64,000 nucleotides of DNA, taken from contig CP043652.1 of the NCBI GenBank assembly GCA_014218215.1, positions 4,526,001 to 4,590,000 of the forward strand. Direction: 5' to 3'. The notes beneath the pieces were generated by a model. It was not told the DNA's origin and did not search any database. It saw only the letters and a list, made by a program, of their open reading frames with translations. The stretch's first letter is position 1, and every line of letters begins with the position of its first letter. The DNA is from Geodermatophilaceae bacterium NBWT11. GTDB lineage: Bacteria; Actinomycetota; Actinomycetes; Mycobacteriales; Geodermatophilaceae. The translations under genes and the position numbers were made by a program. Below are positions 1-64,000 of the stretch, one piece after another.

Positions 1-203
1 GGCACCCGGACGACGAGGGCTGCGGGCACGCCGTGCCAGCCGCGGGCCACCTCGAGCAGCTCGGTGCGGCCGTACACGCCGTGCTGCATGTCCAGGGCCA
101 CCCAGTCGAAGCCGGCCAGGCCGAGCCGACGTGCCGTCCCGGGGCCGGCGTCGGAGCACCAGACACCGCGGCTGTGCGGACCGAACCCCTGGCTGCTCGT
201 CAT
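1..203 (-). CDS. HpcH/HpaI aldolase family protein, 5' part only
   Basis: This is the first 67 residues of a protein that runs off the left edge of the window. It starts with ATG at 203. The fragment contains GFDWVALDMQHGVYG, which matches the conserved early segment of class II HpcH/HpaI aldolases (2-keto-3-deoxy acid or 4-hydroxy-2-oxo acid aldolases and citrate lyase beta-like proteins), where the acidic residue and the following His-Gly help bind metal and substrate. These enzymes cleave hydroxy-keto acids to pyruvate and an aldehyde, usually late in aromatic or sugar-acid breakdown. It is divergent from the AlkD-like gene with only 44 bp between starts. The exact substrate cannot be told from this fragment. 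Confidence 0.7.
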   Translation of the reverse strand, partial: MTSSQGFGPHSRGVWCSDAGPGTARRLGLAGFDWVALDMQHGVYGRTELLEVARGWHGVPAALVVRV

Positions 204-247
204 CCCGGCACGCTAGCGTCCCGGCACGTCGACCGAGGAGACAGACC

Positions 248-943
248 ATGGCCCGGACTCCCCCGCCGCAGGTGACGCTGGCCGAGGTGCGCGCCGAGCT
301 GGCTGCCCTCGAGGACCCGCGGATGCGCGCGGTCAACGCCCGGCACGGGGACGACCACGGCGTCAACCTCACCGGGCTGCGCGGGCTGGCGAAGCGGCTG
401 AAGACCCAGCAGCCGCTGGCCCTCGAGCTGTGGGCCACCGGGGACGCCGACGAACGGCTGCTGGCGGTGCTGGTCTGCCGGCCGCGGGACTTCTCGCTCG
501 ACGAGCTGGACACGATGCTGCGCGAGGCCCGCCTGCCCAAGGTGCACGGCTGGCTCGTCGACCACGTCGTGGAGAAGAGCCCGCACGTCGAGGAGCTGCG
601 CGGGCGCTGGCTGGCCGACGCCGACCCGGTGGTCGAGAGCGCCGGCTGGGCGCTGACCACCGACCGGGTCGCGAAGGCCCCCGACGGACTGGACCTGCCC
701 GGCCTGCTCGACGAGATCGAGGCCCGGATGGCCGCGGCCCCCGACCGGCTGCAGTGGGCGATGAACCACTGCCTCGCCCAGATCGGCATCGAGCACCCCG
801 CGCACCGGGAGCGGGCCGTCGCGATCGGCGAGCGGCTGCAGGTGCTCGCGGGCTACCCGACCCCCAAGGGCTGCACGTCGCCGTTCGCCCCGCTGTGGAT
901 CGCCGAGATGGTCCGCCGGCAGGAGCTCACCCCGGCGCGGTGA
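248..943 (+). CDS. DNA alkylation repair (AlkD-like HEAT-repeat) protein
   Basis: A 231-residue, all-helical protein. ATG at 248 is preceded by a good ribosome site (gaggag about 9 nt upstream); an in-frame upstream extension to 131 has no such site and overlaps the divergent aldolase. The layout resembles the DNA alkylation repair enzyme family (AlkD/AlkC, HEAT-like repeats): an N-terminal segment with RHGDDHGVNLTGLRGLAKRL, the WATGDADERLLAVLVCRP helix pair, then repeated helices and a C-terminal WIAEMVRR. AlkD proteins excise or bind bulky alkylated bases. Catalytic residues are not clear-cut, so this may be a non-catalytic relative. It ends 17 nt inside the convergent LysR gene. Confidence 0.65.
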   Translation: MARTPPPQVTLAEVRAELAALEDPRMRAVNARHGDDHGVNLTGLRGLAKRLKTQQPLALELWATGDADERLLAVLVCRPRDFSLDELDTMLREARLPKVHGWLVDHVVEKSPHVEELRGRWLADADPVVESAGWALTTDRVAKAPDGLDLPGLLDEIEARMAAAPDRLQWAMNHCLAQIGIEHPAHRERAVAIGERLQVLAGYPTPKGCTSPFAPLWIAEMVRRQELTPAR

Positions 944-1844
944 CCTGCCGGGCCGCCCGGAGGACCAGGTCCCGCAGCCAGCTGTGCTCGGGGTCGCGGG
1001 CGTACACCGGGTGCCAGTAGGCCGCTTCCACCAGGTGGCCCAGGTCGACCGGGGCGGGCAGCACCCGCAGCGCGCTGGTGGTCGGCAGCAGCCCGAGCAA
1101 CCGGCGCTGGAGCACCGCGATGCGGGGCGACCGGGCGACCAGGCCCGGGACGGTCAGGAAGGCCTCGGTCACGACCTGCACGTGCGGGTCGATGCCCTGC
1201 ATGCGCAGGATCCGGGTGGCCGGGGTCGAGGCGGTCTGCCCGCTGTAGACCGTCACCCAGGGCAGCTCGCGCAGCTGGTCGACGGTGACCGCCTCCCCGA
1301 CCTCGGGGTTGTCGGCGTCGGCGATGAGCACCCAGTCGTCGGTGAACAGGTCCATCGCCGGCAGGTCGTCGAGGAATCCGCGGGGCAGCAGCAGCAGGTC
1401 CGCAGCCAGCAGCGCCTGGTCGGCCCGGGCCACGATGTCCGGGCTGTGCGGCACGAACTTCAACCGCGCCCCCGGGGCCTCCTGACCCAGCAGCTCGGTG
1501 AGCGCGCTGCCCAGCACGGCCACGCAGTAGTCCGACAGCAGCAGGGTGAACTCCCGGGTGGAGCTGGCCGGGTCGAAGGCCGGTTGGGCGGTGAAGACCC
1601 GGTGCACCGACTGCAGCGCCAGCCGGGACTGCGACTGCAGCTGCTCGGCCAACGGGGTGAGCCGGTTCTCGTTGCCCACCCGCACCAGCAGGTCGTCCCC
1701 GAAGTGCCGACGCAGCCGGGCCAGCGCCGCCGACAGCGCGGGTTGGCTCAACCCGACCTGCTGCGCGGCCCGGGTGACGCTGCGCTGGTGCAGCAGGGCG
1801 TCGAGGGAGACCAGCAGGTTCAGGTCGAGGTTGGCCACGTTCAC
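927..1844 (-). CDS. LysR-family transcriptional regulator
   Basis: A 305-residue LysR regulator with GTG start at 1844. Residues 1-65 form the winged helix-turn-helix (NLLVSLDALLHQRSVTRAAQ, then QPALSAALARLRRHFGDDLL). The rest is the periplasmic-binding-protein-like effector domain. The opening NVANLDLNLL and the LTPLAE segment resemble NodD/PcpR-type LysR proteins that control aromatic catabolism. The gene is divergent from the ring-cleavage cluster starting at 1967, so it probably activates that cluster when an aromatic effector is present and represses itself; candidate operator halves lie in the 122-bp gap. The inducer is unknown. Confidence 0.9.
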   Translation of the reverse strand: MNVANLDLNLLVSLDALLHQRSVTRAAQQVGLSQPALSAALARLRRHFGDDLLVRVGNENRLTPLAEQLQSQSRLALQSVHRVFTAQPAFDPASSTREFTLLLSDYCVAVLGSALTELLGQEAPGARLKFVPHSPDIVARADQALLAADLLLLPRGFLDDLPAMDLFTDDWVLIADADNPEVGEAVTVDQLRELPWVTVYSGQTASTPATRILRMQGIDPHVQVVTEAFLTVPGLVARSPRIAVLQRRLLGLLPTTSALRVLPAPVDLGHLVEAAYWHPVYARDPEHSWLRDLVLRAARQVTAPG

Positions 1845-1888
1845 GGCGGCAGGCTAGCCCGCCAGGTCATCAGCCGGGTCGATCCGGG

Positions 1889-1916
1889 CCATCAGTGATG
1901 GCGACTTCCCTGATGG
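1889..1916. promoter_or_regulatory. Candidate LysR operator between divergent genes
   Basis: The gap between the LysR gene and the cyclase gene holds an inverted repeat, CCATCAG (1889-1895) and CTGATGG (1910-1916), separated by 14 nt. The left arm also lies in a small palindrome, ATCA-g-TGAT (1891-1899), and another CATCAG half-site sits at 1868-1873. LysR proteins usually bind T-N11-A inverted repeats in exactly this divergent setting. The site is seen directly; its use by this regulator is inferred. Confidence 0.5.
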
Positions 1917-1966
1917 TGGTGCGTGCCACATCCTCGTCCCCGTCACCGTCGACAGGAAGGCCCGCC

Positions 1967-2968
1967 GTGCCCAGCCCGAACCACGCCCACCTGGACCCGC
2001 AGGACCCCGAGGGCACCATCGCCGCCGCGGCCGCCCGGGTCTCCAACTGGGGCCGCTGGGGTGCCGACGACGTGCTCGGCACGCTCAACCTGCTCACCCC
2101 GGAGAAGCGGGTGCAGGGCGCTGCGCTGGTGCGCCGCGGGGTCACCGTCGACCTGACCCAGCACTTCAACGCCGAGGGCCCGCAGAGCGGCTGGCGCCGC
2201 CGGACCAACCCGGTGCACACGATGCTGGACACCGGGACCGACGCCGAGCGCGGCGTGCAGGGCTTCCCGCACGGCATCGGCGGCGCCGACGACATCGTCG
2301 CGATGCCGCTGCAGTCCTCGACCCAGTGGGACGGCCTGGGCCACATCTTCGACCACGGACAGGCCTGGAACGGCCGCCGGGCCGGGGACGTCGTCACCAG
2401 CGCCGGCGACGCCGTGACCGGCATCGAGACCACCGCCGGCCGGTTCGTCGGCCGCGGCGTGCTGCTCGACGTCGCCCGGCACCTCGAGCCCGCCACCGCC
2501 GAGCTGCCCGACGGGTTCGCGATCACCCCCGCGCACCTGGACGCCACCGCCGCCGCGGCCGGCGTCGAGGTCGGCAGCGGCGACCTGCTGCTGGTGCGCA
2601 CCGGCCGGCTCGCCCGGGCCCGCCGCTCGATCGCCGCCGGCACCGGCTGGGCCGGCTACGCCGGGGGCGACTCCCCCGGGCTGTCGTTCACCGCCCTGGA
2701 CTGGTTGCGCGAGCACGACGTCGCCGCGGTCGCGACCGACACCTGGGGTGTCGAGGTGCGGCCGAGCGAGTTCGCCGTCCCCACCTTCCAGCCCTTCCAC
2801 CAGGTGGCCATCCCGCACCTGGGCCTGTTCCTCGGCGAGATGTGGGACCTCGAGGCCCTCGCCGCCGACTGCGCCACCTCGGGGGTGCACGAGTTCCTGC
2901 TCGCCGCCGCACCCCTGCCCGTCACCGGAGCGGTCGGTGCCCCCGTGGCCCCGATCGCCGTCCTCTAG
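1967..2968 (+). CDS. Cyclase family protein (kynurenine formamidase-like hydrolase)
   Basis: A 333-residue member of the cyclase family (PF04199; metal-dependent hydrolases such as kynurenine formamidase and isatin hydrolase). I chose GTG 1967 because AGGAAGG lies 6 nt upstream and the family's opening NWGRWGADDVLGTLNLLTPE follows; the longer ORF from 1895 would run through the candidate LysR operator. In place of the usual HxGTHxDxPxH metal motif it has SSTQWDGLGHIFD, so the first His is lost but the Asp and later His remain, a known variant. It heads a tightly packed catabolic operon (next start 10 nt downstream). A likely role is opening an amide or lactone ring, or hydrolysing an intermediate. 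Confidence 0.8.
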   Translation: MPSPNHAHLDPQDPEGTIAAAAARVSNWGRWGADDVLGTLNLLTPEKRVQGAALVRRGVTVDLTQHFNAEGPQSGWRRRTNPVHTMLDTGTDAERGVQGFPHGIGGADDIVAMPLQSSTQWDGLGHIFDHGQAWNGRRAGDVVTSAGDAVTGIETTAGRFVGRGVLLDVARHLEPATAELPDGFAITPAHLDATAAAAGVEVGSGDLLLVRTGRLARARRSIAAGTGWAGYAGGDSPGLSFTALDWLREHDVAAVATDTWGVEVRPSEFAVPTFQPFHQVAIPHLGLFLGEMWDLEALAADCATSGVHEFLLAAAPLPVTGAVGAPVAPIAVL

Positions 2969-2977
2969 GAGAGCCCC

Positions 2978-4108
2978 GTGAGCGCAGTGCAGGACGTCCT
3001 GGTCATCGGCGGCGGGCTGGCCGGGGCCGCCGTCGCGGTCCACCTGGCCCAGGCCGGCGTGGCGGTGGACCTGGTGGAGATCAAGCCCGACGCGCACGCC
3101 CTCGGGTCCGGCATCACCCTGCAGGGCAACGCCCTGCGGGAGCTGGACCACCTCGGCGTCTGGGACCGGGCGAAGGAGCGCGGCTACCCCTTCGACGTGA
3201 CCGGGATCCGGGCCCCCGACCCGGCCGGCACCGTCCTCTTCGAGATCCCCGACGCCCGGACCGGCGGCCCGGACTACCCGGCGGCCATGGGCATGACCCG
3301 GCCCGACCTGGCCGGCCTGCTGCACGACCGGGCCCGCGAGGTCGGCGTCCAGGTCCGGTACGCGACCACGACCACCCAGCTCGCCCAGGACGACGACGGC
3401 GTCGACGTCACGTTCTCCGACGGCACCTCCCGCCGCTACGACCTGGTGATCGGCGCCGACGGCGTCCGCTCCTGGACCCGTCGCATGCTCGGCATCGGGC
3501 TGGAGACCCGGTCGATCGGCATGGGCATCTGGCGCGCGTTCGGGCCGCGGCCCGAGAGCGTCACCCGCACCGATCTCTTCTACGGCGGACCGGCCTACAT
3601 CGCCGGCTACTGCCCGACCGGGGAGGACTCGATCTACGCCTACATCGTCGAGGACGCCCAGGACCGCTCCACGCTGACCCCGCAGGAGCAGCTGGACACC
3701 ATGCGCGGGCTCGCCGGGGCCTACCACGGGCCCTGGGACGAGATCCGCGAGACGCTCACCGACCCCGAGCGGGTCAACTACACCTGGTTCGAGACCCACC
3801 TGCTGGCCGCCCCGTGGAACCGCGGCCGGGTCGTCGTCATCGGCGACGCCGCGCACACCTGCCCGCCCACCGTGGCCCAGGGCGGCGCGCAGGCCCTGGA
3901 GGACGCCGCCGTCCTCGGTGACCTGCTCACCTCCCGAGACACCCTCGACCAGGACCTCTGGGACGCCTTCCACGACCGCCGGGTCGAGCGCGCCCGCACC
4001 GTCGTCGAGGCCTCCAACCAGCTCGCCCAGTGGCAGCTGGACCACGTGCAGGGCGACATCCCGGCGCTCATGCGCAGCGTCGCCACCCTCGTCAGCCAGC
4101 CCGCCTGA
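2978..4108 (+). CDS. FAD-dependent aromatic hydroxylase (PHBH-type)
   Basis: A 376-residue class A flavoprotein monooxygenase. The Rossmann motif GGGLAG is at residues 11-16, the DG fingerprint GADGVRSWTRR follows mid-protein, and the GD motif VVVIGDAAHTCPP that binds the FAD ribityl chain lies near residue 289. These are the three hallmarks of the p-hydroxybenzoate/salicylate hydroxylase group, which uses NAD(P)H and O2 to hydroxylate an aromatic ring. GTG 2978 follows an AGGAGA site. It sits directly before an extradiol dioxygenase gene, so it probably makes the catechol-type substrate for ring cleavage. It could also act on an N-heterocycle such as a hydroxypyridine. Confidence 0.88.
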   Translation: MSAVQDVLVIGGGLAGAAVAVHLAQAGVAVDLVEIKPDAHALGSGITLQGNALRELDHLGVWDRAKERGYPFDVTGIRAPDPAGTVLFEIPDARTGGPDYPAAMGMTRPDLAGLLHDRAREVGVQVRYATTTTQLAQDDDGVDVTFSDGTSRRYDLVIGADGVRSWTRRMLGIGLETRSIGMGIWRAFGPRPESVTRTDLFYGGPAYIAGYCPTGEDSIYAYIVEDAQDRSTLTPQEQLDTMRGLAGAYHGPWDEIRETLTDPERVNYTWFETHLLAAPWNRGRVVVIGDAAHTCPPTVAQGGAQALEDAAVLGDLLTSRDTLDQDLWDAFHDRRVERARTVVEASNQLAQWQLDHVQGDIPALMRSVATLVSQPA

Positions 4109-4125
4109 TCCGCCAGGAGACCGTC

Positions 4126-5064
4126 ATGACCGAACGCCTCATCACCCACCTGCGGCACATCGACCTCGCCGTGCCCGACCTGCGCACCCAGACCGACTTC
4201 TTCACCCACACCTGGGGCCTGAAGGAGGAGACCACCGACGGCGGGCTCTCCTTCCTGGCCGCCGAGGGCAGCCCGGAGGCCTACGTCGTCCGGCTGCGGG
4301 AGGCGAGCGAGAAGCGGATCGACCTGGTCTCCTTCGGCGCCGCGACCGCCGCCGACGTCGACACCCTGGCCGCCCGGATGGCCACCGCCGGCGTGCAGCT
4401 GGTGCACGAGCCGACCGACCTGCAGACCCCCGGCGGCGGCTACGGCTTCCGGTTCTTCGACAACGAGGGCCGCACCGTGGAGGTCTCGGCCGACGTCGCC
4501 GTCCGGGAGCACCGCAGGATCGAGGAGGGCGAGTCGATCCCGGTGCGCCTGTCGCACGTGGTGCTCAACTCGACCGAGCCGGAGAAGACGGTGGCCTTCT
4601 ACGAGCAGCACTTCGGGTTCGCACTCTCGGACACCCTGATGCACCCGCGGATGGGCTCGATGATGTGGTTCATGCGCACCAACGCCTGGCACCACAGCAT
4701 GGCCGTCGCCCGCGGCCCGCACGCCTCCCTGCACCACGCCTCCTTCGAGCTGCGCGGCATCGACGAGTACATGCGCGGCACCGGCCGGGCACTGCGCGCC
4801 GGCGTGGAGAAGATCTGGGGTCCCGGTCGGCACATGGCCGGCAACAACACGTTCTCCTACTTCCTCGACCCGCACGGCAACACCGTGGAGTACACGACCG
4901 AGCTCGACCTGGTCGACGAGGACACCTGGCACCCCTCGCTCTACGACTTCAGCAACCCCGAGGTCAGCGACCAGTGGGGCACGGCCAACGCGATGAACGA
5001 GTTCGTCGCCCAGAAGTCGTTCAACGACCCGGACACGGGCCTCTTCGTGGCCCCTCCCGTCTGA
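4126..5064 (+). CDS. Extradiol ring-cleavage dioxygenase (VOC superfamily)
   Basis: A 312-residue type I extradiol dioxygenase of the vicinal oxygen chelate fold, with two beta-alpha-beta-beta-beta domains (about 8-125 and 140-265). The expected 2-His-1-Glu iron ligands are visible as H144 (RLSHVVLNS), H203 or H204 (LHHASFEL) and E255 (NTVEYTTE); the same spacing occurs in BphC and catechol 2,3-dioxygenases. It splits a catechol-like ring next to the two hydroxyls using O2 and Fe(II). ATG 4126 follows CCAGGAGA. Its place between a hydroxylase and two hydrolases fits a meta-cleavage pathway. The ring substrate is unknown. Confidence 0.87.
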   Translation: MTERLITHLRHIDLAVPDLRTQTDFFTHTWGLKEETTDGGLSFLAAEGSPEAYVVRLREASEKRIDLVSFGAATAADVDTLAARMATAGVQLVHEPTDLQTPGGGYGFRFFDNEGRTVEVSADVAVREHRRIEEGESIPVRLSHVVLNSTEPEKTVAFYEQHFGFALSDTLMHPRMGSMMWFMRTNAWHHSMAVARGPHASLHHASFELRGIDEYMRGTGRALRAGVEKIWGPGRHMAGNNTFSYFLDPHGNTVEYTTELDLVDEDTWHPSLYDFSNPEVSDQWGTANAMNEFVAQKSFNDPDTGLFVAPPV

Positions 5065-6026
5065 TGCGCTTCGCCACGTACGTCCACGACGGCGAGGTCT
5101 CCGCCGGGGTCGTCTCCGACGCCGGCGTCCACGCCCTGCCCGGGACCACGGTGCTGGACCTGGTCCGCGCCGGACTGCCCACCGCGATCGCCGCCGGCGA
5201 GCAGGCCCTGGACGGCCCGGCCGTGCCGCTGGACGCCGTCCGGCTGCTGCCGCCGCTGGAGGCGCCCACGGTGCGCGACTTCGTCGCCTTCGAGGAGCAC
5301 GTCGAGGGCGTCGTCGCCGGCATGGGGATGGGGGCCGGGGTGGTGCCCGAGTGGTACCAGGCGCCGACCTTCTACTTCACCAACCCCTACGCCCTGCACG
5401 GCGCGCACGACGACGTCGCCGTCCCACCGGGCTCGCAGCGGTTCGACTTCGAGCTGGAGGTCGCCGTGGTCGTCGGTCGGGACGGCGCCTCGCTGACCCC
5501 GGAGGCCGCCCGCGAGCACGTCTTCGGCTACACGGTCCTCAACGACTGGTCGGCCCGGGACCTGCAGCGCCGCGAGATGCAGGTCAGCCTCGGCCCGGCC
5601 AAGGGCAAGGACTCCGCCACCACGCTCGGGCCGTTCCTGGTCACCGCCGACGAGCTGGAGCCCTACCGCGACGACGAGGGCTTCCTGGCCCTGGACATGC
5701 GGGTGTCGGTCAACGGCGAGCTGGTCGGGCAGGACCTGCTGTCGAACATGGGCTGGCCGTTCGAGGAGCTCGTCGCCTACGCCTCCCGCGGCACCGAGGT
5801 GCGGGCCGGCGACGTCCTCGGCTCGGGCACCTGCGGCAACGGCGGCTGCCTGGCCGAGCTGTGGGGCCGCCGCGGCCCCGAGTCGCTGCCCTCCCTGCAG
5901 CCCGGCGACGTGGTCGAGATGACCGTCGAGGGGCTGGGCACCATCCGCAACACCGTCGTCGCCGGCGTCGAGCTGCCCCCGGTCGCCGCCGCCCGGCCGC
6001 GCCCCCGCACCCGCACCCGTTCCTGA
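5064..6026 (+). CDS. Fumarylacetoacetate hydrolase family protein
   Basis: A 320-residue protein of the FAH superfamily, which hydrolyses, hydrates or decarboxylates keto-enol acids. The metal-binding E-x-E is in RFDFELEVAVVVG, followed by VFGYTVLNDWSARDLQRRE and the KGKDSATTLGPF segment that shapes the active site. The start ATG 5064 overlaps the preceding stop (TGATG), so translation is coupled to the dioxygenase. Because it lies directly after ring cleavage, it probably acts on the ring-fission product or the 2-hydroxy-dienoate made from it. The tail is rich in Pro and Arg (PRPRTRTRS), which is unusual for the family and probably disordered. Confidence 0.88.
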   Translation: MRFATYVHDGEVSAGVVSDAGVHALPGTTVLDLVRAGLPTAIAAGEQALDGPAVPLDAVRLLPPLEAPTVRDFVAFEEHVEGVVAGMGMGAGVVPEWYQAPTFYFTNPYALHGAHDDVAVPPGSQRFDFELEVAVVVGRDGASLTPEAAREHVFGYTVLNDWSARDLQRREMQVSLGPAKGKDSATTLGPFLVTADELEPYRDDEGFLALDMRVSVNGELVGQDLLSNMGWPFEELVAYASRGTEVRAGDVLGSGTCGNGGCLAELWGRRGPESLPSLQPGDVVEMTVEGLGTIRNTVVAGVELPPVAAARPRPRTRTRS

Positions 6027-6038
6027 GAGGACACCCCC

Positions 6039-7219
6039 GTGTTCGAGTACTTCCCCGGCAACTACGTGTGGAACCTGGGCGTCGTCGCGACGCTCAACTC
6101 CGGCGGCCTGATCGACGAGGTCGACCGGGCCTGCCGGCCGATCAAGGACGCCGCGCAGCAGGGCGAGGACGCCGGGACGTCGGACTTCCTGCGCGCCTGG
6201 CGGGCGCTGACCGACCAGCTGGTCGGCCAGGCCGAGGACGCCGAGAAGGCCGGCCACACCCGCACCGCGGGCCAGCTGTACTCCCGCGCCACCAACTACC
6301 TGTGCCAGGCCGAGCGGATGCTCGCCCACACCGACCCCGACCGGGTGCCCACCTACCGGCGGGTGCTGGAGCTGGCGGAGAAGGCGTTCGAGCTGCACAG
6401 CCCGCGGGTCAGCCGGGTGGAGATCCCCTACGAGGGGCAGACCCTGCCGGCCTACTTCAGCGCCGCCCCGGCCACCGACGACGGCCCGGCACCGGTGATC
6501 GTGCTGGTCAACGGGCTGGACTCCACCAAGGAGCACATGTACTCCTCGGGCTTCTGGCTGGAGCTCGCCGAGCGCGGCATCTCCTGCCTGATGCTCGACC
6601 AGCCCGGGACCGGTGAGGCGCTGCGCCTGCAGGGCATCACCGCCCGGATCGACACCGAGGTGTGGGCCGGTGCCGCCGTGGACTGGCTGGAGGGCCGGTC
6701 CGACGTCGACACCACGAGGATCGGCATCGTCGGCTGGTCGCTGGGCGGCTACTTCTCCCCCGGGCAGCCGCGTTCGAGAAGCGCTTCGCGCTCTGCGTGG
6801 CCTGGGGCGCCAACCACGACTGGGGCGCCGTGCAGCGCCGGCGGGCCGAGCGCGAGGGCGAGCGCCCGGTGCCGCACTACTGGTCGCACGTGCTGTGGGT
6901 GTGGGGCATCGAGGGCGACGAGCACCACCTCGACGCCTTCCTGGACTTCGCCGACGGCGTGCACCTGGACGGGGTCGTCGAGCACATCACCGTGCCGTTC
7001 CTGATCGCGCACGGGGCGAACGACCGGCAGATCCCGCTAGAGTATGCGCACCGCTCCTACGACCAGGCGGTGAACTCCCCCAAGCGCGAGCTGCGGGTGT
7101 TCACCCCCGAGGAGGGCGCGACCGAGCACATCGGCCTGGACCACCTGCCGCACGTCAGCGTGTTCGTCGCCGACTGGGTGGCCGACACCTTCGCCGAGCT
7201 GGAGGCTGCGCGGGTCTGA
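6039..7219 (+). pseudogene. Alpha/beta hydrolase (DHPON hydrolase-like), split by a 1-nt frameshift
   Basis: Two overlapping frames encode one hydrolase of about 393 residues. The first (GTG 6039) runs through an N-terminal helical lid and the core IVLVNGLDSTKEHMY, ending its good match at the nucleophile elbow GWSLGGYF. The second frame takes over with FEKRFALCVAWGANHDWGAV and carries the acid and His region (IAHGANDRQIP; EHIGLDHLPH). The break lies in the run CCCCCGGG at 6757-6764; one added base restores a continuous protein. The long helical N-terminus and the sequence style resemble 2,6-dihydroxypseudooxynicotine hydrolase, a C-C bond hydrolase. It is last in the meta-cleavage cluster. 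The break may be a sequencing error. Confidence 0.75.
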
Positions 7220-7231
7220 CCCGCGTCGGGC

Positions 7232-7305
7232 GGGGTGGCGGGTCGTTCTGTGCGGCGGCGGGTCGTTGCAACGGCCGGCCACCGCACAGAACGGCACGCC
7301 ACCCC
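7232..7305. repeat. 74-bp nested palindrome between convergent genes
   Basis: Two 24-nt arms (7232-7255 and 7282-7305) are inverted copies with two mismatches, both ending in GGGGTGGCG and both carrying GTTCTGTGCGG. The 26-nt loop itself holds a near-perfect 16-nt palindrome, GGTCGTTGCAACGGCC (7261-7276). The element fills the gap between the hydrolase stop and the dehydrogenase stop exactly, so it can act as a two-way terminator even without a T-run. Its nested, REP-like form also suggests a dispersed palindromic element. I found no second copy in this window. Confidence 0.7.
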
Positions 7306-8334
7306 TCAGGGCCGCAGGACCGCCCGACCGACGAGGGATCGGGCGTCGAGCGCGGCGTGCGCGGCGGCGGCCTCGGCCAGCGGCCACACCCGGGCGGCCA
7401 GCGGGCGGACGACGCCGCGCCGGACCAGCTCGACCACCTCGACCAGGTCGGCGCGGGTGGCGTGCGCCGAGCCCAGCACGGCGAGCTCCCGGACGATCAC
7501 CAGCCCCGGGTCCAGCGGGAGCTCGCCGGGCACGGTGTTGCCGACCAGCACCAGACGACCGCCCGGGCGCAGCGACCGCAGCGCGGTGGCGAAGGTGGGG
7601 GCCCCGGTGGTCTCGACGACGACGTCCACCCCCCGCGGCCGGTCCAGCCGGGCGGCGATCGCCCGCAGCTCGCGGCCGTCGGGGCGGACGGCGACCTCGT
7701 CGGCCCCGGCCTCCCGCAGCGCCTGGACCTTGGCCGCGTCCCCGGTCACCGCGACGACGACGGCGCCCAGGTGGTGGGCGACCTGCACGGTGTGCACGCC
7801 CACCCCGCCGCCGGCCCCGGTGACGACGACGACGTCCCCGGCCCGGACGCCGGCGGTGTGCAGCGCCTTCAGCCCGGTGCCCACCGCGCAGGAGAGCAGG
7901 GCGCCGGTGACGTCGTCCACCTCGTCGGGCAGCGGCACCGCGTTGAGCGGGCTGGCCAGCACGAACCCCGCGTAGCCGCCGGGCAGGTCCTCGCCGTAGA
8001 AGCCGGGCCCCTGCCGGCAGCGGGCGGTGGTGCCGGCGGCGCACTCCGCGCACGCCCCGCACGGGATGCGCTGCACGAGGGCCACCCGTCGGCCGACCCA
8101 CCCGGTGACGTCGGCCCCGGCGGCCTCGACCCGGCCGGCGATCTCGTGGCCGAGCACGCTGCCGACCGGGGCGGCGAGCAGGCCGCGGCGGGCGAGGGCG
8201 TCGTGGCCGCAGACCCCGCACGCCCCCACCCGCACCAGGAGCTGGTCCGCGGCGGGGACGGGCACCGGACGGGTGGCCGGGACCAGCACCTCCGGGCCGC
8301 CGTGGGCAGCCAGTTCCACCACCGGCATGGTCAC
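7306..8334 (-). CDS. Zinc-dependent medium-chain alcohol dehydrogenase
   Basis: A 342-residue MDR-family dehydrogenase. Catalytic zinc ligands appear as CGVCGHD (Cys about residue 39) and LGHEIAG; the structural zinc site is CGACAECAAGTTARC, with three of the usual four Cys clear. The NAD(P) Rossmann motif is VVTGAGGGVGVHTVQVA. It oxidises an alcohol or reduces an aldehyde or ketone. I use GTG 8334 because GTGA overlaps the transporter stop, although ATG 8328 is also possible. It is second in an operon with the MFS transporter, under the TCGAA-type operator, so it probably handles an alcohol or ketone taken up or made in the island's pathway. Confidence 0.85.
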   Translation of the reverse strand: MTMPVVELAAHGGPEVLVPATRPVPVPAADQLLVRVGACGVCGHDALARRGLLAAPVGSVLGHEIAGRVEAAGADVTGWVGRRVALVQRIPCGACAECAAGTTARCRQGPGFYGEDLPGGYAGFVLASPLNAVPLPDEVDDVTGALLSCAVGTGLKALHTAGVRAGDVVVVTGAGGGVGVHTVQVAHHLGAVVVAVTGDAAKVQALREAGADEVAVRPDGRELRAIAARLDRPRGVDVVVETTGAPTFATALRSLRPGGRLVLVGNTVPGELPLDPGLVIVRELAVLGSAHATRADLVEVVELVRRGVVRPLAARVWPLAEAAAAHAALDARSLVGRAVLRP

Positions 8335-9707
8335 CGGGACGGTGCGGTGACCTCGGCGGCCGCCGCTGCCGCAGCAGCCGCTGCGGCGCGGGGGGCGTCC
8401 TGGGTGGCGTCGTGCTCGGCGAGCAGGTCACGCCCGGCGGTCTCGGGGAGCAGCCGCCAGAGGATCAGCCCACAGATGACGGCGACGCCGGCCAGGAAGA
8501 ACCCGGGGGCGTAGTCCAGGCCGGTGCTCACGACGAGCGCGGCCCCGATCAGCGGGCCGAAGCCCGAGGGCGCCCCGACACCGAGGTTGAACCCGACGGA
8601 GCCGGCGGTGAGCCGGGTGGAGGCCGGGAACATCTCGATGAGGATCAGGGAGGTGTTGGCGTTGATCGGGGCCTGGAACACCGCGTAGACCACCAGCGCC
8701 AGCACGACGAGCACCGGGTTGCCGCCGCTGAGCACCAGGAACACCGGGATGCCGAGGACGGCGTGGCCCAGGCACCCGAAGAGCACCGTGCGCCGCCGGC
8801 CGAACCGGTCGGAGAGCCGACCGGCGATCGGGCAGAACACCGCGTAGACCGCCAGGCCCAGCGAGGCCAGCAGCACCGCCTCGGTGCGCGGCAGCTCCAC
8901 CGTCGTCGACAGGTAGTTCACGACGTAGGAACCCAGGTAGTAGAGGCCCACCCCGCAGATCCAGGAGAAGCAGAAGGTGATGAGCAGGGCCTTGGCGTGG
9001 TGCCGGCTGAACGCGTCGCGCCAGACGGCCTTGGGCCGCTCGCCACCGGACTCCAGCGCCTGGAAGACCGGGGTGTCCTCGAGCTGGCGGCGGATGTAGA
9101 GACCCACCATGGCCAGCGGCAGGGCCAGCAGGAACGGGATCCGCCAGCCCCAGGTGGCCAGTGCGTCCTCCGACAGCAGCAGGCCGAACAGCAGCGCCAG
9201 CAGTCCGCCGCCGACGAGCCCGAGGGCCGCGGCCATGGACGGGTAGCTGCCCCGCACCCCACGTCGTCCCGGGGCCGCGGTCTCGATGAGGTAGGCCGAG
9301 CTGGCCCCCCACTCACCACCCACCGACATGCCCTGGATGCAGCGCAGCAGCACCAGCAGGACCGGGGCCAGGATGCCCACCTGGGCGAAGGTGGGCAGCA
9401 CGCCGATGAGCGCGGTGGCCAGGCCCATCAGCACGATGGACAGCGAGAGCGAGAGCCGGCGGCCGTGGCGGTCGCCGATGAGCCCGAAGACGAGCCCGCC
9501 CAGCGGGCGGACGACGAAGGCCACCCCGAACACCGCCAGCGAGGACAGCAGCTGGACGCTGGCCGACTCCCCGGGGAAGAAGGCCGCCCCGATCGCGACG
9601 GCGAAGAAGCCGTACAGCGCGAAGTCGAAGTACTCCAGGAAGTTGCCGATGATGCAGGCTGCGGCGACCTTGCGCTGCGAGCTCTTCGAGTAGATGTCGC
9701 TCGTCAC
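8331..9707 (-). CDS. MFS transporter of the metabolite:H+ symporter type
   Basis: A 458-residue membrane protein with about 12 hydrophobic segments. The inter-helix motif GLIGDRHGRRLSL and the repeat-like RLSDRFGRRRTV are MFS signatures, and NFLEYFDFALYGFFA at the first helix is typical of the MHS family that takes up carboxylates, shikimate or aromatic acids with protons. GTG 9707 is preceded by AAGGAG; the longer frame to 9803 would run through the operator and promoter. Near the C-terminus is a run of 11 alanines, an unusual but probably harmless tail. It is first in the operon with the alcohol dehydrogenase and is the likely uptake route for the island's substrate. Confidence 0.88.
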   Translation of the reverse strand: MTSDIYSKSSQRKVAAACIIGNFLEYFDFALYGFFAVAIGAAFFPGESASVQLLSSLAVFGVAFVVRPLGGLVFGLIGDRHGRRLSLSLSIVLMGLATALIGVLPTFAQVGILAPVLLVLLRCIQGMSVGGEWGASSAYLIETAAPGRRGVRGSYPSMAAALGLVGGGLLALLFGLLLSEDALATWGWRIPFLLALPLAMVGLYIRRQLEDTPVFQALESGGERPKAVWRDAFSRHHAKALLITFCFSWICGVGLYYLGSYVVNYLSTTVELPRTEAVLLASLGLAVYAVFCPIAGRLSDRFGRRRTVLFGCLGHAVLGIPVFLVLSGGNPVLVVLALVVYAVFQAPINANTSLILIEMFPASTRLTAGSVGFNLGVGAPSGFGPLIGAALVVSTGLDYAPGFFLAGVAVICGLILWRLLPETAGRDLLAEHDATQDAPRAAAAAAAAAAAEVTAPSR

Positions 9708-9740
9708 GGAGCGTCTCCTTGCCGGGTGGCCCTCACGGGC

Positions 9741-9766
9741 TTCGTGATGTCGAATGGTCCTTCGAA
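9741..9766 (-). promoter_or_regulatory. TCGAA-type operator, copy A (MFS operon)
   Basis: Read on the minus strand, this 26-nt site starts TTCGAAGGACC, continues ATTCGACATCA and ends CGAA. It shares TCGAA-N6-TTCGA arms and the third CGAA half-site with copies at 9858 and 25539 (19 of 26 and 17 of 26 identical). A plausible promoter lies upstream on the same strand: TTGTGT (9803-9798), 17 nt, TCTACT (9780-9775), with the operator beginning 8 nt beyond the -10. That position would block transcription of the MFS-dehydrogenase operon. Confidence 0.65.
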
Positions 9767-9819
9767 CTCCGACCAGTAGAACCCACCGAGACCTGGGACA
9801 CAAGGCGCCCCGCAGCGCC

Positions 9820-9849
9820 TTGACCGTGCCGAGTCCGGCTGCGTACCTT
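9820..9849 (+). promoter_or_regulatory. Sigma-A type promoter for the ligase operon
   Basis: TTGACC (9820-9825) and TACCTT (9844-9849) are spaced by 18 nt, close to the housekeeping consensus. The next 34 nt hold operator copy B, and the ligase start is 60 nt downstream of the -10. Confidence 0.55.
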
Positions 9850-9857
9850 TGCGAGAG

Positions 9858-9883
9858 CTCGAAGAGTCATTCGATTTCGCGAA
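9858..9883 (+). promoter_or_regulatory. TCGAA-type operator, copy B (ligase operon)
   Basis: The site reads CTCGAAGAGTCA, then TTCGATTTCG, then CGAA. It begins 8 nt after the -10 box, over the expected transcription start, as at copies A and C. It matches copy C at 22 of 26 positions. It probably binds the repressor of the island, for which the IclR protein encoded at 24708 is the leading candidate. Confidence 0.7.
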
Positions 9884-9909
9884 CACCACCACCGCCAGGA
9901 GGTCCCGGC

Positions 9910-11526
9910 ATGACGCCCGTCCCGACCGCGACCACGCTGCCCGAGCTCCTCCGAGTCACGGCGGCCGCCACCCCGGACGCGCCGGCCCTGGTCGCCGGGG
10001 ACACCCGCTGGACGTACGCCGAGCTCTCCGCCCAGGCGGACCTGGCCGCCGACGTGCTCGCCGGCCTCGGCGTCGGACCGGGGGACACGGTGGCGCTGCT
10101 GGCCCCCAACACCGCCTCCTGGGTCCCGATCGCCGTCGGCGCGATGACGCTGGGCGCCCGGGTCGACGCGTTCAACACCTGGGTCAAGGCCTACGACCTC
10201 CAGCACCTGCTGGCCAGCTCCGCGGCCTCGGTCCTGGTGCTGGCCGACCGGGTGCGCGGCAGCGACCTGCTGGGCGAGCTCGAGTCGCTGCTGCCCGAGC
10301 TGACCGGGTCCGCGGACGGCAGCTGGCACAGCGACCGGTTCCCGGCGCTGCGGCACGTGGTGGTGCTGGGCGACCGGGTGTCGGCCGGTGCGACGTCCTG
10401 GACGGCGCTCGCGGCCACGGCCACCCCGACGACGCGGGAGCCGGCCGCCCGGGGCGAGGACCCCGCCTTCGTGCTCTACACCTCCGGCTCCACCAGCCGC
10501 CCCAAGGCGGTCCCGCTCTGCCACCGCGACCTGGTGCTCAACGGCTTCCACATCGGCGAGCGGATGGGGGTCACCGCCGCGGACCGGGTCTGGTTCGGCT
10601 CGCCGCTGTTCTGGAGCTTCGGCTGCGCCAACGCCCTGATGAACGCCCTGAGCCACGGCGCCTGCTTCGTGCTGCAGGAGCAGTTCACCCCGCAGGACGC
10701 CGCCGGGCTGATGGCCGCCGAGCAGGTCACCGTGGCCTACCTGCTGCCCTCCATGGTCGACGCGCTGGTCGGGGCGGTCGCCCCGCAGGTGCGCGCCGTG
10801 GAGTCGCTGCGCACGGGGGCGACGATCGGCCGCCCCGAGGAGGTCCGCCGGGCCGTCGTCGACCTCGGCATCACCGGGATGTGCAACGTCTACGGGGCCA
10901 CCGAGACCTACGGCAACTGCTGCGTCACCGACCACCGCACCCCGCTGGAGGTGCGGGTGACCACCCAGGGCCGACCGCTGCCCGGCGTCGAGGTCCGGGT
11001 GGTCGGCGCGGACGGCGAGGTCCTCCCGGCCGGCGAGCCCGGGGAGATGCAGGTCCGCGGCCGGGTCACCCCCGGCTACCTCGGCGACGACGACGCGACC
11101 GCGGCCGCCTTCACCTCCGACGGCTGGTACCGCACCGGCGACCGGATGGTCGTCGACGACGAGGGCGTCGTCTCCTTCGTCGGCCGCACCACCGACATGA
11201 TCAAGACCTCCGGGATCAACGTGTCCCCCGCGGAGGTGGAGAGCTTCCTCGCCTCGCACCCCGACGTCGTGGAGGTGACCGTGCTGGGCGCCCCGCACCC
11301 CTCCCGCGACGAGGTGGTGGTGGCCTTCGTCGTCTCCCGCTCGGCGGACCTGACCGCGGCGGACCTCATCGCGTGGAGCAAGGACCGGGTCGCCGGCTAC
11401 AAGGTGCCCTGGGTGGCCGCGGTGGTCGACGAGCTCCCCCGCACCGGCACCGGGAAGCTCGCCCGGCGCACCCTGCAGCAGGACGCGGCCGACCTGGTGA
11501 CCGCCCGACTCGAGGAGACCGCGTGA
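9910..11526 (+). CDS. AMP-dependent acyl-CoA ligase
   Basis: A 538-residue ANL-superfamily enzyme that activates a carboxylic acid to acyl-AMP and then to the CoA thioester. The P-loop YTSGSTSRPKAV is near residues 190-201, the A5 motif YGATETYGN near 328, the hinge TGDRMVVDDEG near 410, and the C-terminal lysine motif GTGKLARR near 515. ATG 9910 has AGGAGG 6 nt upstream. It is the first gene of a six-gene operon and lies just downstream of operator B. It is a close relative of the split ligase at 20197 (both share an LFWS-G-ANAL segment), so the island has duplicated this step. The acid is unknown; aromatic or alicyclic is likely. Confidence 0.9.
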   Translation: MTPVPTATTLPELLRVTAAATPDAPALVAGDTRWTYAELSAQADLAADVLAGLGVGPGDTVALLAPNTASWVPIAVGAMTLGARVDAFNTWVKAYDLQHLLASSAASVLVLADRVRGSDLLGELESLLPELTGSADGSWHSDRFPALRHVVVLGDRVSAGATSWTALAATATPTTREPAARGEDPAFVLYTSGSTSRPKAVPLCHRDLVLNGFHIGERMGVTAADRVWFGSPLFWSFGCANALMNALSHGACFVLQEQFTPQDAAGLMAAEQVTVAYLLPSMVDALVGAVAPQVRAVESLRTGATIGRPEEVRRAVVDLGITGMCNVYGATETYGNCCVTDHRTPLEVRVTTQGRPLPGVEVRVVGADGEVLPAGEPGEMQVRGRVTPGYLGDDDATAAAFTSDGWYRTGDRMVVDDEGVVSFVGRTTDMIKTSGINVSPAEVESFLASHPDVVEVTVLGAPHPSRDEVVVAFVVSRSADLTAADLIAWSKDRVAGYKVPWVAAVVDELPRTGTGKLARRTLQQDAADLVTARLEETA

Positions 11527-12398
11527 CCGGCAACTGGGGACGCTGGGGTGCCGACGACGAGGTCGGTGCGCTCAACCTGGTCACCGCCGACGTCACCCGG
11601 CGCGCGGTGGGCCTCGTCCGGTCCGGACGCACGCTCTCCCTGGCGATGCCGCTGGGCCCGGGCACCCCCGGCCCCCCGCACCGGCACCGGCCCTCCCGCT
11701 TCATGGACCGGGACGCCGGCGACTACGCCCTGGGCGCCCGGACCCCCGGTGGCTTCCGCTTCGCCGAGGACACCGTGCAGTTCGCCACGCACAGCGGCAC
11801 CCACCTCGATGCGCTCTCGCACGCCTGGTCGGGCGAGGAGCTCTACAACGGCCACCCGCAGGCGGGCACCCGCAGCACCCGGGGGGCCGGTCGGCTGGGC
11901 GCGGAGAAGCTCGTCCCGGTGCTCACCCGCGGGGTGCTGGTCGACCTGGTGGCCGCCACCGGCGGGCCGCTGGCACCCAGCGCCCCGGTCGGCGTCGCCG
12001 ACCTGGAACGGGGCATAGCCGAGTCCGGGGTGACCCCCGAGCCCGGGGACGTCGTCCTGGTGCGCACCGGCTGGCTGGAGTCCCGCGGGGACGCCGCCGA
12101 CTACTTCGCCGACGAGCCCGGCATCACCGAGGACGCCGCCCGCTGGCTGGCCGAGCGGGACGTCGCCGTGGTCGGCGCGGACAACTACGCCGTCGAGCAG
12201 CAGTCGGCCACCGCCGGCTTCCCCGCCCACCTGGTGCTGCTGCACCAGCACGGGGTGCCGCTGCTGGAGAACGTGGTGCTGGCCGAGCTCGCGGCCGCCC
12301 TCGCCGCGCAGGACCGGTCCACCTTCCTGGTGGTGCTGGCCCCGCTGCCGCTGGTCGGGTCGACCGGTGCGCCGGTGACCCCGGTGGCCGTGCTGTGA
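11523..12398 (+). CDS. Cyclase family metal-dependent hydrolase
   Basis: A 291-residue cyclase/kynurenine formamidase-type protein with the complete metal motif HSGTHLDALSH near residues 85-95. It is shorter than, and only distantly similar to, the one at 1967, which lacks the first His; both begin with NWGRWGADD. GTG 11523 overlaps the ligase stop (GTGA), so the two are translationally coupled. Members hydrolyse amides, lactones or ring ketones through a bound metal ion. Following an acyl-CoA ligase and preceding a CoA transferase, it may open a ring or hydrolyse an intermediate. Confidence 0.83.
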   Translation: MTGNWGRWGADDEVGALNLVTADVTRRAVGLVRSGRTLSLAMPLGPGTPGPPHRHRPSRFMDRDAGDYALGARTPGGFRFAEDTVQFATHSGTHLDALSHAWSGEELYNGHPQAGTRSTRGAGRLGAEKLVPVLTRGVLVDLVAATGGPLAPSAPVGVADLERGIAESGVTPEPGDVVLVRTGWLESRGDAADYFADEPGITEDAARWLAERDVAVVGADNYAVEQQSATAGFPAHLVLLHQHGVPLLENVVLAELAAALAAQDRSTFLVVLAPLPLVGSTGAPVTPVAVL

Positions 12399-13608
12399 CC
12401 GCCGGCTGGATCACCGACGTCGTGCGCCCGGGTGACCTGGTCGTCGTCGCGCAGGGCTCGGGGGAGCCGACGCCGCTGCTGGAGCAGCTGGTGGACGCCG
12501 CGGCGTCGCTGACCGACGTCGAGGTGTTCGTCGGCCTGAGCCACTCCGGGGCGCTGCGCCGACCCGAGGCCGCCGGGTTGTCCCTGGTCTCCTTCGGCGC
12601 GATGGGCCCGCTGGCCCGGCTCGCCGCCGAGGGCCGGGTCGCCGTCCTGCCCTGCCACTTCTCCGACGTGCCCCGGCAGCTGACCCGGCGGGCCCCCGGC
12701 CGGGTGGTCGTCGTCGTGCAGGTCTCCCCCGCCGACGCCGACGGCCACCACTCCCTCGGCCTGGCCGTGGACCACACCTGGGAGCTGCTGGCCGGCGCCC
12801 GGGCCGTGGTGGCCGAGGTCAACGACCAGCTGCCGCACACCTCGGCCCCCCGGGTGCACGCCTCGCAGCTCACCGCCACGGTGCCCACCTCCCGCCCGCA
12901 GCCGCAGGTGACGGGCGGGACCCCGGGCGAGGTGCACCGGCAGATCGCCGCCCACGTCGCCGGCCTGGTGCCCGACGGCGCCACCCTGCAGCTGGGTGTC
13001 GGCGTCCTGCCGTCGGTGGTGGCCGCCGCGCTGCGCGGACGGCGCGGGCTGCGCGTGCGCTCCACCCTGGTCGGTGACTGGCTGTGCGAGCTGGCCGCCG
13101 CCGGAGCGCTGGCCACCGACCCCGACGCCGTCGTCATCAGCGAGGCCGCGGGCTCCCCCGGGCTCTACGAGCACGTCGCCACCGGCGGCGTGCGGATCGT
13201 CCCGGTCGGCGAGCTCAACCGGCCCGACGTGCTCGCCGGCACCCCGGGCTTCGTGGCGGTCAACGCCGCCCTGCAGGTCGACCTCACCGGCCAGGTCAAC
13301 GCCGAGGAGCTCGGCAGCGGCTACGTGGCCGGCATCGGCGGGCAGCCCGACTTCCTGCGCGCCGCCCAGCGCTCCACCGGCGGGCTGGCGGTCGTGATGC
13401 TGCGGCCACCGCCCGCTCGGGCCAGGAGTCCCGGATCGTCCGCCGGCTGCACGCCGGCGCGGTCACCACCCCCCGGTCCGGCGTCGACGTCGTCGTGACC
13501 GAGCACGGCACCGCCGACCTGCGCGGCCGCAGCCTGACCGAGCGCGCGCAGGCCCTGACGGCCATCGCCGCCCCCGACCACCGCGACGCCCTGGGAGGCC
13601 CCGCGTGA
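12395..13608 (+). pseudogene. Acetyl-CoA hydrolase/4-hydroxybutyrate CoA-transferase family, split by a 1-nt frameshift
   Basis: The first frame (GTG 12395, GTGA overlap with the cyclase gene) encodes a family I-type CoA transferase or acetyl-CoA hydrolase, with GDLVVVAQGSGEPTPLLEQL at the start and LGVGVLPSVVAAAL and GFVAVNAALQVDLTGQVNAE later. At about 13399-13405 the match leaves this frame and continues in another as ATARSGQESRIVRRLHAGAV and VDVVVTEHGTADLRGRSL, the conserved C-terminal part. Adding one C within CTGCGG restores about 404 residues in one frame. These enzymes move CoA between acids or hydrolyse acyl-CoA. The C-terminus overlaps the next gene by GTGA, so the original reading frame was operon-coupled; the break may be a sequencing error. 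Confidence 0.78.
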
Positions 13609-14627
13609 CGACCACCGTCACAGAGACCGCGACCGACGACGGCTCCACCATCCTCGAGCGGCTGACCCGCTTCCTCGCCACCCAGGAGGGCACCGCCGGC
13701 ACCCGGATCGCCGACCTCCGCCGGGCCGGTGCCGGACGCTCCCGGGAGAACTGGCTGTTCGACCTGGTCGGGCCCGGCCCCGACGACCGCGAGCCGCTGA
13801 TCCTGCGCAGCGACCCCGACGGCGGGCTGGTCGACACCAGCCGGGCCGTGGAGTTCGCCGTGCTGCGCGCCCTGGAGCCCAGCCCGCTGCCAACCCCGCG
13901 GGTGCGCTGGCTGGACGCCACCGGCGGGCAGCTGGGCAGCCCCTCGCTGCTCATGCGTCGCGAGCCCGGCACCTGCGACTACCGGGTGGTCAACGGCGAC
14001 CGCCCGCTGCCCGCGCGCCGGGCGCTGGCCGAGACGTTCTGCGACCTGCTCGCCGACGTGCACGCCACCGACTGGCGCGGGCTGGGCCTGACCGACGTGC
14101 TCACCGACCCCGGCGAGCAGGCCGCGCTGCACGAGCTGGACCACTGGGAGCAGGTGCTCCGGCACGACCAGCTCGAGGCCCACCCCGAGCTGGACCTGGC
14201 GATCGACTGGCTGCGGTCCCGGGCCCGGCCCTCGCGGCGCACCGTGCTGGTGCACGCGGACTTCAAGCCCGGCAACATCCTGCTCGAGGGCGACCGGGTC
14301 AGCTCGCTGCTGGACTGGGAGCTCGCGCACCTGGGCGACCCGCTGGAGGACCTCGGCTGGGTGACCCAGCCGCTGCGGGCCGGGGAGCACCTCATCGAGG
14401 GCAGCTGGACCGCCGCCGACCTGGTCGCCCGCTACACCGCGGCCACCGGCCTGGAGGTGGAGCCCGACGAGCTGCGCTGGTGGGTCGTGTTCTCCACCTT
14501 CAAGACCGCCGTGATGCAGGTCAGCGGGCTGCGCGCGTTCCTCGAGGGCCGCGCCGACGAGCCCTACCGGCCGACCCGCCGGGTGCTGTCCACCCTGCTG
14601 ACCGCCATCACCGGACCGAGGAGCTGA
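13605..14627 (+). CDS. Aminoglycoside phosphotransferase-fold kinase-like protein
   Basis: A 340-residue protein of the APH/choline kinase fold. The catalytic loop is HADFKPGN (HxDxxxxN), followed by LLDWELAHLGDPLEDLGW with the metal-binding Asp. The N-lobe has VDTSRAVEFAVLRAL. Such proteins occur next to acyl-CoA dehydrogenases and ligases in Actinobacteria and resemble the kinase-like domain of human ACAD10/11, which phosphorylates 4-hydroxyacyl-CoA substrates to allow dehydration. That role is attractive here but is an inference. GTG 13605 overlaps the preceding stop (GTGA). It is unlikely to be an antibiotic resistance gene given the context. Confidence 0.85.
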   Translation: MTTTVTETATDDGSTILERLTRFLATQEGTAGTRIADLRRAGAGRSRENWLFDLVGPGPDDREPLILRSDPDGGLVDTSRAVEFAVLRALEPSPLPTPRVRWLDATGGQLGSPSLLMRREPGTCDYRVVNGDRPLPARRALAETFCDLLADVHATDWRGLGLTDVLTDPGEQAALHELDHWEQVLRHDQLEAHPELDLAIDWLRSRARPSRRTVLVHADFKPGNILLEGDRVSSLLDWELAHLGDPLEDLGWVTQPLRAGEHLIEGSWTAADLVARYTAATGLEVEPDELRWWVVFSTFKTAVMQVSGLRAFLEGRADEPYRPTRRVLSTLLTAITGPRS

Positions 14628-14629
14628 CC

Positions 14630-15037
14630 GTGCACCCGACCATCGACGAGCAGCTGGGCGGCGCACTGCGCCTGCTGGACGTGCTGGAGACCGAGGACGA
14701 GCTGTCCACCGCGTCCCAGGAGGTGCTGGCCAACGTGCGCCGGCTGCTGGGCAAGGTGCAGCGCTCCTGGTCCGCGCAGCTGCCCTTCCACACCGCCGAC
14801 AACGCCGCGCTGACCGACCTGCTCGAGCGCACCGCCCCGCTGGTGGACCCCGCCCTGGTCCCGAGCGTGACCGCGGTCGAGCCGCTGGACGCCGTGGCCG
14901 TGGCCACCCGCAACAGCGAGCTGCGGGCCCTGCTGTCCCGGGTGGTCACCGGCCTCCCCCACTCCCCCGCCGGCGACGCCGCCCGTGCCGAGATCGGCGA
15001 CCACCTGCGCCACCGGGTCGACACCGACCCCACCTGA
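14630..15037 (+). CDS. Small hypothetical protein of the ligase operon
   Basis: A 135-residue, mostly helical protein that I do not recognise. GTG 14630 lies 2 nt after the kinase-like gene's stop, with GAGGAG about 5 nt upstream; the longer frame from 14480 overlaps that gene. It contains many Leu, Glu and Ala residues, no membrane segment and no Cys pairs. Small helical proteins of similar size are often coded beside APH-like kinases in catabolic operons and may be a subunit or binding partner. Its position between that gene and the AttH-like gene supports a pathway role. Confidence 0.6.
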   Translation: MHPTIDEQLGGALRLLDVLETEDELSTASQEVLANVRRLLGKVQRSWSAQLPFHTADNAALTDLLERTAPLVDPALVPSVTAVEPLDAVAVATRNSELRALLSRVVTGLPHSPAGDAARAEIGDHLRHRVDTDPT

Positions 15038-15052
15038 CGGAAGGCCTGACAC

Positions 15053-16180
15053 GTGACCGACCTGAGCATCGGCGACGACCACTTCGCCGAGCAGTTCCCG
15101 CTGTCCCCGATCGACGACTTCATGGTCCACCAGACGCCGGACCCGGTGCGGGTGTCCTGGACCGGCGACCCGCGGGCCTACGAGCGCTACTGGATGATCG
15201 CCCACGACGCGACCGGTGAGGTGATGGTCGCGACCGGGGGCAGCATCTACCCCAACCTCGACCGGGCCGAGGCGTACGCGATCGTCGTCCGCGGCGGGAG
15301 GCACACCGCCGTCCGCAGCTTCCGCCCCCTGGGCGTGGACCGGACCGACCTGCGGGTCGGCCCGATCGCCCCGGTGATCGTCCGCGGCCTGCGCGAGTGG
15401 CGGTACGTGCTGGAGCCCAACGACCAGGGCATCAGCTGGGACCTCACCTTCACCGACACCACCCGCCAGGTGTTCCGCGAGCCGCTGTCGGACTCCGCGC
15501 ACGGCACCCCGTCCGGACGACGCAACGACGTCACGGCCGGGTTCGAGGGCTTCGGCTCGGTGTCGGGCTGGGTCGAGGTCGACGGCGAGCGGGTCGAGCT
15601 CGGCGAGGGCTCGTTCGGCACCCGGGACCGGCACTGGGGCACCGGCCGCGGCGTCGGCGGCCCGACCATGTCGCTGGGGGGCCGGCTGCACGTGGGGGTC
15701 AACGGCAACGCCTTCGTGCCCTTCGCCGACTGGACGCTGTGGGGCGACCGGGTCTACTACCCGTTCGGCCACGCCACCCCGGGTGCCACCAAGGTGCTCA
15801 AGCCGACCCGCCGGCTGCGCTTCGACCCGGAGACCCAGGTCTTCGTCGAGGGCGTCGTGGACTACCGGCTGGTCACCGGGGAGACCCGGCAGCTGCACTA
15901 CGAGCGGATCGGCGAGCAGACGGCCTACCTGCGCTGCGGCATGTACGGCGGCACCCCCGACGGCGACATCCACCAGGGCTCCTACGACGGCCCGGCGATG
16001 ACCGAGGGCGAGTCCTACGACCTCACCGACCTGCGGCAGCGGATCGGGCTGCGCGGCCTGGACGAGCACCTGTGCCGGGTCACCTGCGACGGCGAGACGG
16101 TGCTCGGGGTCTACCAGACGATCGACCCGGTCGCCTTCGAGCAGTGCACCGCGGGCCGCCCGGGCTGGGCCTTCCTCTAG
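15053..16180 (+). CDS. AttH/CrtC-like (DUF7064-type) lipocalin-fold protein
   Basis: A 375-residue soluble protein made mainly of beta strands, with no signal peptide. Repeated Trp/Gly motifs (SGWVEVDGERVELGEGSFGTR; DRHWGTGRGVGG) resemble AttH/CrtC hydratase-like beta-barrel proteins and the DUF7064/7065 group that often sits beside APH-like kinases in mycobacterial and sphingomonad degradation clusters. GTG 15053 is 15 nt after the previous stop with GGAAGG upstream. No catalytic residues can be assigned. It may bind or hydrate a hydrophobic intermediate. The family name is a judgement from sequence style, not a database result. It is the last gene of the operon and overlaps the convergent monooxygenase by 4 nt. 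Confidence 0.6.
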   Translation: MTDLSIGDDHFAEQFPLSPIDDFMVHQTPDPVRVSWTGDPRAYERYWMIAHDATGEVMVATGGSIYPNLDRAEAYAIVVRGGRHTAVRSFRPLGVDRTDLRVGPIAPVIVRGLREWRYVLEPNDQGISWDLTFTDTTRQVFREPLSDSAHGTPSGRRNDVTAGFEGFGSVSGWVEVDGERVELGEGSFGTRDRHWGTGRGVGGPTMSLGGRLHVGVNGNAFVPFADWTLWGDRVYYPFGHATPGATKVLKPTRRLRFDPETQVFVEGVVDYRLVTGETRQLHYERIGEQTAYLRCGMYGGTPDGDIHQGSYDGPAMTEGESYDLTDLRQRIGLRGLDEHLCRVTCDGETVLGVYQTIDPVAFEQCTAGRPGWAFL

Positions 16181-17475
16181 ACCCCGACGCCGCGGCGCTC
16201 CGCCGCCGCGGCGACCTCGGCCCGCAGCTGCAACTGGTAGTCCTTGGGCGGCAGGTCCAGGGCGGCCCGCATCGTGTCCGGGCGGGCCGCCCCGGCGTGG
16301 TGCTCGGCGGCGAGCTCGGCGTGCATCGCGTCCCTCCCGGGCAGGTCGATCTCGCCGTCGACGAGAGCGGCCAGCCAGCGGCACTGCCAGTCCATCATCC
16401 GGATGTTGCCCCCGCCGTTGACGTCGAAGAGACCGACGAAGGCCAGCCCCGGGTGGTCCGGGTGCACGATGCGCCGGTGCAGCCGCACCTGGTCGGGGGT
16501 GACCGGGCGCAGCTCCGGGGCCAGGAACGGCAGGTCCACCGTGTACCCGGTGGCGGCGACGAGGACGTCGAACTCCGCCGAGGTGCCGTCGGCGAAGTGC
16601 ACCTCGCGGCCGCTGACGCCGGTCACCCCGGGCTTCACCGCCACCCGACCCCAGCTGATGTGGCTGAACAGCGTGGGGTGGCTGGAGGGGTGCGCCTCCT
16701 CGGTGGGGGTGACGAAGCCGGCGTCCTCCATCCGGCCGTGCACCGCCCGGGTCAGCTGCTCGCGGAGCCTGCGGCGCATCGGCCAGGTCATCCAGGGCTT
16801 CTCGACCTTGGCCAGCACCCGGGAGAAGGGCACCCCGAACATCATCCGGGGCATGACCAGCACCGGGGAGCGGGCCGAGAGCACGGTGGAGGCGGTGACG
16901 GCGCAGACGTCGGCGGCGATGTCCAGGCCGCTGTTCCCGGCCCCGACGACCAGCACGTCCCGGTCGGTGAACTCCTCGGGCGACCGGTAGGAGAACGCGT
17001 GCCGGTACTCACCGGTGAAGTCGGCCGCGAACGGCGGGTGCAGCGGCTCGGCCTGGTGGCCGTTGGCCACGACGACACGGTCGAAGGCGACGGGCTGCTC
17101 GCCGTCCACGGTGACCTCGAAGCCCGACCCGACCGGCTCCACCGCCGTCACCCGGCTGTGGAACCGGATGTGCTCGCGCAGCCCGAACTCCTCGGCGTAG
17201 GCCTCCAGGTAGGCCCGGACGGCGGTGTGCGACGGGTAGAGCCCGGCCTCCGCCGGGATCGGGAAGTCGCGGTAGCCGGTCACCCGGGCCTCGGAGTTCA
17301 GGTGCAGCGAGCGGTAGGCGGGGCTGCGGCCGCTGTCGTTGCCGTAGACCCACAGCCCGCCCACGTGCGAGCCCAGCTCGAAGACCGTCACCCGGTGCCC
17401 GCGGGCCAGCAGGTGCTTGGCGGCACCCAGCCCGGCCGCGCCGGCTCCCACGACAGCGATCTCCTGGGCGCTCAC
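16177..17475 (-). CDS. Flavin-containing monooxygenase
   Basis: A 432-residue FAD/NADPH monooxygenase. The FAD site is GAGAAG (residues 10-15), followed by ELGSHVGGLWVYGND; the NADPH site is VVGAGNSGLDIA; and ATGYTVDLPFL near the C-terminus is the FMO ATGY motif. Such enzymes oxygenate N, S or carbonyl groups. GTG 17475 overlaps the stop of the upstream Baeyer-Villiger gene (GTGA). It is a clear paralogue of the protein encoded at 26755 (both contain GLWVY-N-). It may act in sequence with the Baeyer-Villiger enzyme on a ketone. Confidence 0.88.
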   Translation of the reverse strand: MSAQEIAVVGAGAAGLGAAKHLLARGHRVTVFELGSHVGGLWVYGNDSGRSPAYRSLHLNSEARVTGYRDFPIPAEAGLYPSHTAVRAYLEAYAEEFGLREHIRFHSRVTAVEPVGSGFEVTVDGEQPVAFDRVVVANGHQAEPLHPPFAADFTGEYRHAFSYRSPEEFTDRDVLVVGAGNSGLDIAADVCAVTASTVLSARSPVLVMPRMMFGVPFSRVLAKVEKPWMTWPMRRRLREQLTRAVHGRMEDAGFVTPTEEAHPSSHPTLFSHISWGRVAVKPGVTGVSGREVHFADGTSAEFDVLVAATGYTVDLPFLAPELRPVTPDQVRLHRRIVHPDHPGLAFVGLFDVNGGGNIRMMDWQCRWLAALVDGEIDLPGRDAMHAELAAEHHAGAARPDTMRAALDLPPKDYQLQLRAEVAAAAERRGVGV

Positions 17476-19400
17476 GCCGGCACCCGGGCCGGGGTGGTCA
17501 CGTACTCGGCCAGGTCGGCGTGCCGCAGCCGGTGCCAGAAGTCCACGACGGTGAACGGGTTGTTGACCACCACCCGGCCGCGGGAGTTGCGGTAGTAGAC
17601 GTCCATCCCGGGGTGGGTCCACACCATCCGGTCGTGGGCGGCGTCGACGTCGTCGTTGTAGGCGTCGTGCACGTCCTGCCGGCACTCCACCGCGCCGATC
17701 CCCTGCTCCACCACCTGGCGGAGCAGGTCGGCCACGTAGTGCAGCTGGAGCTCGATCATGAACAGCAGGCTCCCGCCGTGGCCGAACTGCAGGTTCGGCC
17801 CGTAGAGGGTGAAGAAGTTGGGGAACCCGGGCACCGTGGAGCCCAGGTAGGCGCGCGGGTCGTCCCCGGCCCACTCGTCGTGCAGCACCCGGCCGTCCCG
17901 GCCGGTCACCCGCATCGGGGCCAGGAACCGGACGACGTCGAACCCGGTGGCCAGCACCACCACGTCGACCTCGTGCTCCTCGCCGGCCTCGGTCACCACG
18001 GCGTCCGGGGTGAGCCGGGCGACCCGGTCGGTGACCAGCTCGACGTCGTCCCGGGTCATCGTGGCGAACCAGCCGTTGTCCAGCAGCATCCGCTTGCCGA
18101 ACGGCGGGTAGGTGGGCAGCACGGCCGGCAGCAGGTCCTGCCGGTCACCGAGCTGCTCGACGATGTAGCGGGTGAAGGCGCGCCGGTGGCCGTCGTTGGC
18201 CGCGCTGATCGACCGCTCGGGGTGCTCCCACGCCGGGTCCTTCTGCAGGGCGCCGTGGATCCGGTCGTTGAAGGTCCAGCCCAGACGCAGCCGGTACCAG
18301 GTCTCGTAGAGCGGCACCTCGCGGTAGAGCCAGTGGACGGCGGGCGGCACGTCCTGGTGGAACTGCTCGAAGGGCGCGGCCCACTGCGGCGAGCGCTGGA
18401 AGACCGTGACCGTGCGGGCCCGGTCGGCGATCGCCGGCACCAGCTGCATGGCGCTGGCACCGTTGCCGAGCACGGCGACCCGCTGGTCGGTGAGGTCGAG
18501 GTCCTCGGGCCAGCGGGCGGTGTGCGCGACCGGCCCGCGGAAGTCGGCCAGGCCGGCGATGTCGGGCACCTTCGGCTTGTTGAACGCGCCGACCGCGCTG
18601 ATCAGCACCGAGCAGCGCAGCGTCTGCTCGCCCTCCGCGGTGCGCGCGGTGATCTCCCACTCCTGGGCGTCGTCGTCCCAGGTGGCGGCGGTGACCTCGA
18701 CCCCGAACCGGGTGTTCGCCCGGACGCCGAAGTCGTCGGCGACCCGATCGAAGTAGTCGCGGATCTCGTGCTGGGCGGCGAACCAGCGGGACCAGTCGTT
18801 CGGGGCGAAGGAGAAGGAGTACAGGTGGCTGGGGGTGTCCACCCCGGCACCCGGGTAGCGGTTCTCGTGCCACACGCCGCCGACGTCGTGGTTGCGCTCG
18901 AGCACGGTGTACGGGATGCCGGCCCGGCCCAGGTGCACCCCGGCGCAGAGCCCGGAGGCGCCGGCTCCGATCACCACCGCCCGGAACCCCGGTGCCGGAG
19001 GCGTGGCCGCCGGGGGCGCGTCGTCCAGGCCCAGCTCGTGGGCCAGCATGTCGGCGTAGTCCAGCGGCACCGGCTCGCCCATGGAGGCCCCGAGCATCTG
19101 CACCAGCAGCTCGGCGGAGGGCTCGGGGACCGCCACCGGGGTCCCGGCCCGCCACGCTGCGACGGCCTGCACCGCGGCGGCCCGGACCTCGTCCTGCACC
19201 GCCTCGTCCAGACCGCCGGTCGGGTTGTCCCCCAGCCCCCGGCTCCGGGTCGGCCGGTAGGGCTCCTCCAGCCAGCGCAGGTCACCGGTCAGCTGGACCA
19301 GGACCAGCAGCAGCGTCGGGATGTTGCCGACGGCGACCGCTGCCTCGAGCGCTGCCCGGTCGGCGTCCTGGTCGGTGGGGTCCTGCTCGTCCTGGGGCAC
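17472..19400 (-). CDS. Baeyer-Villiger monooxygenase, 4-hydroxyacetophenone monooxygenase-like
   Basis: A 642-residue FAD/NADPH enzyme. The FAD site GAGASG is at 145-150, the Baeyer-Villiger fingerprint FxGxxxHTxxWP is complete as FRGPVAHTARWP (287-298), and the NADPH site GNGASA is at 312-317. About 135 residues precede the first Rossmann motif; this extension is typical of 4-hydroxyacetophenone monooxygenase (about 640 residues). The enzyme inserts oxygen next to a ketone carbonyl to give an ester or lactone. ATG 19400 lies close to the TetR operator at 19426. It implies that an aryl or cyclic ketone is an intermediate of this island. Ester or lactone hydrolysis may be done by the cyclase-family or alpha/beta hydrolase genes. 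Confidence 0.9.
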   Translation of the reverse strand: MPQDEQDPTDQDADRAALEAAVAVGNIPTLLLVLVQLTGDLRWLEEPYRPTRSRGLGDNPTGGLDEAVQDEVRAAAVQAVAAWRAGTPVAVPEPSAELLVQMLGASMGEPVPLDYADMLAHELGLDDAPPAATPPAPGFRAVVIGAGASGLCAGVHLGRAGIPYTVLERNHDVGGVWHENRYPGAGVDTPSHLYSFSFAPNDWSRWFAAQHEIRDYFDRVADDFGVRANTRFGVEVTAATWDDDAQEWEITARTAEGEQTLRCSVLISAVGAFNKPKVPDIAGLADFRGPVAHTARWPEDLDLTDQRVAVLGNGASAMQLVPAIADRARTVTVFQRSPQWAAPFEQFHQDVPPAVHWLYREVPLYETWYRLRLGWTFNDRIHGALQKDPAWEHPERSISAANDGHRRAFTRYIVEQLGDRQDLLPAVLPTYPPFGKRMLLDNGWFATMTRDDVELVTDRVARLTPDAVVTEAGEEHEVDVVVLATGFDVVRFLAPMRVTGRDGRVLHDEWAGDDPRAYLGSTVPGFPNFFTLYGPNLQFGHGGSLLFMIELQLHYVADLLRQVVEQGIGAVECRQDVHDAYNDDVDAAHDRMVWTHPGMDVYYRNSRGRVVVNNPFTVVDFWHRLRHADLAEYVTTPARVPA

Positions 19401-19425
19401 CGTTGCTCCTCGACCTCGAGTTCAC

Positions 19426-19443
19426 CTACTGGTCGTTCAGTAG
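19426..19443. promoter_or_regulatory. TetR-type operator in the divergent promoter
   Basis: A perfect palindrome, CTACTG-gtcgtt-CAGTAG, lies between the Baeyer-Villiger gene (start 19400) and the TetR gene (start 19464). It overlaps the -35 position of the TetR promoter (predicted -10 TAGGGT, 19452-19457). TetR proteins next to divergent genes commonly bind such sites, so this is probably the autoregulatory site that also controls the two monooxygenases. Confidence 0.7.
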
Positions 19444-19463
19444 ATCGACGGTAGGGTCCGAGG

Positions 19464-20111
19464 GTGACGGTGGTCAACCCGGGCCGCCGAGCACAGCGGG
19501 AGGCCCCGGTGCCGGACACCCCCACCGCGCGCCGTCGGCAGGCCGCGGCCACCGAGGACGCGTTCATCGCCGCGGCGACCGCGCTGTTCGCCCGGCGCGG
19601 CTACCACGGCACCTCGATCGCCGACCTCGCCGCCGAGCTGGGGCTGACCACGGCGAGCCTCTACTACCACGTGGCCTCCAAGCAGGAGCTCCTGATGCGG
19701 GTGCTCACCAACGGCATCACGCCCTACCTGGACCGGCTCGAGGCGATCGTGGCGGCCGGTGAGGACCCGCGCACCACGCTGCGCGCCGCGGTGCACAACC
19801 ACCTCTCCTCGGCCCTGCACGACCAGGACGCCGTCGCCGTCTTCCACCGCGAGCGGCGCTTCCTGGAGGCACCGCACCGCGAGCTGCACGAGCAGCGGGT
19901 GGCCCGCTACGACCAGTTGTTCACCGGTGTGATCGCCGCCGTGCTGGCCGAGGGGGACGTCCCGGGCGACCCCGACCTGCTCCGGCTGGCCGCGCTCGGG
20001 CTGATGAACTGGACGGTCGAGTGGTACGAGCCCGGCGGCCGGCGCAGCGCCGACGAGGTGCTGGAGACCTTCACCGGGCTGATCACCGACCGGCTGCTCG
20101 GGCCGGCTTGA
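19464..20111 (+). CDS. TetR-family transcriptional regulator
   Basis: A 215-residue regulator. The helix-turn-helix is visible as FARRGYHGTSIADLAAELGL, followed by TTASLYYHVASKQEL, with the ligand-binding helical domain after it. GTG 19464 lies 6 nt after a TAGGGT -10 box, the spacing of a leaderless transcript; GTG 19509 with GGGAGG upstream is an alternative start. It is divergent from the Baeyer-Villiger and FMO genes and upstream of a ligase-CaiB pair, so it likely represses the ketone-oxidation arm until an effector, perhaps an acyl-CoA, binds. Confidence 0.88.
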   Translation: MTVVNPGRRAQREAPVPDTPTARRRQAAATEDAFIAAATALFARRGYHGTSIADLAAELGLTTASLYYHVASKQELLMRVLTNGITPYLDRLEAIVAAGEDPRTTLRAAVHNHLSSALHDQDAVAVFHRERRFLEAPHRELHEQRVARYDQLFTGVIAAVLAEGDVPGDPDLLRLAALGLMNWTVEWYEPGGRRSADEVLETFTGLITDRLLGPA

Positions 20112-20136
20112 CGCCGTCCCCGGGGCTGGTGCAGGG

Positions 20137-20171
20137 TTCGACGAGCTGCAGGTGGATTCGAAGTCTCGAAG
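20137..20171 (+). promoter_or_regulatory. Weak cluster of TCGAA half-sites before the second ligase operon
   Basis: TTCGA (20137-20141), TTCGAA (20157-20162) and TCTCGAAG (20164-20171) precede the ligase start at 20197. The half-sites match the island operator, but the arm spacing differs (the TTCGAA and TCGAAG units are closer together). It may be a degenerate fourth copy or a chance match. Confidence 0.3.
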
Positions 20172-20196
20172 CAGTGCACCTGAGTCAGGAGGCCCG

Positions 20197-21818
20197 ATGA
20201 CCCGCCCCAGCACCCTCCCCGCCGTCCTGTCCGCGCACGCCTCCGCCGACCCGTCCGCGGTGGCGCTGGTCGACGACGCCGGCCCGCTGTCCCGCGGCGA
20301 GCTCGCCGGCCGGGTGCGGCGCTGCGCTGCCGGGCTGCGTCGGGCCGGGGTGCGACCGGGCGGCACCGTCGGGCTGCTGTGCACCAACCGGGCCGAGTGG
20401 GTGGTCGCCGCCCTCGGTGCGATGGCCGCCGGCGCGCAGGTCGCGGCGTTCACCACCTGGTCGCGCAGCTGGGACCTCGACCACCTGCTCGAGCACTCCG
20501 GTTGCCAGGTGCTGATCAGCGTCGGCACGGTCGGGGACACCGACCTGCTGCCGGTGCTCACCGAGCTGGTCCCGGAGGCCCTCGCCGCCCCCGACCGCAG
20601 CTGGGTCTCGGCCCGCTACCCCCGGCTGCGCGCGCTCGTGCTGATCGGCGACGCCCCGGACCCGCCTGGAGTCACCCCCTTCGCCGAGCTGCTGGCCGAC
20701 GACGACGGGGCCGACAGCGCTGCCGACCCCACCGCCACCGCCCTGGTGCTCTACACGTCGGGCTCCACCGCGCGGCCCAAGGCGGTGCAGCTGCGGCACG
20801 ACCACGCCGTGGCGCACGCCGAGCAGGTCGCCGGGCGGATGGGCGTCACCGCGGCCGACCGGGTGCTGGTGCCGGTGCCGCTGTTCTGGAGCTACGGCGG
20901 CGCCAACGCCCTCGCCGTCTGCCTCACCACCGTGCGACCGCGGTGCTGCAGGAGACCTTCGACGCCGGCCGGGCGCTGACCGCCGTGCACGAAGAACGCT
21001 GCACCGCGGTCTACACCCTCCCCAACATCACCCAGGCGCTGCTCGAGCACCCCGACTTCTCCCCCGACCGGGTCGCCACGCTGCGCCGCGGGATGACCAT
21101 CGGGCCGGTGCGCGACGTCCGGGCGGCGGCGGAGGACCTCGGCGTCACCGACGTCGTCAACGCCTACGGGTCGACCGAGGTGTACGGCGGGGCCGCGGTG
21201 ACGCCGTACGACTGGCCGCTGGAGCGCCGGCTGGCCTCCCAGGGCCTGCCGCTGCCCGGCATGACCGTGACCGTCCGCGACCCCGCGACCGGGGACCTGC
21301 TGCCCGTCGGGGAGATCGGTGAGCTGACCGTCGCCGGGCACGTCACCACCGGCTACCTCGGCCAGCCCGAGGCCACCGCGGCCGCCTTCGCCGACGACGG
21401 CGCGTTCCGGACCGGCGACCTGGGGTTCCTCGACGAGGACGGCGAGCTGCACTTCGTCGGCCGGGCCTCGGACATGATCCGGATCGGCGGCATCAACGTC
21501 TCCCCGCTGGAGGTGGAGGAGTTCCTGGGCCTGCACGAGGACGTCGCGGAGGTGCTGGTGGTCGGCACCGAGGACCCCGGGCGCGGGCAGGTCGCGATCG
21601 CCTTCGTCGCCGCGGTCGGCACACCGGACGACGCCGCCCGGCGGGGACTGGAGGAGGAGCTGCTGACCCGCTGCCGCGACCGGCTGGCGGGGTACAAGGT
21701 GCCCGCCCGGATCGTGGTGGGCACCGACGAGCTGCCGCGCACCCCCACCGGCAAGCTGACCCGCTCGCCGCTGGCCGATGCGGCGGCGCGCGCCTGGGCC
21801 GCAGGCGGCGCGGCGTGA
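20197..21818 (+). pseudogene. AMP-dependent acyl-CoA ligase, split by a 1-nt frameshift
   Basis: The first frame (ATG 20197, AGGAGG 4 nt upstream) encodes the N-terminal half of an ANL ligase with the P-loop YTSGSTARPKAVQL near residue 186. The match continues in a second frame after about 20929-20934 as ATAVLQETFDAGRAL, with YGSTEVYGG and the C-terminal TPTGKLTR. Restoring one G in CACCGTGCG gives a continuous protein of about 540 residues. It is a close paralogue of the ligase at 9910. It overlaps the CaiB gene by GTGA. The indel may be a sequencing error rather than decay. Confidence 0.78.
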
Positions 21819-22981
21819 CTCGACGTTCGGGACCCCTGGCGGGCACGCGCGTGGTCGAGTTCGCCGGGCTCGGCCCGGCCCCGTTCGCGGCCATGCTGCT
21901 GGCCGACCTCGGCGCCGACGTGGTCACCGTCGACCGGGTCCCCACCGGCGGCGCCGGCGACGGCCTGGCCGCGATGACCACCGGGGCGCTGGGCCGCGGC
22001 CGGCGCTCGATCGCGGTGAACACGAAGGACCCGGCCGGCCGGGAGCTGGTGCTCGACCTCGTCGCCGGGGCCGACGCGCTGATCGAGGGCTTCCGCCCCG
22101 GGGTGATGGAGCGCCTCGGGCTGGGGCCGGAGCCGTGCCTGGCCCGTCGTCCCTCGCTGGTCTACGGCCGGATGACCGGCTGGGGCCAGGAGGGTCCACT
22201 GGCGATGTCCGCCGGCCACGACGTCAACTACATCGCCGTCGCCGGGGTGCTCGAGCACATCGGGCACGCCGACGGCCCGCCCGTCGTCCCGCTCAACGTC
22301 ATCGGCGACTTCGGCGGCGGCGGGATGCTGCTGGCCCTCGGCGTGCTCGCCGCGATGCTCGAGGCACGCGGCTCCGGCCGGGGCCAGGTGGTGGACGCCG
22401 CCATGGTCGACGGCTCCGCCCTGCTCATGACGATGATGTACGAGCTCGCCGGGCGGGGGCAGTGGAACGGCGCCCGGCAGTCGAACATGAACGACGGCGG
22501 CGCCCACTTCTACGGCGTCTACGAGACCGCCGACGGCAAGCACGTGTCGATCGCGGCGATGGAGCCGAAGTTCTACGCCGTGCTGCTGGACCTGATCGGG
22601 CTCTCGGCCGCCGACCTGCCCGACCAGTGGGACACCGCCGCCTGGCCCGCTCTGCGGGAGCGGCTGGCCGCGGTGTTCCGCACCCGCACCCGGCAGGAGT
22701 GGACCGACCTGCTGGAGGGCACCGACGCCTGCTTCGCCCCGGTCCTGTCGATGTCGGAGGCGCCGTCCCACCCGCACGCCGTGGCCCGGGACGCCTTCGT
22801 CACCGTCGACGGCACGGTGCAGCCCGCTCCCGCGCCCCGGTTCAGCCGCACCCCGGCCGCCGTCGACCGCGGCACCGCCCGGGCCGGGGAGCACACCACC
22901 GAGGTGCTCACCGAGCTGGGCGTCTCCGCGGAGCGGATCGCCGCCCTGGTCGCCGGCGGGTCGGTCGGTCAGGCGGACTGA
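21815..22981 (+). CDS. CaiB/BaiF family III CoA transferase
   Basis: A 388-residue class III CoA transferase. The N-terminal FAGLGPAPFAAMLLADLGADVV is the family's CoA-binding opening, and the catalytic Asp aligns with D199 in VVDAAMVDGSAL. GTG 21815 overlaps the ligase stop (GTGA), so the two are coupled. In alpha-methylacyl-CoA racemase relatives the same fold epimerises acyl-CoA instead. The motif LADLGADVVTVDRV resembles racemases (Amacr: LADFGADVIRVDR) more than transferases, so 2-methylacyl-CoA racemase activity is a serious alternative. It overlaps the convergent ligase by 13 nt. Confidence 0.83.
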   Translation: MTRRSGPLAGTRVVEFAGLGPAPFAAMLLADLGADVVTVDRVPTGGAGDGLAAMTTGALGRGRRSIAVNTKDPAGRELVLDLVAGADALIEGFRPGVMERLGLGPEPCLARRPSLVYGRMTGWGQEGPLAMSAGHDVNYIAVAGVLEHIGHADGPPVVPLNVIGDFGGGGMLLALGVLAAMLEARGSGRGQVVDAAMVDGSALLMTMMYELAGRGQWNGARQSNMNDGGAHFYGVYETADGKHVSIAAMEPKFYAVLLDLIGLSAADLPDQWDTAAWPALRERLAAVFRTRTRQEWTDLLEGTDACFAPVLSMSEAPSHPHAVARDAFVTVDGTVQPAPAPRFSRTPAAVDRGTARAGEHTTEVLTELGVSAERIAALVAGGSVGQAD

Positions 22982-24579
22982 GCGGCCAGCTCGCGCAGCC
23001 GGAAGCGCTGCACCTTGCCGGTGGGCGTCGTCGGCCAGCTGTCCGGGAACCGGATCTCCCGGGGCACCTTGAACCCGGCGAGCCGGTCCCGGCAGTGCGC
23101 GAGCAGGTCCGCCGGCGTCGTGGTGCTGCCGGCGCGGCACTCCACGAACGCGACCGGCACCTCCCCGAGCCGGGCGTCCGGCCGGGCCACCACGTGGGCC
23201 TGCACCACGTCGGGATGGGCGGTGAGCACGTGCTCGACGTCGGCGGGGTGCACGTTGAAGCCACCGACGATGAGCATGTCCGAGAGCCGGCCGGTGATCG
23301 CCAGGTAGCCCCGCTCGTCGAACACCCCCAGGTCGCCGGTGCGGAACCAGCCCTCGTCGTCCAGCACCGCGGCGGTGGCGTCGGGGTCGCGGTGGTAGCC
23401 CGCCATGACGACGTAGCCCCGGACGACGATCTCGCCCTCGGTGCCCACCGGCACCGGCTCGCGAGTGGCCGGGTCGACCAGCACCACGTCGTACCCGCCC
23501 AGCGGGAGGCCCTTGCCGGCGAGCAGGCTCTCGACCGGGTCGTCGGGGCGGCCCAGCGTCGTGGTCGAGGTCAGCTCGGTCATCCCGTAGACCGGGAGCA
23601 GCGCCTGCATGCCGAGGGTGTCCCGGGCCCCGGCAAGCACCTCGGTGGGCAGCGTCGAGCCGCCGATCCAGCCGGTGCGCAGCCGGGTGGTGTCGGTGCC
23701 GGGCAGGTCGGGGTGGTGCAGCAGGTCGATGAAGTGCGTGGGGATGCCGGAGAGCACCGTGACCCCCTCGTCCTCCAGCAGCCGCAGGGCGACCCCGGCG
23801 TCCCAGGTGTCCAGGGCGACGTAGGCGCCGCCGGTGAGCACGGTGGGCAGGAAGCTGGAGAACAGCCCGGAGACGTGGAACAGCGGCAGGTGGCCGAGCA
23901 CGACGTCGTCCGGGCCGTACCCCATGACCGCGCCGACCGCCCGCATCATCGCCACGGCCGCGTGGGTGTGCACCACGCCCTTGGGCCGGCCGGTGGTGCC
24001 CGAGGTGTAGACGACGGCGACCGGGTCGGCGGGCTGCACCGCCCGGGTCGCGGCGGCCAGGGTCTCCTCGTCCACCTGCCCGGCGGAGGCGACCAGGTCC
24101 GCGAACGCCAGCGCCCCGGGCACCGGCGGGCCGCCGACCACGACCAGCCCGTGCAGGTCGGGCAGCCGCTCGGAGTGGGCGCCGTCCCAGTCGGGGCAGA
24201 TCGTGGCGAACGCGGCCGGGTGGTCCAGGCCGAGGAAGTCGGCCTCCACCACGAGCAGCCGGGCCTGCGACTGCTCCAGCACGTAGGCAGCCTCGTCGGG
24301 GGTGTAGCGGGTGTTCACCGGGACGACGGCCGCACCGATCCGCACCGCGGCGAGCCAGAGCAGCAGCCACTCGGGGTGGTTGGGCAGCCAGAGCGCGATG
24401 CTGTCTCCCCGACGCACGCCCTGGGCCAGCAGCGCCCGGGCCAGGGTGCGGCTCTGCTCCGCGGTCTCCGCCCAGGTCAGCCGCCGGTCGCCGTGCACCA
24501 CCGCGGTGCGCTCTCCGTGGGCGGCGGCGGTCGTGTCGAGGACGGCGGCGATCAGCTCGGCGGGGGGTGCAGGGGTCAC
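22969..24579 (-). CDS. AMP-dependent acyl-CoA ligase (fatty acid-type)
   Basis: A 536-residue ANL ligase with P-loop YTSGTTGRPKGVVHTH near 188, VYGMTELTS near 330, TGDLGVFDERG near 425 and C-terminal PTGKVQRF. It resembles medium or long-chain or cyclohexanecarboxylate-type CoA ligases (FadD/AliA-like). GTG 24579 follows GGGAGGCG with 6-8 nt spacing; the longer frame to 24720 would cross the IclR promoter region. It is divergent from the IclR gene, so it is a likely direct target of that regulator. Confidence 0.88.
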   Translation of the reverse strand: MTPAPPAELIAAVLDTTAAAHGERTAVVHGDRRLTWAETAEQSRTLARALLAQGVRRGDSIALWLPNHPEWLLLWLAAVRIGAAVVPVNTRYTPDEAAYVLEQSQARLLVVEADFLGLDHPAAFATICPDWDGAHSERLPDLHGLVVVGGPPVPGALAFADLVASAGQVDEETLAAATRAVQPADPVAVVYTSGTTGRPKGVVHTHAAVAMMRAVGAVMGYGPDDVVLGHLPLFHVSGLFSSFLPTVLTGGAYVALDTWDAGVALRLLEDEGVTVLSGIPTHFIDLLHHPDLPGTDTTRLRTGWIGGSTLPTEVLAGARDTLGMQALLPVYGMTELTSTTTLGRPDDPVESLLAGKGLPLGGYDVVLVDPATREPVPVGTEGEIVVRGYVVMAGYHRDPDATAAVLDDEGWFRTGDLGVFDERGYLAITGRLSDMLIVGGFNVHPADVEHVLTAHPDVVQAHVVARPDARLGEVPVAFVECRAGSTTTPADLLAHCRDRLAGFKVPREIRFPDSWPTTPTGKVQRFRLRELAAQSA

Positions 24580-24596
24580 GTCGTCGCCTCCCGGGC

Positions 24597-24610
24597 TTCG
24601 GTTTCCCGAA
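24597..24610. promoter_or_regulatory. Palindrome in the IclR/ligase divergent gap
   Basis: TTCGG-tttc-CCGAA is a perfect inverted repeat 17-30 nt upstream of the ligase start and about 100 nt upstream of the IclR start. It shares the TTCG/CGAA ends of the island operator but has a different spacing. It may be the autoregulatory IclR site. Confidence 0.4.
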
Positions 24611-24707
24611 CCTACACCGGGAGAACCGGGAGGGAACCGCCCCTCGAACGGGTCGGTCGGGGACCGGTCGCGCCCGTGTCGACCGCGCCGTCGGCGAGGA
24701 TGGGCCG

Positions 24708-25478
24708 GTGACCGGAGCAACCGGAGAGTCCAAGGACCGCCTGTCCCGCATCTTCGAGGTGCTCGAGCTGCTGGCCGGGGAGTCCGGCGGGATGACCGTG
24801 ACCCAGGTCAGCAAGGCGATGGGCATGCCGCTGAGCAGCACGCACAACCTGCTGCAGCGCCTGGTCGGGTCCGACGCCGCCGTGGTGAGCGAGGACCTGC
24901 GCTACTCCATCGGCGGTCGGGCCGTGCGCTACGGCATCCGCATCATGGACGCGCTGCAGGTCCGCGGCCTGGCCCGCAAGCACCTGCAGGAGCTGGCCCG
25001 CTCGCTCGGGGAGGACGTCTACCTGGCGGAGCGGTTCGGCAACCGGGTCACCTACACCGACCGGGTGGTCGGTCCCCGCGCGATGGCACTGGACATCCGG
25101 CTGGGCCAGCGACTGTTCCTGCACGCGACGTCGGTGGGCAAGCTGTTCGCCGCGCTGGACCCCGAGCTGCGCGCCGAGGCCCTGGCCGGGCCGCTCCCCC
25201 AGCTGACCCCGGCCACGCTGGTCGACCCGGACGCCCTGGCCACCGAGTTCGACCGCATCGCCGCCCAGGGCTACGCGGTCAGCGACCAGGAGTCCTACGC
25301 CGGGATCGTCGGCATCGCGGTGCCGGTGCGCGACGCCGGTGACCGGGTGGTGGCCGCCATCCACCTGTCCGCACTGGAGGCGCACCGCTCCCCCGACCAG
25401 CAGCTGGCCTGGCTGGAGCACATCCGGGAGACGGCGGCCCAGGTCGAGCGGTCGCTGGGCCGCGTGGTCCCGGACTGA
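24708..25478 (+). CDS. IclR-family transcriptional regulator (candidate island repressor)
   Basis: A 256-residue IclR regulator. Residues 5-65 form the winged helix-turn-helix (RIFEVLELLAGESGGMTVTQ, then MGMPLSSTHNLLQRL). The C-terminal effector domain follows with GQRLFLHATSVGKLFAAL and the segment GYAVSDQESYAGIVGIAVPV. GTG 24708 follows GGCGAGGA. It lies between a divergent ligase gene and the promoter of the 25.6-32.7 kb operon. Its central place makes it the best candidate to bind the TCGAA-type operators, because IclR proteins bind short palindromes and respond to aromatic acids or acyl-CoA. TetR (19464) is the competing candidate. Confidence 0.88.
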   Translation: MTGATGESKDRLSRIFEVLELLAGESGGMTVTQVSKAMGMPLSSTHNLLQRLVGSDAAVVSEDLRYSIGGRAVRYGIRIMDALQVRGLARKHLQELARSLGEDVYLAERFGNRVTYTDRVVGPRAMALDIRLGQRLFLHATSVGKLFAALDPELRAEALAGPLPQLTPATLVDPDALATEFDRIAAQGYAVSDQESYAGIVGIAVPVRDAGDRVVAAIHLSALEAHRSPDQQLAWLEHIRETAAQVERSLGRVVPD

Positions 25479-25504
25479 CCGACCCGCGGGGGCCGGGCTG
25501 TGCC

Positions 25505-25533
25505 TTGACACACACCCCGACCACTCGTAGCTT
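25505..25533 (+). promoter_or_regulatory. Sigma-A type promoter of the ACAD operon
   Basis: TTGACA (25505-25510) and TAGCTT (25528-25533) are exactly 17 nt apart, the strongest promoter match in the island. The operator copy C starts 5 nt later. Confidence 0.65.
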
Positions 25534-25538
25534 CGTTT

Positions 25539-25564
25539 CTCGAAGAGCCCTTCGATTATGCGAA
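25539..25564 (+). promoter_or_regulatory. TCGAA-type operator, copy C (ACAD operon)
   Basis: The site reads CTCGAAGAGCCC, then TTCGATTATG, then CGAA. It covers the expected start of transcription. Upstream, CTTCG-TTTCT-CGAAG (25531-25545) forms another small palindrome that overlaps both the promoter and the operator. It matches copy B at 22 of 26 positions. Confidence 0.7.
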
Positions 25565-25597
25565 GCTTGAGGCAGCGCAGCCTCAGAGGAGTCGGCC

Positions 25598-26758
25598 GTG
25601 GTCCCGCGGACCTTGTTCACCCCCGAGCACGACCTGTTCCGCAGCACCGTGCGGAGCTTCATCGAGACCCGGGTGCTGCCGGACTACGCGACGTGGGAGT
25701 CCGACGGCCTCGTCCCCCGCGACGTCTGGCTGGCCGCCGGCGAGCTCGGGCTGCTGTGCCCGATGACCCCGGAGGAGGACGGCGGCCTCGGCGGGGACTT
25801 CCTGTTCTCCGCGGTGCTCACCGAGGAGATGTCCCGGGTCGGTGCGGTGGCCCCGACGTTCTACCTGCAGTCCGACATCGTCGCGCCCTACCTGGTGCAC
25901 CACGGCACACCCGAGCAGAAGGAGCGTTGGCTCCCCGGGATGGCCACCGGCGAGGTGGTCGCCGCCATCGGCATGAGCGAGCCGCACGGCGGCAGCGACC
26001 TGGCCCACCTCAAGACCTCCGCCGTCCGGGACGGCGACGACTACGTGGTCAACGGCCAGAAGGTGTTCATCACCAACGGGCACACCGCCGACCTGCTGGT
26101 GCTGGCCTGCCGCACCAACGACAACCAGGGCGCCAAGGGCGTGAGCCTGCTGCTCGTCGAGACCGACCGGGCCGGCTTCGAGCGTGGCCGCAAGCTGGAC
26201 AAGTTGGGCTGCAAGGCCCAGGACACCGCCGAGCTGTTCTTCTCCGACCTGCGCGTCCCGGCCTCGAACCTCCTCGGTGAGGAGGGCGGCGGGTTCGCGA
26301 TCCTGATGTCCGAGCTGGCCCAGGAACGGTTGGTGCAGGCCGTGCGCGCCGTGGCCGCCGCCGAGGCCGCGATCGACTGGACGATCGAGTACTCCCGCGA
26401 CCGGGACATGTTCGGCCAGACCCTGGCCGACTTCCAGAACACCCGGTTCGTGCTCGCCCAGCTGCACGCCGAGGTCTCAGCACTGCGTGTCTACGTCGAC
26501 CGCTGCATGGAGCTGCACCTCACCGGCGACCTGGACGCGCTGGAGGCGGCCAAGGTCAAGATGGTCACCACGCAGCTGCAGGGCCGGGTGATGGACGAGT
26601 GCCTGCAGCTGTTCGGCGGCTGGGGCTACATGACCGAGTACCCGATCGCCCGGGCCTGGGCCGACGCCCGGATGACCCGCATCGGCGGCGGGTCGATCGA
26701 GGTCATGAAGCACCTCATCGGCCGGGCGTTGGTCGCCGACCCGAAGCCCGCGCGATGA
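25598..26758 (+). CDS. Acyl-CoA dehydrogenase
   Basis: A 386-residue FAD enzyme that makes an alpha,beta-double bond in an acyl-CoA. The signatures are SEPHGGSD (127-134), VNGQKVFITNG (151-161), FNTHRF-type QNTRFVLA and the C-terminal QLFGGWGYMTEYPIAR. The usual C-terminal base (MCAD Glu376) is replaced in RIGGGSIEVM; instead E243 in AQERLVQAV matches the helix-G base of isovaleryl-CoA and long-chain dehydrogenases. GTG 25598 follows AGAGGA. It is first in a seven-gene operon under operator C, and its stop overlaps the next start (ATGA). The acyl substrate is unknown. Confidence 0.9.
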   Translation: MVPRTLFTPEHDLFRSTVRSFIETRVLPDYATWESDGLVPRDVWLAAGELGLLCPMTPEEDGGLGGDFLFSAVLTEEMSRVGAVAPTFYLQSDIVAPYLVHHGTPEQKERWLPGMATGEVVAAIGMSEPHGGSDLAHLKTSAVRDGDDYVVNGQKVFITNGHTADLLVLACRTNDNQGAKGVSLLLVETDRAGFERGRKLDKLGCKAQDTAELFFSDLRVPASNLLGEEGGGFAILMSELAQERLVQAVRAVAAAEAAIDWTIEYSRDRDMFGQTLADFQNTRFVLAQLHAEVSALRVYVDRCMELHLTGDLDALEAAKVKMVTTQLQGRVMDECLQLFGGWGYMTEYPIARAWADARMTRIGGGSIEVMKHLIGRALVADPKPAR

Positions 26759-28065
26759 GCCGCACCGCCGTCCTCGGGGCCGGCGCCGGCGGGCTGGCCG
26801 CCGCCCGGCGGCTGCTGGAGGACGGGCATGACGTCGTGGTGTTCGAGCTGGGCTCGCGGATCGGCGGGCTCTGGGTCTACGACAACGACAACGGACTGTC
26901 CGCCGCCTACGCCTCGCTGCACATCAACTCCGAGCCCCGGGCCACCGCCTACCCCGGGTTCCCCTTCCCCGACGACAGCCCGCTCTTCCCCTCGCACACC
27001 GACGTCTGCGCCTACCTGGAGGCCTTCGCCGACCGGTTCGGCATCACCGGGCGGATCCGCTTCGGCAGCCGGGTCACCGCCGTCGAGCCCGACGGCGACC
27101 GCTGGACGGTGACCGTCGAGGGCGCCGCACCCGAGCCGTTCGACGCCGTCGTCGTCGCGACCGGCCACCAGGGCGTGCCGGCGCACCCGGCCATCGCCGA
27201 GGAGTTCACCGGTGAGTACCTGCACAGCAACGCCTACCGCGAGCCCGAGCCCTTCCGCGGGCGACGGGTGCTCGTCGTCGGGGTGGGCAACAGCGGTCTG
27301 GACGTCGCCGCCGACCTCGCACCGGTCGCCGCGCGCACCGTCGTCGCCGCCCGGTCCCCCGTGCTGATCATGCCGCGGATGATCCTGGGCGTGCCCTCGG
27401 CGCGGGTGATCGCCGCCGTCGCCAGGCCGTGGCTGCCCTGGCGGGTGCAGCGCGCGGCGATGCGGGCGATCAGCCGGGTCTTCCACGGCCGGATGGAGCA
27501 GTGGGGGCTGCGCACGCCGGAGACCCGCACGCACCCGGCCAGCAACCCCACGTTCATGGCGCACGTGTCCTACGACCGGATCACCTGCAAGCCGGGGATC
27601 GCCTCGACCTCCGGCACGACCGTGACGTTCGTCGACGGCACCACCGAGGAGGTCGACACCGTCATCGCCGCCACCGGCTACGTCATCGACCTGCCGTTCC
27701 TGGGCCCGGACGTGTCCCCCGTGCGGGGACGTCGGGTCGAGCTGTTCAAGCGGGTGGTCAGCCCCACCCACCCCGGGCTCTACTTCGTCGGGTTCTTCAA
27801 CGTCAGCGGCGGTGCGAACGTCTCGATGATGGACGTGCAGGCCCAGTGGGTGGCCGCACTGGTGTCCGGCCGGGTGTCCCTGCCCACGCAGCGCGAGATG
27901 ACCGCCGACCTGGCCGAGGAGCACCGGCTGATGGCCAAGCGCTACCCCGGTGCCGAGCGGTACGGCCTCGAGCTGGACCCGCGCCGCTACCGGGCGGCGG
28001 TCGCCGCCGAGCTGGCCCGACCCGCAGCAGCGCCCGCCCGCGTCCCCGTGGGGGTGTCGGCATGA
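26755..28065 (+). CDS. Flavin-containing monooxygenase (paralogue)
   Basis: A 436-residue FMO-type enzyme with FAD site GAGAGG near residues 8-13, ELGSRIGGLWVYDND, NADPH site VVGVGNSGLDVA, and ATGYVIDLPFL. It is a clear paralogue of the protein encoded at 16177 but is placed inside the beta-oxidation-like operon, with ATGA overlaps on both sides. It probably oxidises a different intermediate or a thioester-linked carbonyl. Some FMO-like proteins in degradation clusters act as Baeyer-Villiger type I/II enzymes, but the full BVMO fingerprint is not seen here. Confidence 0.86.
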   Translation: MSRTAVLGAGAGGLAAARRLLEDGHDVVVFELGSRIGGLWVYDNDNGLSAAYASLHINSEPRATAYPGFPFPDDSPLFPSHTDVCAYLEAFADRFGITGRIRFGSRVTAVEPDGDRWTVTVEGAAPEPFDAVVVATGHQGVPAHPAIAEEFTGEYLHSNAYREPEPFRGRRVLVVGVGNSGLDVAADLAPVAARTVVAARSPVLIMPRMILGVPSARVIAAVARPWLPWRVQRAAMRAISRVFHGRMEQWGLRTPETRTHPASNPTFMAHVSYDRITCKPGIASTSGTTVTFVDGTTEEVDTVIAATGYVIDLPFLGPDVSPVRGRRVELFKRVVSPTHPGLYFVGFFNVSGGANVSMMDVQAQWVAALVSGRVSLPTQREMTADLAEEHRLMAKRYPGAERYGLELDPRRYRAAVAAELARPAAAPARVPVGVSA

Positions 28066-29210
28066 GCCGGGCGTCCGTGGTGGGGGTCGGGGAGACCGAG
28101 TACACCAAGCGCTCCCCCCGCTCCGCCCTGCAGCACCAGCTCGAGGCCTCGCTCACCGCGGTCGCCGACGCCGGCCTCACCCCCGGTGACGTCGACGGTG
28201 TCATCCCGATCGGCATCACCGGCGCGCCGGTCGAGGAGTACGTGGCCGACTTCGGCATCACCGACCTGCGGTTCTCCGCCGTCGTGCCGCACGGCGGGGC
28301 CAGCGCCGTCGGTGCCCTGCAGCTGGCCGGCGCCGCGATCGCCGCCGGGCTGTGCAGCACGGTGCTGGTGCCCTTCGGGCGGAACACCAGCTCAGGCGCC
28401 AAGGCCGGGCAGCGGATCCACACCATGCCGCAGTTCCACTTCGTGTCCGAGTACGAGCGGCCCGCCGGCAACATCGCGCCGGCGCAGCTCTACGCCCCGA
28501 TGGCCCGCCGGCACATGGAGCTCTACGGCACCACCAGCGAGCAGTTCGGCGAGATCGCGGTCAGCACCCGCGAGCACGCGCTGCTCAACGGTCGCGGTCT
28601 GATGACCAAGCCCATCACGCTGGCCGACCACCAGGCCTCCCGGATGATCACCGACCCGTTCCGGCTGCTGGACTGCAGCCTGGAGTCCGACGGCGGCGCC
28701 GCGTTCGTGGTGACGTCCCCGGAGCGGGCCCGCGATCTCGCGCAGACCCCGGTGGACCTGCTCGGCTCGGCGATGGGCCACCCCGACTCCCCCAGCTCGA
28801 TCACCCAGCGGCCCGACCTCACCCGGGTCGGCGTCGCCAAGGCCGCGGCCCTCGCGTTCGAGGCGGCTGGTGTCACCCACGCCGACATCGACGTCGCCGA
28901 GGTCTACGACTGCTTCACCTACATCGTGCTGTGCCAGCTCGAGGACCTCGGCTTCTGCGCCAAGGGCGAGGGCGGCCCGTTCGTCGAGGGCGGCCGGCTC
29001 CGGCTGGGCGGCGAGCTGCCCACCAACACCCACGGCGGGCTGCTGTCCCAGTCGCACATGCTCGCGGTCAACCACGTCGTCGAGCTGGTCCGCCAGCTGC
29101 GCGGCACCGCCGGGGCCGCCCAGGTGGCCGGCGCCGAGACCGGCCTGGTCACCGGCTACGGCGACATGGGCGACGGCGGCGTCGCGATCCTCCGGAAGGG
29201 GACCTCATGA
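28062..29210 (+). CDS. Thiolase-like/lipid-transfer protein lacking the nucleophilic Cys (Ltp-type aldolase candidate)
   Basis: A 382-residue thiolase-superfamily protein. At the usual CAS nucleophile the sequence reads PHGGAS, with Gly79 where Cys should be, so normal Claisen thiolysis is unlikely. H324 (NTHGG) and C284 or Y282 in VYDCFTYIVLCQLEDLGFC remain. In steroid degradation, Ltp2-type proteins lack this Cys, use tyrosines, pair with a DUF35 protein and cleave a C-C bond by retro-aldol reaction. The next gene encodes a DUF35 protein and overlaps by ATGA, so the same pairing is very likely. Alternatively it could be a non-catalytic partner, or related to benzoylsuccinyl-CoA thiolase (BbsB). 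Confidence 0.85.
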   Translation: MSRASVVGVGETEYTKRSPRSALQHQLEASLTAVADAGLTPGDVDGVIPIGITGAPVEEYVADFGITDLRFSAVVPHGGASAVGALQLAGAAIAAGLCSTVLVPFGRNTSSGAKAGQRIHTMPQFHFVSEYERPAGNIAPAQLYAPMARRHMELYGTTSEQFGEIAVSTREHALLNGRGLMTKPITLADHQASRMITDPFRLLDCSLESDGGAAFVVTSPERARDLAQTPVDLLGSAMGHPDSPSSITQRPDLTRVGVAKAAALAFEAAGVTHADIDVAEVYDCFTYIVLCQLEDLGFCAKGEGGPFVEGGRLRLGGELPTNTHGGLLSQSHMLAVNHVVELVRQLRGTAGAAQVAGAETGLVTGYGDMGDGGVAILRKGTS

Positions 29211-29602
29211 CCTCGACACCCGAGCCCGAGGACATCGCTGCGCCCTACTGGCGCGGAGCTGCCGAGGGCGTGCTGGTCCTGCAGCGGTGCGGGAACTGCG
29301 GCGTCGTCCGGCACTACCCGCGGGCGATCTGCTCGGCGTGCCAGTCCCAGCTGGTCGAGCCCCAGCAGGCCGACGGCCGCGGCACGGTGCACAGCTGGAC
29401 GGTCACCCACCACGCCTTCGACCCCCGACTGGCCGACGACCTGCCGTACACGCTGGTCACGGTCGACATGCGGGAGGGCGTGCGGGTGCTCGGTCGGCTG
29501 GACGGCGACACCGCCCCGGCCATCGACCTGCCGGTGCGGATCACGTTCGCCCCCGGGCTGGACGGCACCCCCGTGCCGCACTTCGAGGTGGAGACCTCGT
29601 GA
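29207..29602 (+). CDS. DUF35 zinc-ribbon/OB-fold protein, partner of the thiolase-like protein
   Basis: A 131-residue protein with the DUF35 pattern: an N-terminal helix (PEPEDIAAPYWRGAAEG), a rubredoxin-like zinc ribbon CGNC-N12-CSAC, and an OB-fold that probably binds acyl-CoA. Proteins such as ChsH2 and BbsA use it to bind the CoA thioester and deliver it to a thiolase-like partner. ATG 29207 overlaps the preceding stop. The four zinc cysteines are all present, so the ribbon is intact. It is unlikely to have catalytic activity on its own. Confidence 0.9.
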   Translation: MTSTPEPEDIAAPYWRGAAEGVLVLQRCGNCGVVRHYPRAICSACQSQLVEPQQADGRGTVHSWTVTHHAFDPRLADDLPYTLVTVDMREGVRVLGRLDGDTAPAIDLPVRITFAPGLDGTPVPHFEVETS

Positions 29603-30723
29603 GGACCCCCGTCTGCGAGCTCGTCGGCTGCGAGCTGCCGGTCTTCGCCTTCTCGCACTGCCGGGACGTCGTCGCGGCGGTGACCCGGGCCGGCGGCTAC
29701 GGCGTGCTCGGGGCCTCCACCGTCTCCCCCGAGCAGCTGGAGGTCGAGCTCGCCTGGCTCGACGAGCACACCGACGGCAGGTCCTACGGCGTCGACGTGC
29801 TCATCCCGACCACCTACGACGCCCGCGCCGAGGTGCCGCCGGAGCAGCTGGAGGCCCTGGTCCCCGCCGAGCACCGCGCCTTCCTGGACGGCGTGCTCGA
29901 CGAGGCCGGCGTCCCCCCGCTGACCGACGACGCCCGGGCACAGCTGCGCACCGACCTGGCCACCGGCCGCGGCGGGATGACCCCGGCCGGCGCCCGGAGG
30001 CTGCTGCAGGTCGCACTCACCCACCCGCAGGTGTCGATGGTGGTCAGCGCGCTGGGGGCCCCGCCGCCCGACGTGGTCGAGGAGCTCCGTGCGAAGGGCG
30101 TCGTCGTCGGCGCACTGTGCGGCAAGGCCCGGCACGCCGAGAAGCAGGTCGAGGCCGGCGTCCAGGTGCTGATCGCCCAGGGCACCGAGGCCGGCGGGCA
30201 CACCGGGGACGTCGCCACGATGGTGCTGGTGCCCGAGGTGGTCGCCGTGGCCGGCGACCGGGCCCACGTGCTGGCCGCCGGTGGAATCACCCACGGCAGC
30301 CAGCTCGCCGCGTCGCTGGCCATGGGTGCCCAGGGCGTCTGGTGCGGCACGGTCTGGCTCGGCACCCGGGAGAGCGAGCTCGACGAGTTCGAGCGCCAGG
30401 TCCTCTTCGACACCCCCACCGAGGGCACCGTCCGCCGCCGCGCCCGCACCGGCAAGCCGGTCCGGATGGTCCGCAGCGAGCTCTCCGAGGTCTGGGAGCG
30501 CCCCGGGGCGCCGGCGCACCTGCCCACCCCGCTGCAGGGGGTGCTCTACAACGAGGCGCACGCCCGGGTCGTCAAGGCCCGTCGCGGCGACCTGTGGTCC
30601 TTCCCCGCCGGCCAGTCGGTCGGTGCCCTGCACGCCGAGACGTCGGTCGCCGACGTCGTCTACCGGCTCCAGCTGGAGTGCGCCGAGGCGTTGGAACGCG
30701 TCGTCGCGATCGCCGAAGGCTGA
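29599..30723 (+). CDS. Nitronate monooxygenase family flavoprotein
   Basis: A 374-residue FMN-binding TIM-barrel protein related to nitronate monooxygenase and 2-nitropropane dioxygenase. It has the opening GGYGVLGASTVSPEQL, the flavin-binding QGTEAGGHTGD and AAGGITHGSQLAASLAMGA. Many actinobacterial members lie in lipid or terpenoid degradation operons and do not oxidise nitronates, so the substrate is open. GTG 29599 overlaps the previous stop (GTGA). Position in the operon suggests it acts as a flavin-dependent oxidoreductase on an acyl-CoA or enone intermediate. Confidence 0.83.
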   Translation: MRTPVCELVGCELPVFAFSHCRDVVAAVTRAGGYGVLGASTVSPEQLEVELAWLDEHTDGRSYGVDVLIPTTYDARAEVPPEQLEALVPAEHRAFLDGVLDEAGVPPLTDDARAQLRTDLATGRGGMTPAGARRLLQVALTHPQVSMVVSALGAPPPDVVEELRAKGVVVGALCGKARHAEKQVEAGVQVLIAQGTEAGGHTGDVATMVLVPEVVAVAGDRAHVLAAGGITHGSQLAASLAMGAQGVWCGTVWLGTRESELDEFERQVLFDTPTEGTVRRRARTGKPVRMVRSELSEVWERPGAPAHLPTPLQGVLYNEAHARVVKARRGDLWSFPAGQSVGALHAETSVADVVYRLQLECAEALERVVAIAEG

Positions 30724-30763
30724 CCGGTCCACCCCGCACCACCCACAGCCAGGAGGCTCCCCC

Positions 30764-31528
30764 GTGTCGGACAAGGTGCTCGTCGACGTCGACGACGGCC
30801 TGATGACCATCACGATCAACCGCCCCGAGGTCCGCAACGCGATCGACCGCGACGTCTCCTACGGGGTCTGCGCAGCGGTCGACGAGCTCGACCACCGGTC
30901 CGACCTCCGGGTCGGCATCCTCACCGGCGCCGGGGGCACGTTCTGCTCCGGGATGGACCTCAAGGCCTTCGTGCGCGGGGAGTCCACCCGGGTGAAGGGC
31001 CGCGGGCTGATGGGCATCGCGCTCACCCCGCCGACCAAGCCGCTGATCGCCGCGGTCGAGGGGTACGCGCTGGCCGGCGGGTTCGAGGCCGTGCTGGCCT
31101 GCGACCTGCTGGTCGCCGCCCGGGACGCCCGGTTCGGCATCCCGGAGGCCAAGCGCGGGCTGGCCGCCGCGGCCGGCGGGCTGATCCGGCTGCCCCGGGT
31201 CATCCCCTCCCGGGTGGCCATGGAGATGGCGCTGACCGGGGACCCGGTGACCGCCGAGCAGCTGCACGCCTTCGGTCTGGTCAACCGGCTCACCGAGCCC
31301 GGCGGCGCGCTGGCCGCCGCGGTCGAGCTGGCCCGCCGGATCACCGCGAACGCCCCGCTGTCGGTCACCGCCGCCAAGCGGGTGGTCACCGAGCAGCGCG
31401 ACTGGTCCACCGCCGAGCAGTTCGAGCGGCAGGAGGCCATCACCCGGCCGGTGATCGACTCCGCCGACGCCCTCGAGGGCGCCGCCGCCTTCACCGAGAA
31501 GCGCCCCGCACGGTGGACCGGACGGTGA
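30764..31528 (+). CDS. Enoyl-CoA hydratase/isomerase
   Basis: A 254-residue crotonase-fold enzyme. The oxyanion-hole segments are SGMDLKAF and the AEGYALAGGFEAVLACDLLVA region; catalytic Glu is probably in FGIPEAKRGL. The expected Glu at the second position (usually GGGCEL) is present as GGFEAV, so hydration rather than pure isomerisation is plausible. GTG 30764 has AGGAGG 7 nt upstream. It adds water to, or rearranges, an enoyl-CoA made by the dehydrogenase at the head of the operon. Confidence 0.87.
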   Translation: MSDKVLVDVDDGLMTITINRPEVRNAIDRDVSYGVCAAVDELDHRSDLRVGILTGAGGTFCSGMDLKAFVRGESTRVKGRGLMGIALTPPTKPLIAAVEGYALAGGFEAVLACDLLVAARDARFGIPEAKRGLAAAAGGLIRLPRVIPSRVAMEMALTGDPVTAEQLHAFGLVNRLTEPGGALAAAVELARRITANAPLSVTAAKRVVTEQRDWSTAEQFERQEAITRPVIDSADALEGAAAFTEKRPARWTGR

Positions 31529-32709
31529 CCCGCGAGCTGGCGCCCGGGCCCACCGGGCCGCTGACCGGCATCCGGGTCGTCGAGTGCGCCTCGATCGTGC
31601 TCGGGCCGATGGCCGCCCAGATGCTCGCCGACATGGGCGCCGACGTGATCAAGGTCGAGCCCCCCGAGGGCGACCTGACCCGCCGGATCGGTCCGCGCCG
31701 CTCCGAGGGCATGGGCTCCTTCTTCCTGTCCAACAACCGCAACAAGCGCAGCGTCGTCCTGGACCTGAAGGACCCCGGGGACCGCGAGGTGTTCGGCACC
31801 CTGGTCGACGGTGCCGACGTGCTGCTGCATTCGGTGCGCACCCCGGCCGCCGAACGACTGGGCCTGGGCTACGCCGAGCTCGCCCGCCGCAACCCGGGCC
31901 TGGTGCACTGCCAGGTCACCGGGTTCGCCGACGAGGGCCCCTACGGGGGCCGCGCCGCCTACGACGACGTCATCCAGTCGCTGTCCGGGCTGGCGATGCT
32001 GCAGACCGTCGTCACCGGGGTCCCGCGCTACATGCCGGCGATCTTCGCCGACAAGGTCACCGCGGTGCACGCGGCCTTCGCCGTCGCCGCAGCGCTCGTG
32101 CACCGCGGGCTGACCGGGCAGGGCCAGCAGGTCGTCGTCCCCATGTTCGAGACGATGACCGGCTTCAACCTGCAGGAGCACATCTGGGGGCACGCCTTCG
32201 AGCCCCCCATCGGGCCGATGGGCTACGAGCCGGTCAGCACCGCGGCGCGGCGGCCGTTCCCCACCCTGGACGGCTTCGTCTCGATGCTGCCGTACTCGGA
32301 CTCGCAGTGGCGCCGGTTCTTCACCCTCATCGGCCGGGACGACGTGATGGCCGACGAGCGCTTCGCGACCTTCGCCGCCCGCCAGCAGCACGTGCCGCTG
32401 GTCTGGGGCGAGATCGCCCACCAGCTGACCCTGCGCACCAACGCAGAGTGGATGGCCCTGCTGGAGCCCGAGGACATCCCGTTCGCCGTGGTGAACACCC
32501 TCGAGGACCTCACCTGCGACCCGCACCTGGTCGCCACCGACTTCTGGCAGCTGATCGAGGACCCGGTCGACGGCGTCCGCCGGTTGCCCTCCCCGGCCAC
32601 CCGCATGTCGGCCACCCCGCCCGCGGTGCACCGACTGCCCCCGCGGCTGGGTGAGCACACCGACGAGGTGCTGGCCGAGCTGGGCGTCCGCCACGCACCG
32701 ACCGTCTGA
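31525..32709 (+). CDS. CaiB/BaiF family III CoA transferase
   Basis: A 394-residue class III CoA transferase with VVECASIVLGPMAAQMLADMGADVIKVE and RNKRSVVLDLKDP. At the catalytic Asp position the sequence is VVVPMFETMTGF, so the acid is Glu209, as in a subfamily using VPMFE. GTG 31525 overlaps the hydratase stop (GTGA); the in-frame GTG 31513 lacks a ribosome site. It likely moves CoA from a donor thioester to a pathway acid, recycling CoA without ATP. It is last in the operon, with a 32-nt gap before the lipoprotein gene. Confidence 0.85.
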   Translation: MTRELAPGPTGPLTGIRVVECASIVLGPMAAQMLADMGADVIKVEPPEGDLTRRIGPRRSEGMGSFFLSNNRNKRSVVLDLKDPGDREVFGTLVDGADVLLHSVRTPAAERLGLGYAELARRNPGLVHCQVTGFADEGPYGGRAAYDDVIQSLSGLAMLQTVVTGVPRYMPAIFADKVTAVHAAFAVAAALVHRGLTGQGQQVVVPMFETMTGFNLQEHIWGHAFEPPIGPMGYEPVSTAARRPFPTLDGFVSMLPYSDSQWRRFFTLIGRDDVMADERFATFAARQQHVPLVWGEIAHQLTLRTNAEWMALLEPEDIPFAVVNTLEDLTCDPHLVATDFWQLIEDPVDGVRRLPSPATRMSATPPAVHRLPPRLGEHTDEVLAELGVRHAPTV

Positions 32710-32741
32710 CACCGCTTGGCCGGCGCGGGCACGATGGCAGC

Positions 32742-33557
32742 GTGCACCCCTTCCGACGACGCACCCTGCTGGCCCTGGGCATGTGGGGCGCGGTCGGTTC
32801 GCTGGCCGCGGCGTGCGGGGCGCCCCCGGCCCGGGCCGGCGACCGCCGGGTCGCCTACGGCGAGGACGCCAGCCAGTACGCCGACCTCTACCTGCCCGCG
32901 GGCACCCCTCGGGGCGTCGTCGTGGTCGTGCACGGTGGGTACTGGATGAGCGGTTACGACGCCACGCTCGGCGCACCGTTGGCCGCCTCGCTGGCCGACG
33001 AGGGCTGGGCGGCGTGGAACCTGGAGTACCGCCGGGTCGGCAACGGCGGCGGGGTCCCGGCGACCCTGGACGACGTCGCCGCCGGCATCGACGCCCTCAC
33101 CGGGACCGGACTGGACCTGACCACGGTGCTCGCCCTGGGCCACTCGGCCGGTGGCCAGCTCGCCGCCTGGTCCGCCGCCCGCGGCCGGTTCGACCGGTGG
33201 TCACCGGTGCGGGTGCCGGTCACCGGGGTGCTCTCGCAGGCCGGGGTGCTCGACCTGCGCGGGGGCGCCGCGGCCGGGCTGGGGGGCGGTGCGGTGCAGG
33301 CCTTCGTCGGCGGTCCTCCCGGCCCGGAGGTCGACCCGCTGCAGCAGGTGCCCCTCGACGTCCCGGTGCGGTGCGTGCACGGCCGCAGCGACTCGATCGT
33401 GCCGCTCTCCCAGTCCACCACCTACGTGGACGCGGCCCGGGCGGCGGGCGCGGACGCCTCGCTGATCGAGGTGGACGGCGACCACTTCGCCGTCATCGAC
33501 CCCACGTCGCCGGCCTGGGCGACCCAGCTGGAGCTGCTGGCCGAGCTCAGCGGCTGA
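32742..33557 (+). CDS. Secreted alpha/beta hydrolase, Tat-type lipoprotein
   Basis: A 271-residue esterase/lipase-like protein. The N-terminus MHPFRRRTLLALGMWG is a twin-arginine signal, followed by a lipobox SLAAACG (Cys25), so it is probably exported folded and lipid-anchored. The hydrolase fold shows HGGYWM (oxyanion), nucleophile elbow GHSAGG, Asp in GRSDSIVP and His in DGDHFAV. GTG 32742 is 6 nt after a CACGAT box, compatible with a leaderless transcript. Its family resembles carboxylesterases and kynurenine formamidase (LPxGxxxGxVVxVHGGYW). The C-terminus overlaps the convergent winged-helix gene by 11 nt. Confidence 0.82.
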   Translation: MHPFRRRTLLALGMWGAVGSLAAACGAPPARAGDRRVAYGEDASQYADLYLPAGTPRGVVVVVHGGYWMSGYDATLGAPLAASLADEGWAAWNLEYRRVGNGGGVPATLDDVAAGIDALTGTGLDLTTVLALGHSAGGQLAAWSAARGRFDRWSPVRVPVTGVLSQAGVLDLRGGAAAGLGGGAVQAFVGGPPGPEVDPLQQVPLDVPVRCVHGRSDSIVPLSQSTTYVDAARAAGADASLIEVDGDHFAVIDPTSPAWATQLELLAELSG

Positions 33558-34618
33558 GGCCCAGCCACCCGGCCAGGTCGTCCAGCTCGGCCTGGACGGC
33601 GCCCCGGACCTCGGCGGTGAACGGCTCGTCCTCGTGCACCGCGTGGACGACGAACCGCCCGGCCTTCCGGTCGGCCTTGGCGTCGACCTTGCCCACCAGC
33701 CGGTCCCCGTGCAGCACCGGCAGCGCGAAGTACCCCCACCGGCGCTTCGCCGCCGGCTTGTACATCTCCAGGGTGTACTCGAACCCCAAGAGCTCCCGGG
33801 CGCGGCGCCGGTCGTGCACGAGCCGGTCGAACGGGGACAACAGCGCGGTGCGGCCGGTGAACGGCCGGTCCAGCTGCCCGGGGTCCACCCGCCACTCCCC
33901 CGGCACGCCCTCCACCTGCGCCGGGCTCCCCCGCCTCGCCGACGTCGTTCGTCTCGACCGAGGACTGGTCGGTCCTCGCCCGGGCGATGCCGAGCGCCTG
34001 CAGCCGCCGGCGGTCCCACTCGCGGACGGCGTCGGCCTCGGGCAGCGGGTCACCCGGGGCCGGGTAGACCCGCTCGGCCAGGTCCCACAGCCGTTGCTTG
34101 CCCCGCCGTCCGGCCACCGCGATCTCCCCGCGCCCGGACAGCACCTCCAGCATCTGCGTCACGTTCCGCTCGCCGGTCCACCCGGTCGACACCCAGGGCG
34201 TGCTGCTGGTGTCGGCCAGGTCGCGCGACTGCAACGGACCGTCGGCCCGCAGCCGGGCCAGCACGTCGGCCCGGAACCCCTCGTTGGCCGCCAGCCACTC
34301 CCGGGGCCGCAGGTACTGCGGCTCGCGGGCCATCGTCGGGCGGTAGAGCCGCAGGTCCTCGGCCGGCCGAACGGTGGCCCACAGCTCGACCAGGGTGCGG
34401 TCCACCTCGAGGGCGTGCCGCAGCTGCGCCGGGTCGTACGCCTGGCCCAGCCGGGTCCAGAGCACGAGGTCGGCGTTCGGGGCGACCGCCGCAGTGGGGT
34501 CCAGCTGCAGCAGGGTCAACCGCCGGACGACGTCGAGCAGGCCGGTCGGCCGGTCGGCGTCCAGCAGCTGCGCCCGGACGGCGATCCGGCGAGCGTCGGC
34601 GCGGGACAACCGGTGCAT
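33547..34618 (-). pseudogene. Winged-helix DNA-binding protein (YcaQ-like), split by a 1-nt frameshift
   Basis: Two frames encode one protein of the YcaQ-type family (DNA glycosylases acting on interstrand crosslinks, and related winged-helix proteins). The first, from ATG 34618, carries the helical N-terminus and the VLARLRADGPLQSRDL winged helix. The second carries EGVPGEWRVDPGQLDRPF, TALLSPFDRLVHDR and GYFALPVLHGDRLVGKVD, which are conserved C-terminal motifs. The break falls in the run at 33921-33933 (CCGGGCTCCCCCG). Removing one base gives about 357 residues. The break may be an assembly error. Confidence 0.75.
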
Positions 34619-34650
34619 GCCGCACCGTAGCGCCGGGCAGACTCCGGTGG

Positions 34651-35034
34651 GTGGCCTCCTTCTTCCTGCCCCGCTCGACCGACGCCGACCAGGCCGAGCG
34701 GCTCTACGAGGCCCTCGCCGAGTTCGCCGCCTGCGAGCCCGCCCCGGCCGGGGAACGGGTGCAGGCCATCGGGTTCACCCAGGACGGCGCCGACTGGACC
34801 GCCGAGGTCGGCGAGGAGCTGACCGGCCGCCGGACGACGTCGAAGCTCCGCCGCGGCGAGCTGCTCGAGCACACCGAGGAGCTGACGACCGGCACGCTGG
34901 TGCTCGCCGTCTACCCGGGCGACCCGTTCGTCGTCGTCACCGATGCCGCCCCGATCACCGGCGCCCGGTCGGAGTGGGCCAATCCGTTCTCCGTGTCGAA
35001 CCCCGGGCGCGTCACCCTCTTCACCGCGTCCTGA
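34651..35034 (+). CDS. Small hypothetical protein
   Basis: A 127-residue soluble protein that I do not recognise. It starts at GTG 34651, 7 nt after a CAGACT box, consistent with a leaderless mRNA, and it is divergent from the winged-helix gene with 32 bp between starts. It is acidic in the first half (ADQAERLYEALAEFAACEP), then shows alternating strands (LVLAVYPGDPFVVVTDAAP). No cysteines in motif positions, no membrane segment. It lies 15 nt before the next hydrolase gene and may share its transcript. Confidence 0.6.
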   Translation: MASFFLPRSTDADQAERLYEALAEFAACEPAPAGERVQAIGFTQDGADWTAEVGEELTGRRTTSKLRRGELLEHTEELTTGTLVLAVYPGDPFVVVTDAAPITGARSEWANPFSVSNPGRVTLFTAS

Positions 35035-35049
35035 CCCCTGGAGACCCCC

Positions 35050-35946
35050 GTGCCCAGCGCCCTCGCCCGCGCCGTCCCCCCGCTGCTGCGGCTGGCCCGC
35101 TTCCAGCGCACCTTCGCCACCCCGCAGGGCATGCAGGACCGGCTCGCCGAGGTCGCGCTGCGCCCGGAGGCCTACGGCCCGCCGAACCGGCTGCCCGGGG
35201 GCGTACGGGTCACCGTGGGGCACGACACCGGCTGGCCCGTCTACGTCGTCGCCCCCGCCGGGACACCCTCGGGCCAGCACGTCGTGTACTCCCACGGCGG
35301 GTCGTGGGCGTTCGAGATCAGCCCGTTCCACTGGCGGCTGATCGCCCGCGTGGTGGCCGAGAGCGGGGCCACGGTGACGGTGCCGATCTACCCGCTGACC
35401 CCGGTGGGGACCGCTGCCACCGTCGTCCCCGCGGTGGCAGACCTGCTCGCCGACCTGGTGGCGCGGCACGGCGCGGCGAACGTGACTGCGATGGGCGACT
35501 CCGCCGGCGGGCAGATCTCGTTGTCCGCGGCCCTGCTGCTGCGCGACCGGGGCGTGCCACCGCTGCGCCGCACGGTGCTCATCTCCCCGGCGCTGGACCT
35601 CTCCCTGGCCAACCCCGAGATCGACCGGGTGGAGCCCACCGACCCGTGGCTGGCCCGCCCGGGCGTGCGGGTCAGCATCGACCTGTGGCGGGACGGGCTG
35701 CCCTTCGACGACCCCCGGGTCAGCCCGCTGGCCGGCGACCTGACCGGGCTGGGCCCGATCACCGTGTTCGGCGGCTCGCTGGACATCACCCACCCCGACA
35801 TCCGGCTGCTGGTCGCCCGAGCGCGGGAGGCCGGGGTCGAGGTGGACGACCAGGACGGACCCGGGATGGTGCACGTCTGGCCGCTGCTGCCCATCCCCGA
35901 GGCGCGGGCCGCGCGGCGGGTGGTCGTGGCCGGCCTGACGGGCTGA
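35050..35946 (+). CDS. Alpha/beta hydrolase fold-3 (HSL family) esterase
   Basis: A 298-residue esterase of the hormone-sensitive lipase group. The oxyanion motif is SHGGSWAF, the nucleophile elbow GDSAGG, Asp in FGGSLDITHPD and His near HVWPLL. There is no signal peptide. It probably hydrolyses short or medium acyl esters in the cytoplasm. GTG 35050 is 15 nt after the preceding stop. It ends 1 nt before the recD stop on the other strand. Confidence 0.86.
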   Translation: MPSALARAVPPLLRLARFQRTFATPQGMQDRLAEVALRPEAYGPPNRLPGGVRVTVGHDTGWPVYVVAPAGTPSGQHVVYSHGGSWAFEISPFHWRLIARVVAESGATVTVPIYPLTPVGTAATVVPAVADLLADLVARHGAANVTAMGDSAGGQISLSAALLLRDRGVPPLRRTVLISPALDLSLANPEIDRVEPTDPWLARPGVRVSIDLWRDGLPFDDPRVSPLAGDLTGLGPITVFGGSLDITHPDIRLLVARAREAGVEVDDQDGPGMVHVWPLLPIPEARAARRVVVAGLTG

Positions 35947-35947
35947 C

Positions 35948-37705
35948 TCACCCGCCGATCTGCCGGCGCAGGCCGCTGGCGCGCACCACCGGGCGGGCCA
36001 CGGCAGCGCGCACCGACTCCTCGCTGCCGACCACCCGCACGCGGGCGCTGGCCCGGGTGACAGCGGTGTAGAGCAGCTCCCGGGTGAGCAGCGGGGACCC
36101 CACCGGTGGCAGCAGCACGGTGACCGCCTCGTACTGGCTGCCCTGGCTGCGGTGCACGGTGAGCGCGTGCGCGGTGCGCACCGAGGACAGCCGGGACAGC
36201 GGCAGCGGCTCCCGCCCGTCGAACGCCGCCCGCAGCCCGTCGGGACCGCGGACCACCACCCCGGTGTCGCCGTTGAACAGCGCGTTGTCGTAGTCGTTGG
36301 CGGTGACCAGCAGCGGCTGACCCGGCCACCAGTCCCCGGGCAGCGCCCCCGTCCACCGGGTGACCTGGTCGTTCCAGTGCCCCACGCCGAACGGGCCGCT
36401 GCGGTGCGCACACAGCAGCCGGTGCCGCCCCAGCAGGGCCAGGGCCGCGGGCCCGTCCCCGGCCCGCGCCGCGGCGCCCAGCTCCTCGGCCGCGGCCCGG
36501 ACCTCGGCGGCCAGCGCGTCGGGGGTGGGGTCCAGCGAGAGCCCCTCGCCGTGGGTGAGCAGCCCGACGACCTGGGAGGCCTTCCCAGCCCGCACGGCCT
36601 CGGCCAGCGCGCCGATGCTCCGGCCGTAGCGGTGCGACACCCGCAGCCGGACCACCCCGTTGCCCAACTGGTCGAGCTCGGTGGCGTCGAGGTCCAGGTC
36701 GTGGGCGGCCTCGGGAGGCGGGGCGGCCGCCCCGCCGGCGGCCGGACGGTGCACCAGGTCGCTCAGGACCGCCCCGGCCTCCACCGGGGTGAGCTGGTCG
36801 GGATCACCGACGAGCACCAGTCGGGCGGTGGGTCGCACCGCCTCCAGCAGCCGGGCCATCAGCGTCAGCGGCACCATCGAGGACTCGTCGACCACGACCA
36901 CGTCGAAGGGCAGCCGGTTGCCCGCGTCGTGCTTGAACCGGCTGCGGCTGTCGGGCCGCCAACCCAGCAGCCGGTGCAGCGTGGAGGCGGTCAGGTCGTC
37001 GGGCAGCCCCAGCTCGGCGGCCTGGGCCCGGACGGACTCCTGCAGGCGGGCCGCGGCCTTGCCGGTCGGGGCGGCCAGGGCGATCCGCACCCGCGGGCCC
37101 TCCTGGGCGACCAGCAGCGCCAGCAGCCGGGCGACGGTGTGCGTCTTCCCCGTGCCGGGTCCACCGGTGATGACGCTGACCCACCGTCCGGCAGCCACCG
37201 CCGCGGCCAACCGCTGCCGGTCCGGCGCCGGCCCGGGGAACAGGGTGGGCAGCGACGAGAGGTCCACCGCCGGGGGCCGCTGGGCGGCCCGGGCGTCGAG
37301 CTCGGCCCGGACCAGCTGCTCCTGCTGCCAGTAGCGGTCGAGGTAAAGCAGCCCGTCGACCCAGCGCAGCGGCTGCCACGGCGCGTCGGGGCCGACGGCC
37401 ACCAGCGGGCTGGCCGTCACCGCGGACCAGTCGGTCGGCCAGGGCAGCTCGACCGGGTCGGGTGCCGGCGCGTCCCCGACCACCGTGTCCTCCTCGGGCA
37501 CCACGGTCTCGGCCACGGTGGACAGGTCGACGCACACCGAGCCGGTGCGCACCCCGCGGACGGCCAGCGCCGCGGCCAGCAGCACGGTCTGGTCGGTCTC
37601 CCCACCGAGCCGGGACAGCCGCAGCGCCACGTGCACGTCGGCCGGGGCGAGCACGCCCGCCTCGGCGAACACGGCGAGGAGGCCGGTGGCCCGGGTGGGG
37701 ATCAC
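35948..37705 (-). CDS. recD: RecBCD helicase subunit RecD
   Basis: A 585-residue superfamily 1 helicase. Walker A is GGPGTGKT (181-188), Walker B DESSMV near 276-281, and motif VI-like HRSQGSQYEAV, VTRASARVRVV near the end. RecD moves 5' to 3' within RecBCD, the heterotrimer that opens and degrades double-strand break ends. GTG 37705 overlaps the recB stop (GTGA). The gene is shorter than E. coli RecD (608) with a normal domain order. It is third in the probable recC-recB-recD operon. Confidence 0.92.
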   Translation of the reverse strand: MIPTRATGLLAVFAEAGVLAPADVHVALRLSRLGGETDQTVLLAAALAVRGVRTGSVCVDLSTVAETVVPEEDTVVGDAPAPDPVELPWPTDWSAVTASPLVAVGPDAPWQPLRWVDGLLYLDRYWQQEQLVRAELDARAAQRPPAVDLSSLPTLFPGPAPDRQRLAAAVAAGRWVSVITGGPGTGKTHTVARLLALLVAQEGPRVRIALAAPTGKAAARLQESVRAQAAELGLPDDLTASTLHRLLGWRPDSRSRFKHDAGNRLPFDVVVVDESSMVPLTLMARLLEAVRPTARLVLVGDPDQLTPVEAGAVLSDLVHRPAAGGAAAPPPEAAHDLDLDATELDQLGNGVVRLRVSHRYGRSIGALAEAVRAGKASQVVGLLTHGEGLSLDPTPDALAAEVRAAAEELGAAARAGDGPAALALLGRHRLLCAHRSGPFGVGHWNDQVTRWTGALPGDWWPGQPLLVTANDYDNALFNGDTGVVVRGPDGLRAAFDGREPLPLSRLSSVRTAHALTVHRSQGSQYEAVTVLLPPVGSPLLTRELLYTAVTRASARVRVVGSEESVRAAVARPVVRASGLRRQIGG

Positions 37706-40700
37706 GACCGGCCCGCCAGCAGGTCCGACAGCCCGGTGACCAGGGCGGTCGGCGGGGTCCAGGTGAAGACGCCGGCGCCGGGCTCGCTCTCGGGGCCGGC
37801 CATCCCGCGGACGAAGAGGTACAGCACGGGCCCGAGGTGCAGCGCGGGGTCGTAGCCGGGCTGCCGCCAGCGCAGGAACCGGTGCAGGGCGGCGGAGTAG
37901 AGCAGCGCCTGGAGCACGTAGTGGGCGTGCTGCATCTCCTCGGCCATGGCCTCGGCCGCGTAGTGACCGGTGGTCAGCGGCTCGGCGCCGAGCCGGTTGG
38001 TCTTGTAGTCCACGACCGCGTAGCGCGGCCCGGGCAGCCGCAGCACGGCGTCGATGCTGCCGGTGAGGAACCCCCGCAGCGCGGCCGGCTCCACCCCGGA
38101 CAGCCGGTCGGCGTAGCCGGCGACCGGACCGAGGTCGTGAGCGCGCAGCAGCGCGACCACGTCGGCCAGCGTGCTGTGCGGCACGGCGTCGTCGCCACCG
38201 GCCAGCGGGAGCTCGAAGTCCAGCTCGGCGAGCCGGTCGGCGGCCGGGAGCGACGCGAGCGTCACGCCGGTGTCGTCCAGGGCGGTGTGCAGCACCGGCC
38301 GCAGACCGTCGGCGAGGGCGTCCGCGGCCACCCCGGGCACGGCGAACCGCCGCACCGCGTCGGCGCACCGCTCCTCCAGCGCTGCCGGGTCGAGGTCCTC
38401 CAGCACGGCGTGCACCAGGGTGCCGAACGCCGCCCCGCCGGGCAGGTCGGTCAGCGGGGAGGGCAGCCCCCCGGGCACCGCGCCGGCCGACTCGTCGGTG
38501 TCGGCCTCGTCGTCCTTCCCGGGCGCGTCGGGCTCGCTGGCCGCACCCAGCTCGTGCGCAGAGCGGGTGAGCGAGCTGTAGGAGGTGCGGCGCCAGTCCT
38601 CGTCGAGGGTGCGGGTGAAGGTGCTCACCGACAGCTCGGGGACCGGCTCGGTCGGCGGTGTCCACCGGGCGGACGAGGGGCGGCCCACCTCCTCGACGCT
38701 CGTGCGCCCGCCGGAGGCGTCGACCAGGGACTGCAGGTGGTCGGCCACCGCCTCGTCGGAGGCGGGCACCGGCACCGTGCCGGCGGGCTGATGGCCGGGT
38801 GCCGCGCCGCCGAAGAGCAGCCGGTGCAGCGGTGCGGCCGCGGTGTTGCGGCTGGGTGCCCAGTGCACGACCAACTGGGCCGCGGCCCGGGTCAGCGCGA
38901 CGTAGAGCAGCCGCAGGTCCTCCCCCAGCTCCTCGTCGTCGTGCCGGGCCCGGGCCTCCCGGTACCCGGCCGAGCCCGGTCCGCCGACGTGCAGCACCCG
39001 GTGCCCGGCCTCGTCGTGCAGCCGGAGCACGTCGGGGTCGTCGGGCGACCAGCGGTCCCAGCCGAAGGGCACGTGCACGACCGGGAACTCCAGGCCCTTG
39101 CTGACGTGCACGGTCATCACCTGCACCGCGGCCGCGTCGGACTCCAGCCGCCGGCTGCGCTCGTCGGTGCCCTCGACCTCGGCCCGGGCGATCCGCCGGC
39201 GGAGCCACTCGACCAGCGCGGTGAGCCCGAGGGACTCCCGCATCGCCACGGCGTGCAGCACCTGTCCGACGTGGCGCAGGTCGGTGAGCACCCGCTCACC
39301 GTCGGGGCGGCGCAGCACCCGGGCGGGCAGGCCCTCCTCGGCCGTGAGCACCTCGAGGAACGCGGCCACCCCGCGCTCGCCGAGCAGGTCGGCCCAGCCC
39401 CGCAGCCGGGGGCCGAGGACGTCGGTGACGGCGTCACCGTGCTCGTCCAGCGACTCCTCGCTCTCGCCCAGGAAGACCGACAGGGCTGCGGCCCGTACCC
39501 GGCCGGCCCGGTGCGGCTGCTCCAGGGCCTCCAGCAGCACCAGCCAGGACTGGGCGCTGACGGTGCCGAACACGCTGCCGCCGCCGGCCATCACGGCCGG
39601 GACCCCGACCGCGCCGAGGGCCTCGCGCACCAGGTGGCCCTGCTTGTTGGTGCGTACGAGCACCGCGACGTCCCCCGGTGCCACCGGTCGGCCCTCGAAC
39701 CGGGCGGGGCCGGACAGCAGGGTCACCACGTCGGCGGCGACGTCCCGGGCCACCAGGTCGCGCAGCCGGTCGACCCTCGGGAAGCCCCGGAACTGCGGGC
39801 CCGCCCCGACGCGCCGCAACCGGCGCAGTCGCAGCGGGGGTCCGGCGTCGGTCAGCCGGGCCGTGGGGTGCGCGGACCTCACCGGTCGCACCACGATCCG
39901 CGGGTCACCGAGGGCGGCCCCGCCGAACACCGGCTCCAGGGCCTCGAGCAGCACCTGGTCCGACCGCCAGTTGGTGGCCAGCGTGGAACGGCTGTCGGCG
40001 ACGGACGCAGCAGCCAGGTAGGTCGTGACGTCGCCCCCGCGGAAGCCGTAGACGGCCTGCTTGGGGTCCCCGATCAGCACCAGGGTGGTGCGGCCGTGGA
40101 AGGCCCGCTGCAGCACCTCCCACTGGACCGGGTCGGTGTCCTGGAACTCGTCGACCATCACCACCCGGTAGCGGGAGCCGACCCGCTCGCAGGCCACCGG
40201 GCCGTGCTCGGGGTGGGCCAGGGCGTCCCGCAGCAGGGAGAGCCAGTCGTCGTAGTCGACCAGCCCGAGCCGGCGCTTGCGCCGTTCCACCTCGTCCCGG
40301 ACGGCCTGCGCGGCCCTGCGTCGCCGGCCGGGCACCCCGGGGTCGGTGACCGGCTCCAGGCGGGCCTGCCGGTCGCTGCCGACGCTGCGCCGGCCCAGCT
40401 CCAGCAGCTGGTGGTGCTCCAGGAACGGCGGCACCGCCGGACCGGCGGTGGCGAAGCTGCGCAGGTAGAGGTCGTCGACCACCTCACCGACGAGGTCGTC
40501 GACGTCCTCGGTGAAGGTGGCGGTGGGGTCGCGGTCGGCGGCGGTGCCCAGCCCGGCGAGCATCTGGGAGCAGAACGAGTGCGTGGTGGCGATGGTGGCG
40601 GCGTCGAAGCCGGCGAGCCCGATCTCCAGCCGGACCCGGCGGCGCTCGACCTCGGCGTCCTCGACGGAGGCGAGCAGTGCCAGCACCGGGTCGGCACCGG

Positions 40701-40959
40701 ACCGGGCGGCCACCGGGTCGCGCAGGCCCTGTTCGGCCGACACCATCCGCTCACGCACCCGGTCGCGCAGCTCGCGGGAGGCGGCGTTGCCGAACGTCAC
40801 CAGCATGACCTCGCCCAGCTCGGCCACGCCCTCGGCGACGAAGCGGGTGGTGAGGGCGGCGATGGTGAACGTCTTGCCGGTGCCTGCGCTGGCCTCCAGG
40901 ACGGTGGTGCCCACGGGCAACGGGCCGCAGACGTCGAAGGCCGCCGGGGTGTCGCTCAC
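37702..40959 (-). CDS. recB: RecBCD helicase-nuclease subunit RecB
   Basis: A 1085-residue helicase-nuclease. Walker A is EASAGTGKTFT (22-32), Walker B is VMVDEFQDTD, and further UvrD-type motifs include IGDPKQAVYGFRGGD and VHVSKGLEFPVV. The C-terminal nuclease has the RecB motif with Asp in GSIDAVLRL and DYKTNR near residue 985, so both motor and nuclease look functional. GTG 40959 overlaps the recC stop (GTGA). RecBCD handles double-strand breaks and may be induced during DNA damage through the upstream LexA-type boxes. Confidence 0.93.
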   Translation of the reverse strand: MSDTPAAFDVCGPLPVGTTVLEASAGTGKTFTIAALTTRFVAEGVAELGEVMLVTFGNAASRELRDRVRERMVSAEQGLRDPVAARSGADPVLALLASVEDAEVERRRVRLEIGLAGFDAATIATTHSFCSQMLAGLGTAADRDPTATFTEDVDDLVGEVVDDLYLRSFATAGPAVPPFLEHHQLLELGRRSVGSDRQARLEPVTDPGVPGRRRRAAQAVRDEVERRKRRLGLVDYDDWLSLLRDALAHPEHGPVACERVGSRYRVVMVDEFQDTDPVQWEVLQRAFHGRTTLVLIGDPKQAVYGFRGGDVTTYLAAASVADSRSTLATNWRSDQVLLEALEPVFGGAALGDPRIVVRPVRSAHPTARLTDAGPPLRLRRLRRVGAGPQFRGFPRVDRLRDLVARDVAADVVTLLSGPARFEGRPVAPGDVAVLVRTNKQGHLVREALGAVGVPAVMAGGGSVFGTVSAQSWLVLLEALEQPHRAGRVRAAALSVFLGESEESLDEHGDAVTDVLGPRLRGWADLLGERGVAAFLEVLTAEEGLPARVLRRPDGERVLTDLRHVGQVLHAVAMRESLGLTALVEWLRRRIARAEVEGTDERSRRLESDAAAVQVMTVHVSKGLEFPVVHVPFGWDRWSPDDPDVLRLHDEAGHRVLHVGGPGSAGYREARARHDDEELGEDLRLLYVALTRAAAQLVVHWAPSRNTAAAPLHRLLFGGAAPGHQPAGTVPVPASDEAVADHLQSLVDASGGRTSVEEVGRPSSARWTPPTEPVPELSVSTFTRTLDEDWRRTSYSSLTRSAHELGAASEPDAPGKDDEADTDESAGAVPGGLPSPLTDLPGGAAFGTLVHAVLEDLDPAALEERCADAVRRFAVPGVAADALADGLRPVLHTALDDTGVTLASLPAADRLAELDFELPLAGGDDAVPHSTLADVVALLRAHDLGPVAGYADRLSGVEPAALRGFLTGSIDAVLRLPGPRYAVVDYKTNRLGAEPLTTGHYAAEAMAEEMQHAHYVLQALLYSAALHRFLRWRQPGYDPALHLGPVLYLFVRGMAGPESEPGAGVFTWTPPTALVTGLSDLLAGRS

Positions 40960-43900
40960 GAGGTGGTCTCCGCATCCAGCAGGGGGGTCCAGAACCGGCG
41001 GGCGAGCACGCCGAAGCGAGTGGTCTCGCCCGGCCACCGCTCGTCCTCCAGCGGACCGGGGTCGGTGAGCACGGTCAGCGGGGGCCGCTGGCCCCAGACG
41101 TGCACGTGGTGCCTCTCTTCCTGCTCGCCGGGGAAGCGCCCGCCGGTCCACTCCCGACCGGCCTGGTCCAGGGCCTGCTCGGGGACGTCGCCGCCGGCCC
41201 GGGCCCGGGCGTAGGCGTGCGAGGTCTTGACCGCCATCGGCAGCGGCTCGGCCGTGCCCCGGTCGTACAGGTCGAGCAGGTCGGCGAGCACGGCCCGCGC
41301 GTTCGCCGGAGCGAGCAGCGTCGAGGTGCGGGCCCGGGCGCCGTAGCGGCCCACGGTCACCGCCCGACCGGTGCCCTCGGTCGCGGCCAGTGCCAGGGCC
41401 TGTACCCACGCCCGGGCACGGTGCTTGGGGCCCAGGCTGGAGTACGTCACGCTGACCACGGCGTCGTCCCGGACCCCGTTGACCGTGCCGGCCAGTTCCC
41501 GGCCGCCGAGGTCCAGGCGCACGTCGACGGCCCGGGCCGGTGGGGCCAGCAGCGGGCCGGCGACCGCGACGAGCGGGCCGACCCGCCCCGACACCCGGCC
41601 CAGCACCGCGTCACCCAGGGCGCCCGGGGGCAGCGTGCCCCGCAGCCACTCGCTGCGCTCGGCGTCCGGGGTGGGCACCCCGGCCAGCCCGGCCCGCAGC
41701 AGCCGCTCGCCGACCGCCCACTCCTGCAGCGCGTCCAGGGACGCCGACAGCGCGTCGTCGACCTCGTCGTCCTCGCCGGGCAGGGTGATCTGCAACCGCT
41801 GACGCAGGTAGGCCCGGACGGGGTTCTCCACGAAGGAGACCAGGTCGTCCAGGGCCACCGCGCCCGCCCGGGGCCGCAGGGCGCGGCGCACCGGCGCCGG
41901 TTCCCGCGGCAGGGCGGCCTGCCGGGCCCCGGCCAGGCTGACCGGGTCGAAGCTGGTCGGCCGCGGACCCACGAACTGCCGGGCGTCGTGGGCCTGCAGC
42001 GGGTGGCGCACCACGAGGTCCTCCCGGGGCTGCCCGGTGGAGGTGGCCAGTGCGTCCAGCAGCTCCCCCACCGGCACCGCGGGCGGACGGCTCGCGCCGC
42101 TGACCGGATCGGCCCCGGTGTGGAAGACCAGCAGCCGGTCGGTGGCCGAGAGCACCGCGTCCAGCAGCAGCTGGCGATCCTCGCTGGGCACGTCGCGCTC
42201 CCCGGTGCGGGGGTCCCGGGCGAGCACGTCGTCGCCGTCGATGCCCGAGGTGCGGGGGAAGACGCCGTCGTCGAGGCCCAGGAGCACCACGACCCGGTGC
42301 GGCACCGAGCGCATCGGCACCAGCGTGCAGACGGTCAGGTTGCCGGTGCGGAAGTTGGCCCGGGTGGGGCGGCCCCGCAGCCGGTCGGCGAGCATCGCGC
42401 GCACGTCGGCCAGGCGGACCGTGCTGGACCCGCCCTCGGCGGCCTCGGTGAGCTCGCGGCGGGCCTGGGCCAGCTGCCACACCTCGTCGGGGCCGACGGC
42501 GGTGAGCGCGTCGAGGGCGTCGGTGAGGGTGGCGACCCAGTGGCCCACCGGGTGCTCGCCGTCCAGGGCGGCCAGCACGACTTCGAGCCGGTCGAGCAGC
42601 TCGGCCAGCCGCCCGGCCAGGTCGACGTCGCTGCTGTCCACGTCGTCCAGGGGCAACGCGGTGCCCAGCCAGACCGGGTGGTCCTCGGAGGTGGTGACCC
42701 CCAGCAGCACCCGGTCCAGGCCGGTGCGCCAGGTGTTCTGCAGGACCCGGTCCATCGCGTAGGGCGCCCGGGTGGCGGCGTCCAGGCCCCAGCGGACCCC
42801 GGAGCGGGCCACCCAGTCGCGGATGCGCTCGAGGTCCTCGTCGGTGAAGCCGAACAGGGCGCGGACCCCGGCGGTGGCCGCGAGGTCGAGCACCTGGCTG
42901 GCGGTCACCCGGCTGTGGGCGAGCTCCAGGAGCAGTGCCACCGTGTCCAGCAGCGGGTTGGTCTGGCGCAGGCTGCGGTCGGCGAGCCTTACCCGGAGCG
43001 CGTTGCCGGGGTGGGGCAGTCCCGGGCCGAGCCCGAAGGTGGCCGACACCAGGGGGGCGAAGGTCTCCACGTCGGGGCAGAGCACCAGCACGTCGCGCGG
43101 CTCGAGGGTGGGGTCGTCGGAGAAGAGCCCCAGGAGCACCTCACGCAGCACCTCGACCTGGCGGGCCGGGCCGTGGCACGCGTGCACCTGGACGGTGTCG
43201 TCGGCACCGACCGCGCCCGGTGCGGGGGGCGTGTCGTCGCGCAGGTCGCGCTGGACGCGGCTCAGCAACGTCTCCGGGACGTCGTCCGGGCCGGCGTGGT
43301 GGACGTCGACGTGCGTGGGCAACCGCAGCTGCAGCTCGCGCACGTCGCGGCCCAGGCTGCGCAGCAGCGGGTGCCGAGCTGCGGTGGTGGTCGGGTCGTC
43401 GCGGCGGCGCCCGGCAGCCGCCCCGGCGGTCGTGGCGATCCCGGCCCACAGCACCGGGCTGGGGTGCGGCAGCCACAGGTGCACGTCGCGGTGCTCGGCG
43501 AGGGCCTCCAGCACCGCGAGCGAGCGGGTGGACAGCCGGGTGGGGCCGAAGACGCTGACCCGGGCGGGCAGGTCGGACAGCGCCGGGTCCGACCGCAACG
43601 CGGTACAGGCCTCGGCCAGCCCCTCCGACGGCCCGGGGCCCAGGCGCTCGCGCAGCCGCCGCCACAGGTGGGCCTGCCACACCAGGTCGTCCGGCAGCGG
43701 ACCGGTGCCGTCGGTGTCGTGGCCGGCGGCCCAGTCGCGCAGCATCCCGGGGCGGTGGGCGGCGTAGGAGGCGAACAGCCCGGACAGGTGCGCGGCGGCA
43801 GCCCAGCGACGGCCGCGGCGGGAGCCGTCGGCGTCGTCGCCGTCGGGCCCGGCGCCCAGGTGGTGGGCGAGCACCGCGCACCAGGGTTCGCCCAGGCTCT

Positions 43901-44213
43901 CGTCGACCACGTCGAGCAGCGACCACAGCGGCTGGGCCCACGGGTCGGACCGGGGGTCGACCCCGGTCGCGGCGGCCAGGGCCTCGTCGACCAGCCGGGC
44001 CGAGGAGGGGAAGCGCACCCCGGAGCAGATCCCGTCTCCGGAGTCACCGGCGCCCAGCACGGTGGACAGCCGCTGGGCCAGCCAGCGCTCGACGCCCTTG
44101 GCCGGGACGGCCACGACCTCCTCGGCGAACGGGTCGGGCAGCGGCCCCGCCAGCACCTCGGCCAGCGCGTCCGCCAACCGGTCGGCGCGTTCGGCCCGAT
44201 GCACGTTCAGCAC
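40956..44213 (-). CDS. recC: RecBCD subunit RecC
   Basis: A 1085-residue protein with inactivated helicase and nuclease folds, the recombination hotspot-scanning subunit of RecBCD. Visible pieces include LNVHRAERADRLADALAEVL at the start, VPAKGVERWLAQRLS, SVFGPTRLSTRSLAVLEALA, VLCPDVETFAPLV, and PHRVVVLLGLDDGVFPRT. It starts at GTG 44213, 7 nt inside the end of the HNH gene, so translation is coupled. Its overlap with recB is also GTGA. The order HNH-recC-recB-recD on one strand suggests a single transcript. Confidence 0.9.
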   Translation of the reverse strand: MLNVHRAERADRLADALAEVLAGPLPDPFAEEVVAVPAKGVERWLAQRLSTVLGAGDSGDGICSGVRFPSSARLVDEALAAATGVDPRSDPWAQPLWSLLDVVDESLGEPWCAVLAHHLGAGPDGDDADGSRRGRRWAAAAHLSGLFASYAAHRPGMLRDWAAGHDTDGTGPLPDDLVWQAHLWRRLRERLGPGPSEGLAEACTALRSDPALSDLPARVSVFGPTRLSTRSLAVLEALAEHRDVHLWLPHPSPVLWAGIATTAGAAAGRRRDDPTTTAARHPLLRSLGRDVRELQLRLPTHVDVHHAGPDDVPETLLSRVQRDLRDDTPPAPGAVGADDTVQVHACHGPARQVEVLREVLLGLFSDDPTLEPRDVLVLCPDVETFAPLVSATFGLGPGLPHPGNALRVRLADRSLRQTNPLLDTVALLLELAHSRVTASQVLDLAATAGVRALFGFTDEDLERIRDWVARSGVRWGLDAATRAPYAMDRVLQNTWRTGLDRVLLGVTTSEDHPVWLGTALPLDDVDSSDVDLAGRLAELLDRLEVVLAALDGEHPVGHWVATLTDALDALTAVGPDEVWQLAQARRELTEAAEGGSSTVRLADVRAMLADRLRGRPTRANFRTGNLTVCTLVPMRSVPHRVVVLLGLDDGVFPRTSGIDGDDVLARDPRTGERDVPSEDRQLLLDAVLSATDRLLVFHTGADPVSGASRPPAVPVGELLDALATSTGQPREDLVVRHPLQAHDARQFVGPRPTSFDPVSLAGARQAALPREPAPVRRALRPRAGAVALDDLVSFVENPVRAYLRQRLQITLPGEDDEVDDALSASLDALQEWAVGERLLRAGLAGVPTPDAERSEWLRGTLPPGALGDAVLGRVSGRVGPLVAVAGPLLAPPARAVDVRLDLGGRELAGTVNGVRDDAVVSVTYSSLGPKHRARAWVQALALAATEGTGRAVTVGRYGARARTSTLLAPANARAVLADLLDLYDRGTAEPLPMAVKTSHAYARARAGGDVPEQALDQAGREWTGGRFPGEQEERHHVHVWGQRPPLTVLTDPGPLEDERWPGETTRFGVLARRFWTPLLDAETTS

Positions 44214-45514
44214 GCGGCCTGTCTACCCGACCCCACCGACAGAACCGTTGCTGCGCAGGTCAGCGGGCCGGTCGACGTGCGCACTCCCCTCGCAGGTCCG
44301 GCCAGCAGGCGGTCGAGGACGATCTCGGTGCCGTCGGGTCGGAAGGTGCGCCAGCGTTCACCGGGTGGTGCTGCGTCGTCGCGTTCGACGCGGAACCCGT
44401 GGTGGACCTTGGTGTGGTGGCGTTCGCAGAGCAGTGCTGAGTTGTCCAGCGAGGTGTCCCCGTCATCCCGCAGCCACTCGGCGAGGTGGTGGACGTCGCA
44501 CCAGTGGGTGGGGTTGAAGCAGCCGGCGAAGACGCAGTGCCCGTCGCGTTGCTCCACGGCCCGGCGGATCTTCGGTGGCACGACCCGCTTGGAGCGGCCC
44601 ACGTCCAGCGGCACCCCGTCGGGGCCCATCACGATCCGGGTGACCGCGGAGTCGCAGGCGATCCAGCGGGCACGGGCCGCGCTGATGGTGGCGCCGAAGC
44701 CGGTGGTCGCGGTGTCGTGGCCGGTGGCGGGGTCGACCATGTCTTCGAGGTCGATCGTGACGATCACCTGCGGCTTGACCGTGCGCAGGAACGGCAGGTC
44801 CCCCGCGGCGAGGGTGTTGTCGGCCCACTGCACCAGTGCGTCGGCCTGCTGCTGGGCTCGGTTCCGCAGGTCCCCGAGAGGCCTGTCGGCCTGCACCATC
44901 GACTCGATGACGGCCTGGACCTTCTCGAAGCCCACGGCATCGAGGTCGAAACGGCCCGAGCCGGACCCGTTGGCGTGCCGGGTCATCGTGAACCGGCGCT
45001 CCTCGGTCGGGTCGGGCTCCGGGCCGTCAGGGTCCAGCGCATTGCGGAACGCGTTCACCGCAGTCGCGAGCTTCGCGTGCGGCAGCGTGCGTGCGACCTG
45101 GGTCCAGGCCTCGTCGAACGCGTCCAGGTCGACGTCCTGCTCGGCGGCCGCCGCGATGTCGCACGGCCGCAGCGCGTCGGCCACGACCCCGACCTGGGCG
45201 GCGGTGACCGCACCCTCGGCAAACGCGGCCTCCAGGCGTGGCAGGTGCTCCAACACCCGCCCGGCCCTCACCACTGCAGCAGCTGCTCCGCTCGAGAAGT
45301 GGTGGTGCCCGCGCAGGTGGGACTGCATCGTCCTCAGCCCGTCGTGCTCGGCGGCGTCGACCACGTCGGCGTGCCGCACGGTACGGGTCAGCTCGGCGCT
45401 GAGCCGGTTGATCGACTGCACCAGCTCCGCCGTCCGGTCGAGCAGCTGACCGGCCGGCACTGCGTGCAGATCGTCACCGGCGAGGGCGTCCAGAGCCGAC
45501 CGCAGTTCGCTCAC
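44207..45514 (-). CDS. DUF222/13E12-type HNH endonuclease
   Basis: A 435-residue protein with an N-terminal DUF222 helical domain and a C-terminal HNH nuclease: HCVFAGCFNPTHWCDVHHLAEW and ALLCERHHTKVHHG carry the His and Asn residues and two Cys pairs for zinc. This is the actinobacterial 13E12 repeat family, which in Mycobacterium tuberculosis includes members with LexA boxes upstream. GTG 45514 is 18 nt downstream of two tandem SOS-type boxes. The gene overlaps recC by 7 nt, so it may lead a DNA-damage operon together with recBCD. Its cutting target is unknown. Confidence 0.88.
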   Translation of the reverse strand: MSELRSALDALAGDDLHAVPAGQLLDRTAELVQSINRLSAELTRTVRHADVVDAAEHDGLRTMQSHLRGHHHFSSGAAAAVVRAGRVLEHLPRLEAAFAEGAVTAAQVGVVADALRPCDIAAAAEQDVDLDAFDEAWTQVARTLPHAKLATAVNAFRNALDPDGPEPDPTEERRFTMTRHANGSGSGRFDLDAVGFEKVQAVIESMVQADRPLGDLRNRAQQQADALVQWADNTLAAGDLPFLRTVKPQVIVTIDLEDMVDPATGHDTATTGFGATISAARARWIACDSAVTRIVMGPDGVPLDVGRSKRVVPPKIRRAVEQRDGHCVFAGCFNPTHWCDVHHLAEWLRDDGDTSLDNSALLCERHHTKVHHGFRVERDDAAPPGERWRTFRPDGTEIVLDRLLAGPARGVRTSTGPLTCAATVLSVGSGRQAAC

Positions 45515-45531
45515 GACACCTCCCAGGCCGT

Positions 45532-45559
45532 TCGATCAGGTGTTCGATCAGGTGTTCGA
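45532..45559 (-). promoter_or_regulatory. Two tandem LexA/SOS-type boxes
   Basis: TCGATC-aggt-GTTCGA occurs at 45532-45547 and again at 45544-45559, so the second overlaps the end of the first (a 12-nt tandem repeat, TTCGATCAGGTG). Each matches the actinobacterial LexA consensus TCGAAC-N4-GTTCGA with one mismatch in a half-site. A possible -10, TAGACT, is at 45564-45559 on the minus strand, so LexA would cover the start of transcription of the HNH gene and the recCBD genes behind it. Confidence 0.65.
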
Positions 45560-45864
45560 AGTCTACCGCACTGGGCAGCCTGTTGACACCTGAATCCCCA
45601 GCTCAGCGGCTTGTCCACAGATGCCGAGCACGCCTTGACATCCGCAGCTGCTCAGCTGGCACCACGAGCACACACCGGCGGGAGGACGGCCACGTCTCGG
45701 GTCGCGCGCGGCCGGCACCTCCGGCCCGAGAAGGGTCCGCACCGGTGCAACGAGATGCCGCAGCAGAACACCACCCTGCTGTCGGATCAGCCGGCGCGGA
45801 GTTCGCCTGCGCTCCATCAGCCCGCTCTCGTGGCGGGAACGGGCCGCACAGGCGCAACCGAGAC
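45560..45864. other. Intergenic stretch with no gene
   Basis: Between the LexA-type boxes of the HNH gene and the stop of the hypothetical protein at 45865 I see no credible coding region. Two TTGACA-like words occur on the + strand (45582-45587; 45634-45639), but neither has a gene closely downstream. No hairpin, tRNA or repeat stands out. Confidence 0.5.
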
Positions 45865-46311
45865 TCAGCCGCGCGGCGGCCAGGGCACCAGCGGGGCCGA
45901 CGAACCGTGGCTGCCACCGGCGTGCGCGACGGCCGCGAGCAGCAGGGAGAGGTCGCCCCGGTCCAGGCCCCCGGTGAGGTCGGCGAGGTCGACCGGGCGC
46001 CCCTCGGCCAGGGACTCCGCGGCGCGCAGCACCCGGCGCTGCCCGGAGTCACCGGCGACGTGCCCGGCGGCGAGGGCGGGATCGACCCGGGACCAGTCGA
46101 CGGCGGCGAACACCTGCTCGCCCTGGCCGGGGTCGGCCTCGTACACGGTGAGGTCGACCAGGCCGGCCGCCCGCAGCTGGGGCACCCAGTGCCCGTGCAC
46201 CGACAACAGGAGCACGGCGGCCTCGGCGGCGTAGTCGCCGACGGCGGCACGGAGCAGCGCCGCCTCCACCTCGTCGAGGTCGAGGTCGCTGGCGCGCGGT
46301 TCGAAGAGCAC
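45865..46311 (-). CDS. Hypothetical protein
   Basis: A 148-residue protein I do not recognise. GTG 46311 has GGGAGG 5 nt upstream, the strongest support that the gene is real. It is acidic and helical (DLDLDEVEAALLRAAVGDYA; VLRAAESLAEGRPVDLADLT) with no signal peptide, membrane segment or cysteine motif. It is divergent from the SelO gene (83-nt gap). It may be a small regulatory or structural protein. Confidence 0.6.
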   Translation of the reverse strand: MLFEPRASDLDLDEVEAALLRAAVGDYAAEAAVLLLSVHGHWVPQLRAAGLVDLTVYEADPGQGEQVFAAVDWSRVDPALAAGHVAGDSGQRRVLRAAESLAEGRPVDLADLTGGLDRGDLSLLLAAVAHAGGSHGSSAPLVPWPPRG

Positions 46312-46394
46312 GGTGCCTCCCTGGGTCCGCTCACCACCATGCCCCAGGGGTGTGACAGGACGCCGTCCGCCGGGGGCGGTCGTACCGTCGAGGG

Positions 46395-47858
46395 GTGAGC
46401 ATCGCGCCGTCCCCGACCGTCGTCCTCGGGACCTCCTTCGCCCGCGAGCTGCCCGAGCTGGCCCTCCCCTGGCAGGCCGAGGCGGCCCCCGCCCCCCGGC
46501 TGCTGGCGCTGAACGACGCGCTGGCCGCCGAGCTCGGCCTGGACGCCGACGCGCTGCGCACCCCCGCCGGCGTCGAGCTGCTGCTGGGCCTGGCGGTGCC
46601 CGAGGGCGCGACCCCGGTCGCCCAGGTCTACGCCGGCCACCAGTTCGGCAACTACAGCCCGCGGCTGGGCGACGGTCGCGCGCTGCTGCTCGGCGAGCTC
46701 ACCACCCCCGACGGCGGCATCCGCGACCTGCACCTCAAGGGCTCCGGGCGCACTCCGGTCGCCCGCGGCGGCGACGGCCTGGCCGCGGTCGGCCCGATGC
46801 TGCGCGAGTACGTCGTCAGCGAGGCCATGCACGCCCTGGGGATCCCCACCACCCGCGCCCTGGCCGTCACCGCCACCGGCCGGGACGTCGCCCGGGAGAC
46901 GATGCTGCCCGGTGCCGTGCTCACCCGGGTCGCCAGCAGCCACCTGCGGGTGGGCAGCTTCCAGTACGCCCGCGCCCTGGACGACGTCGACCTGCTGCGC
47001 CGGCTGGCCGACCACGCCATCGCCCGGCACCACCCGGAAGCCGCTGACGCCGAGCAGCCGTACCTGGCGCTCTTCGAGGCCGTCGTCGCCGCGCAGGCCG
47101 AGCTGGTCGCGAGCTGGATGGCCGTGGGCTTCGTGCACGGGGTGATGAACACCGACAACACCACGATCTCCGGCGAGACCATCGACTACGGCCCGTGTGC
47201 GTTCATGGAGGCCCACGACGCCGACGCCTCCTTCAGCTCGATCGACTCCGGCGGCCGCTACCGGTACGGCAACCAGCCGCTGGTCCTGCAGTGGAACCTG
47301 GCCCGGCTCGCCGAGGCACTGCTCCCCCTGCTGCACGCCGACCAGGAGCAGGCGATCGCCCTGGCCGTCCCCGCCCTGGAGCGGTTCGTGCCCGCCTACG
47401 AGGCTGCCTGGGTCGGGCGCATGCGGGCCAAGACCGGCCTGCCCGCCGGTCTGGCCGACGACGTCGCCGGCCCGCTGGTCCGAGACCTCCAGGCGCTGCT
47501 CCAGGCCGCCCACCCCGACCACACCACCTTCTTCCGGGCCCTGGGGCAGGCCGCCCGCGGGGACGTCGAGCCGGTGCGCGAGCTGGTGCTCGACCTGGCC
47601 GCGATCGACGAGTGGCTGGCCCGCTGGCGCGCCGTCGGTCCGGACGCCGACGCGATGGACCGGGTCAACCCCGCGGTCGTCCCGCGCAACCACCTGGTCG
47701 AGGAGGCCCTCGCGGCAGCCACCGACGGCGACCTCGAGCCGTTCACCCGGCTGGTCGCTGCGGTGACCTCGCCGTTCGACGTCCGGCCCGGGGACGAGCG
47801 GTACACCGAGCCGGCCCCGACCGACTTCGGCGCGTACACCACCTACTGCGGCACCTGA
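46395..47858 (+). CDS. selO: SelO-type protein adenylyltransferase (YdiU/UPF0061)
   Basis: A 487-residue pseudokinase-fold enzyme that transfers AMP to Ser/Thr/Tyr of target proteins and responds to redox stress. Conserved pieces are [59 protein letters not shown] and [20 protein letters not shown]. It ends in CGT, with Cys where eukaryotic SelO carries selenocysteine. GTG 46395 follows a TACCGT -10 box by 6 nt, matching a leaderless transcript. Confidence 0.93.
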
Positions 47859-47923
47859 CCCCCGGCGGGGCCGGTGGGGCTGCTGCGGTTGACGGACGGG
47901 CCCCCGACCAGGACCGTTCCCCC

Positions 47924-48295
47924 ATGACGGCCTCCCCGCAGACCCACCGTCCCGGTGGCTGGGTGCTGGACCGCCGCGGCCTGGGCCGCGGGGTCCGGGT
48001 CACCCACCACCCCGAGCTCGGGGTGGTGAACCTCAGCGTCTGGCGGGAGAGCACCTGCGTGGGCACGGTGCACCTGACCGGTGCGGCGACCGCGCAGCTC
48101 ATCGGGGCGTTGTCCACCGAGCTGGCGCACCTGGGCGCCGCGCCCTCCCCCACCGTCGGGCTGGTCGCCCTCGAGGAGCGGATCACTGCTCTGGAGCGCC
48201 GACGTCCGGCCTGGCGGCGGGCGATCGACCGGGTCACCGGCCCGCGGCGGACACCGCTCCCGCCACCCCCGTACCCGCTGCACGTGGTGCGCTGA
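47924..48295 (+). CDS. Hypothetical protein
   Basis: A 123-residue soluble protein. ATG 47924 is 65 nt after the SelO stop. It has beta-rich middle strands (GVVNLSVWRESTCVGTVHLTG) and a basic, Pro-rich C-terminus (RRTPLPPPPYPLHVVR). No motif is recognised. It may share the SelO transcript; the convergent hairpin at 48303 probably ends it. Confidence 0.55.
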   Translation: MTASPQTHRPGGWVLDRRGLGRGVRVTHHPELGVVNLSVWRESTCVGTVHLTGAATAQLIGALSTELAHLGAAPSPTVGLVALEERITALERRRPAWRRAIDRVTGPRRTPLPPPPYPLHVVR

Positions 48296-48302
48296 GACGC
48301 AG

Positions 48303-48335
48303 CCGGGCCCGCCCCCACGAAGAGGACGGGCCCGG
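48303..48335. terminator. Bidirectional hairpin terminator
   Basis: Arms CCGGGCCCG (48303-48311) and CGGGCCCGG (48327-48335) are perfect complements with a 15-nt loop. It lies between two convergent genes (stops at 48295 and 48347), where a shared terminator is expected. No T-run follows on either side. Confidence 0.6.
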
Positions 48336-48346
48336 GGCGCGCTGGG

Positions 48347-49255
48347 TCAGCGGTAGTTCACGTGCACGTGGTCGAAGTGGTTCGCGGTCGTGCCGCCGCG
48401 GTCCTCCATCATCGACCAGGAGCCGTTCGGCGACCCGAGGTAGCGCTGCTCGTAGATCAGGTAGTCCACGCCGAGCTCGTCCCAGTGCGCGATGTGGTAG
48501 GCCACGATCGCGTCACCGAGGCTCTGGTTGGTCATCACCATGTAGTCCAGCGCCCTGCCCGACGGGTGGCCGCCCGGGTCGGTGGCGCTGGGCCGGGTGC
48601 CGCCCAGGGTGATGCTCCCGGCGCCGGGCACGTTGCTCACCACCGCGTCGGCGGCGGCCTGCACCGAGGAGGCCACCGGGCCGGAGGTGTTGGAGATCCG
48701 GGCGACCGAGCTGGCCGAGGTCGACGACGACGCGGTGACCGCGCCCGACCCGGCGGAGGACGAGGACGGGGACGACGCGGCCGCGGCGGCCTCGGCGGCA
48801 GCAGCAGCCTCGGCCGCGGCGGCAGCGGCCGCTTCGGCCTCTGCAGCGGCCGCAGCTGCGGCCTCGGCGGCCTGCGCGTCCAGCACGGCCTGGTCGGCGG
48901 CGGCCTGGACCTGCTGCGCGGCGGTCTGCTGGTCCTCGCGGGTGCTGCGGCTGGCGGCCATGTCCTGCAGGGCGGCGATGCTGCGCTCGGTGTCCAGCGC
49001 AGCGGGGTCGGCGCTGAGGCCCAGCTGCTGCGCGACGCTGGCCGGCTGGGAGGCGGCGGCCGACGCGTCGGCCTGCTCGGCCGGGGCGGAGGAGAGCACG
49101 ACGTTGGCGATCAGCGCGCCGGCGGCGACGACGCCGAGGTACAGGCCCGGGCGGCGGCGGAGGGCGGCGATCCGGAACGCGGTGCCGGTGGCGCGACCAC
49201 GCCCGGAGGCGGTCGATCCCGTGCGGGTGGTGCTCGAGGTGGAGCAGGGTTCCAT
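48347..49255 (-). CDS. Secreted Ala-rich cell-wall hydrolase-like protein under a c-di-AMP riboswitch
   Basis: A 302-residue exported protein. A transmembrane or signal helix (PGLYLGVVAAGALIANVVLS, about 36-55) follows a basic N-terminus; then comes an Ala/Glu-rich coiled-coil (about 115-165) and a Ser-rich linker. The last 100 residues contain GGHPSGRALDYMV, HWDELGVDYLIYEQRY and the ending HFDHVHVNY. The GHPSGRALD and DHVHVNY motifs match the His/Asp zinc sites of actinobacterial peptidoglycan hydrolase C-domains (ARB-07466-like, VanY/peptidase M15 fold). Expression is probably set by the riboswitch just upstream. The exact bond cut is not known. Confidence 0.8.
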   Translation of the reverse strand: MEPCSTSSTTRTGSTASGRGRATGTAFRIAALRRRPGLYLGVVAAGALIANVVLSSAPAEQADASAAASQPASVAQQLGLSADPAALDTERSIAALQDMAASRSTREDQQTAAQQVQAAADQAVLDAQAAEAAAAAAAEAEAAAAAAAEAAAAAEAAAAASSPSSSSAGSGAVTASSSTSASSVARISNTSGPVASSVQAAADAVVSNVPGAGSITLGGTRPSATDPGGHPSGRALDYMVMTNQSLGDAIVAYHIAHWDELGVDYLIYEQRYLGSPNGSWSMMEDRGGTTANHFDHVHVNYR

Positions 49256-49285
49256 GGGTGCGGTGGCTCCGTGGGGCAGGTGTCT

Positions 49286-49432
49286 TCCGACGTGCCGCCT
49301 ACCAGGTCAGCTGACGGGTTCGGGCGGAAGCAGCCCTACCTGCACACCGGACGGAGGTCCGGAGCGCGGGATTCACCCCAGTGGATCGGTGGGTCCCCGG
49401 CTCGCCCGAAGGCGACTCAGCGGCGTCCGACC
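49286..49432 (-). ncRNA. ydaO/yuaA-type c-di-AMP riboswitch
   Basis: Minus strand, leader of the cell-wall hydrolase gene. Conserved words appear in order: CCGCTGAGTCGCC (49423-49411), GAGCCGGGGACCCACCG (49403-49387), GGGGTGAATCC (49379-49369), GGTAGGGCTGC and GCCCGAACCCGTCAGCTGACC (49340-49304). These are the hallmarks of the ydaO-yuaA class, which senses cyclic di-AMP and controls wall hydrolases and K+ transporters in Actinobacteria. The 3' end is about 30 nt before the start codon, so control of translation or transcription in that gap is likely. Ends are approximate. Confidence 0.85.
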
Positions 49433-49547
49433 GGGCTCCCCGGGTGGGGACGTGACGGTCGGTCGGACCCGGCAACGGTAGCCGGGGCACCAGCTCCTGC
49501 CAATGCCGACGCGCGTTTTCGTCAGGTGACGGTGCTCGCGCACGACG

Positions 49548-50210
49548 TCAGCGGACGGCGATGCCCGCCGCCGCGGCCAGCGCGGGCGCCAGTGTCGTCA
49601 GGGTCGCTGCGTCCACGACGCCGTCCCGCAGCCCGGTGACGCCCTGCACGGCCGAGAGGTCGCAGCCGGTGAACGAGGTGCGCACCAGAGTGGCCTGGGC
49701 GAACCGGGCCTGGGCGAGCCGGCAGTCGACGAACTCCACACCGTCGAGGGAGGCGGCGGTGAGATCGGCCTCGGTGAGGTCGCAGCCGGTGAACCGGACC
49801 GCCCGCAGGGTGGCGAACCGGGCGTCGAGACGGGCGCCGCGCATCTGCGTGAACGCCACGTCACGCAGCCCGGCGCCGGCCAGCGACACCCCGGCGAGCC
49901 GGCTCTCCCCGACCGCGACCCGCTGCCACTGCGCCTCGCCCAGGTCGAGCCCCGAGAGGTCGCAGGCCTCGACCTCCAGGTCGGTGAACCGGGCCCGGCC
50001 CAGCCGCCCGCCGATCAGCCGCAGGTCGGCGAACCGGGCCGCGACGACCTCGACGTCCTCGGCGTGCAGCTCCTCGGCGTCCCCGCGCACCGAGACGCCG
50101 GTGACCAGCTGCTCGAGGTCGACGTCGGCCAGGTCGACGGTGCCCACACGCGACGGCACCACCGGCGCCTTCGGGCCGGTGGTGCCGGAGCGGGTGGTGC
50201 GAGGAGCCAA
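49548..50210 (-). CDS. Pentapeptide repeat protein
   Basis: A 220-residue protein of A(D/N)LXX-like repeats, forming a right-handed square beta-helix (for example ADLTAASLDGVEFVDCRLAQ and ARFAQATLVRTSFTGCDL). It lacks a signal peptide. Some members mimic DNA and protect gyrase, but many have no known role. The TTG start at 50210 lies 4 nt after the sigA stop; a GTG codon downstream is an alternative. It is probably in the sigA transcript. Confidence 0.8.
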   Translation of the reverse strand: MAPRTTRSGTTGPKAPVVPSRVGTVDLADVDLEQLVTGVSVRGDAEELHAEDVEVVAARFADLRLIGGRLGRARFTDLEVEACDLSGLDLGEAQWQRVAVGESRLAGVSLAGAGLRDVAFTQMRGARLDARFATLRAVRFTGCDLTEADLTAASLDGVEFVDCRLAQARFAQATLVRTSFTGCDLSAVQGVTGLRDGVVDAATLTTLAPALAAAAGIAVR

Positions 50211-50214
50211 CTGC

Positions 50215-51378
<1,164 letters not shown>

Positions 51379-51628
51379 CTCGCCTCTCTCGTTCAGAACA
51401 TGCGGCATCGCGACGACGCGGGGCGTCTGCGCGGAGGGGCCGGCCGGGCAGGGCGGTGGGTACCGCCGGAGCTGGAGTGGGGGGCGGGAGCGGCATCGCC
51501 GTTCCTGACTCACTGGACATGGTAGTCCGCTCCGGGCCGGAGTTCGACGATGCAACCACTTCCGTCCCCGTGGACACCTGTGCTCGCCCTGTGCGACGGG
51601 GCCGACGGGGCTCGTAGGGTGCCCCGTC

Positions 51629-52999
51629 GTGAGCTCCCCGCACCAGGACACCGGGCCGGATCCACAGGCCGCTGAGCTGCACGTCGTCGACACCCCGGTC
51701 GGTCCGGTGCGGGCCCGGCGGGACGGTGACGTGCTCCGGGCGACGGGCATCCGGTACGCCCGGGCCGGCCGCTTCCAGGCACCGGTCGCCGAGCCGCCGT
51801 CGACCACGCCGCTCGACGCGACCCGGCCCGCACCCGCCTGCCCGCAGCTCCCTGTGCCGCTGCTGGACCAGGTGCTGCCCGGCCTGTCCGCCGGCCTCGG
51901 TGCCGACGAGGACTGCCTGCGGCTGTCGGTGACCGCCCCCGCCGACGTCGTCCCCGGCGAGGCCCTGCCGGTGCTGGTGTGGCTGCACGGCGGGTCCTAC
52001 GTGTCCGGCGCCGGCGACCTCCCGGTGTACGACCCGACCGCGATGGTGCGCGAGCAACGGGTGGTGGTCGTGGCGGTGACGTACCGGCTCGGGGTGCTCG
52101 GCTTCGTCGGGGACGGCGGGGACCGCCCGGCCAACCTGGGCCTGCTCGACCAGCTGGAGGCGCTGCGGTGGGTGCAGCGAGCGGTCACCGGCTTCGGCGG
52201 CGACCCCGGGAACGTCACCGTCTGGGGCCACTCGGCGGGGGGTGACGCCGCTGCGCACCTGATGGTCGCCGCCGGCTCCCGGGGGCTGGTGGCCCGGGTG
52301 ATCGCCCAGAGCGCCCCGTTGGGCATCTCCCGCGGCCGGGCGGCGATGGGCGACGCGATGGCCGCCCGGGCCCGCGAGCTCGTGGACGTCGACACCCCGG
52401 TGGCGGACGCCGTCGCCGCGCAGCCGGCGGTCGCGGCCGCCGCCCGCCGGGCCGGACTGCGCGCCACCATGCCCTTCGGTACCCGGTACGGGCACGCCCC
52501 GCTGCCCGCGGAGGACGCGGTGGACGACGCCTGGCGGGCGGTGGCCCCCGACGTCGACGTGCTGATCGGGCACACCGACCGGGAGGTGGCGCTGTTCACC
52601 GGCGCCCTGCCGCCGCTGGTGGCGCTGTCCCGGGTCCCGGTGCTGGGGCCGCTGGTGCTGCGCGGGGTGGTCGGGCTGCTGACCCGCCGGGTCTACGGCG
52701 CGGCGTCCCGGGTGTTCGCCCGTCGGCACGCGTCCGCCGGGGGCAGGGCGTTCCACTACGTCCTGGACTGGGGCCCGCCGGGCAACCCGTGGGCCGGCGC
52801 GCACACCGTGGAGCTGCCGCTGCTGTTCGGCGACCGGGACACCTGGACCGGCGTCCCGCTCGTCGATGGAGCCCCCTGGGCGGAGGTGGACCGGCAGGGC
52901 CGGGCGCTGCGGGCGCTGTGGGCCGGGTTCGCCCGGACCGGCGAGGTGCCGGTCGGGCGGCACCCGGGCCTGCTCACCGTCGAGCGGGTCAGCGGCTGA
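51629..52999 (+). CDS. Carboxylesterase type B
   Basis: A 456-residue esterase of the PnbA/carboxylesterase B family. [17 protein letters not shown] holds the oxyanion loop; the nucleophile elbow is GHSAGG instead of the more usual [14 protein letters not shown] and [15 protein letters not shown] are typical. GTG 51629 lies 8 nt after a TAGGGT box, consistent with a leaderless mRNA. There is no signal peptide. It probably hydrolyses xenobiotic or lipid esters. The C-terminus overlaps the convergent aldose epimerase by 11 nt. Confidence 0.88.
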
Positions 53000-53909
53000 G
53001 CGCCTCGATCTCCCAGCTGGTCGCGTGCGTCTCGCCCGGGGCCAGCACCACCAGGTCGGTGCCGGAGCTGAACGCGTCCGGCGGGCAGGTCATCGGCTCG
53101 ACCGCCAGGCCCACCCGGTCGTCCTCGGGGTCGGGGCGGTCGGCGGTGTGCACCTGCACCCAGGGCATCTCGGCCGGCGACCAGTGCACGGCCACCCCGG
53201 TGCCCTCCGGTGCCCACACGGTCGCGGTGGCCCGGTCGGTGGCGGCCAGCCCGGTGTAGGCGTGGTCCACCTCCAGCCCGCGCAGCGAGCGGGGACGGCG
53301 GAAGTCCAGGTCGGTGCCCTCCACCGGCACCAGCCCCGTGGGCAGCAGCCGGACGTCGTCCACGGTCAGCACCCGGTCGGCGTCCAGCTCGAGCTCCCAG
53401 TCGTCGACCCGGCCCGCCCCGGCACGCACGTAGGGGTGCACCGAGCTGCCCCAGGGGGCCGGCGTCGTGCCGGCGTTGGTGCCCGACAGGGACCAGCGCA
53501 GCCCGGTCGGCGTCAGCGCGTAGCCGACGACGAGGTCCAGCACGTGCGCCCAGCCCTGCTGCGGCCAGACGCGCACCCCGAGCCGGACGGCGGAGGCGGT
53601 GCGGTCCAGCAGCTGCCAGGGCAGCCAGCAGGCCAGCCCGTGCAGGGCGTTGCCCCGGTCGGGCTCGGTGAGCGCCAGCTGCCGGGTCACCCCGACCTCG
53701 ACGTAGCGGCCGTCGGCCACCCGGTTCGGCCAGGGGGCGAGCACCGACCCGCGGTAGTGCGGCCGGGGCTCGGCGGCGTCGAAGCCCTGCACGAGGTGCC
53801 GGCCGGCGACGGTCAGCTCGCGCAGGCCGCCGCCGACCTCGGTGACCACCGCGGCGACGTCGCCGAGCGCGAGCTCGTGCTGGGTGCCGCTGGGGTTCGG
53901 TGCAGACAT
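52989..53909 (-). CDS. Aldose 1-epimerase (GalM) family protein
   Basis: A 306-residue beta-sandwich protein. LVQGFDAAEPRPHYRGSVLAPWPNRVADG and the catalytic His region RGNALHGLACWLPW match GalM-type mutarotases; a second His (SSVHPYVRAG) and a Glu (LAVEPMTCPPDAF) complete the active site. It interconverts alpha and beta sugar anomers. ATG 53909 follows CAGGAGCG. It is divergent from the LacI gene (94-bp gap), suggesting co-regulation in sugar use. Confidence 0.85.
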   Translation of the reverse strand: MSAPNPSGTQHELALGDVAAVVTEVGGGLRELTVAGRHLVQGFDAAEPRPHYRGSVLAPWPNRVADGRYVEVGVTRQLALTEPDRGNALHGLACWLPWQLLDRTASAVRLGVRVWPQQGWAHVLDLVVGYALTPTGLRWSLSGTNAGTTPAPWGSSVHPYVRAGAGRVDDWELELDADRVLTVDDVRLLPTGLVPVEGTDLDFRRPRSLRGLEVDHAYTGLAATDRATATVWAPEGTGVAVHWSPAEMPWVQVHTADRPDPEDDRVGLAVEPMTCPPDAFSSGTDLVVLAPGETHATSWEIEALSR

Positions 53910-54003
53910 GCGGTGCGCTCCTGGGTGCCGGTCGGACGGGCGGGACGGTGCACCATGCCACCACGAGCACCGGCGGCGGCCCGGGTGCGGGCGGGAGGTC
54001 GGC

Positions 54004-55029
54004 ATGGGCGAGCGGCCCTCGCGCCCTGCGGTGATGGCCGACGTCGCCGCGCTGGCCGGTGTCTCCCACCAGACCGTCTCCCGGGTGCTCAACGACCACC
54101 CCTACGTGCGGGCGGAGACCCGGCAGCGGGTGCTGGCCGCGATGGCCGAGCTGGGCTACCGGCGCAACCTCACCGCCCGGGCACTGGCCCGCCGGCAGTC
54201 CGACACCATCGGCGTCATCGCGTTCGACACCACGCTCTACGGGCCGGCCAGCACGCTGTCCAGCCTCGAGCAGGCCGCCCGCGCCCGGGGGTACGAGGTG
54301 CAGGTGGTGACCCTGCCCGATCCCGACGAGCAGGCCTTCGCCGACGCCGTCGACCGGCTGCTCGCCCAGTCGGTGACCGGCGTGGTCGTGCTGGCCCCGC
54401 AGGCCGCGGCGGTCCGCGTGATGGCCGGGCTGCCGCCGGACCTGCCGGCCGTCGCGGTCGAGGGCGGGGCCGCCCCCGGGGTGCCCTCGGTCGTCGCCGA
54501 CCAGGTGGACGGCGCCCTGCTCGCCACCGGCCACCTGATCGGGCTCGGGCACACCGAGATCGCGCACCTGCGGGGCCGGGCGGACTGGTGGGAGGCCGCC
54601 GCCCGGCTCGAGGGGTGGCAGCAGGCGATGACCGGCGCCGGGCTGACCGTGCGGGAGCCGCTGCCCGGGGACTGGAGCGCACGCTCGGGCTACGCGGCCG
54701 GCCAGGAGCTCCTGCAGCGCTGGCCGGAGGTCACCGGGCTGGTCGTGGCCAACGACCACATGGCGCTCGGGGTGCTGCGCGCGCTGGCCGAGGCCGGGGT
54801 CGACGTGCCCGGCGACGTGAGCGTGGTCGGCTTCGACGACGTCCCCGAGGCCGCGTACCTGCACCCGCCGCTGACGACGGTGCACCAGGACTTCCCCGAG
54901 CTCGGCCGCCGGTGCGTCGATCTGCTCGTCGCGCGCATCGAGGACCCGGCGCGCGCGCCGGCCGGCACCACCGTCGTCGTCCCGGTGCACCTGGTCCGGC
55001 GCGCGTCCACGGCGGCGCCCCGGAGGTGA
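54004..55029 (+). CDS. LacI-family transcriptional regulator
   Basis: A 341-residue regulator with the LacI helix-turn-helix at the start (ADVAALAGVSHQTVSRVLN) and hinge YRRNLTARALARRQS, then the sugar-binding domain (TIGVIAFDTTLYGPASTL; VSVVGFDDVPEAAYLHPPLT). ATG 54004 has GGGAGG 6 nt upstream. It is divergent from the epimerase gene and upstream of the oxidoreductase pair, so it likely represses these until a sugar or polyol binds. Confidence 0.9.
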   Translation: MGERPSRPAVMADVAALAGVSHQTVSRVLNDHPYVRAETRQRVLAAMAELGYRRNLTARALARRQSDTIGVIAFDTTLYGPASTLSSLEQAARARGYEVQVVTLPDPDEQAFADAVDRLLAQSVTGVVVLAPQAAAVRVMAGLPPDLPAVAVEGGAAPGVPSVVADQVDGALLATGHLIGLGHTEIAHLRGRADWWEAAARLEGWQQAMTGAGLTVREPLPGDWSARSGYAAGQELLQRWPEVTGLVVANDHMALGVLRALAEAGVDVPGDVSVVGFDDVPEAAYLHPPLTTVHQDFPELGRRCVDLLVARIEDPARAPAGTTVVVPVHLVRRASTAAPRR

Positions 55030-55111
55030 GGTCCTGGGGTGCGCGCACGGCCCCGGTGGGGAACGGTCTCCCCATGCCCCTCACGACCTCCCCCACCACC
55101 GGCCTGCCCTC

Positions 55112-56066
55112 GTGACGGCCCGCGTGGGCCTGATCGGCGCCGGCGGCGTCGGCGCCCGGCACGCCCGGGTGCTCGCCTCCTTCGACGACGTCGAGCTGGT
55201 CGGCATCGCCGACCCCGCCCCGGACGCCGCGACCGCGCTGGCCGGTGACCTCGGCGTCGCCGTCCGCAGCGTCGACGAGCTGCTGTCCGCCGGCCTGGAC
55301 GGCGTCTGGCTCTGCGTGCCCCCCTTCGCGCACGGCGAGCTCGAGCGCCGCGTCGTCGCCGCCGGGCTGCCGTTCTTCGTGGAGAAGCCGATCGCCGCCG
55401 ACCTCGCCGTCGCCGAGTCCGTCGCGGCCCTGGTCGCCGAGGCCGGGCTGCCGACGGCGACCGGCTACCACTGGCGGCACATGGACACCGTCACGGCGGC
55501 CCGCGAGGCGCTGGCCGGCACCACACCCCGACTGGTGCACGCCCGCTGGTGGGGCACCACTCCCCCGCCGGCCTGGTGGAGCGACAGCGCGCGGTCGGGC
55601 GGTCAGCTGGTGGAGGCAGGCCACCCACGTCCTGGACCTGGTCCGGCTGCTGGCCGGCGAGGTCACCGAGGTGGTCGGCGGCTCGGCGGCCTCCACCCGG
55701 GACGGCCGGGACGTGCCCGACGCGACCGCCGCGGTGCTGCGGATGGAGTCCGGCGCGGTCGGCTCGGTGAGCACCTCCTGCGTGCTCCCGGTGCTCACCG
55801 CCGCAGGGCTGGACGTCGTCGCCGACGACCTGGTGGTGTCGCTGACCGAGACGACCCTGAGCGTGCGCAGCCGCACGGTGGACGAGCGGACCGAGCCCAC
55901 CGTGGACGCCCGGGACGCCGTCGACCGGGCCTTCGTCGACGTGCTGGCCGGGAAGCCCGCCGCCCCCGGGCTGGTGGACGTCGCCGAGGCCCTGCGCACC
56001 CATCGGCTGGCGTGGGCGCTGGCCGAGTCCACCCGGACCGGCGCCGTCGTCCGGGTCGCGCCGTGA
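55112..56066 (+). pseudogene. Gfo/Idh/MocA oxidoreductase, split by a 1-nt frameshift
   Basis: The first frame (GTG 55112) encodes the NAD(P)-binding domain with GLIGAGGVGARHARVLASF, GIADPAPDAA and the family motif FVEKPIAAD, continuing to SARSGGQLVE. At about 55612-55616 the family match moves to a second frame as ATHVLDLVRLLAGEVTEVVG and runs to the end. Removing one G from TGGAGGCAGG restores a protein of about 318 residues. These enzymes oxidise sugars or inositols, using Lys in EKP and a downstream His (ATHVLDLV). The stop overlaps the next gene's start (GTGA), arguing that the full frame is intended. Confidence 0.78.
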
Positions 56067-57145
56067 TCAGCACCCTGGTGGTGCCCCGCGCCGGCGAGCT
56101 CGCGTGGGAGGAGACCGCGGAGCCCGAGCTCGCCGACGGGCTGTTCCGCGCCGAGACCGTCCACACCGGGCTGTCTGCGGGCACGGAGCTGACCTGGTAC
56201 CGCGGCACCAGTCCGTACTTCGCTGCCGGCTGGGACGCCGACGTCGGCCTGTTCGAGCCGGAGAAGCCGGCGCAGTCCTTCCCGGTGCGGCGGCTGGGCT
56301 ACATGGAGGTCGCCCGGGTCACCGACACCCGCACGTCCGCGGTCGCCCCCGGGGACCTGGTCGCCATGGCCTACGGGCACTCCACCGTGGTGCACGGCGA
56401 CCCGCTGGGCCAGAACGTCGTCCCGTTGCCGGCCGACCTCGACCCGCTGCTGGGCGTGTACGTCGCCCACCTCGGACCGATCTGCGTCAACGGGCTGCTG
56501 CACGCCGCGGCCGACGTCGGCGGCCGGGAGCTGGGCGACGGCGTCCGGGGCCGGATGGTGCTGGTCACCGGCGGCGGCGCGATCGGGCTGCTGGTCGGGC
56601 TGCTGGCCCGGGTGCACGGTGCCGCCGAGGTGGTCGTGGTCGACCCCACCCCGGAGCGCCGGGCGGCCGCCGAGGCCCTCGGGCTGCGGGCGCTGGACGA
56701 CACCCCCGACCTGGCCCGGGACCTCAAGACCCGCTGGCGGCACGCCGCCGGCGACCGCGGGGCCGACGTGGTCTTCCAGTGCCGGGGCACCGCGGCGGCG
56801 CTGGCCACCGCGCTGCGCTGCCTGCGCCCGCAGGGCACCGTCGTCGACCTGGCCTTTTACGTCGGCGGGGCCGACGACGTCCGGCTGGGCGAGGAGTTCC
56901 ACCACAACGGGCTCTCGCTGGTCTGCGCGCAGATCGGCCGGGTGCCCCGCGGCCTGGCCCACCTGTGGGACCGTCGCCGGCTGTCCACCGCGACGCTGGA
57001 CCTGCTCGCCGACCACGGGCCGCTGGTGCGCGACACCCTGGTCACCGACGTCGTCCCGCTGGAGACGGCCCCCCAGGTGTTCGCCGACCTCAGTGCGCGG
57101 AGACGGCACGCCCTGACGGTGGTGTTCGAGGGCCCGGCACGGTGA
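56063..57145 (+). CDS. MDR-family zinc-binding dehydrogenase-like protein
   Basis: A 360-residue medium-chain dehydrogenase. The N-terminal catalytic domain lacks the usual catalytic Cys (it has GLSAGTELTWYRG), while the Rossmann domain is complete: VLVTGGGAIGLLVGLLARVHG and VVVDPTPERRAAAEALG. This variant often pairs with Gfo/Idh oxidoreductases in sugar operons. GTG 56063 overlaps the preceding stop. Its reaction is unknown, perhaps oxidation of a keto sugar. Its last 56 nt overlap the convergent glycosyltransferase. Confidence 0.8.
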   Translation: MISTLVVPRAGELAWEETAEPELADGLFRAETVHTGLSAGTELTWYRGTSPYFAAGWDADVGLFEPEKPAQSFPVRRLGYMEVARVTDTRTSAVAPGDLVAMAYGHSTVVHGDPLGQNVVPLPADLDPLLGVYVAHLGPICVNGLLHAAADVGGRELGDGVRGRMVLVTGGGAIGLLVGLLARVHGAAEVVVVDPTPERRAAAEALGLRALDDTPDLARDLKTRWRHAAGDRGADVVFQCRGTAAALATALRCLRPQGTVVDLAFYVGGADDVRLGEEFHHNGLSLVCAQIGRVPRGLAHLWDRRRLSTATLDLLADHGPLVRDTLVTDVVPLETAPQVFADLSARRRHALTVVFEGPAR

Positions 57146-58310
57146 GCGGCCGGGTCTGGGTGCCGGCCCGGCCCAGCACCCGCTCGTAGAGCCGCTCGTA
57201 GGCCCCGGCCATCACGGCCGGGGCGAACCGCTCCCGGGCCACCGCGGCGCACTGCCCCGGGTCGATCTCCTCGACCCGGCGCAGCCCGTCGACGAAGCCG
57301 TCGAGGTCGGTGGCCAGGAAGCCGGTCACGCCGTGCTCGACGAGGGTCGGCAGGCAGCCGCGGGCCATCGCGACCACCGGGGTGCCGGCGGCCAGCGACT
57401 CGCACACCGCGGTGCCGCCGGGCTCCTCCCAGTCGATCGGGAACAGCGACACCCGGGCGGTGCGGATCAGCTCGACCTTCTCCGCACCGGCCACGCTGCC
57501 CACCCAGCGGACCCGGTCGCCGTCCAGGTGCGGGCGGACGTGCTGGCAGAACCAGGCCACGTCGGCGTTGTCGTGCGCCCGGTGCTCGGGGTCGGCCAGG
57601 GCGGCGTCCAGGGCGGCCGCGTCGGGCAGCCCGCCGACCGGGCCGGCCAGCACCAGCGGCACCCCGGCCACGGCGCACGCGGCGATCGCGGTGTCGGCGC
57701 CCTTGCTGGCGGTCAGCCGGGCCAGCAGGAGCGCGTGCGGTGCGCGCACGCCTGCCGGGAGCGGCGGGACCTCCGGCAGCGGCACGGCCAGCGGCACGAA
57801 GCCCAGCGCCTGGGCCTTGAGCCGCTCGGGGCCGCGGTCGAGCTGGCTGGCCGAGACCCCGACGTAGGAGACCCGGCCGTGGCCGTCGAACTGCTCGTAG
57901 AAGTCCGGGTTGCGGTGCAGGTCCCAGTGCAGGGTGTGCACGACCGGCGGGGCGGACGGGCCCAGCGCGGCGAGGACCGCGGGGCCGACGACCTCCAGGT
58001 GGGTGTGCACGACGTCGAAGGGGGTGCCGGCGGCGGCGTACCGGGTCAGGGTGTCCAGGACGACCTGGGCGTGGGCGTGCGCGACCCCCACCACCGAGGG
58101 GTAGCTGCCGGCGAGCCGGGCGAACTGGCCGGTGGGGAACGCCCACACCCGCTCCTCGGCGGCCAGCGTGGACTCCCCCACCGTCACCAGCACGACCTCG
58201 TGCCCGCGGGCCCGCAGCTCGTCGGTCAGCGTGGCCACGACGTTCTCCAGCCCGCCGTACCCGACCGGGGGCACCGGCAGCCAGGGCCCGGCGTCCATCA
58301 GGACCCTCAT
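57090..58310 (-). CDS. Glycosyltransferase family 4 protein
   Basis: A 406-residue GT-B fold enzyme. The N-terminal domain opens with VPPVGYGGLENVVATLTDEL; the C-terminal nucleotide-sugar site includes ALLLARLTASKGADTAIAAC, and the EX7E region FPIDWEEPGGTAVCESLAAG contains both Glu residues of the retaining GT4 family. ATG 58310 overlaps the gpgS stop (ATGA). It likely adds a sugar to a polysaccharide or glycolipid; pairing with GpgS hints at a glucosylglycerate or methylglucose-related route, but that is inferred. It overlaps the MDR gene by 56 nt in the opposite direction. Confidence 0.85.
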   Translation of the reverse strand: MRVLMDAGPWLPVPPVGYGGLENVVATLTDELRARGHEVVLVTVGESTLAAEERVWAFPTGQFARLAGSYPSVVGVAHAHAQVVLDTLTRYAAAGTPFDVVHTHLEVVGPAVLAALGPSAPPVVHTLHWDLHRNPDFYEQFDGHGRVSYVGVSASQLDRGPERLKAQALGFVPLAVPLPEVPPLPAGVRAPHALLLARLTASKGADTAIAACAVAGVPLVLAGPVGGLPDAAALDAALADPEHRAHDNADVAWFCQHVRPHLDGDRVRWVGSVAGAEKVELIRTARVSLFPIDWEEPGGTAVCESLAAGTPVVAMARGCLPTLVEHGVTGFLATDLDGFVDGLRRVEEIDPGQCAAVARERFAPAVMAGAYERLYERVLGRAGTQTRPLTVPGPRTPPSGRAVSAH

Positions 58311-59257
58311 CGGGTGGACCGGGCCAGCACCTGCGCCATCGGCGGGCGCTCGCTGACCGCGACGTCCCACCCGACGGCCTCGACGTCCTCCCCGGTGCGC
58401 ACGAACTGCAGCAGCTGGTCGGTCGTCGTCGGCCCGCCGCCGGGCAGCCGGGCCAGCGCGGTCTGCAGCACCTGACCGGCCATCCGGCCCAGCGCCGCGT
58501 CGCTCTGGTGGCCGTGCCGGCGGACGCCGAGGTCCACCTGGGCCAGGGCCTCGATCCCGGCCAGCCGGGTCAGGTCGACCAGCAGGCCGAACTCCACGCC
58601 GTAGCCGGAGACGAACGGCACCCGCTCCAGCAGCGAGCGGCGTCCGGCGTACTCCCCGCCCAGCGGCTGCACGACGCCGGCCAGGTCGGGCCACAGCGCG
58701 TTCAGCAGCGGCCGGGCGAGCAGCTCGGTGACCCGGCCGCCCCCGGTGGGCACCAGGCCCTCGGTGGTGGCCAGCGGCCGGTCGTAGAAGCCCTTGACGA
58801 AGCCGACCCCGGGGTCGGTGAGCAGCGGGCCGACCAGCCCCAGCACGAAGCCGGGGTCGACGTCGACGAGATCGGCGTCCAGGAAGACCACGAGGTCACC
58901 GGTGGTGCAGGCCAGGGACTTCCACAACGCCTCGCCCTTGCCGGGCACCGAGCCCAGGTGCGGCAGCACGTCCTCGACGTGCACCACCCGGGCGCCGGCC
59001 GCCGCGGCGACGGCGGAGGTGGCGTCGGTGGAGTTGCTGTCCATCACGACGAGCTCGTCGACGAGCGGGACGTCGCGGGTCCAGGCCCGCAGCAGCGTCT
59101 CCACGATGGGGCCGACGGTGCGCTCCTCGTCCTTGGCCGGGAGCACGACGCTGACCGTCGTCTCCGAGGCCCGCTTGGCGGCCAGCAGGCGCTGCGGGTC
59201 GTGGTCGGCGGTGCGGGTCGTGCGCTGGGTCAGGAACTGCTGGACGTCTGCGCGCAT
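58307..59257 (-). CDS. gpgS: Glucosyl-3-phosphoglycerate synthase GpgS
   Basis: A 316-residue GT81 retaining glucosyltransferase. LPAKDEERT (39-47), the metal-binding DAD (127-129) in VVFLDADLVDVDP, VPTGGGRVTELLARPLLNAL and QPLGGEYAGRRSLLERVPFV match GpgS. It makes glucosyl-3-phosphoglycerate from a sugar nucleotide and 3-phosphoglycerate, the first step of glucosylglycerate and methylglucose lipopolysaccharide synthesis, which protect against heat and nitrogen stress. It overlaps a GT4 gene. A matching phosphatase (GpgP) is not in this window. Confidence 0.93.
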   Translation of the reverse strand: MRADVQQFLTQRTTRTADHDPQRLLAAKRASETTVSVVLPAKDEERTVGPIVETLLRAWTRDVPLVDELVVMDSNSTDATSAVAAAAGARVVHVEDVLPHLGSVPGKGEALWKSLACTTGDLVVFLDADLVDVDPGFVLGLVGPLLTDPGVGFVKGFYDRPLATTEGLVPTGGGRVTELLARPLLNALWPDLAGVVQPLGGEYAGRRSLLERVPFVSGYGVEFGLLVDLTRLAGIEALAQVDLGVRRHGHQSDAALGRMAGQVLQTALARLPGGGPTTTDQLLQFVRTGEDVEAVGWDVAVSERPPMAQVLARSTR

Positions 59258-59367
59258 GCGCGGGACCCCCTGTCGTCAGGTCGCGGCAGGAGCCGGGACG
59301 GTTGCCCGTGAACTCCCGGAGTGCCCGCTGAGGACCCGCCGCACACCTCGTGCCGGTGCCGGGGAGG

Positions 59368-60114
59368 TCACCCTGCCGGCGGCCGGTACCGGTCGGCGTC
59401 GCTGAAGTCGCCCCGCTCGGCGTCGGCGACCAGGAGCGTGGCCAGGTCGTCGACCGGGGTGCGGGTGGCGCTGGCGCGGCTGGCCACCGCGTCGCGTGCC
59501 TGCTCGACCGACAGCCCGAAGCGGCCGACCAGCACCCCGTGCGCCCGGGCCAGCAGGGTCTCCCGCGCCATCGTCGCCTGCATCGCGACCTGGGCCCGCT
59601 GGCACTCGTGCAGGGCGTGCATGTTGGCCAGCGGCACGCTGACCTCGCGCACCAGGGCCTCCGCGGCCACCCGCCCGGCGGACCCCAGGCCCGAGGGACG
59701 GCTGCTGTAGACGTCGAGGGTGGCCCGGGCCCCGCGCAGCGGACCGGGGACCGGCAGCGCCAGCCAGCTGAGCATCCCGAGCTCGACGGCCTTCGCCGCG
59801 AACGGCGGCCACCGGGTCTCGGCGTGCATGTCGGGGACCTCGGTGACCATCTCGATCCGGGCCGACTCGATCCGCCGCGGGTGGATCGGGCCGACCAGGT
59901 CCTCCGACAGCTGCTCGGACACGGTGCCGGTGCGTCCGAGCACGGTCTCGCCGTCCTCCCCGACGACCAGCACCGAGGCCTCGACCGCCCCGGGGACGAC
60001 GTCCCGGGCGGCCTCGGCGATGCGCTGCAGCAGCTCCGGGAGGGTCTGCTCGGCCAGCCGCACCGAGGACAGCTGGGCGGAGACGGCGGCGATGGCGGGG
60101 TCCCGGTCGATCAT
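59368..60114 (-). CDS. GAF-ANTAR domain transcription antitermination regulator
   Basis: A 248-residue regulator. The N-terminal half (about 10-150) is a GAF domain (LPELLQRIAEAARDVVPGAV; LGMLSWLALPVPGPLRGARA), and the C-terminal helical domain (AQVAMQATMARETLLARAHG, with LVGRFGLSVEQARDAVASRA) is the ANTAR RNA-binding domain. ANTAR proteins bind paired hairpins in mRNA leaders to prevent termination, often in response to a small molecule sensed by the GAF domain. I prefer ATG 60114; ATG 60132 and 60144 have no ribosome site. Its RNA target is not visible here. Confidence 0.82.
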   Translation of the reverse strand: MIDRDPAIAAVSAQLSSVRLAEQTLPELLQRIAEAARDVVPGAVEASVLVVGEDGETVLGRTGTVSEQLSEDLVGPIHPRRIESARIEMVTEVPDMHAETRWPPFAAKAVELGMLSWLALPVPGPLRGARATLDVYSSRPSGLGSAGRVAAEALVREVSVPLANMHALHECQRAQVAMQATMARETLLARAHGVLVGRFGLSVEQARDAVASRASATRTPVDDLATLLVADAERGDFSDADRYRPPAG

Positions 60115-60157
60115 GGACCCATGGTGTCCCATCCGGGACCGCAACGGGTCGCCGGGA

Positions 60158-60979
60158 TCAGGCGGGTTCGGCGCGCCGGGCGGCCAGCTCCGTGTACGGG
60201 CGGCGCTGCCAGGTGGCCCACTCCCCGCTGATCTCCCCCGCCGTCCGCAGCAGGGCCGGCAGGTGCTCGGCGAGCAGCACGTCCCGGGAGGTCTCCGCGG
60301 CGTGCACGGTGACGTTGGCCGCAGCCCGCACCGCCCCCGTCCCGTCCCGCACCGGGACGGCGACCGAGCGCACCCCGGGGGCCAGCTCCTCGTCGGCCAG
60401 CGCCCAGCCGCGGGCCCGCACCTCGACCAGCTCGTCGGCCAGCTGGGTCGCCGTCCGGCCGATGTAGGGGGGCAGCCCCGACCGGCTGGGCTCGGCGAGG
60501 ACGGCGGCCAGCTCGTCGGGGTCCAGCGCGGCGAGCAGCACCTTGCCCTGCGAGGTCTGTGCGGCTGGGAAACGGGTGCCGATGTCGACCCGCAGGGTGA
60601 TCAGCTTGGGCACCGCGACCCGGGCGACGTAGACGATGTCGCTGCCGTCGAGCTGGGCCATCGAGGAGGACTCACCGGTGCGGGCGACCAGGGACTCCAG
60701 GTGCGGGCGGGCGATGTCCCACAGCCCCAGCGCCCCGACGTAGGCCATGCCCAGCTCGAGCACCCGGGGGGTCAGCGTGTGCGTGCCGTCCCGGGTGCGG
60801 ACGTACCCCAGCTCCTCGAGGGTGAGCAGCAGCCGGCGGGCGGTGGGCCGGGCCAGCTCGGCCGCGGCGGCGACCTCGCTGAGGGTCATCGCCGGGCGGT
60901 CCGGGCCGAAGCAGGCGAGCACGTCCAGCCCGCGGGCCAGCGCCTCGACGAAGTCCGGCCCGGTCCCCCGCCCGGCCAT
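60158..60979 (-). CDS. IclR-family transcriptional regulator
   Basis: A 273-residue IclR protein of the PcaR/PobR type. The helix-turn-helix is GLDVLACFGPDRPAMTLSEV followed by AELARPTARRLLLTLEELGY; the effector domain has GESSSMAQLDGSDIVYVARV and GTRFPAAQTSQGKVLLAALD. ATG 60979 overlaps the amidohydrolase stop (TGATG), so both are coupled. It probably binds the two GCGGAC palindromes in the divergent promoter at 62465-62612, controlling the amidohydrolase and the CaiB-citryl-CoA lyase genes. Confidence 0.9.
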   Translation of the reverse strand: MAGRGTGPDFVEALARGLDVLACFGPDRPAMTLSEVAAAAELARPTARRLLLTLEELGYVRTRDGTHTLTPRVLELGMAYVGALGLWDIARPHLESLVARTGESSSMAQLDGSDIVYVARVAVPKLITLRVDIGTRFPAAQTSQGKVLLAALDPDELAAVLAEPSRSGLPPYIGRTATQLADELVEVRARGWALADEELAPGVRSVAVPVRDGTGAVRAAANVTVHAAETSRDVLLAEHLPALLRTAGEISGEWATWQRRPYTELAARRAEPA

Positions 60980-62433
60980 CAGAAGAGGCTGCCGCGGGCG
61001 CCGTGCGTGTCCTCGGACTTGTACTCCGTGTAGGTGTACGGGTTGTCCAGCACGGCGGCGCCGGCCTCGGGCATGGCCGGGTTCATGCCGGCCTGCCAGG
61101 TCTCCTCGCCCATCGTCGTCCGGAGGTGCTCGACGGTGGCGTCCACCTGGGAGCGGACCGCGCGCAGGTCGGCGCCCACCAGCTTCCCGTCGCTCTTCAC
61201 CGCGCGGCCGTCGACCAGCACGGTGTGCACGTCGCCGCGCTGGGCCTGGAAGGCCACGTGGCCGTAGGGGTTGAGGACCGGGAAGGACACCGGGGAGTCC
61301 TCGTTCTTGAGCAGCACGACGTCGGCCTTCATCCCGGGCGCCAGGGTGCCCAGGTCGTCGCGGCCCAGGGCCTTCGCCCCGCCGCGGGTCGCCCAGTCCA
61401 CGACCTGCTCGGCGCGCAGGCTCAGCTGGGTGACGGTGTTCCCCTCGACGTGGGCCTCCAGGTGCTCGCGCGAGCGGTCGGCGCCCAGCGTGGTGCGCAT
61501 CGCGGAGAACAGGTCGGCCGACCACCACACGCTGGTGTCCATCGACAGCGACACCGGGATGTGGTGCTGGCGCACCTGCCAGGTGGGCGGGTATCCCTGC
61601 CCGGCGCTCTGCTCGGACTCGGTGGAGACCGAGATGGACCCGCCGGTGGCCGCGATCCGGTGGTAGCTGTCGGTGGACAGCGAGGCCGCGTGCACGTAGA
61701 CGGTCTCCGGGGTCATGAACCCGCCGTCGTGCATGAGCTGGATGCTGGCGTCGCTGGTGGCGCCCCAGACACCGGCGTGCGTGGTGACCGACAGGCCGAG
61801 CTCGCGGGCGACCTCGAAGGCCGCCTTCTCCGGGAAGGCCGGGTCGCCGGTGACGTCGAAGGCCAGCTGAAGGCCGAGCTTGCCCTCGTCCCGCCGGCGG
61901 GTCAGGAACGCCTGGACGGCGGGGTCGGCGGTCCACTCCCAGGGCCCGGCCTGGATGTTGCCGTAGGCCAGCACGAACCGGCCGGGGACGGCGAGGAGCG
62001 CGTCGGCGGCGGCCTCGGCGTGGTCGACGGTCTGCAGCCCGTGGCTCCAGTCGACCGTCGTGGTGACGCCGGCCTCCAGGCCCTCCCAGGCCGACAGCAG
62101 GTTGCCGGCGTGCACGTCCTCCGGGCGGAAGGTCTTCCCGTGCTCGAGGTAGTACCAGACGAAGTACTGGGTGAGGGACCAGTCGGCGCCGTAGCCGCGC
62201 ATCGCGGTCTGCCACATGTGCCGGTGGGTGTCGATCATCCCGGGCATGACGATCCCGCCGGTGGCGTCGAGCTCCTGCGTGCCCTCGGGGACGTCGAGGT
62301 CGGTGCCGACGGCGGCGATCCGGTCACCGACGACGAGCACGTCGCCGCGGGTGAGCACGGTGTGCGCGTCGTCCATCGTGAGGACCGTCCCGCCACGGAG
62401 GACGATCGGGCGGCCGGGCTCGGGGGTGGACAT
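60979..62433 (-). CDS. Amidohydrolase family metal-dependent hydrolase (TrzN/AtzA/deaminase-like)
   Basis: A 484-residue cyclic amidohydrolase. GMIDTHRHMWQTAMRGYGADW holds the HxH metal motif; TTHAGVWGATSD and VYVHAASLSTD give later His residues, and SLSMDTSVWWSADLF contains the conserved Asp. The pattern resembles hydroxyatrazine, chlorohydrolase and 8-oxoguanine deaminase subgroups (COG0402). It hydrolyses C-N or C-Cl bonds on heterocycles, or aminohydrolyses purines. ATG 62433 has AGGAGGCG upstream. It lies in an operon with IclR, divergent from a CoA transferase. The substrate is not certain. Confidence 0.85.
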   Translation of the reverse strand: MSTPEPGRPIVLRGGTVLTMDDAHTVLTRGDVLVVGDRIAAVGTDLDVPEGTQELDATGGIVMPGMIDTHRHMWQTAMRGYGADWSLTQYFVWYYLEHGKTFRPEDVHAGNLLSAWEGLEAGVTTTVDWSHGLQTVDHAEAAADALLAVPGRFVLAYGNIQAGPWEWTADPAVQAFLTRRRDEGKLGLQLAFDVTGDPAFPEKAAFEVARELGLSVTTHAGVWGATSDASIQLMHDGGFMTPETVYVHAASLSTDSYHRIAATGGSISVSTESEQSAGQGYPPTWQVRQHHIPVSLSMDTSVWWSADLFSAMRTTLGADRSREHLEAHVEGNTVTQLSLRAEQVVDWATRGGAKALGRDDLGTLAPGMKADVVLLKNEDSPVSFPVLNPYGHVAFQAQRGDVHTVLVDGRAVKSDGKLVGADLRAVRSQVDATVEHLRTTMGEETWQAGMNPAMPEAGAAVLDNPYTYTEYKSEDTHGARGSLF

Positions 62434-62464
62434 CGACGTCGCCTCCTGGACTGCCGGGTGGTGT

Positions 62465-62480
62465 GCGGACGTCTGTCCGC
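62465..62480. promoter_or_regulatory. GCGGAC-type IclR operator, left copy
   Basis: GCGGAC-gtct-GTCCGC is a perfect palindrome 32 nt upstream of the amidohydrolase start. A near-copy lies at 62599. The pair flank the divergent promoters, as expected for the IclR regulator at 60158. Confidence 0.6.
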
Positions 62481-62507
62481 TGCGCGGTCACCGGTCCGGC
62501 GCCGTCA

Positions 62508-62536
62508 CTGTGGGCGTGACCGGCGCCACCTGTCAA
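62508..62536 (-). promoter_or_regulatory. Amidohydrolase promoter (minus strand)
   Basis: TTGACA (read on the minus strand, 62536-62531) with a CACAGT -10 18 nt away (about 62512-62507). It points to the amidohydrolase start at 62433, giving a leader of roughly 70 nt that includes the left GCGGAC palindrome. Confidence 0.4.
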
Positions 62537-62552
62537 GAGGGCACGGCGGCGG

Positions 62553-62581
62553 TTGACACGGGTGTGTGCGCGTGGTGAGAC
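62553..62581 (+). promoter_or_regulatory. CoA transferase promoter (plus strand)
   Basis: TTGACA (62553-62558) and TGAGAC (62576-62581) are 17 nt apart. The right GCGGAC-type palindrome starts 17 nt later, downstream of the start of transcription. Both -35 boxes (plus and minus) face away from each other with 16 nt between. Confidence 0.5.
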
Positions 62582-62598
62582 TGCGGCACCGATCACAC

Positions 62599-62612
62599 CG
62601 GACAGGTGTCCG
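62599..62612. promoter_or_regulatory. GCGGAC-type IclR operator, right copy
   Basis: CGGAC-aggt-GTCCG, within CCGGACaggtGTCCGC, repeats the left palindrome with the same 4-nt spacer and one changed end base. It is 27 nt before the CaiB start and just downstream of the predicted promoter, so binding would block elongation. Confidence 0.6.
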
Positions 62613-62638
62613 CATCACCCGAGGAGCGCACCGAGCCG

Positions 62639-63781
62639 ATGGCTGAACCGAACCCCACCGGCCCGCTGGCCGGCCTGCTGGTCGCGGACTTCTCGCGCAT
62701 CCTGGCCGGGCCCTACGCCACCATGCTGCTGGCCGACCTGGGCGCCGAGGTGGTCAAGGTCGAGGGCCCCGGCGGCGACGACACCCGCACCTGGGCGCCG
62801 CCCGTGCGGGACGGCGTGGCCACCTACTACCTGGGCGTCAACCGGAACAAGCGCTCGGTCGCCCTGGACCTCAAGGACGAGACCGACAACGCCGCGGCCC
62901 GCGAGCTCGCCCGCCGCGCCGACGTCGTGGTGGAGAACTTCAAGCCCGGCGGGCTGGCCCGCTTCGGCCTGGACTACGACACCGTGGCCGCCACCAACCG
63001 CCGCGTGGTCTACGCCTCGATCAGCGGCTTCGGCAGCGGCCCGGGTGGTGCAGCACTGCCCGGCTACGACCTGATCGTGCAGGCCATCTCCGGGCTCATG
63101 TCCCTGACCGGCCCCACCGACGGCGAGCCCTACCGGGCCGGTGTCGCCGTCTTCGACGTGATGGCCGGGCTGCACGCCACCATCGGCGTCCTGTCCGCGC
63201 TGAACCTGCGGCACGAGACCGGGGTGGGCCAGCACGTGGAGGTCAACCTGCTGGCCTCGGCGCTGTCCGGGATGGTCAACCAGACCTCGGCCGCGGTCGC
63301 CGGGGGCCAGGTGCCCTTCCGGATGGGCAACAGCCACCCCTCGCTGTTCCCCTACGAGCCGCTGCAGTGTGCCGACGGCGAGCTGATCATCACCGCCGGC
63401 AACAACGGCCAGTTCCGCAAGCTCGTCGAGGTGCTCGGCGTCCCCGAGCTCGCCGACGACCCCCGCTTCGCCCGCAACGAGGACCGCACCGCCAACCGCG
63501 ACGAGCTGCGGCCGCTGCTGGTCGAGCAGCTGTCGCGCAAGGGCAAGCAGGAGTGGTTCCGGGAGATCATCGCCGCCGGCGTGCCGTGCGGGCCGATCAA
63601 CACCGTCGACCAGGGCGTCGCCTTCGCCGAGGAGGTCGGGCTGGACCCCGTCGTCCAGGTGGGTGGCGTGCCCTCGATCCGCAACCCGATCACCTTCTCG
63701 GCCACCGCGGCGTCCTACCGGCTCCCCCCACCCGGCCTGGACGAGCACGGCGACGAGATCCGCACCTGGCTGCAGTCGTGA
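62639..63781 (+). CDS. CaiB/BaiF family III CoA transferase (catalytic Asp replaced)
   Basis: A 380-residue class III CoA transferase. DFSRILAGPYATMLLADLGAEVVKVE and NRNKRSVALDLKDE are the family's opening; GDDTRTW is typical. The acidic catalytic residue appears as VEVNLLASALSGMVNQ, with Ala206 where FRC-type enzymes have Asp. Some subfamilies use Ser/Ala here, so the reaction may differ. ATG 62639 is in frame with an earlier GTG (62606), but ATG has GAGGAG upstream. It overlaps the next gene (GTGA), a citryl-CoA lyase-like enzyme, so it may supply its acyl-CoA. Confidence 0.83.
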   Translation: MAEPNPTGPLAGLLVADFSRILAGPYATMLLADLGAEVVKVEGPGGDDTRTWAPPVRDGVATYYLGVNRNKRSVALDLKDETDNAAARELARRADVVVENFKPGGLARFGLDYDTVAATNRRVVYASISGFGSGPGGAALPGYDLIVQAISGLMSLTGPTDGEPYRAGVAVFDVMAGLHATIGVLSALNLRHETGVGQHVEVNLLASALSGMVNQTSAAVAGGQVPFRMGNSHPSLFPYEPLQCADGELIITAGNNGQFRKLVEVLGVPELADDPRFARNEDRTANRDELRPLLVEQLSRKGKQEWFREIIAAGVPCGPINTVDQGVAFAEEVGLDPVVQVGGVPSIRNPITFSATAASYRLPPPGLDEHGDEIRTWLQS

Positions 63782-64000
63782 CCGAGCCACGGCGGTACGA
63801 GACCGCCCTGGGCGCCTCCAGCCGGGACAGCATCACGCTGCTCGGGCAGGACCTGGCCCGCGACGTCATGGGCTCGGTCGGCTTCGGTGAGCTGGCGTTC
63901 TGGCTGGCCACCCAGCGCAAGCCCACCCCCGGGGAGACCCGGGTGTTCGAGGCCGTGCTGGCCGCGCTCGCCGACCACGGGTTCACCCCCACGGCGATCG
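63778..64000 (+). CDS. Citryl-CoA lyase-like (citrate synthase family) protein, 5' part only
   Basis: The first 74 residues of a protein cut by the window's right edge. GTG 63778 overlaps the CaiB stop (GTGA). It contains DSITLLGQDLARDVMGSVGF, FGELAFWLATQRKPTPGE and FEAVLAALADHGFTPTAI, which match the start of citryl-CoA lyase and citrate synthase-like proteins. These cleave or form citryl-CoA-type thioesters to give acetyl-CoA and an oxo acid. Coupled to CaiB, it may form a CoA-activated cleavage pathway. Confidence 0.75.
   Translation, partial: MTEPRRYETALGASSRDSITLLGQDLARDVMGSVGFGELAFWLATQRKPTPGETRVFEAVLAALADHGFTPTAI

Follow-up and report, generated by a model that had tools for sequence, protein, structure and literature searches.

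Three copies of one element, TCGAA-N6-TTCGA-N5-CGAA, precede three catabolic operons in the window, the 64,000-nt stretch of contig CP043652.1 analysed here. They are very probably the operators of the IclR-family protein encoded at 24708–25478, which would repress these operons by covering the start of transcription until a pathway compound releases it. Some 20 genes, so far an unassigned set, would thereby fall under one candidate regulator and one defined operator, as a regulon open to test.

A three-box element over the expected start of transcription

The elements and their promoters, the latter read from the sequence, are as follows:

Operator A: 9741–9766, minus strand, 5′ of the MFS–dehydrogenase operon; exact three-box match; place kept in four of four cluster-bearing Klenkia genomes
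Promoter of operator A: 9775–9803, minus strand; −35 TTGTGT (9798–9803), 17-nt spacer, −10 TCTACT (9775–9780)
Operator B: 9858–9883, plus strand, 5′ of the ligase–cyclase–CoA transferase–kinase operon; exact three-box match; place kept in four of four Klenkia genomes
Promoter of operator B: 9820–9849, plus strand; −35 TTGACC (9820–9825), 18-nt spacer, −10 TACCTT (9844–9849)
Operator C: 25539–25564, plus strand, 5′ of the acyl-CoA dehydrogenase operon; exact three-box match; kept in G081
Promoter of operator C: 25505–25533, plus strand; −35 TTGACA (25505–25510), 17-nt spacer, −10 TAGCTT (25528–25533); kept in G081

Positions and strands are those of the initial annotation, which had also claimed 17 to 22 identical positions out of 26; pairwise comparison of the 26-mers gives 19, 17 and 22. 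The boxes of each site alternate in direction at 10-bp steps. The three −10 boxes proposed 5 to 8 nt ahead of the sites were found as described, with gaps of 8 nt (A and B) and 5 nt (C), and each promoter also carries a −35 box, absent from that annotation. Gene contents of the three operons, as previously outlined, match the family searches:

7306–8334, minus strand: zinc-type alcohol dehydrogenase (PF00107, PF08240); the start codon may be at 8322
8331–9707, minus strand: MFS transporter, metabolite/H+ symporter like (PF00083; TIGR00883 at 361.9 bits, below the cut-off of 443.45)
9910–11526, plus strand: acyl-CoA ligase, here named ligB (PF00501, 1.3e-69)
11523–12398, plus strand: cyclase family protein (PF04199, 6.2e-26)
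12395–13498, plus strand: acetyl-CoA hydrolase/transferase-like CoA transferase (PF13336; TIGR03948 at 104 bits, below cut-off)
13605–14627, plus strand: APH-fold kinase (PF01636, 5e-31); the ACAD11 kinase region and 3ats are among its PDB relatives
14630–15037, plus strand: small conserved protein of 135 aa; orthologs at 82–95% in three other Klenkia genomes and at 44% in L060 and L062
15053–16180, plus strand: Rv3169 family protein (NF053593 at 303.9 bits, cut-off 150); orthologs in L046, L047, L048, L060 and L062
19464–20111, plus strand: TetR-family regulator (PF00440, PF17932), rejected as binder of A, B and C (see below)
24708–25478, plus strand: IclR-family regulator, the proposed repressor (PF01614, 2.9e-34; PF09339, 3.4e-11)
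25598–32709, plus strand: operon after operator C, encoding an acyl-CoA dehydrogenase, an FMO-type monooxygenase, a thiolase-like protein, a DUF35 protein, a nitronate monooxygenase-like protein, an enoyl-CoA hydratase and a CaiB protein

The kinase matched 13 PDB sequences, weaker drug-kinase matches among them, and the 135-aa protein had no match above cut-off in the family searches. The regulator at 24708 carries an N-terminal HTH_IclR and a C-terminal IclR_C domain, both above cut-off, and thus belongs to the IclR family. Its best NCBIfam match, over residues 12–249, is TIGR02431 (PcaR/PcaU/PobR); since its score of 122.5 bits falls short of the 284.75 cut-off, it is not a member of that subfamily by this model.

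Three-box IclR operators have been described for PcaU, PobR and HmgR, and 32 ortholog groups have been predicted (Suvorova and Gelfand 2021, PMC8222616). By eye, A, B and C are of this type according to the consensuses in that paper: boxes alternate in both, with boxes 1 and 2 (CGAA-N6-TTCG) fitting its group 2 and boxes 2 and 3 (TTCG-N6-CGAA) its group 1, and the targets in both are catabolic and transport genes. Unlike PcaU/PobR/HmgR-type systems, the sites here lie over the expected transcription start, and no beta-ketoadipate pathway gene is found among the targets annotated here. The system looks like a new regulon with an IclR mechanism of known kind; it could correspond to an ortholog group already described in PMC8222616. 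Literature searches returned nothing joining Geodermatophilaceae with IclR, and nothing matching at least four of the five pathway terms together.

The third box confers specificity

Site specificity was computed over the 4.59-Mb genome. The full three-box pattern occurs at three places, A, B and C, with no further exact match, and a 10-site model likewise retrieved only A, B and C at E <= 1 (with 150 of the 1110 first-look candidates given a score). The arms by themselves, TCGAA-N6-TTCGA, are present at nine places, so that the third box provides the specificity of the motif.

The remaining six arm sites read TCGAA(C/A)-N4-GTTCGA and resemble boxes of the SOS repressor LexA, for which PMC9380542 gives the Streptomyces venezuelae consensus tCGAAC-N4-GNNCGa. 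Actinobacterial LexA boxes share the palindromic TCGAA...TTCGA arms at equal spacing, and A, B and C could on this count be LexA boxes themselves. This is extremely unlikely: in operator orientation the three sites read TCGAA-G-N4-(A/C)-TTCGA, without the C and G that the LexA consensus places beside the arms, and unlike LexA boxes they have a common third box and precede different genes, namely catabolic operons. As the CGAAC-N4-GNNCG core is missing from A, B and C, the LexA reading was rejected.

A first-order Markov model predicts about 0.001 full patterns per genome. This is too optimistic, because 30 out of 394 genomes from the order contain the exact pattern, and the true chance rate is nearer 0.05–0.1 per genome. 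Twenty-five of these 30 genomes fall outside the six with an IclR match at 1e-50 (drawn from 397 genomes, a set that may differ slightly from the 394), and in 13 of the 25 the pattern starts with TCGAAC, as in LexA boxes. A chance origin of the three sites was rejected from the genome-wide pattern count, the order-wide pattern rate and the controls on the matrix scores.

Operators and regulator are kept together in Klenkia

A close IclR ortholog (at least 85% identity) was found in 4 of 108 family genomes, and these four, all Klenkia, are also the ones that carry the operator among 112 family genomes, apart from two (G037 and G107) whose matches bear LexA-like TCGAAC-N4-GTTCGA arms. A scan for related loci returned three, all from Klenkia; a class-wide IclR search at 1e-60 gave nothing beyond the genome itself (1 of 394). 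In each of the four Klenkia genomes, operators A and B stand at the corresponding position (B with two mismatches in G076 and one in G078), and C is kept in G081, which bears out conservation in sister genomes, a check suggested by the initial annotation. The promoters follow: at A the −10 box is identical in the four genomes and the −35 box reads TTGTGT or TTGTGC, and at B the −35 TTGACC is conserved. Positional conservation and genome-wide specificity together support one shared operator joining the three operons. The co-occurrence of operator and IclR is partly automatic, since the sites lie inside the cluster.

In G076 and G078, every gene from the alcohol dehydrogenase to the IclR gene matches a window gene, and IclR is the sole regulator among them. 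A third, partial model match sits elsewhere in G076 (C7:75337), and a sigma-70-like gene lies just beyond the cluster edge in that genome.

The TetR protein at 19464, encoded within the island between operons, was the other regulator to consider. That it binds the operators is very unlikely. Among six other genomes searched, only G081 has a close TetR ortholog (96%), whereas G076, G078, G133, G189 and, weakly, G149 have sites and their listed TetR matches are only 27–37% identical; the operator is therefore not confined to genomes with a TetR ortholog, and this candidate was rejected. Three boxes at 10-bp steps also suit IclR proteins rather than a TetR reading.

Binding by a different IclR-family protein encoded elsewhere would account for the same sites, and paralogs exist: the genome yielded 25 first-look IclR candidates, and G078 carries two further IclR-family genes about 2–7 kb from its cluster. 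We nevertheless hold this improbable, because no second protein in the genome reached 1e-30 in the IclR search and the linked IclR accompanies the operator across genomes. Moreover, three more distant family IclR proteins (G084, G088 and G095) carry a different recognition helix, PLSTIHRLVRTLV. The helix of the regulator at 24708, PLSSTHNLLQRLV, is identical in the G133 IclR (61% identical overall) and nearly identical in that of G189 (51%).

The initial annotation had offered the link to this IclR protein as inferred. The link is now favoured by the co-occurrence of operator and ortholog, by the conserved recognition helix, by sites kept in five genomes without a close TetR ortholog, and by the fit to the three-box type in PMC8222616.

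Sites outside the family

Outside the family, a matrix built from the Klenkia sites gave clear matches around the IclR gene in two genomes and a weak one in a third. Controls reached the best score in 0/200 and 0/500 cases for G133 and G189, and in 2/200 and 1/500 for G149.

The best matches in L060 (26.9) and L062 (25.8) are intergenic, adjoining ligB or IclR. In L058 the best match (34.4) lies about 6.5 kb from IclR and a second (20.2) adjoins it. The best G133 site precedes an operon for a TPP enzyme, a Rieske protein and an amidohydrolase, types unseen in the family searches of the window; the 20.2 match adjoining IclR in G133 falls within the Markov null (largest 21.9), and the acyl-CoA dehydrogenase ortholog there has weak matches only (13.4 and 10.8). 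In the weak G149 case, the exact pattern match is inside a reading frame and the sole model match (C2:436742) differs from the cluster site.

G189 carries an exact operator unlinked to the cluster (C9:75299), 8 nt after TTGACC-17-TACACT and 18 nt ahead of the start of an FMO-type gene whose product is 38% identical to FMO2 of the window. A matrix match of 20.2 also lies within a TIM-barrel gene of G189.

We put forward a wider reading tentatively, as possible rather than probable. The operator would mark a regulon that spans families (Klenkia plus at least two others) and serves an undescribed catabolic pathway centred on ligase, cyclase, CoA transferase, ACAD11-like kinase and Rv3169-family protein; FMO-type monooxygenases would have been recruited by gaining the operator, within the cluster in Klenkia and apart from it in G189; and the island of the window would have expanded into several transcription units from a compact one-regulator cluster such as G076 and G078 still have.

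Proposed mechanism

Site positions, promoter geometry, specificity and conservation were computed; we infer IclR binding, repression rather than activation, an effector and a substrate. An IclR dimer or tetramer would bind the three boxes (CGAA forward, TTCG reverse, CGAA forward), which at 10-bp spacing would all lie on about one face of the helix. With initiation at the usual distance of 7 nt past the −10 box, the operator would extend from about −1/+3 to +25/+28, and binding at this place is proposed to block initiation. A pathway compound would bind the C-terminal IclR domain and lift repression, allowing uptake by the MFS transporter, oxidation by the dehydrogenase, CoA activation by the ligase and a beta-oxidation-like branch that includes an FMO-type monooxygenase.

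PcaU, the closest described case and also a three-box protein, is mainly an activator, and IclR-family proteins can both activate and repress. Activation at A, B and C is nonetheless unlikely, because the distance of 5–8 nt from −10 box to operator puts all three sites where transcription is expected to start, which suits a block, and the three promoters carry −35 boxes of their own. The system would add, for actinobacteria, a clear case of a three-box IclR operator placed over the expected start, and the regulon so defined lets growth and expression tests seek the substrate.

Candidate two-box sites

Two weak candidates for further sites carry the two-box pattern TTCG-N6-CGAA:

Candidate site D: 20157–20170, between the TetR gene and a ligase gene at about 20197
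Candidate site E: 24597–24610, in the divergent region between a ligase gene (24579, minus strand) and the IclR gene (24708, plus strand)

The genome contains this pattern 50 times, or about 0.7 times in 64 kb (the Markov expectation of 0.18 per window is too low), so that D and E are not significant by themselves; in relatives it also occurs within genes, for example in ligB of L046, L047 and L048. The regulon may also take in D and E, for which the sequence evidence is weak. In G081, the place of site D holds a two-box site with a different spacer (L048:11766), and site E is identical (L049:78).

Three operators with equal promoter placement

When the sequence was re-read, the three sites of the initial annotation were found at its coordinates, with the proposed -10 boxes 5-8 nt ahead of every operator. 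A -35 box is present 17 or 18 nt from the -10 at all three promoters:

Operators A to C (in operator orientation) and their promoters (-35/-10)
9741-9766, minus strand: operator A, TCGAAGGACCATTCGACATCACGAA; TTGTGT/TCTACT
9858-9883, plus strand: operator B, TCGAAGAGTCATTCGATTTCGCGAA; TTGACC/TACCTT
25539-25564, plus strand: operator C, TCGAAGAGCCCTTCGATTATGCGAA; TTGACA/TAGCTT

All three match TCGAA-N6-TTCGA-N5-CGAA exactly and consist of three boxes repeated every 10 bp in alternating direction. The full pattern occurs nowhere else in the 4,594,226 bases of this Klenkia genome (G000), in which the window spans C1:4526001-4590000. The arms alone are found at nine places, and the six besides A, B and C resemble LexA boxes. 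Sequence model R1, built from ten Klenkia sites, likewise reported only A, B and C at E <= 1 among the 150 of 1110 first-look candidates that were scored. The exact pattern is present in 30 of 394 order genomes, so one match taken by itself proves nothing. Three matches in one 16-kb island, with equal promoter placement, are far beyond the background rate.

In the window, the two-box core TTCG-N6-CGAA has five occurrences, all of them between genes: at A, B and C and at two further places, both of which also carry sites in the Klenkia genome G081:

20157-20170: candidate two-box site D
24597-24610: candidate two-box site E

Because the core is found at 50 places in the own genome, D and E are candidates only. 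If real, they would extend the regulon to a second ligase-CaiB unit and to the divergent promoter between IclR and ligase, the latter implying autoregulation.

Conservation within the family

A close ortholog of the IclR protein (85-100% identity) was found in four of 108 family genomes, all Klenkia (G000, G076, G078 and G081), and the exact operator in six of 112, namely these four together with G037 and G107, which have LexA-type matches. Four more family genomes reach 1e-30 for IclR at 35-39% identity; five further genomes of the genus among those searched show neither IclR at 1e-30 nor the exact operator. The initial annotation had named a lack of conservation in sister genomes as a ground against its regulon. 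A and B lie in unchanged position in all four Klenkia genomes (operator B differs at two positions in G076 and at one in G078), and C is conserved in G081.

G076 and G078 have a compact form of the cluster: ADH-MFS, divergent from ligase-cyclase-CoA transferase-kinase-135 aa-Rv3169 family-CaiB-IclR. The 32.0 kb and 29.9 kb searched in these two genomes contain no match at 1e-15 to the window's TetR, FMO and acyl-CoA dehydrogenase proteins. Beyond the compact block, G078 carries two other IclR-family genes within ~2-7 kb (L047:3500-4258 and L051:9264-9959), and a sigma-70-like gene adjoins ADH in G076; these genes may not be shared between the genomes.

The proposed regulator

24708-25478, plus strand: IclR protein, proposed repressor
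19464-20111, plus strand: TetR protein

A close TetR ortholog was found only in G081, the matches listed in the other five genomes (G076, G078, G133, G189 and G149) being 27-37% identical. At 1e-50 the IclR protein is present in six of 397 order genomes, three of them outside the family (G133, 61% identity; G189, 53%; G149, 42%). Its recognition helix, PLSSTHNLLQRLV, is identical in G000, G076, G078 and G133; it reads PLSSSHNLLQRMV in G189 and PISSTHDLLRTLV in G149. The IclR proteins of G084, G088 and G095, which are more distant, have PLSTIHRLVRTLV instead.

Suvorova and Gelfand 2021 (PMC8222616) describe three-box, alternating-direction IclR operators in 32 ortholog groups, citing PcaU, PobR and HmgR; compared with the operator groups defined there, boxes 1-2 here fit group 2 and boxes 2-3 fit group 1. 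The regulon would be new, and its kind is known. A literature search found no paper joining Geodermatophilaceae and IclR; the ortholog group may have been predicted earlier in the supplements of PMC8222616. In the most likely mechanism, IclR would sit over the start region as a repressor until a pathway compound frees the promoters.

Candidate operators outside the family

The top matches of the Klenkia matrix in the stretches around the IclR genes of G133, G189 and G149 are all intergenic:

Matrix matches around IclR genes outside the family
G133, best: L058:12205, score 34.4, ~6.5 kb from IclR
G133, second: 19605, score 20.2, adjoins IclR
G189, best: L060:17601, score 26.9, between ligB (acyl-CoA ligase) and IclR
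G149, best: L062:19302, score 25.8, before ligB

Random sequence had been named as what might yield such matches equally often. In Markov and column-permuted controls, the best scores of G133 and G189 were reached 0/200 and 0/500 times; that of G149 was reached 2/200 and 1/500 times, so its site is weak. The 20.2 match beside the G133 IclR is inside the null range, and a G189 match of the same score (L060:5199) sits inside a TIM-barrel gene. Model R1 gave marginal E-values (0.5-1) in these genomes, its single G149 match not being the cluster site. An exact pattern match in G149, inside a reading frame with an apparent ATP-binding motif, was taken as chance.

The 34.4 site of G133 precedes a TPP enzyme-Rieske-amidohydrolase operon, and regulon content therefore differs there. 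Behind it (L058:7542-12194) lie the TPP enzyme, the Rieske protein and two amidohydrolases, with a divergent ABC importer; these are perhaps a different target set of the same regulator. The acyl-CoA dehydrogenase ortholog of G133 (75%) has only weak matches upstream (13.4 and 10.8), though these are the top two in 10.3 kb.

On a contig separate from its cluster, G189 has an exact operator (C9:75299), preceded by TTGACC-17-TACACT and an 8-nt gap, 18 nt ahead of where an FMO-type gene probably starts; over 476 residues this gene is 38% identical to FMO2 of the window. Unlinked yet of the same architecture, this site is the best evidence that the operator marks a pathway.

Near-identical three-box sites starting TCGAATT were seen in four genomes of one other genus (G166, G295, G310 and G373); another IclR protein may use them as its operator.

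Gene content of the proposed regulon

Gene content suggests import, alcohol oxidation and CoA activation, a kinase that helps to process a hydroxyacyl-CoA, oxidation by FMO-type proteins, and beta-oxidation-like steps. An acyl-CoA ligase gene at 20152-21818 is spread over two reading frames with a switch near 20928: one frame encodes the N-terminal portion of PF00501, the other the remainder. The gene may be broken, the sequence may contain an error, or frameshifting may occur; in G081 the contig stops before the switch.

Window positions 13605-16180 hold three genes in succession:

13605-14627: APH-like kinase
14630-15037: 135-aa protein
15053-16180: Rv3169-family protein

The kinase matched 13 PDB sequences, among which are ACAD11, 3ats and, as weaker matches, drug kinases. 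As 3ats is presumably Rv3168, these genes may be the counterpart of mycobacterial Rv3168-Rv3169. The 135-aa protein had no match in family searches; its orthologs lie behind the kinase in the stretches of G076, G078, G081, G189 and G149 (L046, L047, L048, L060 and L062).
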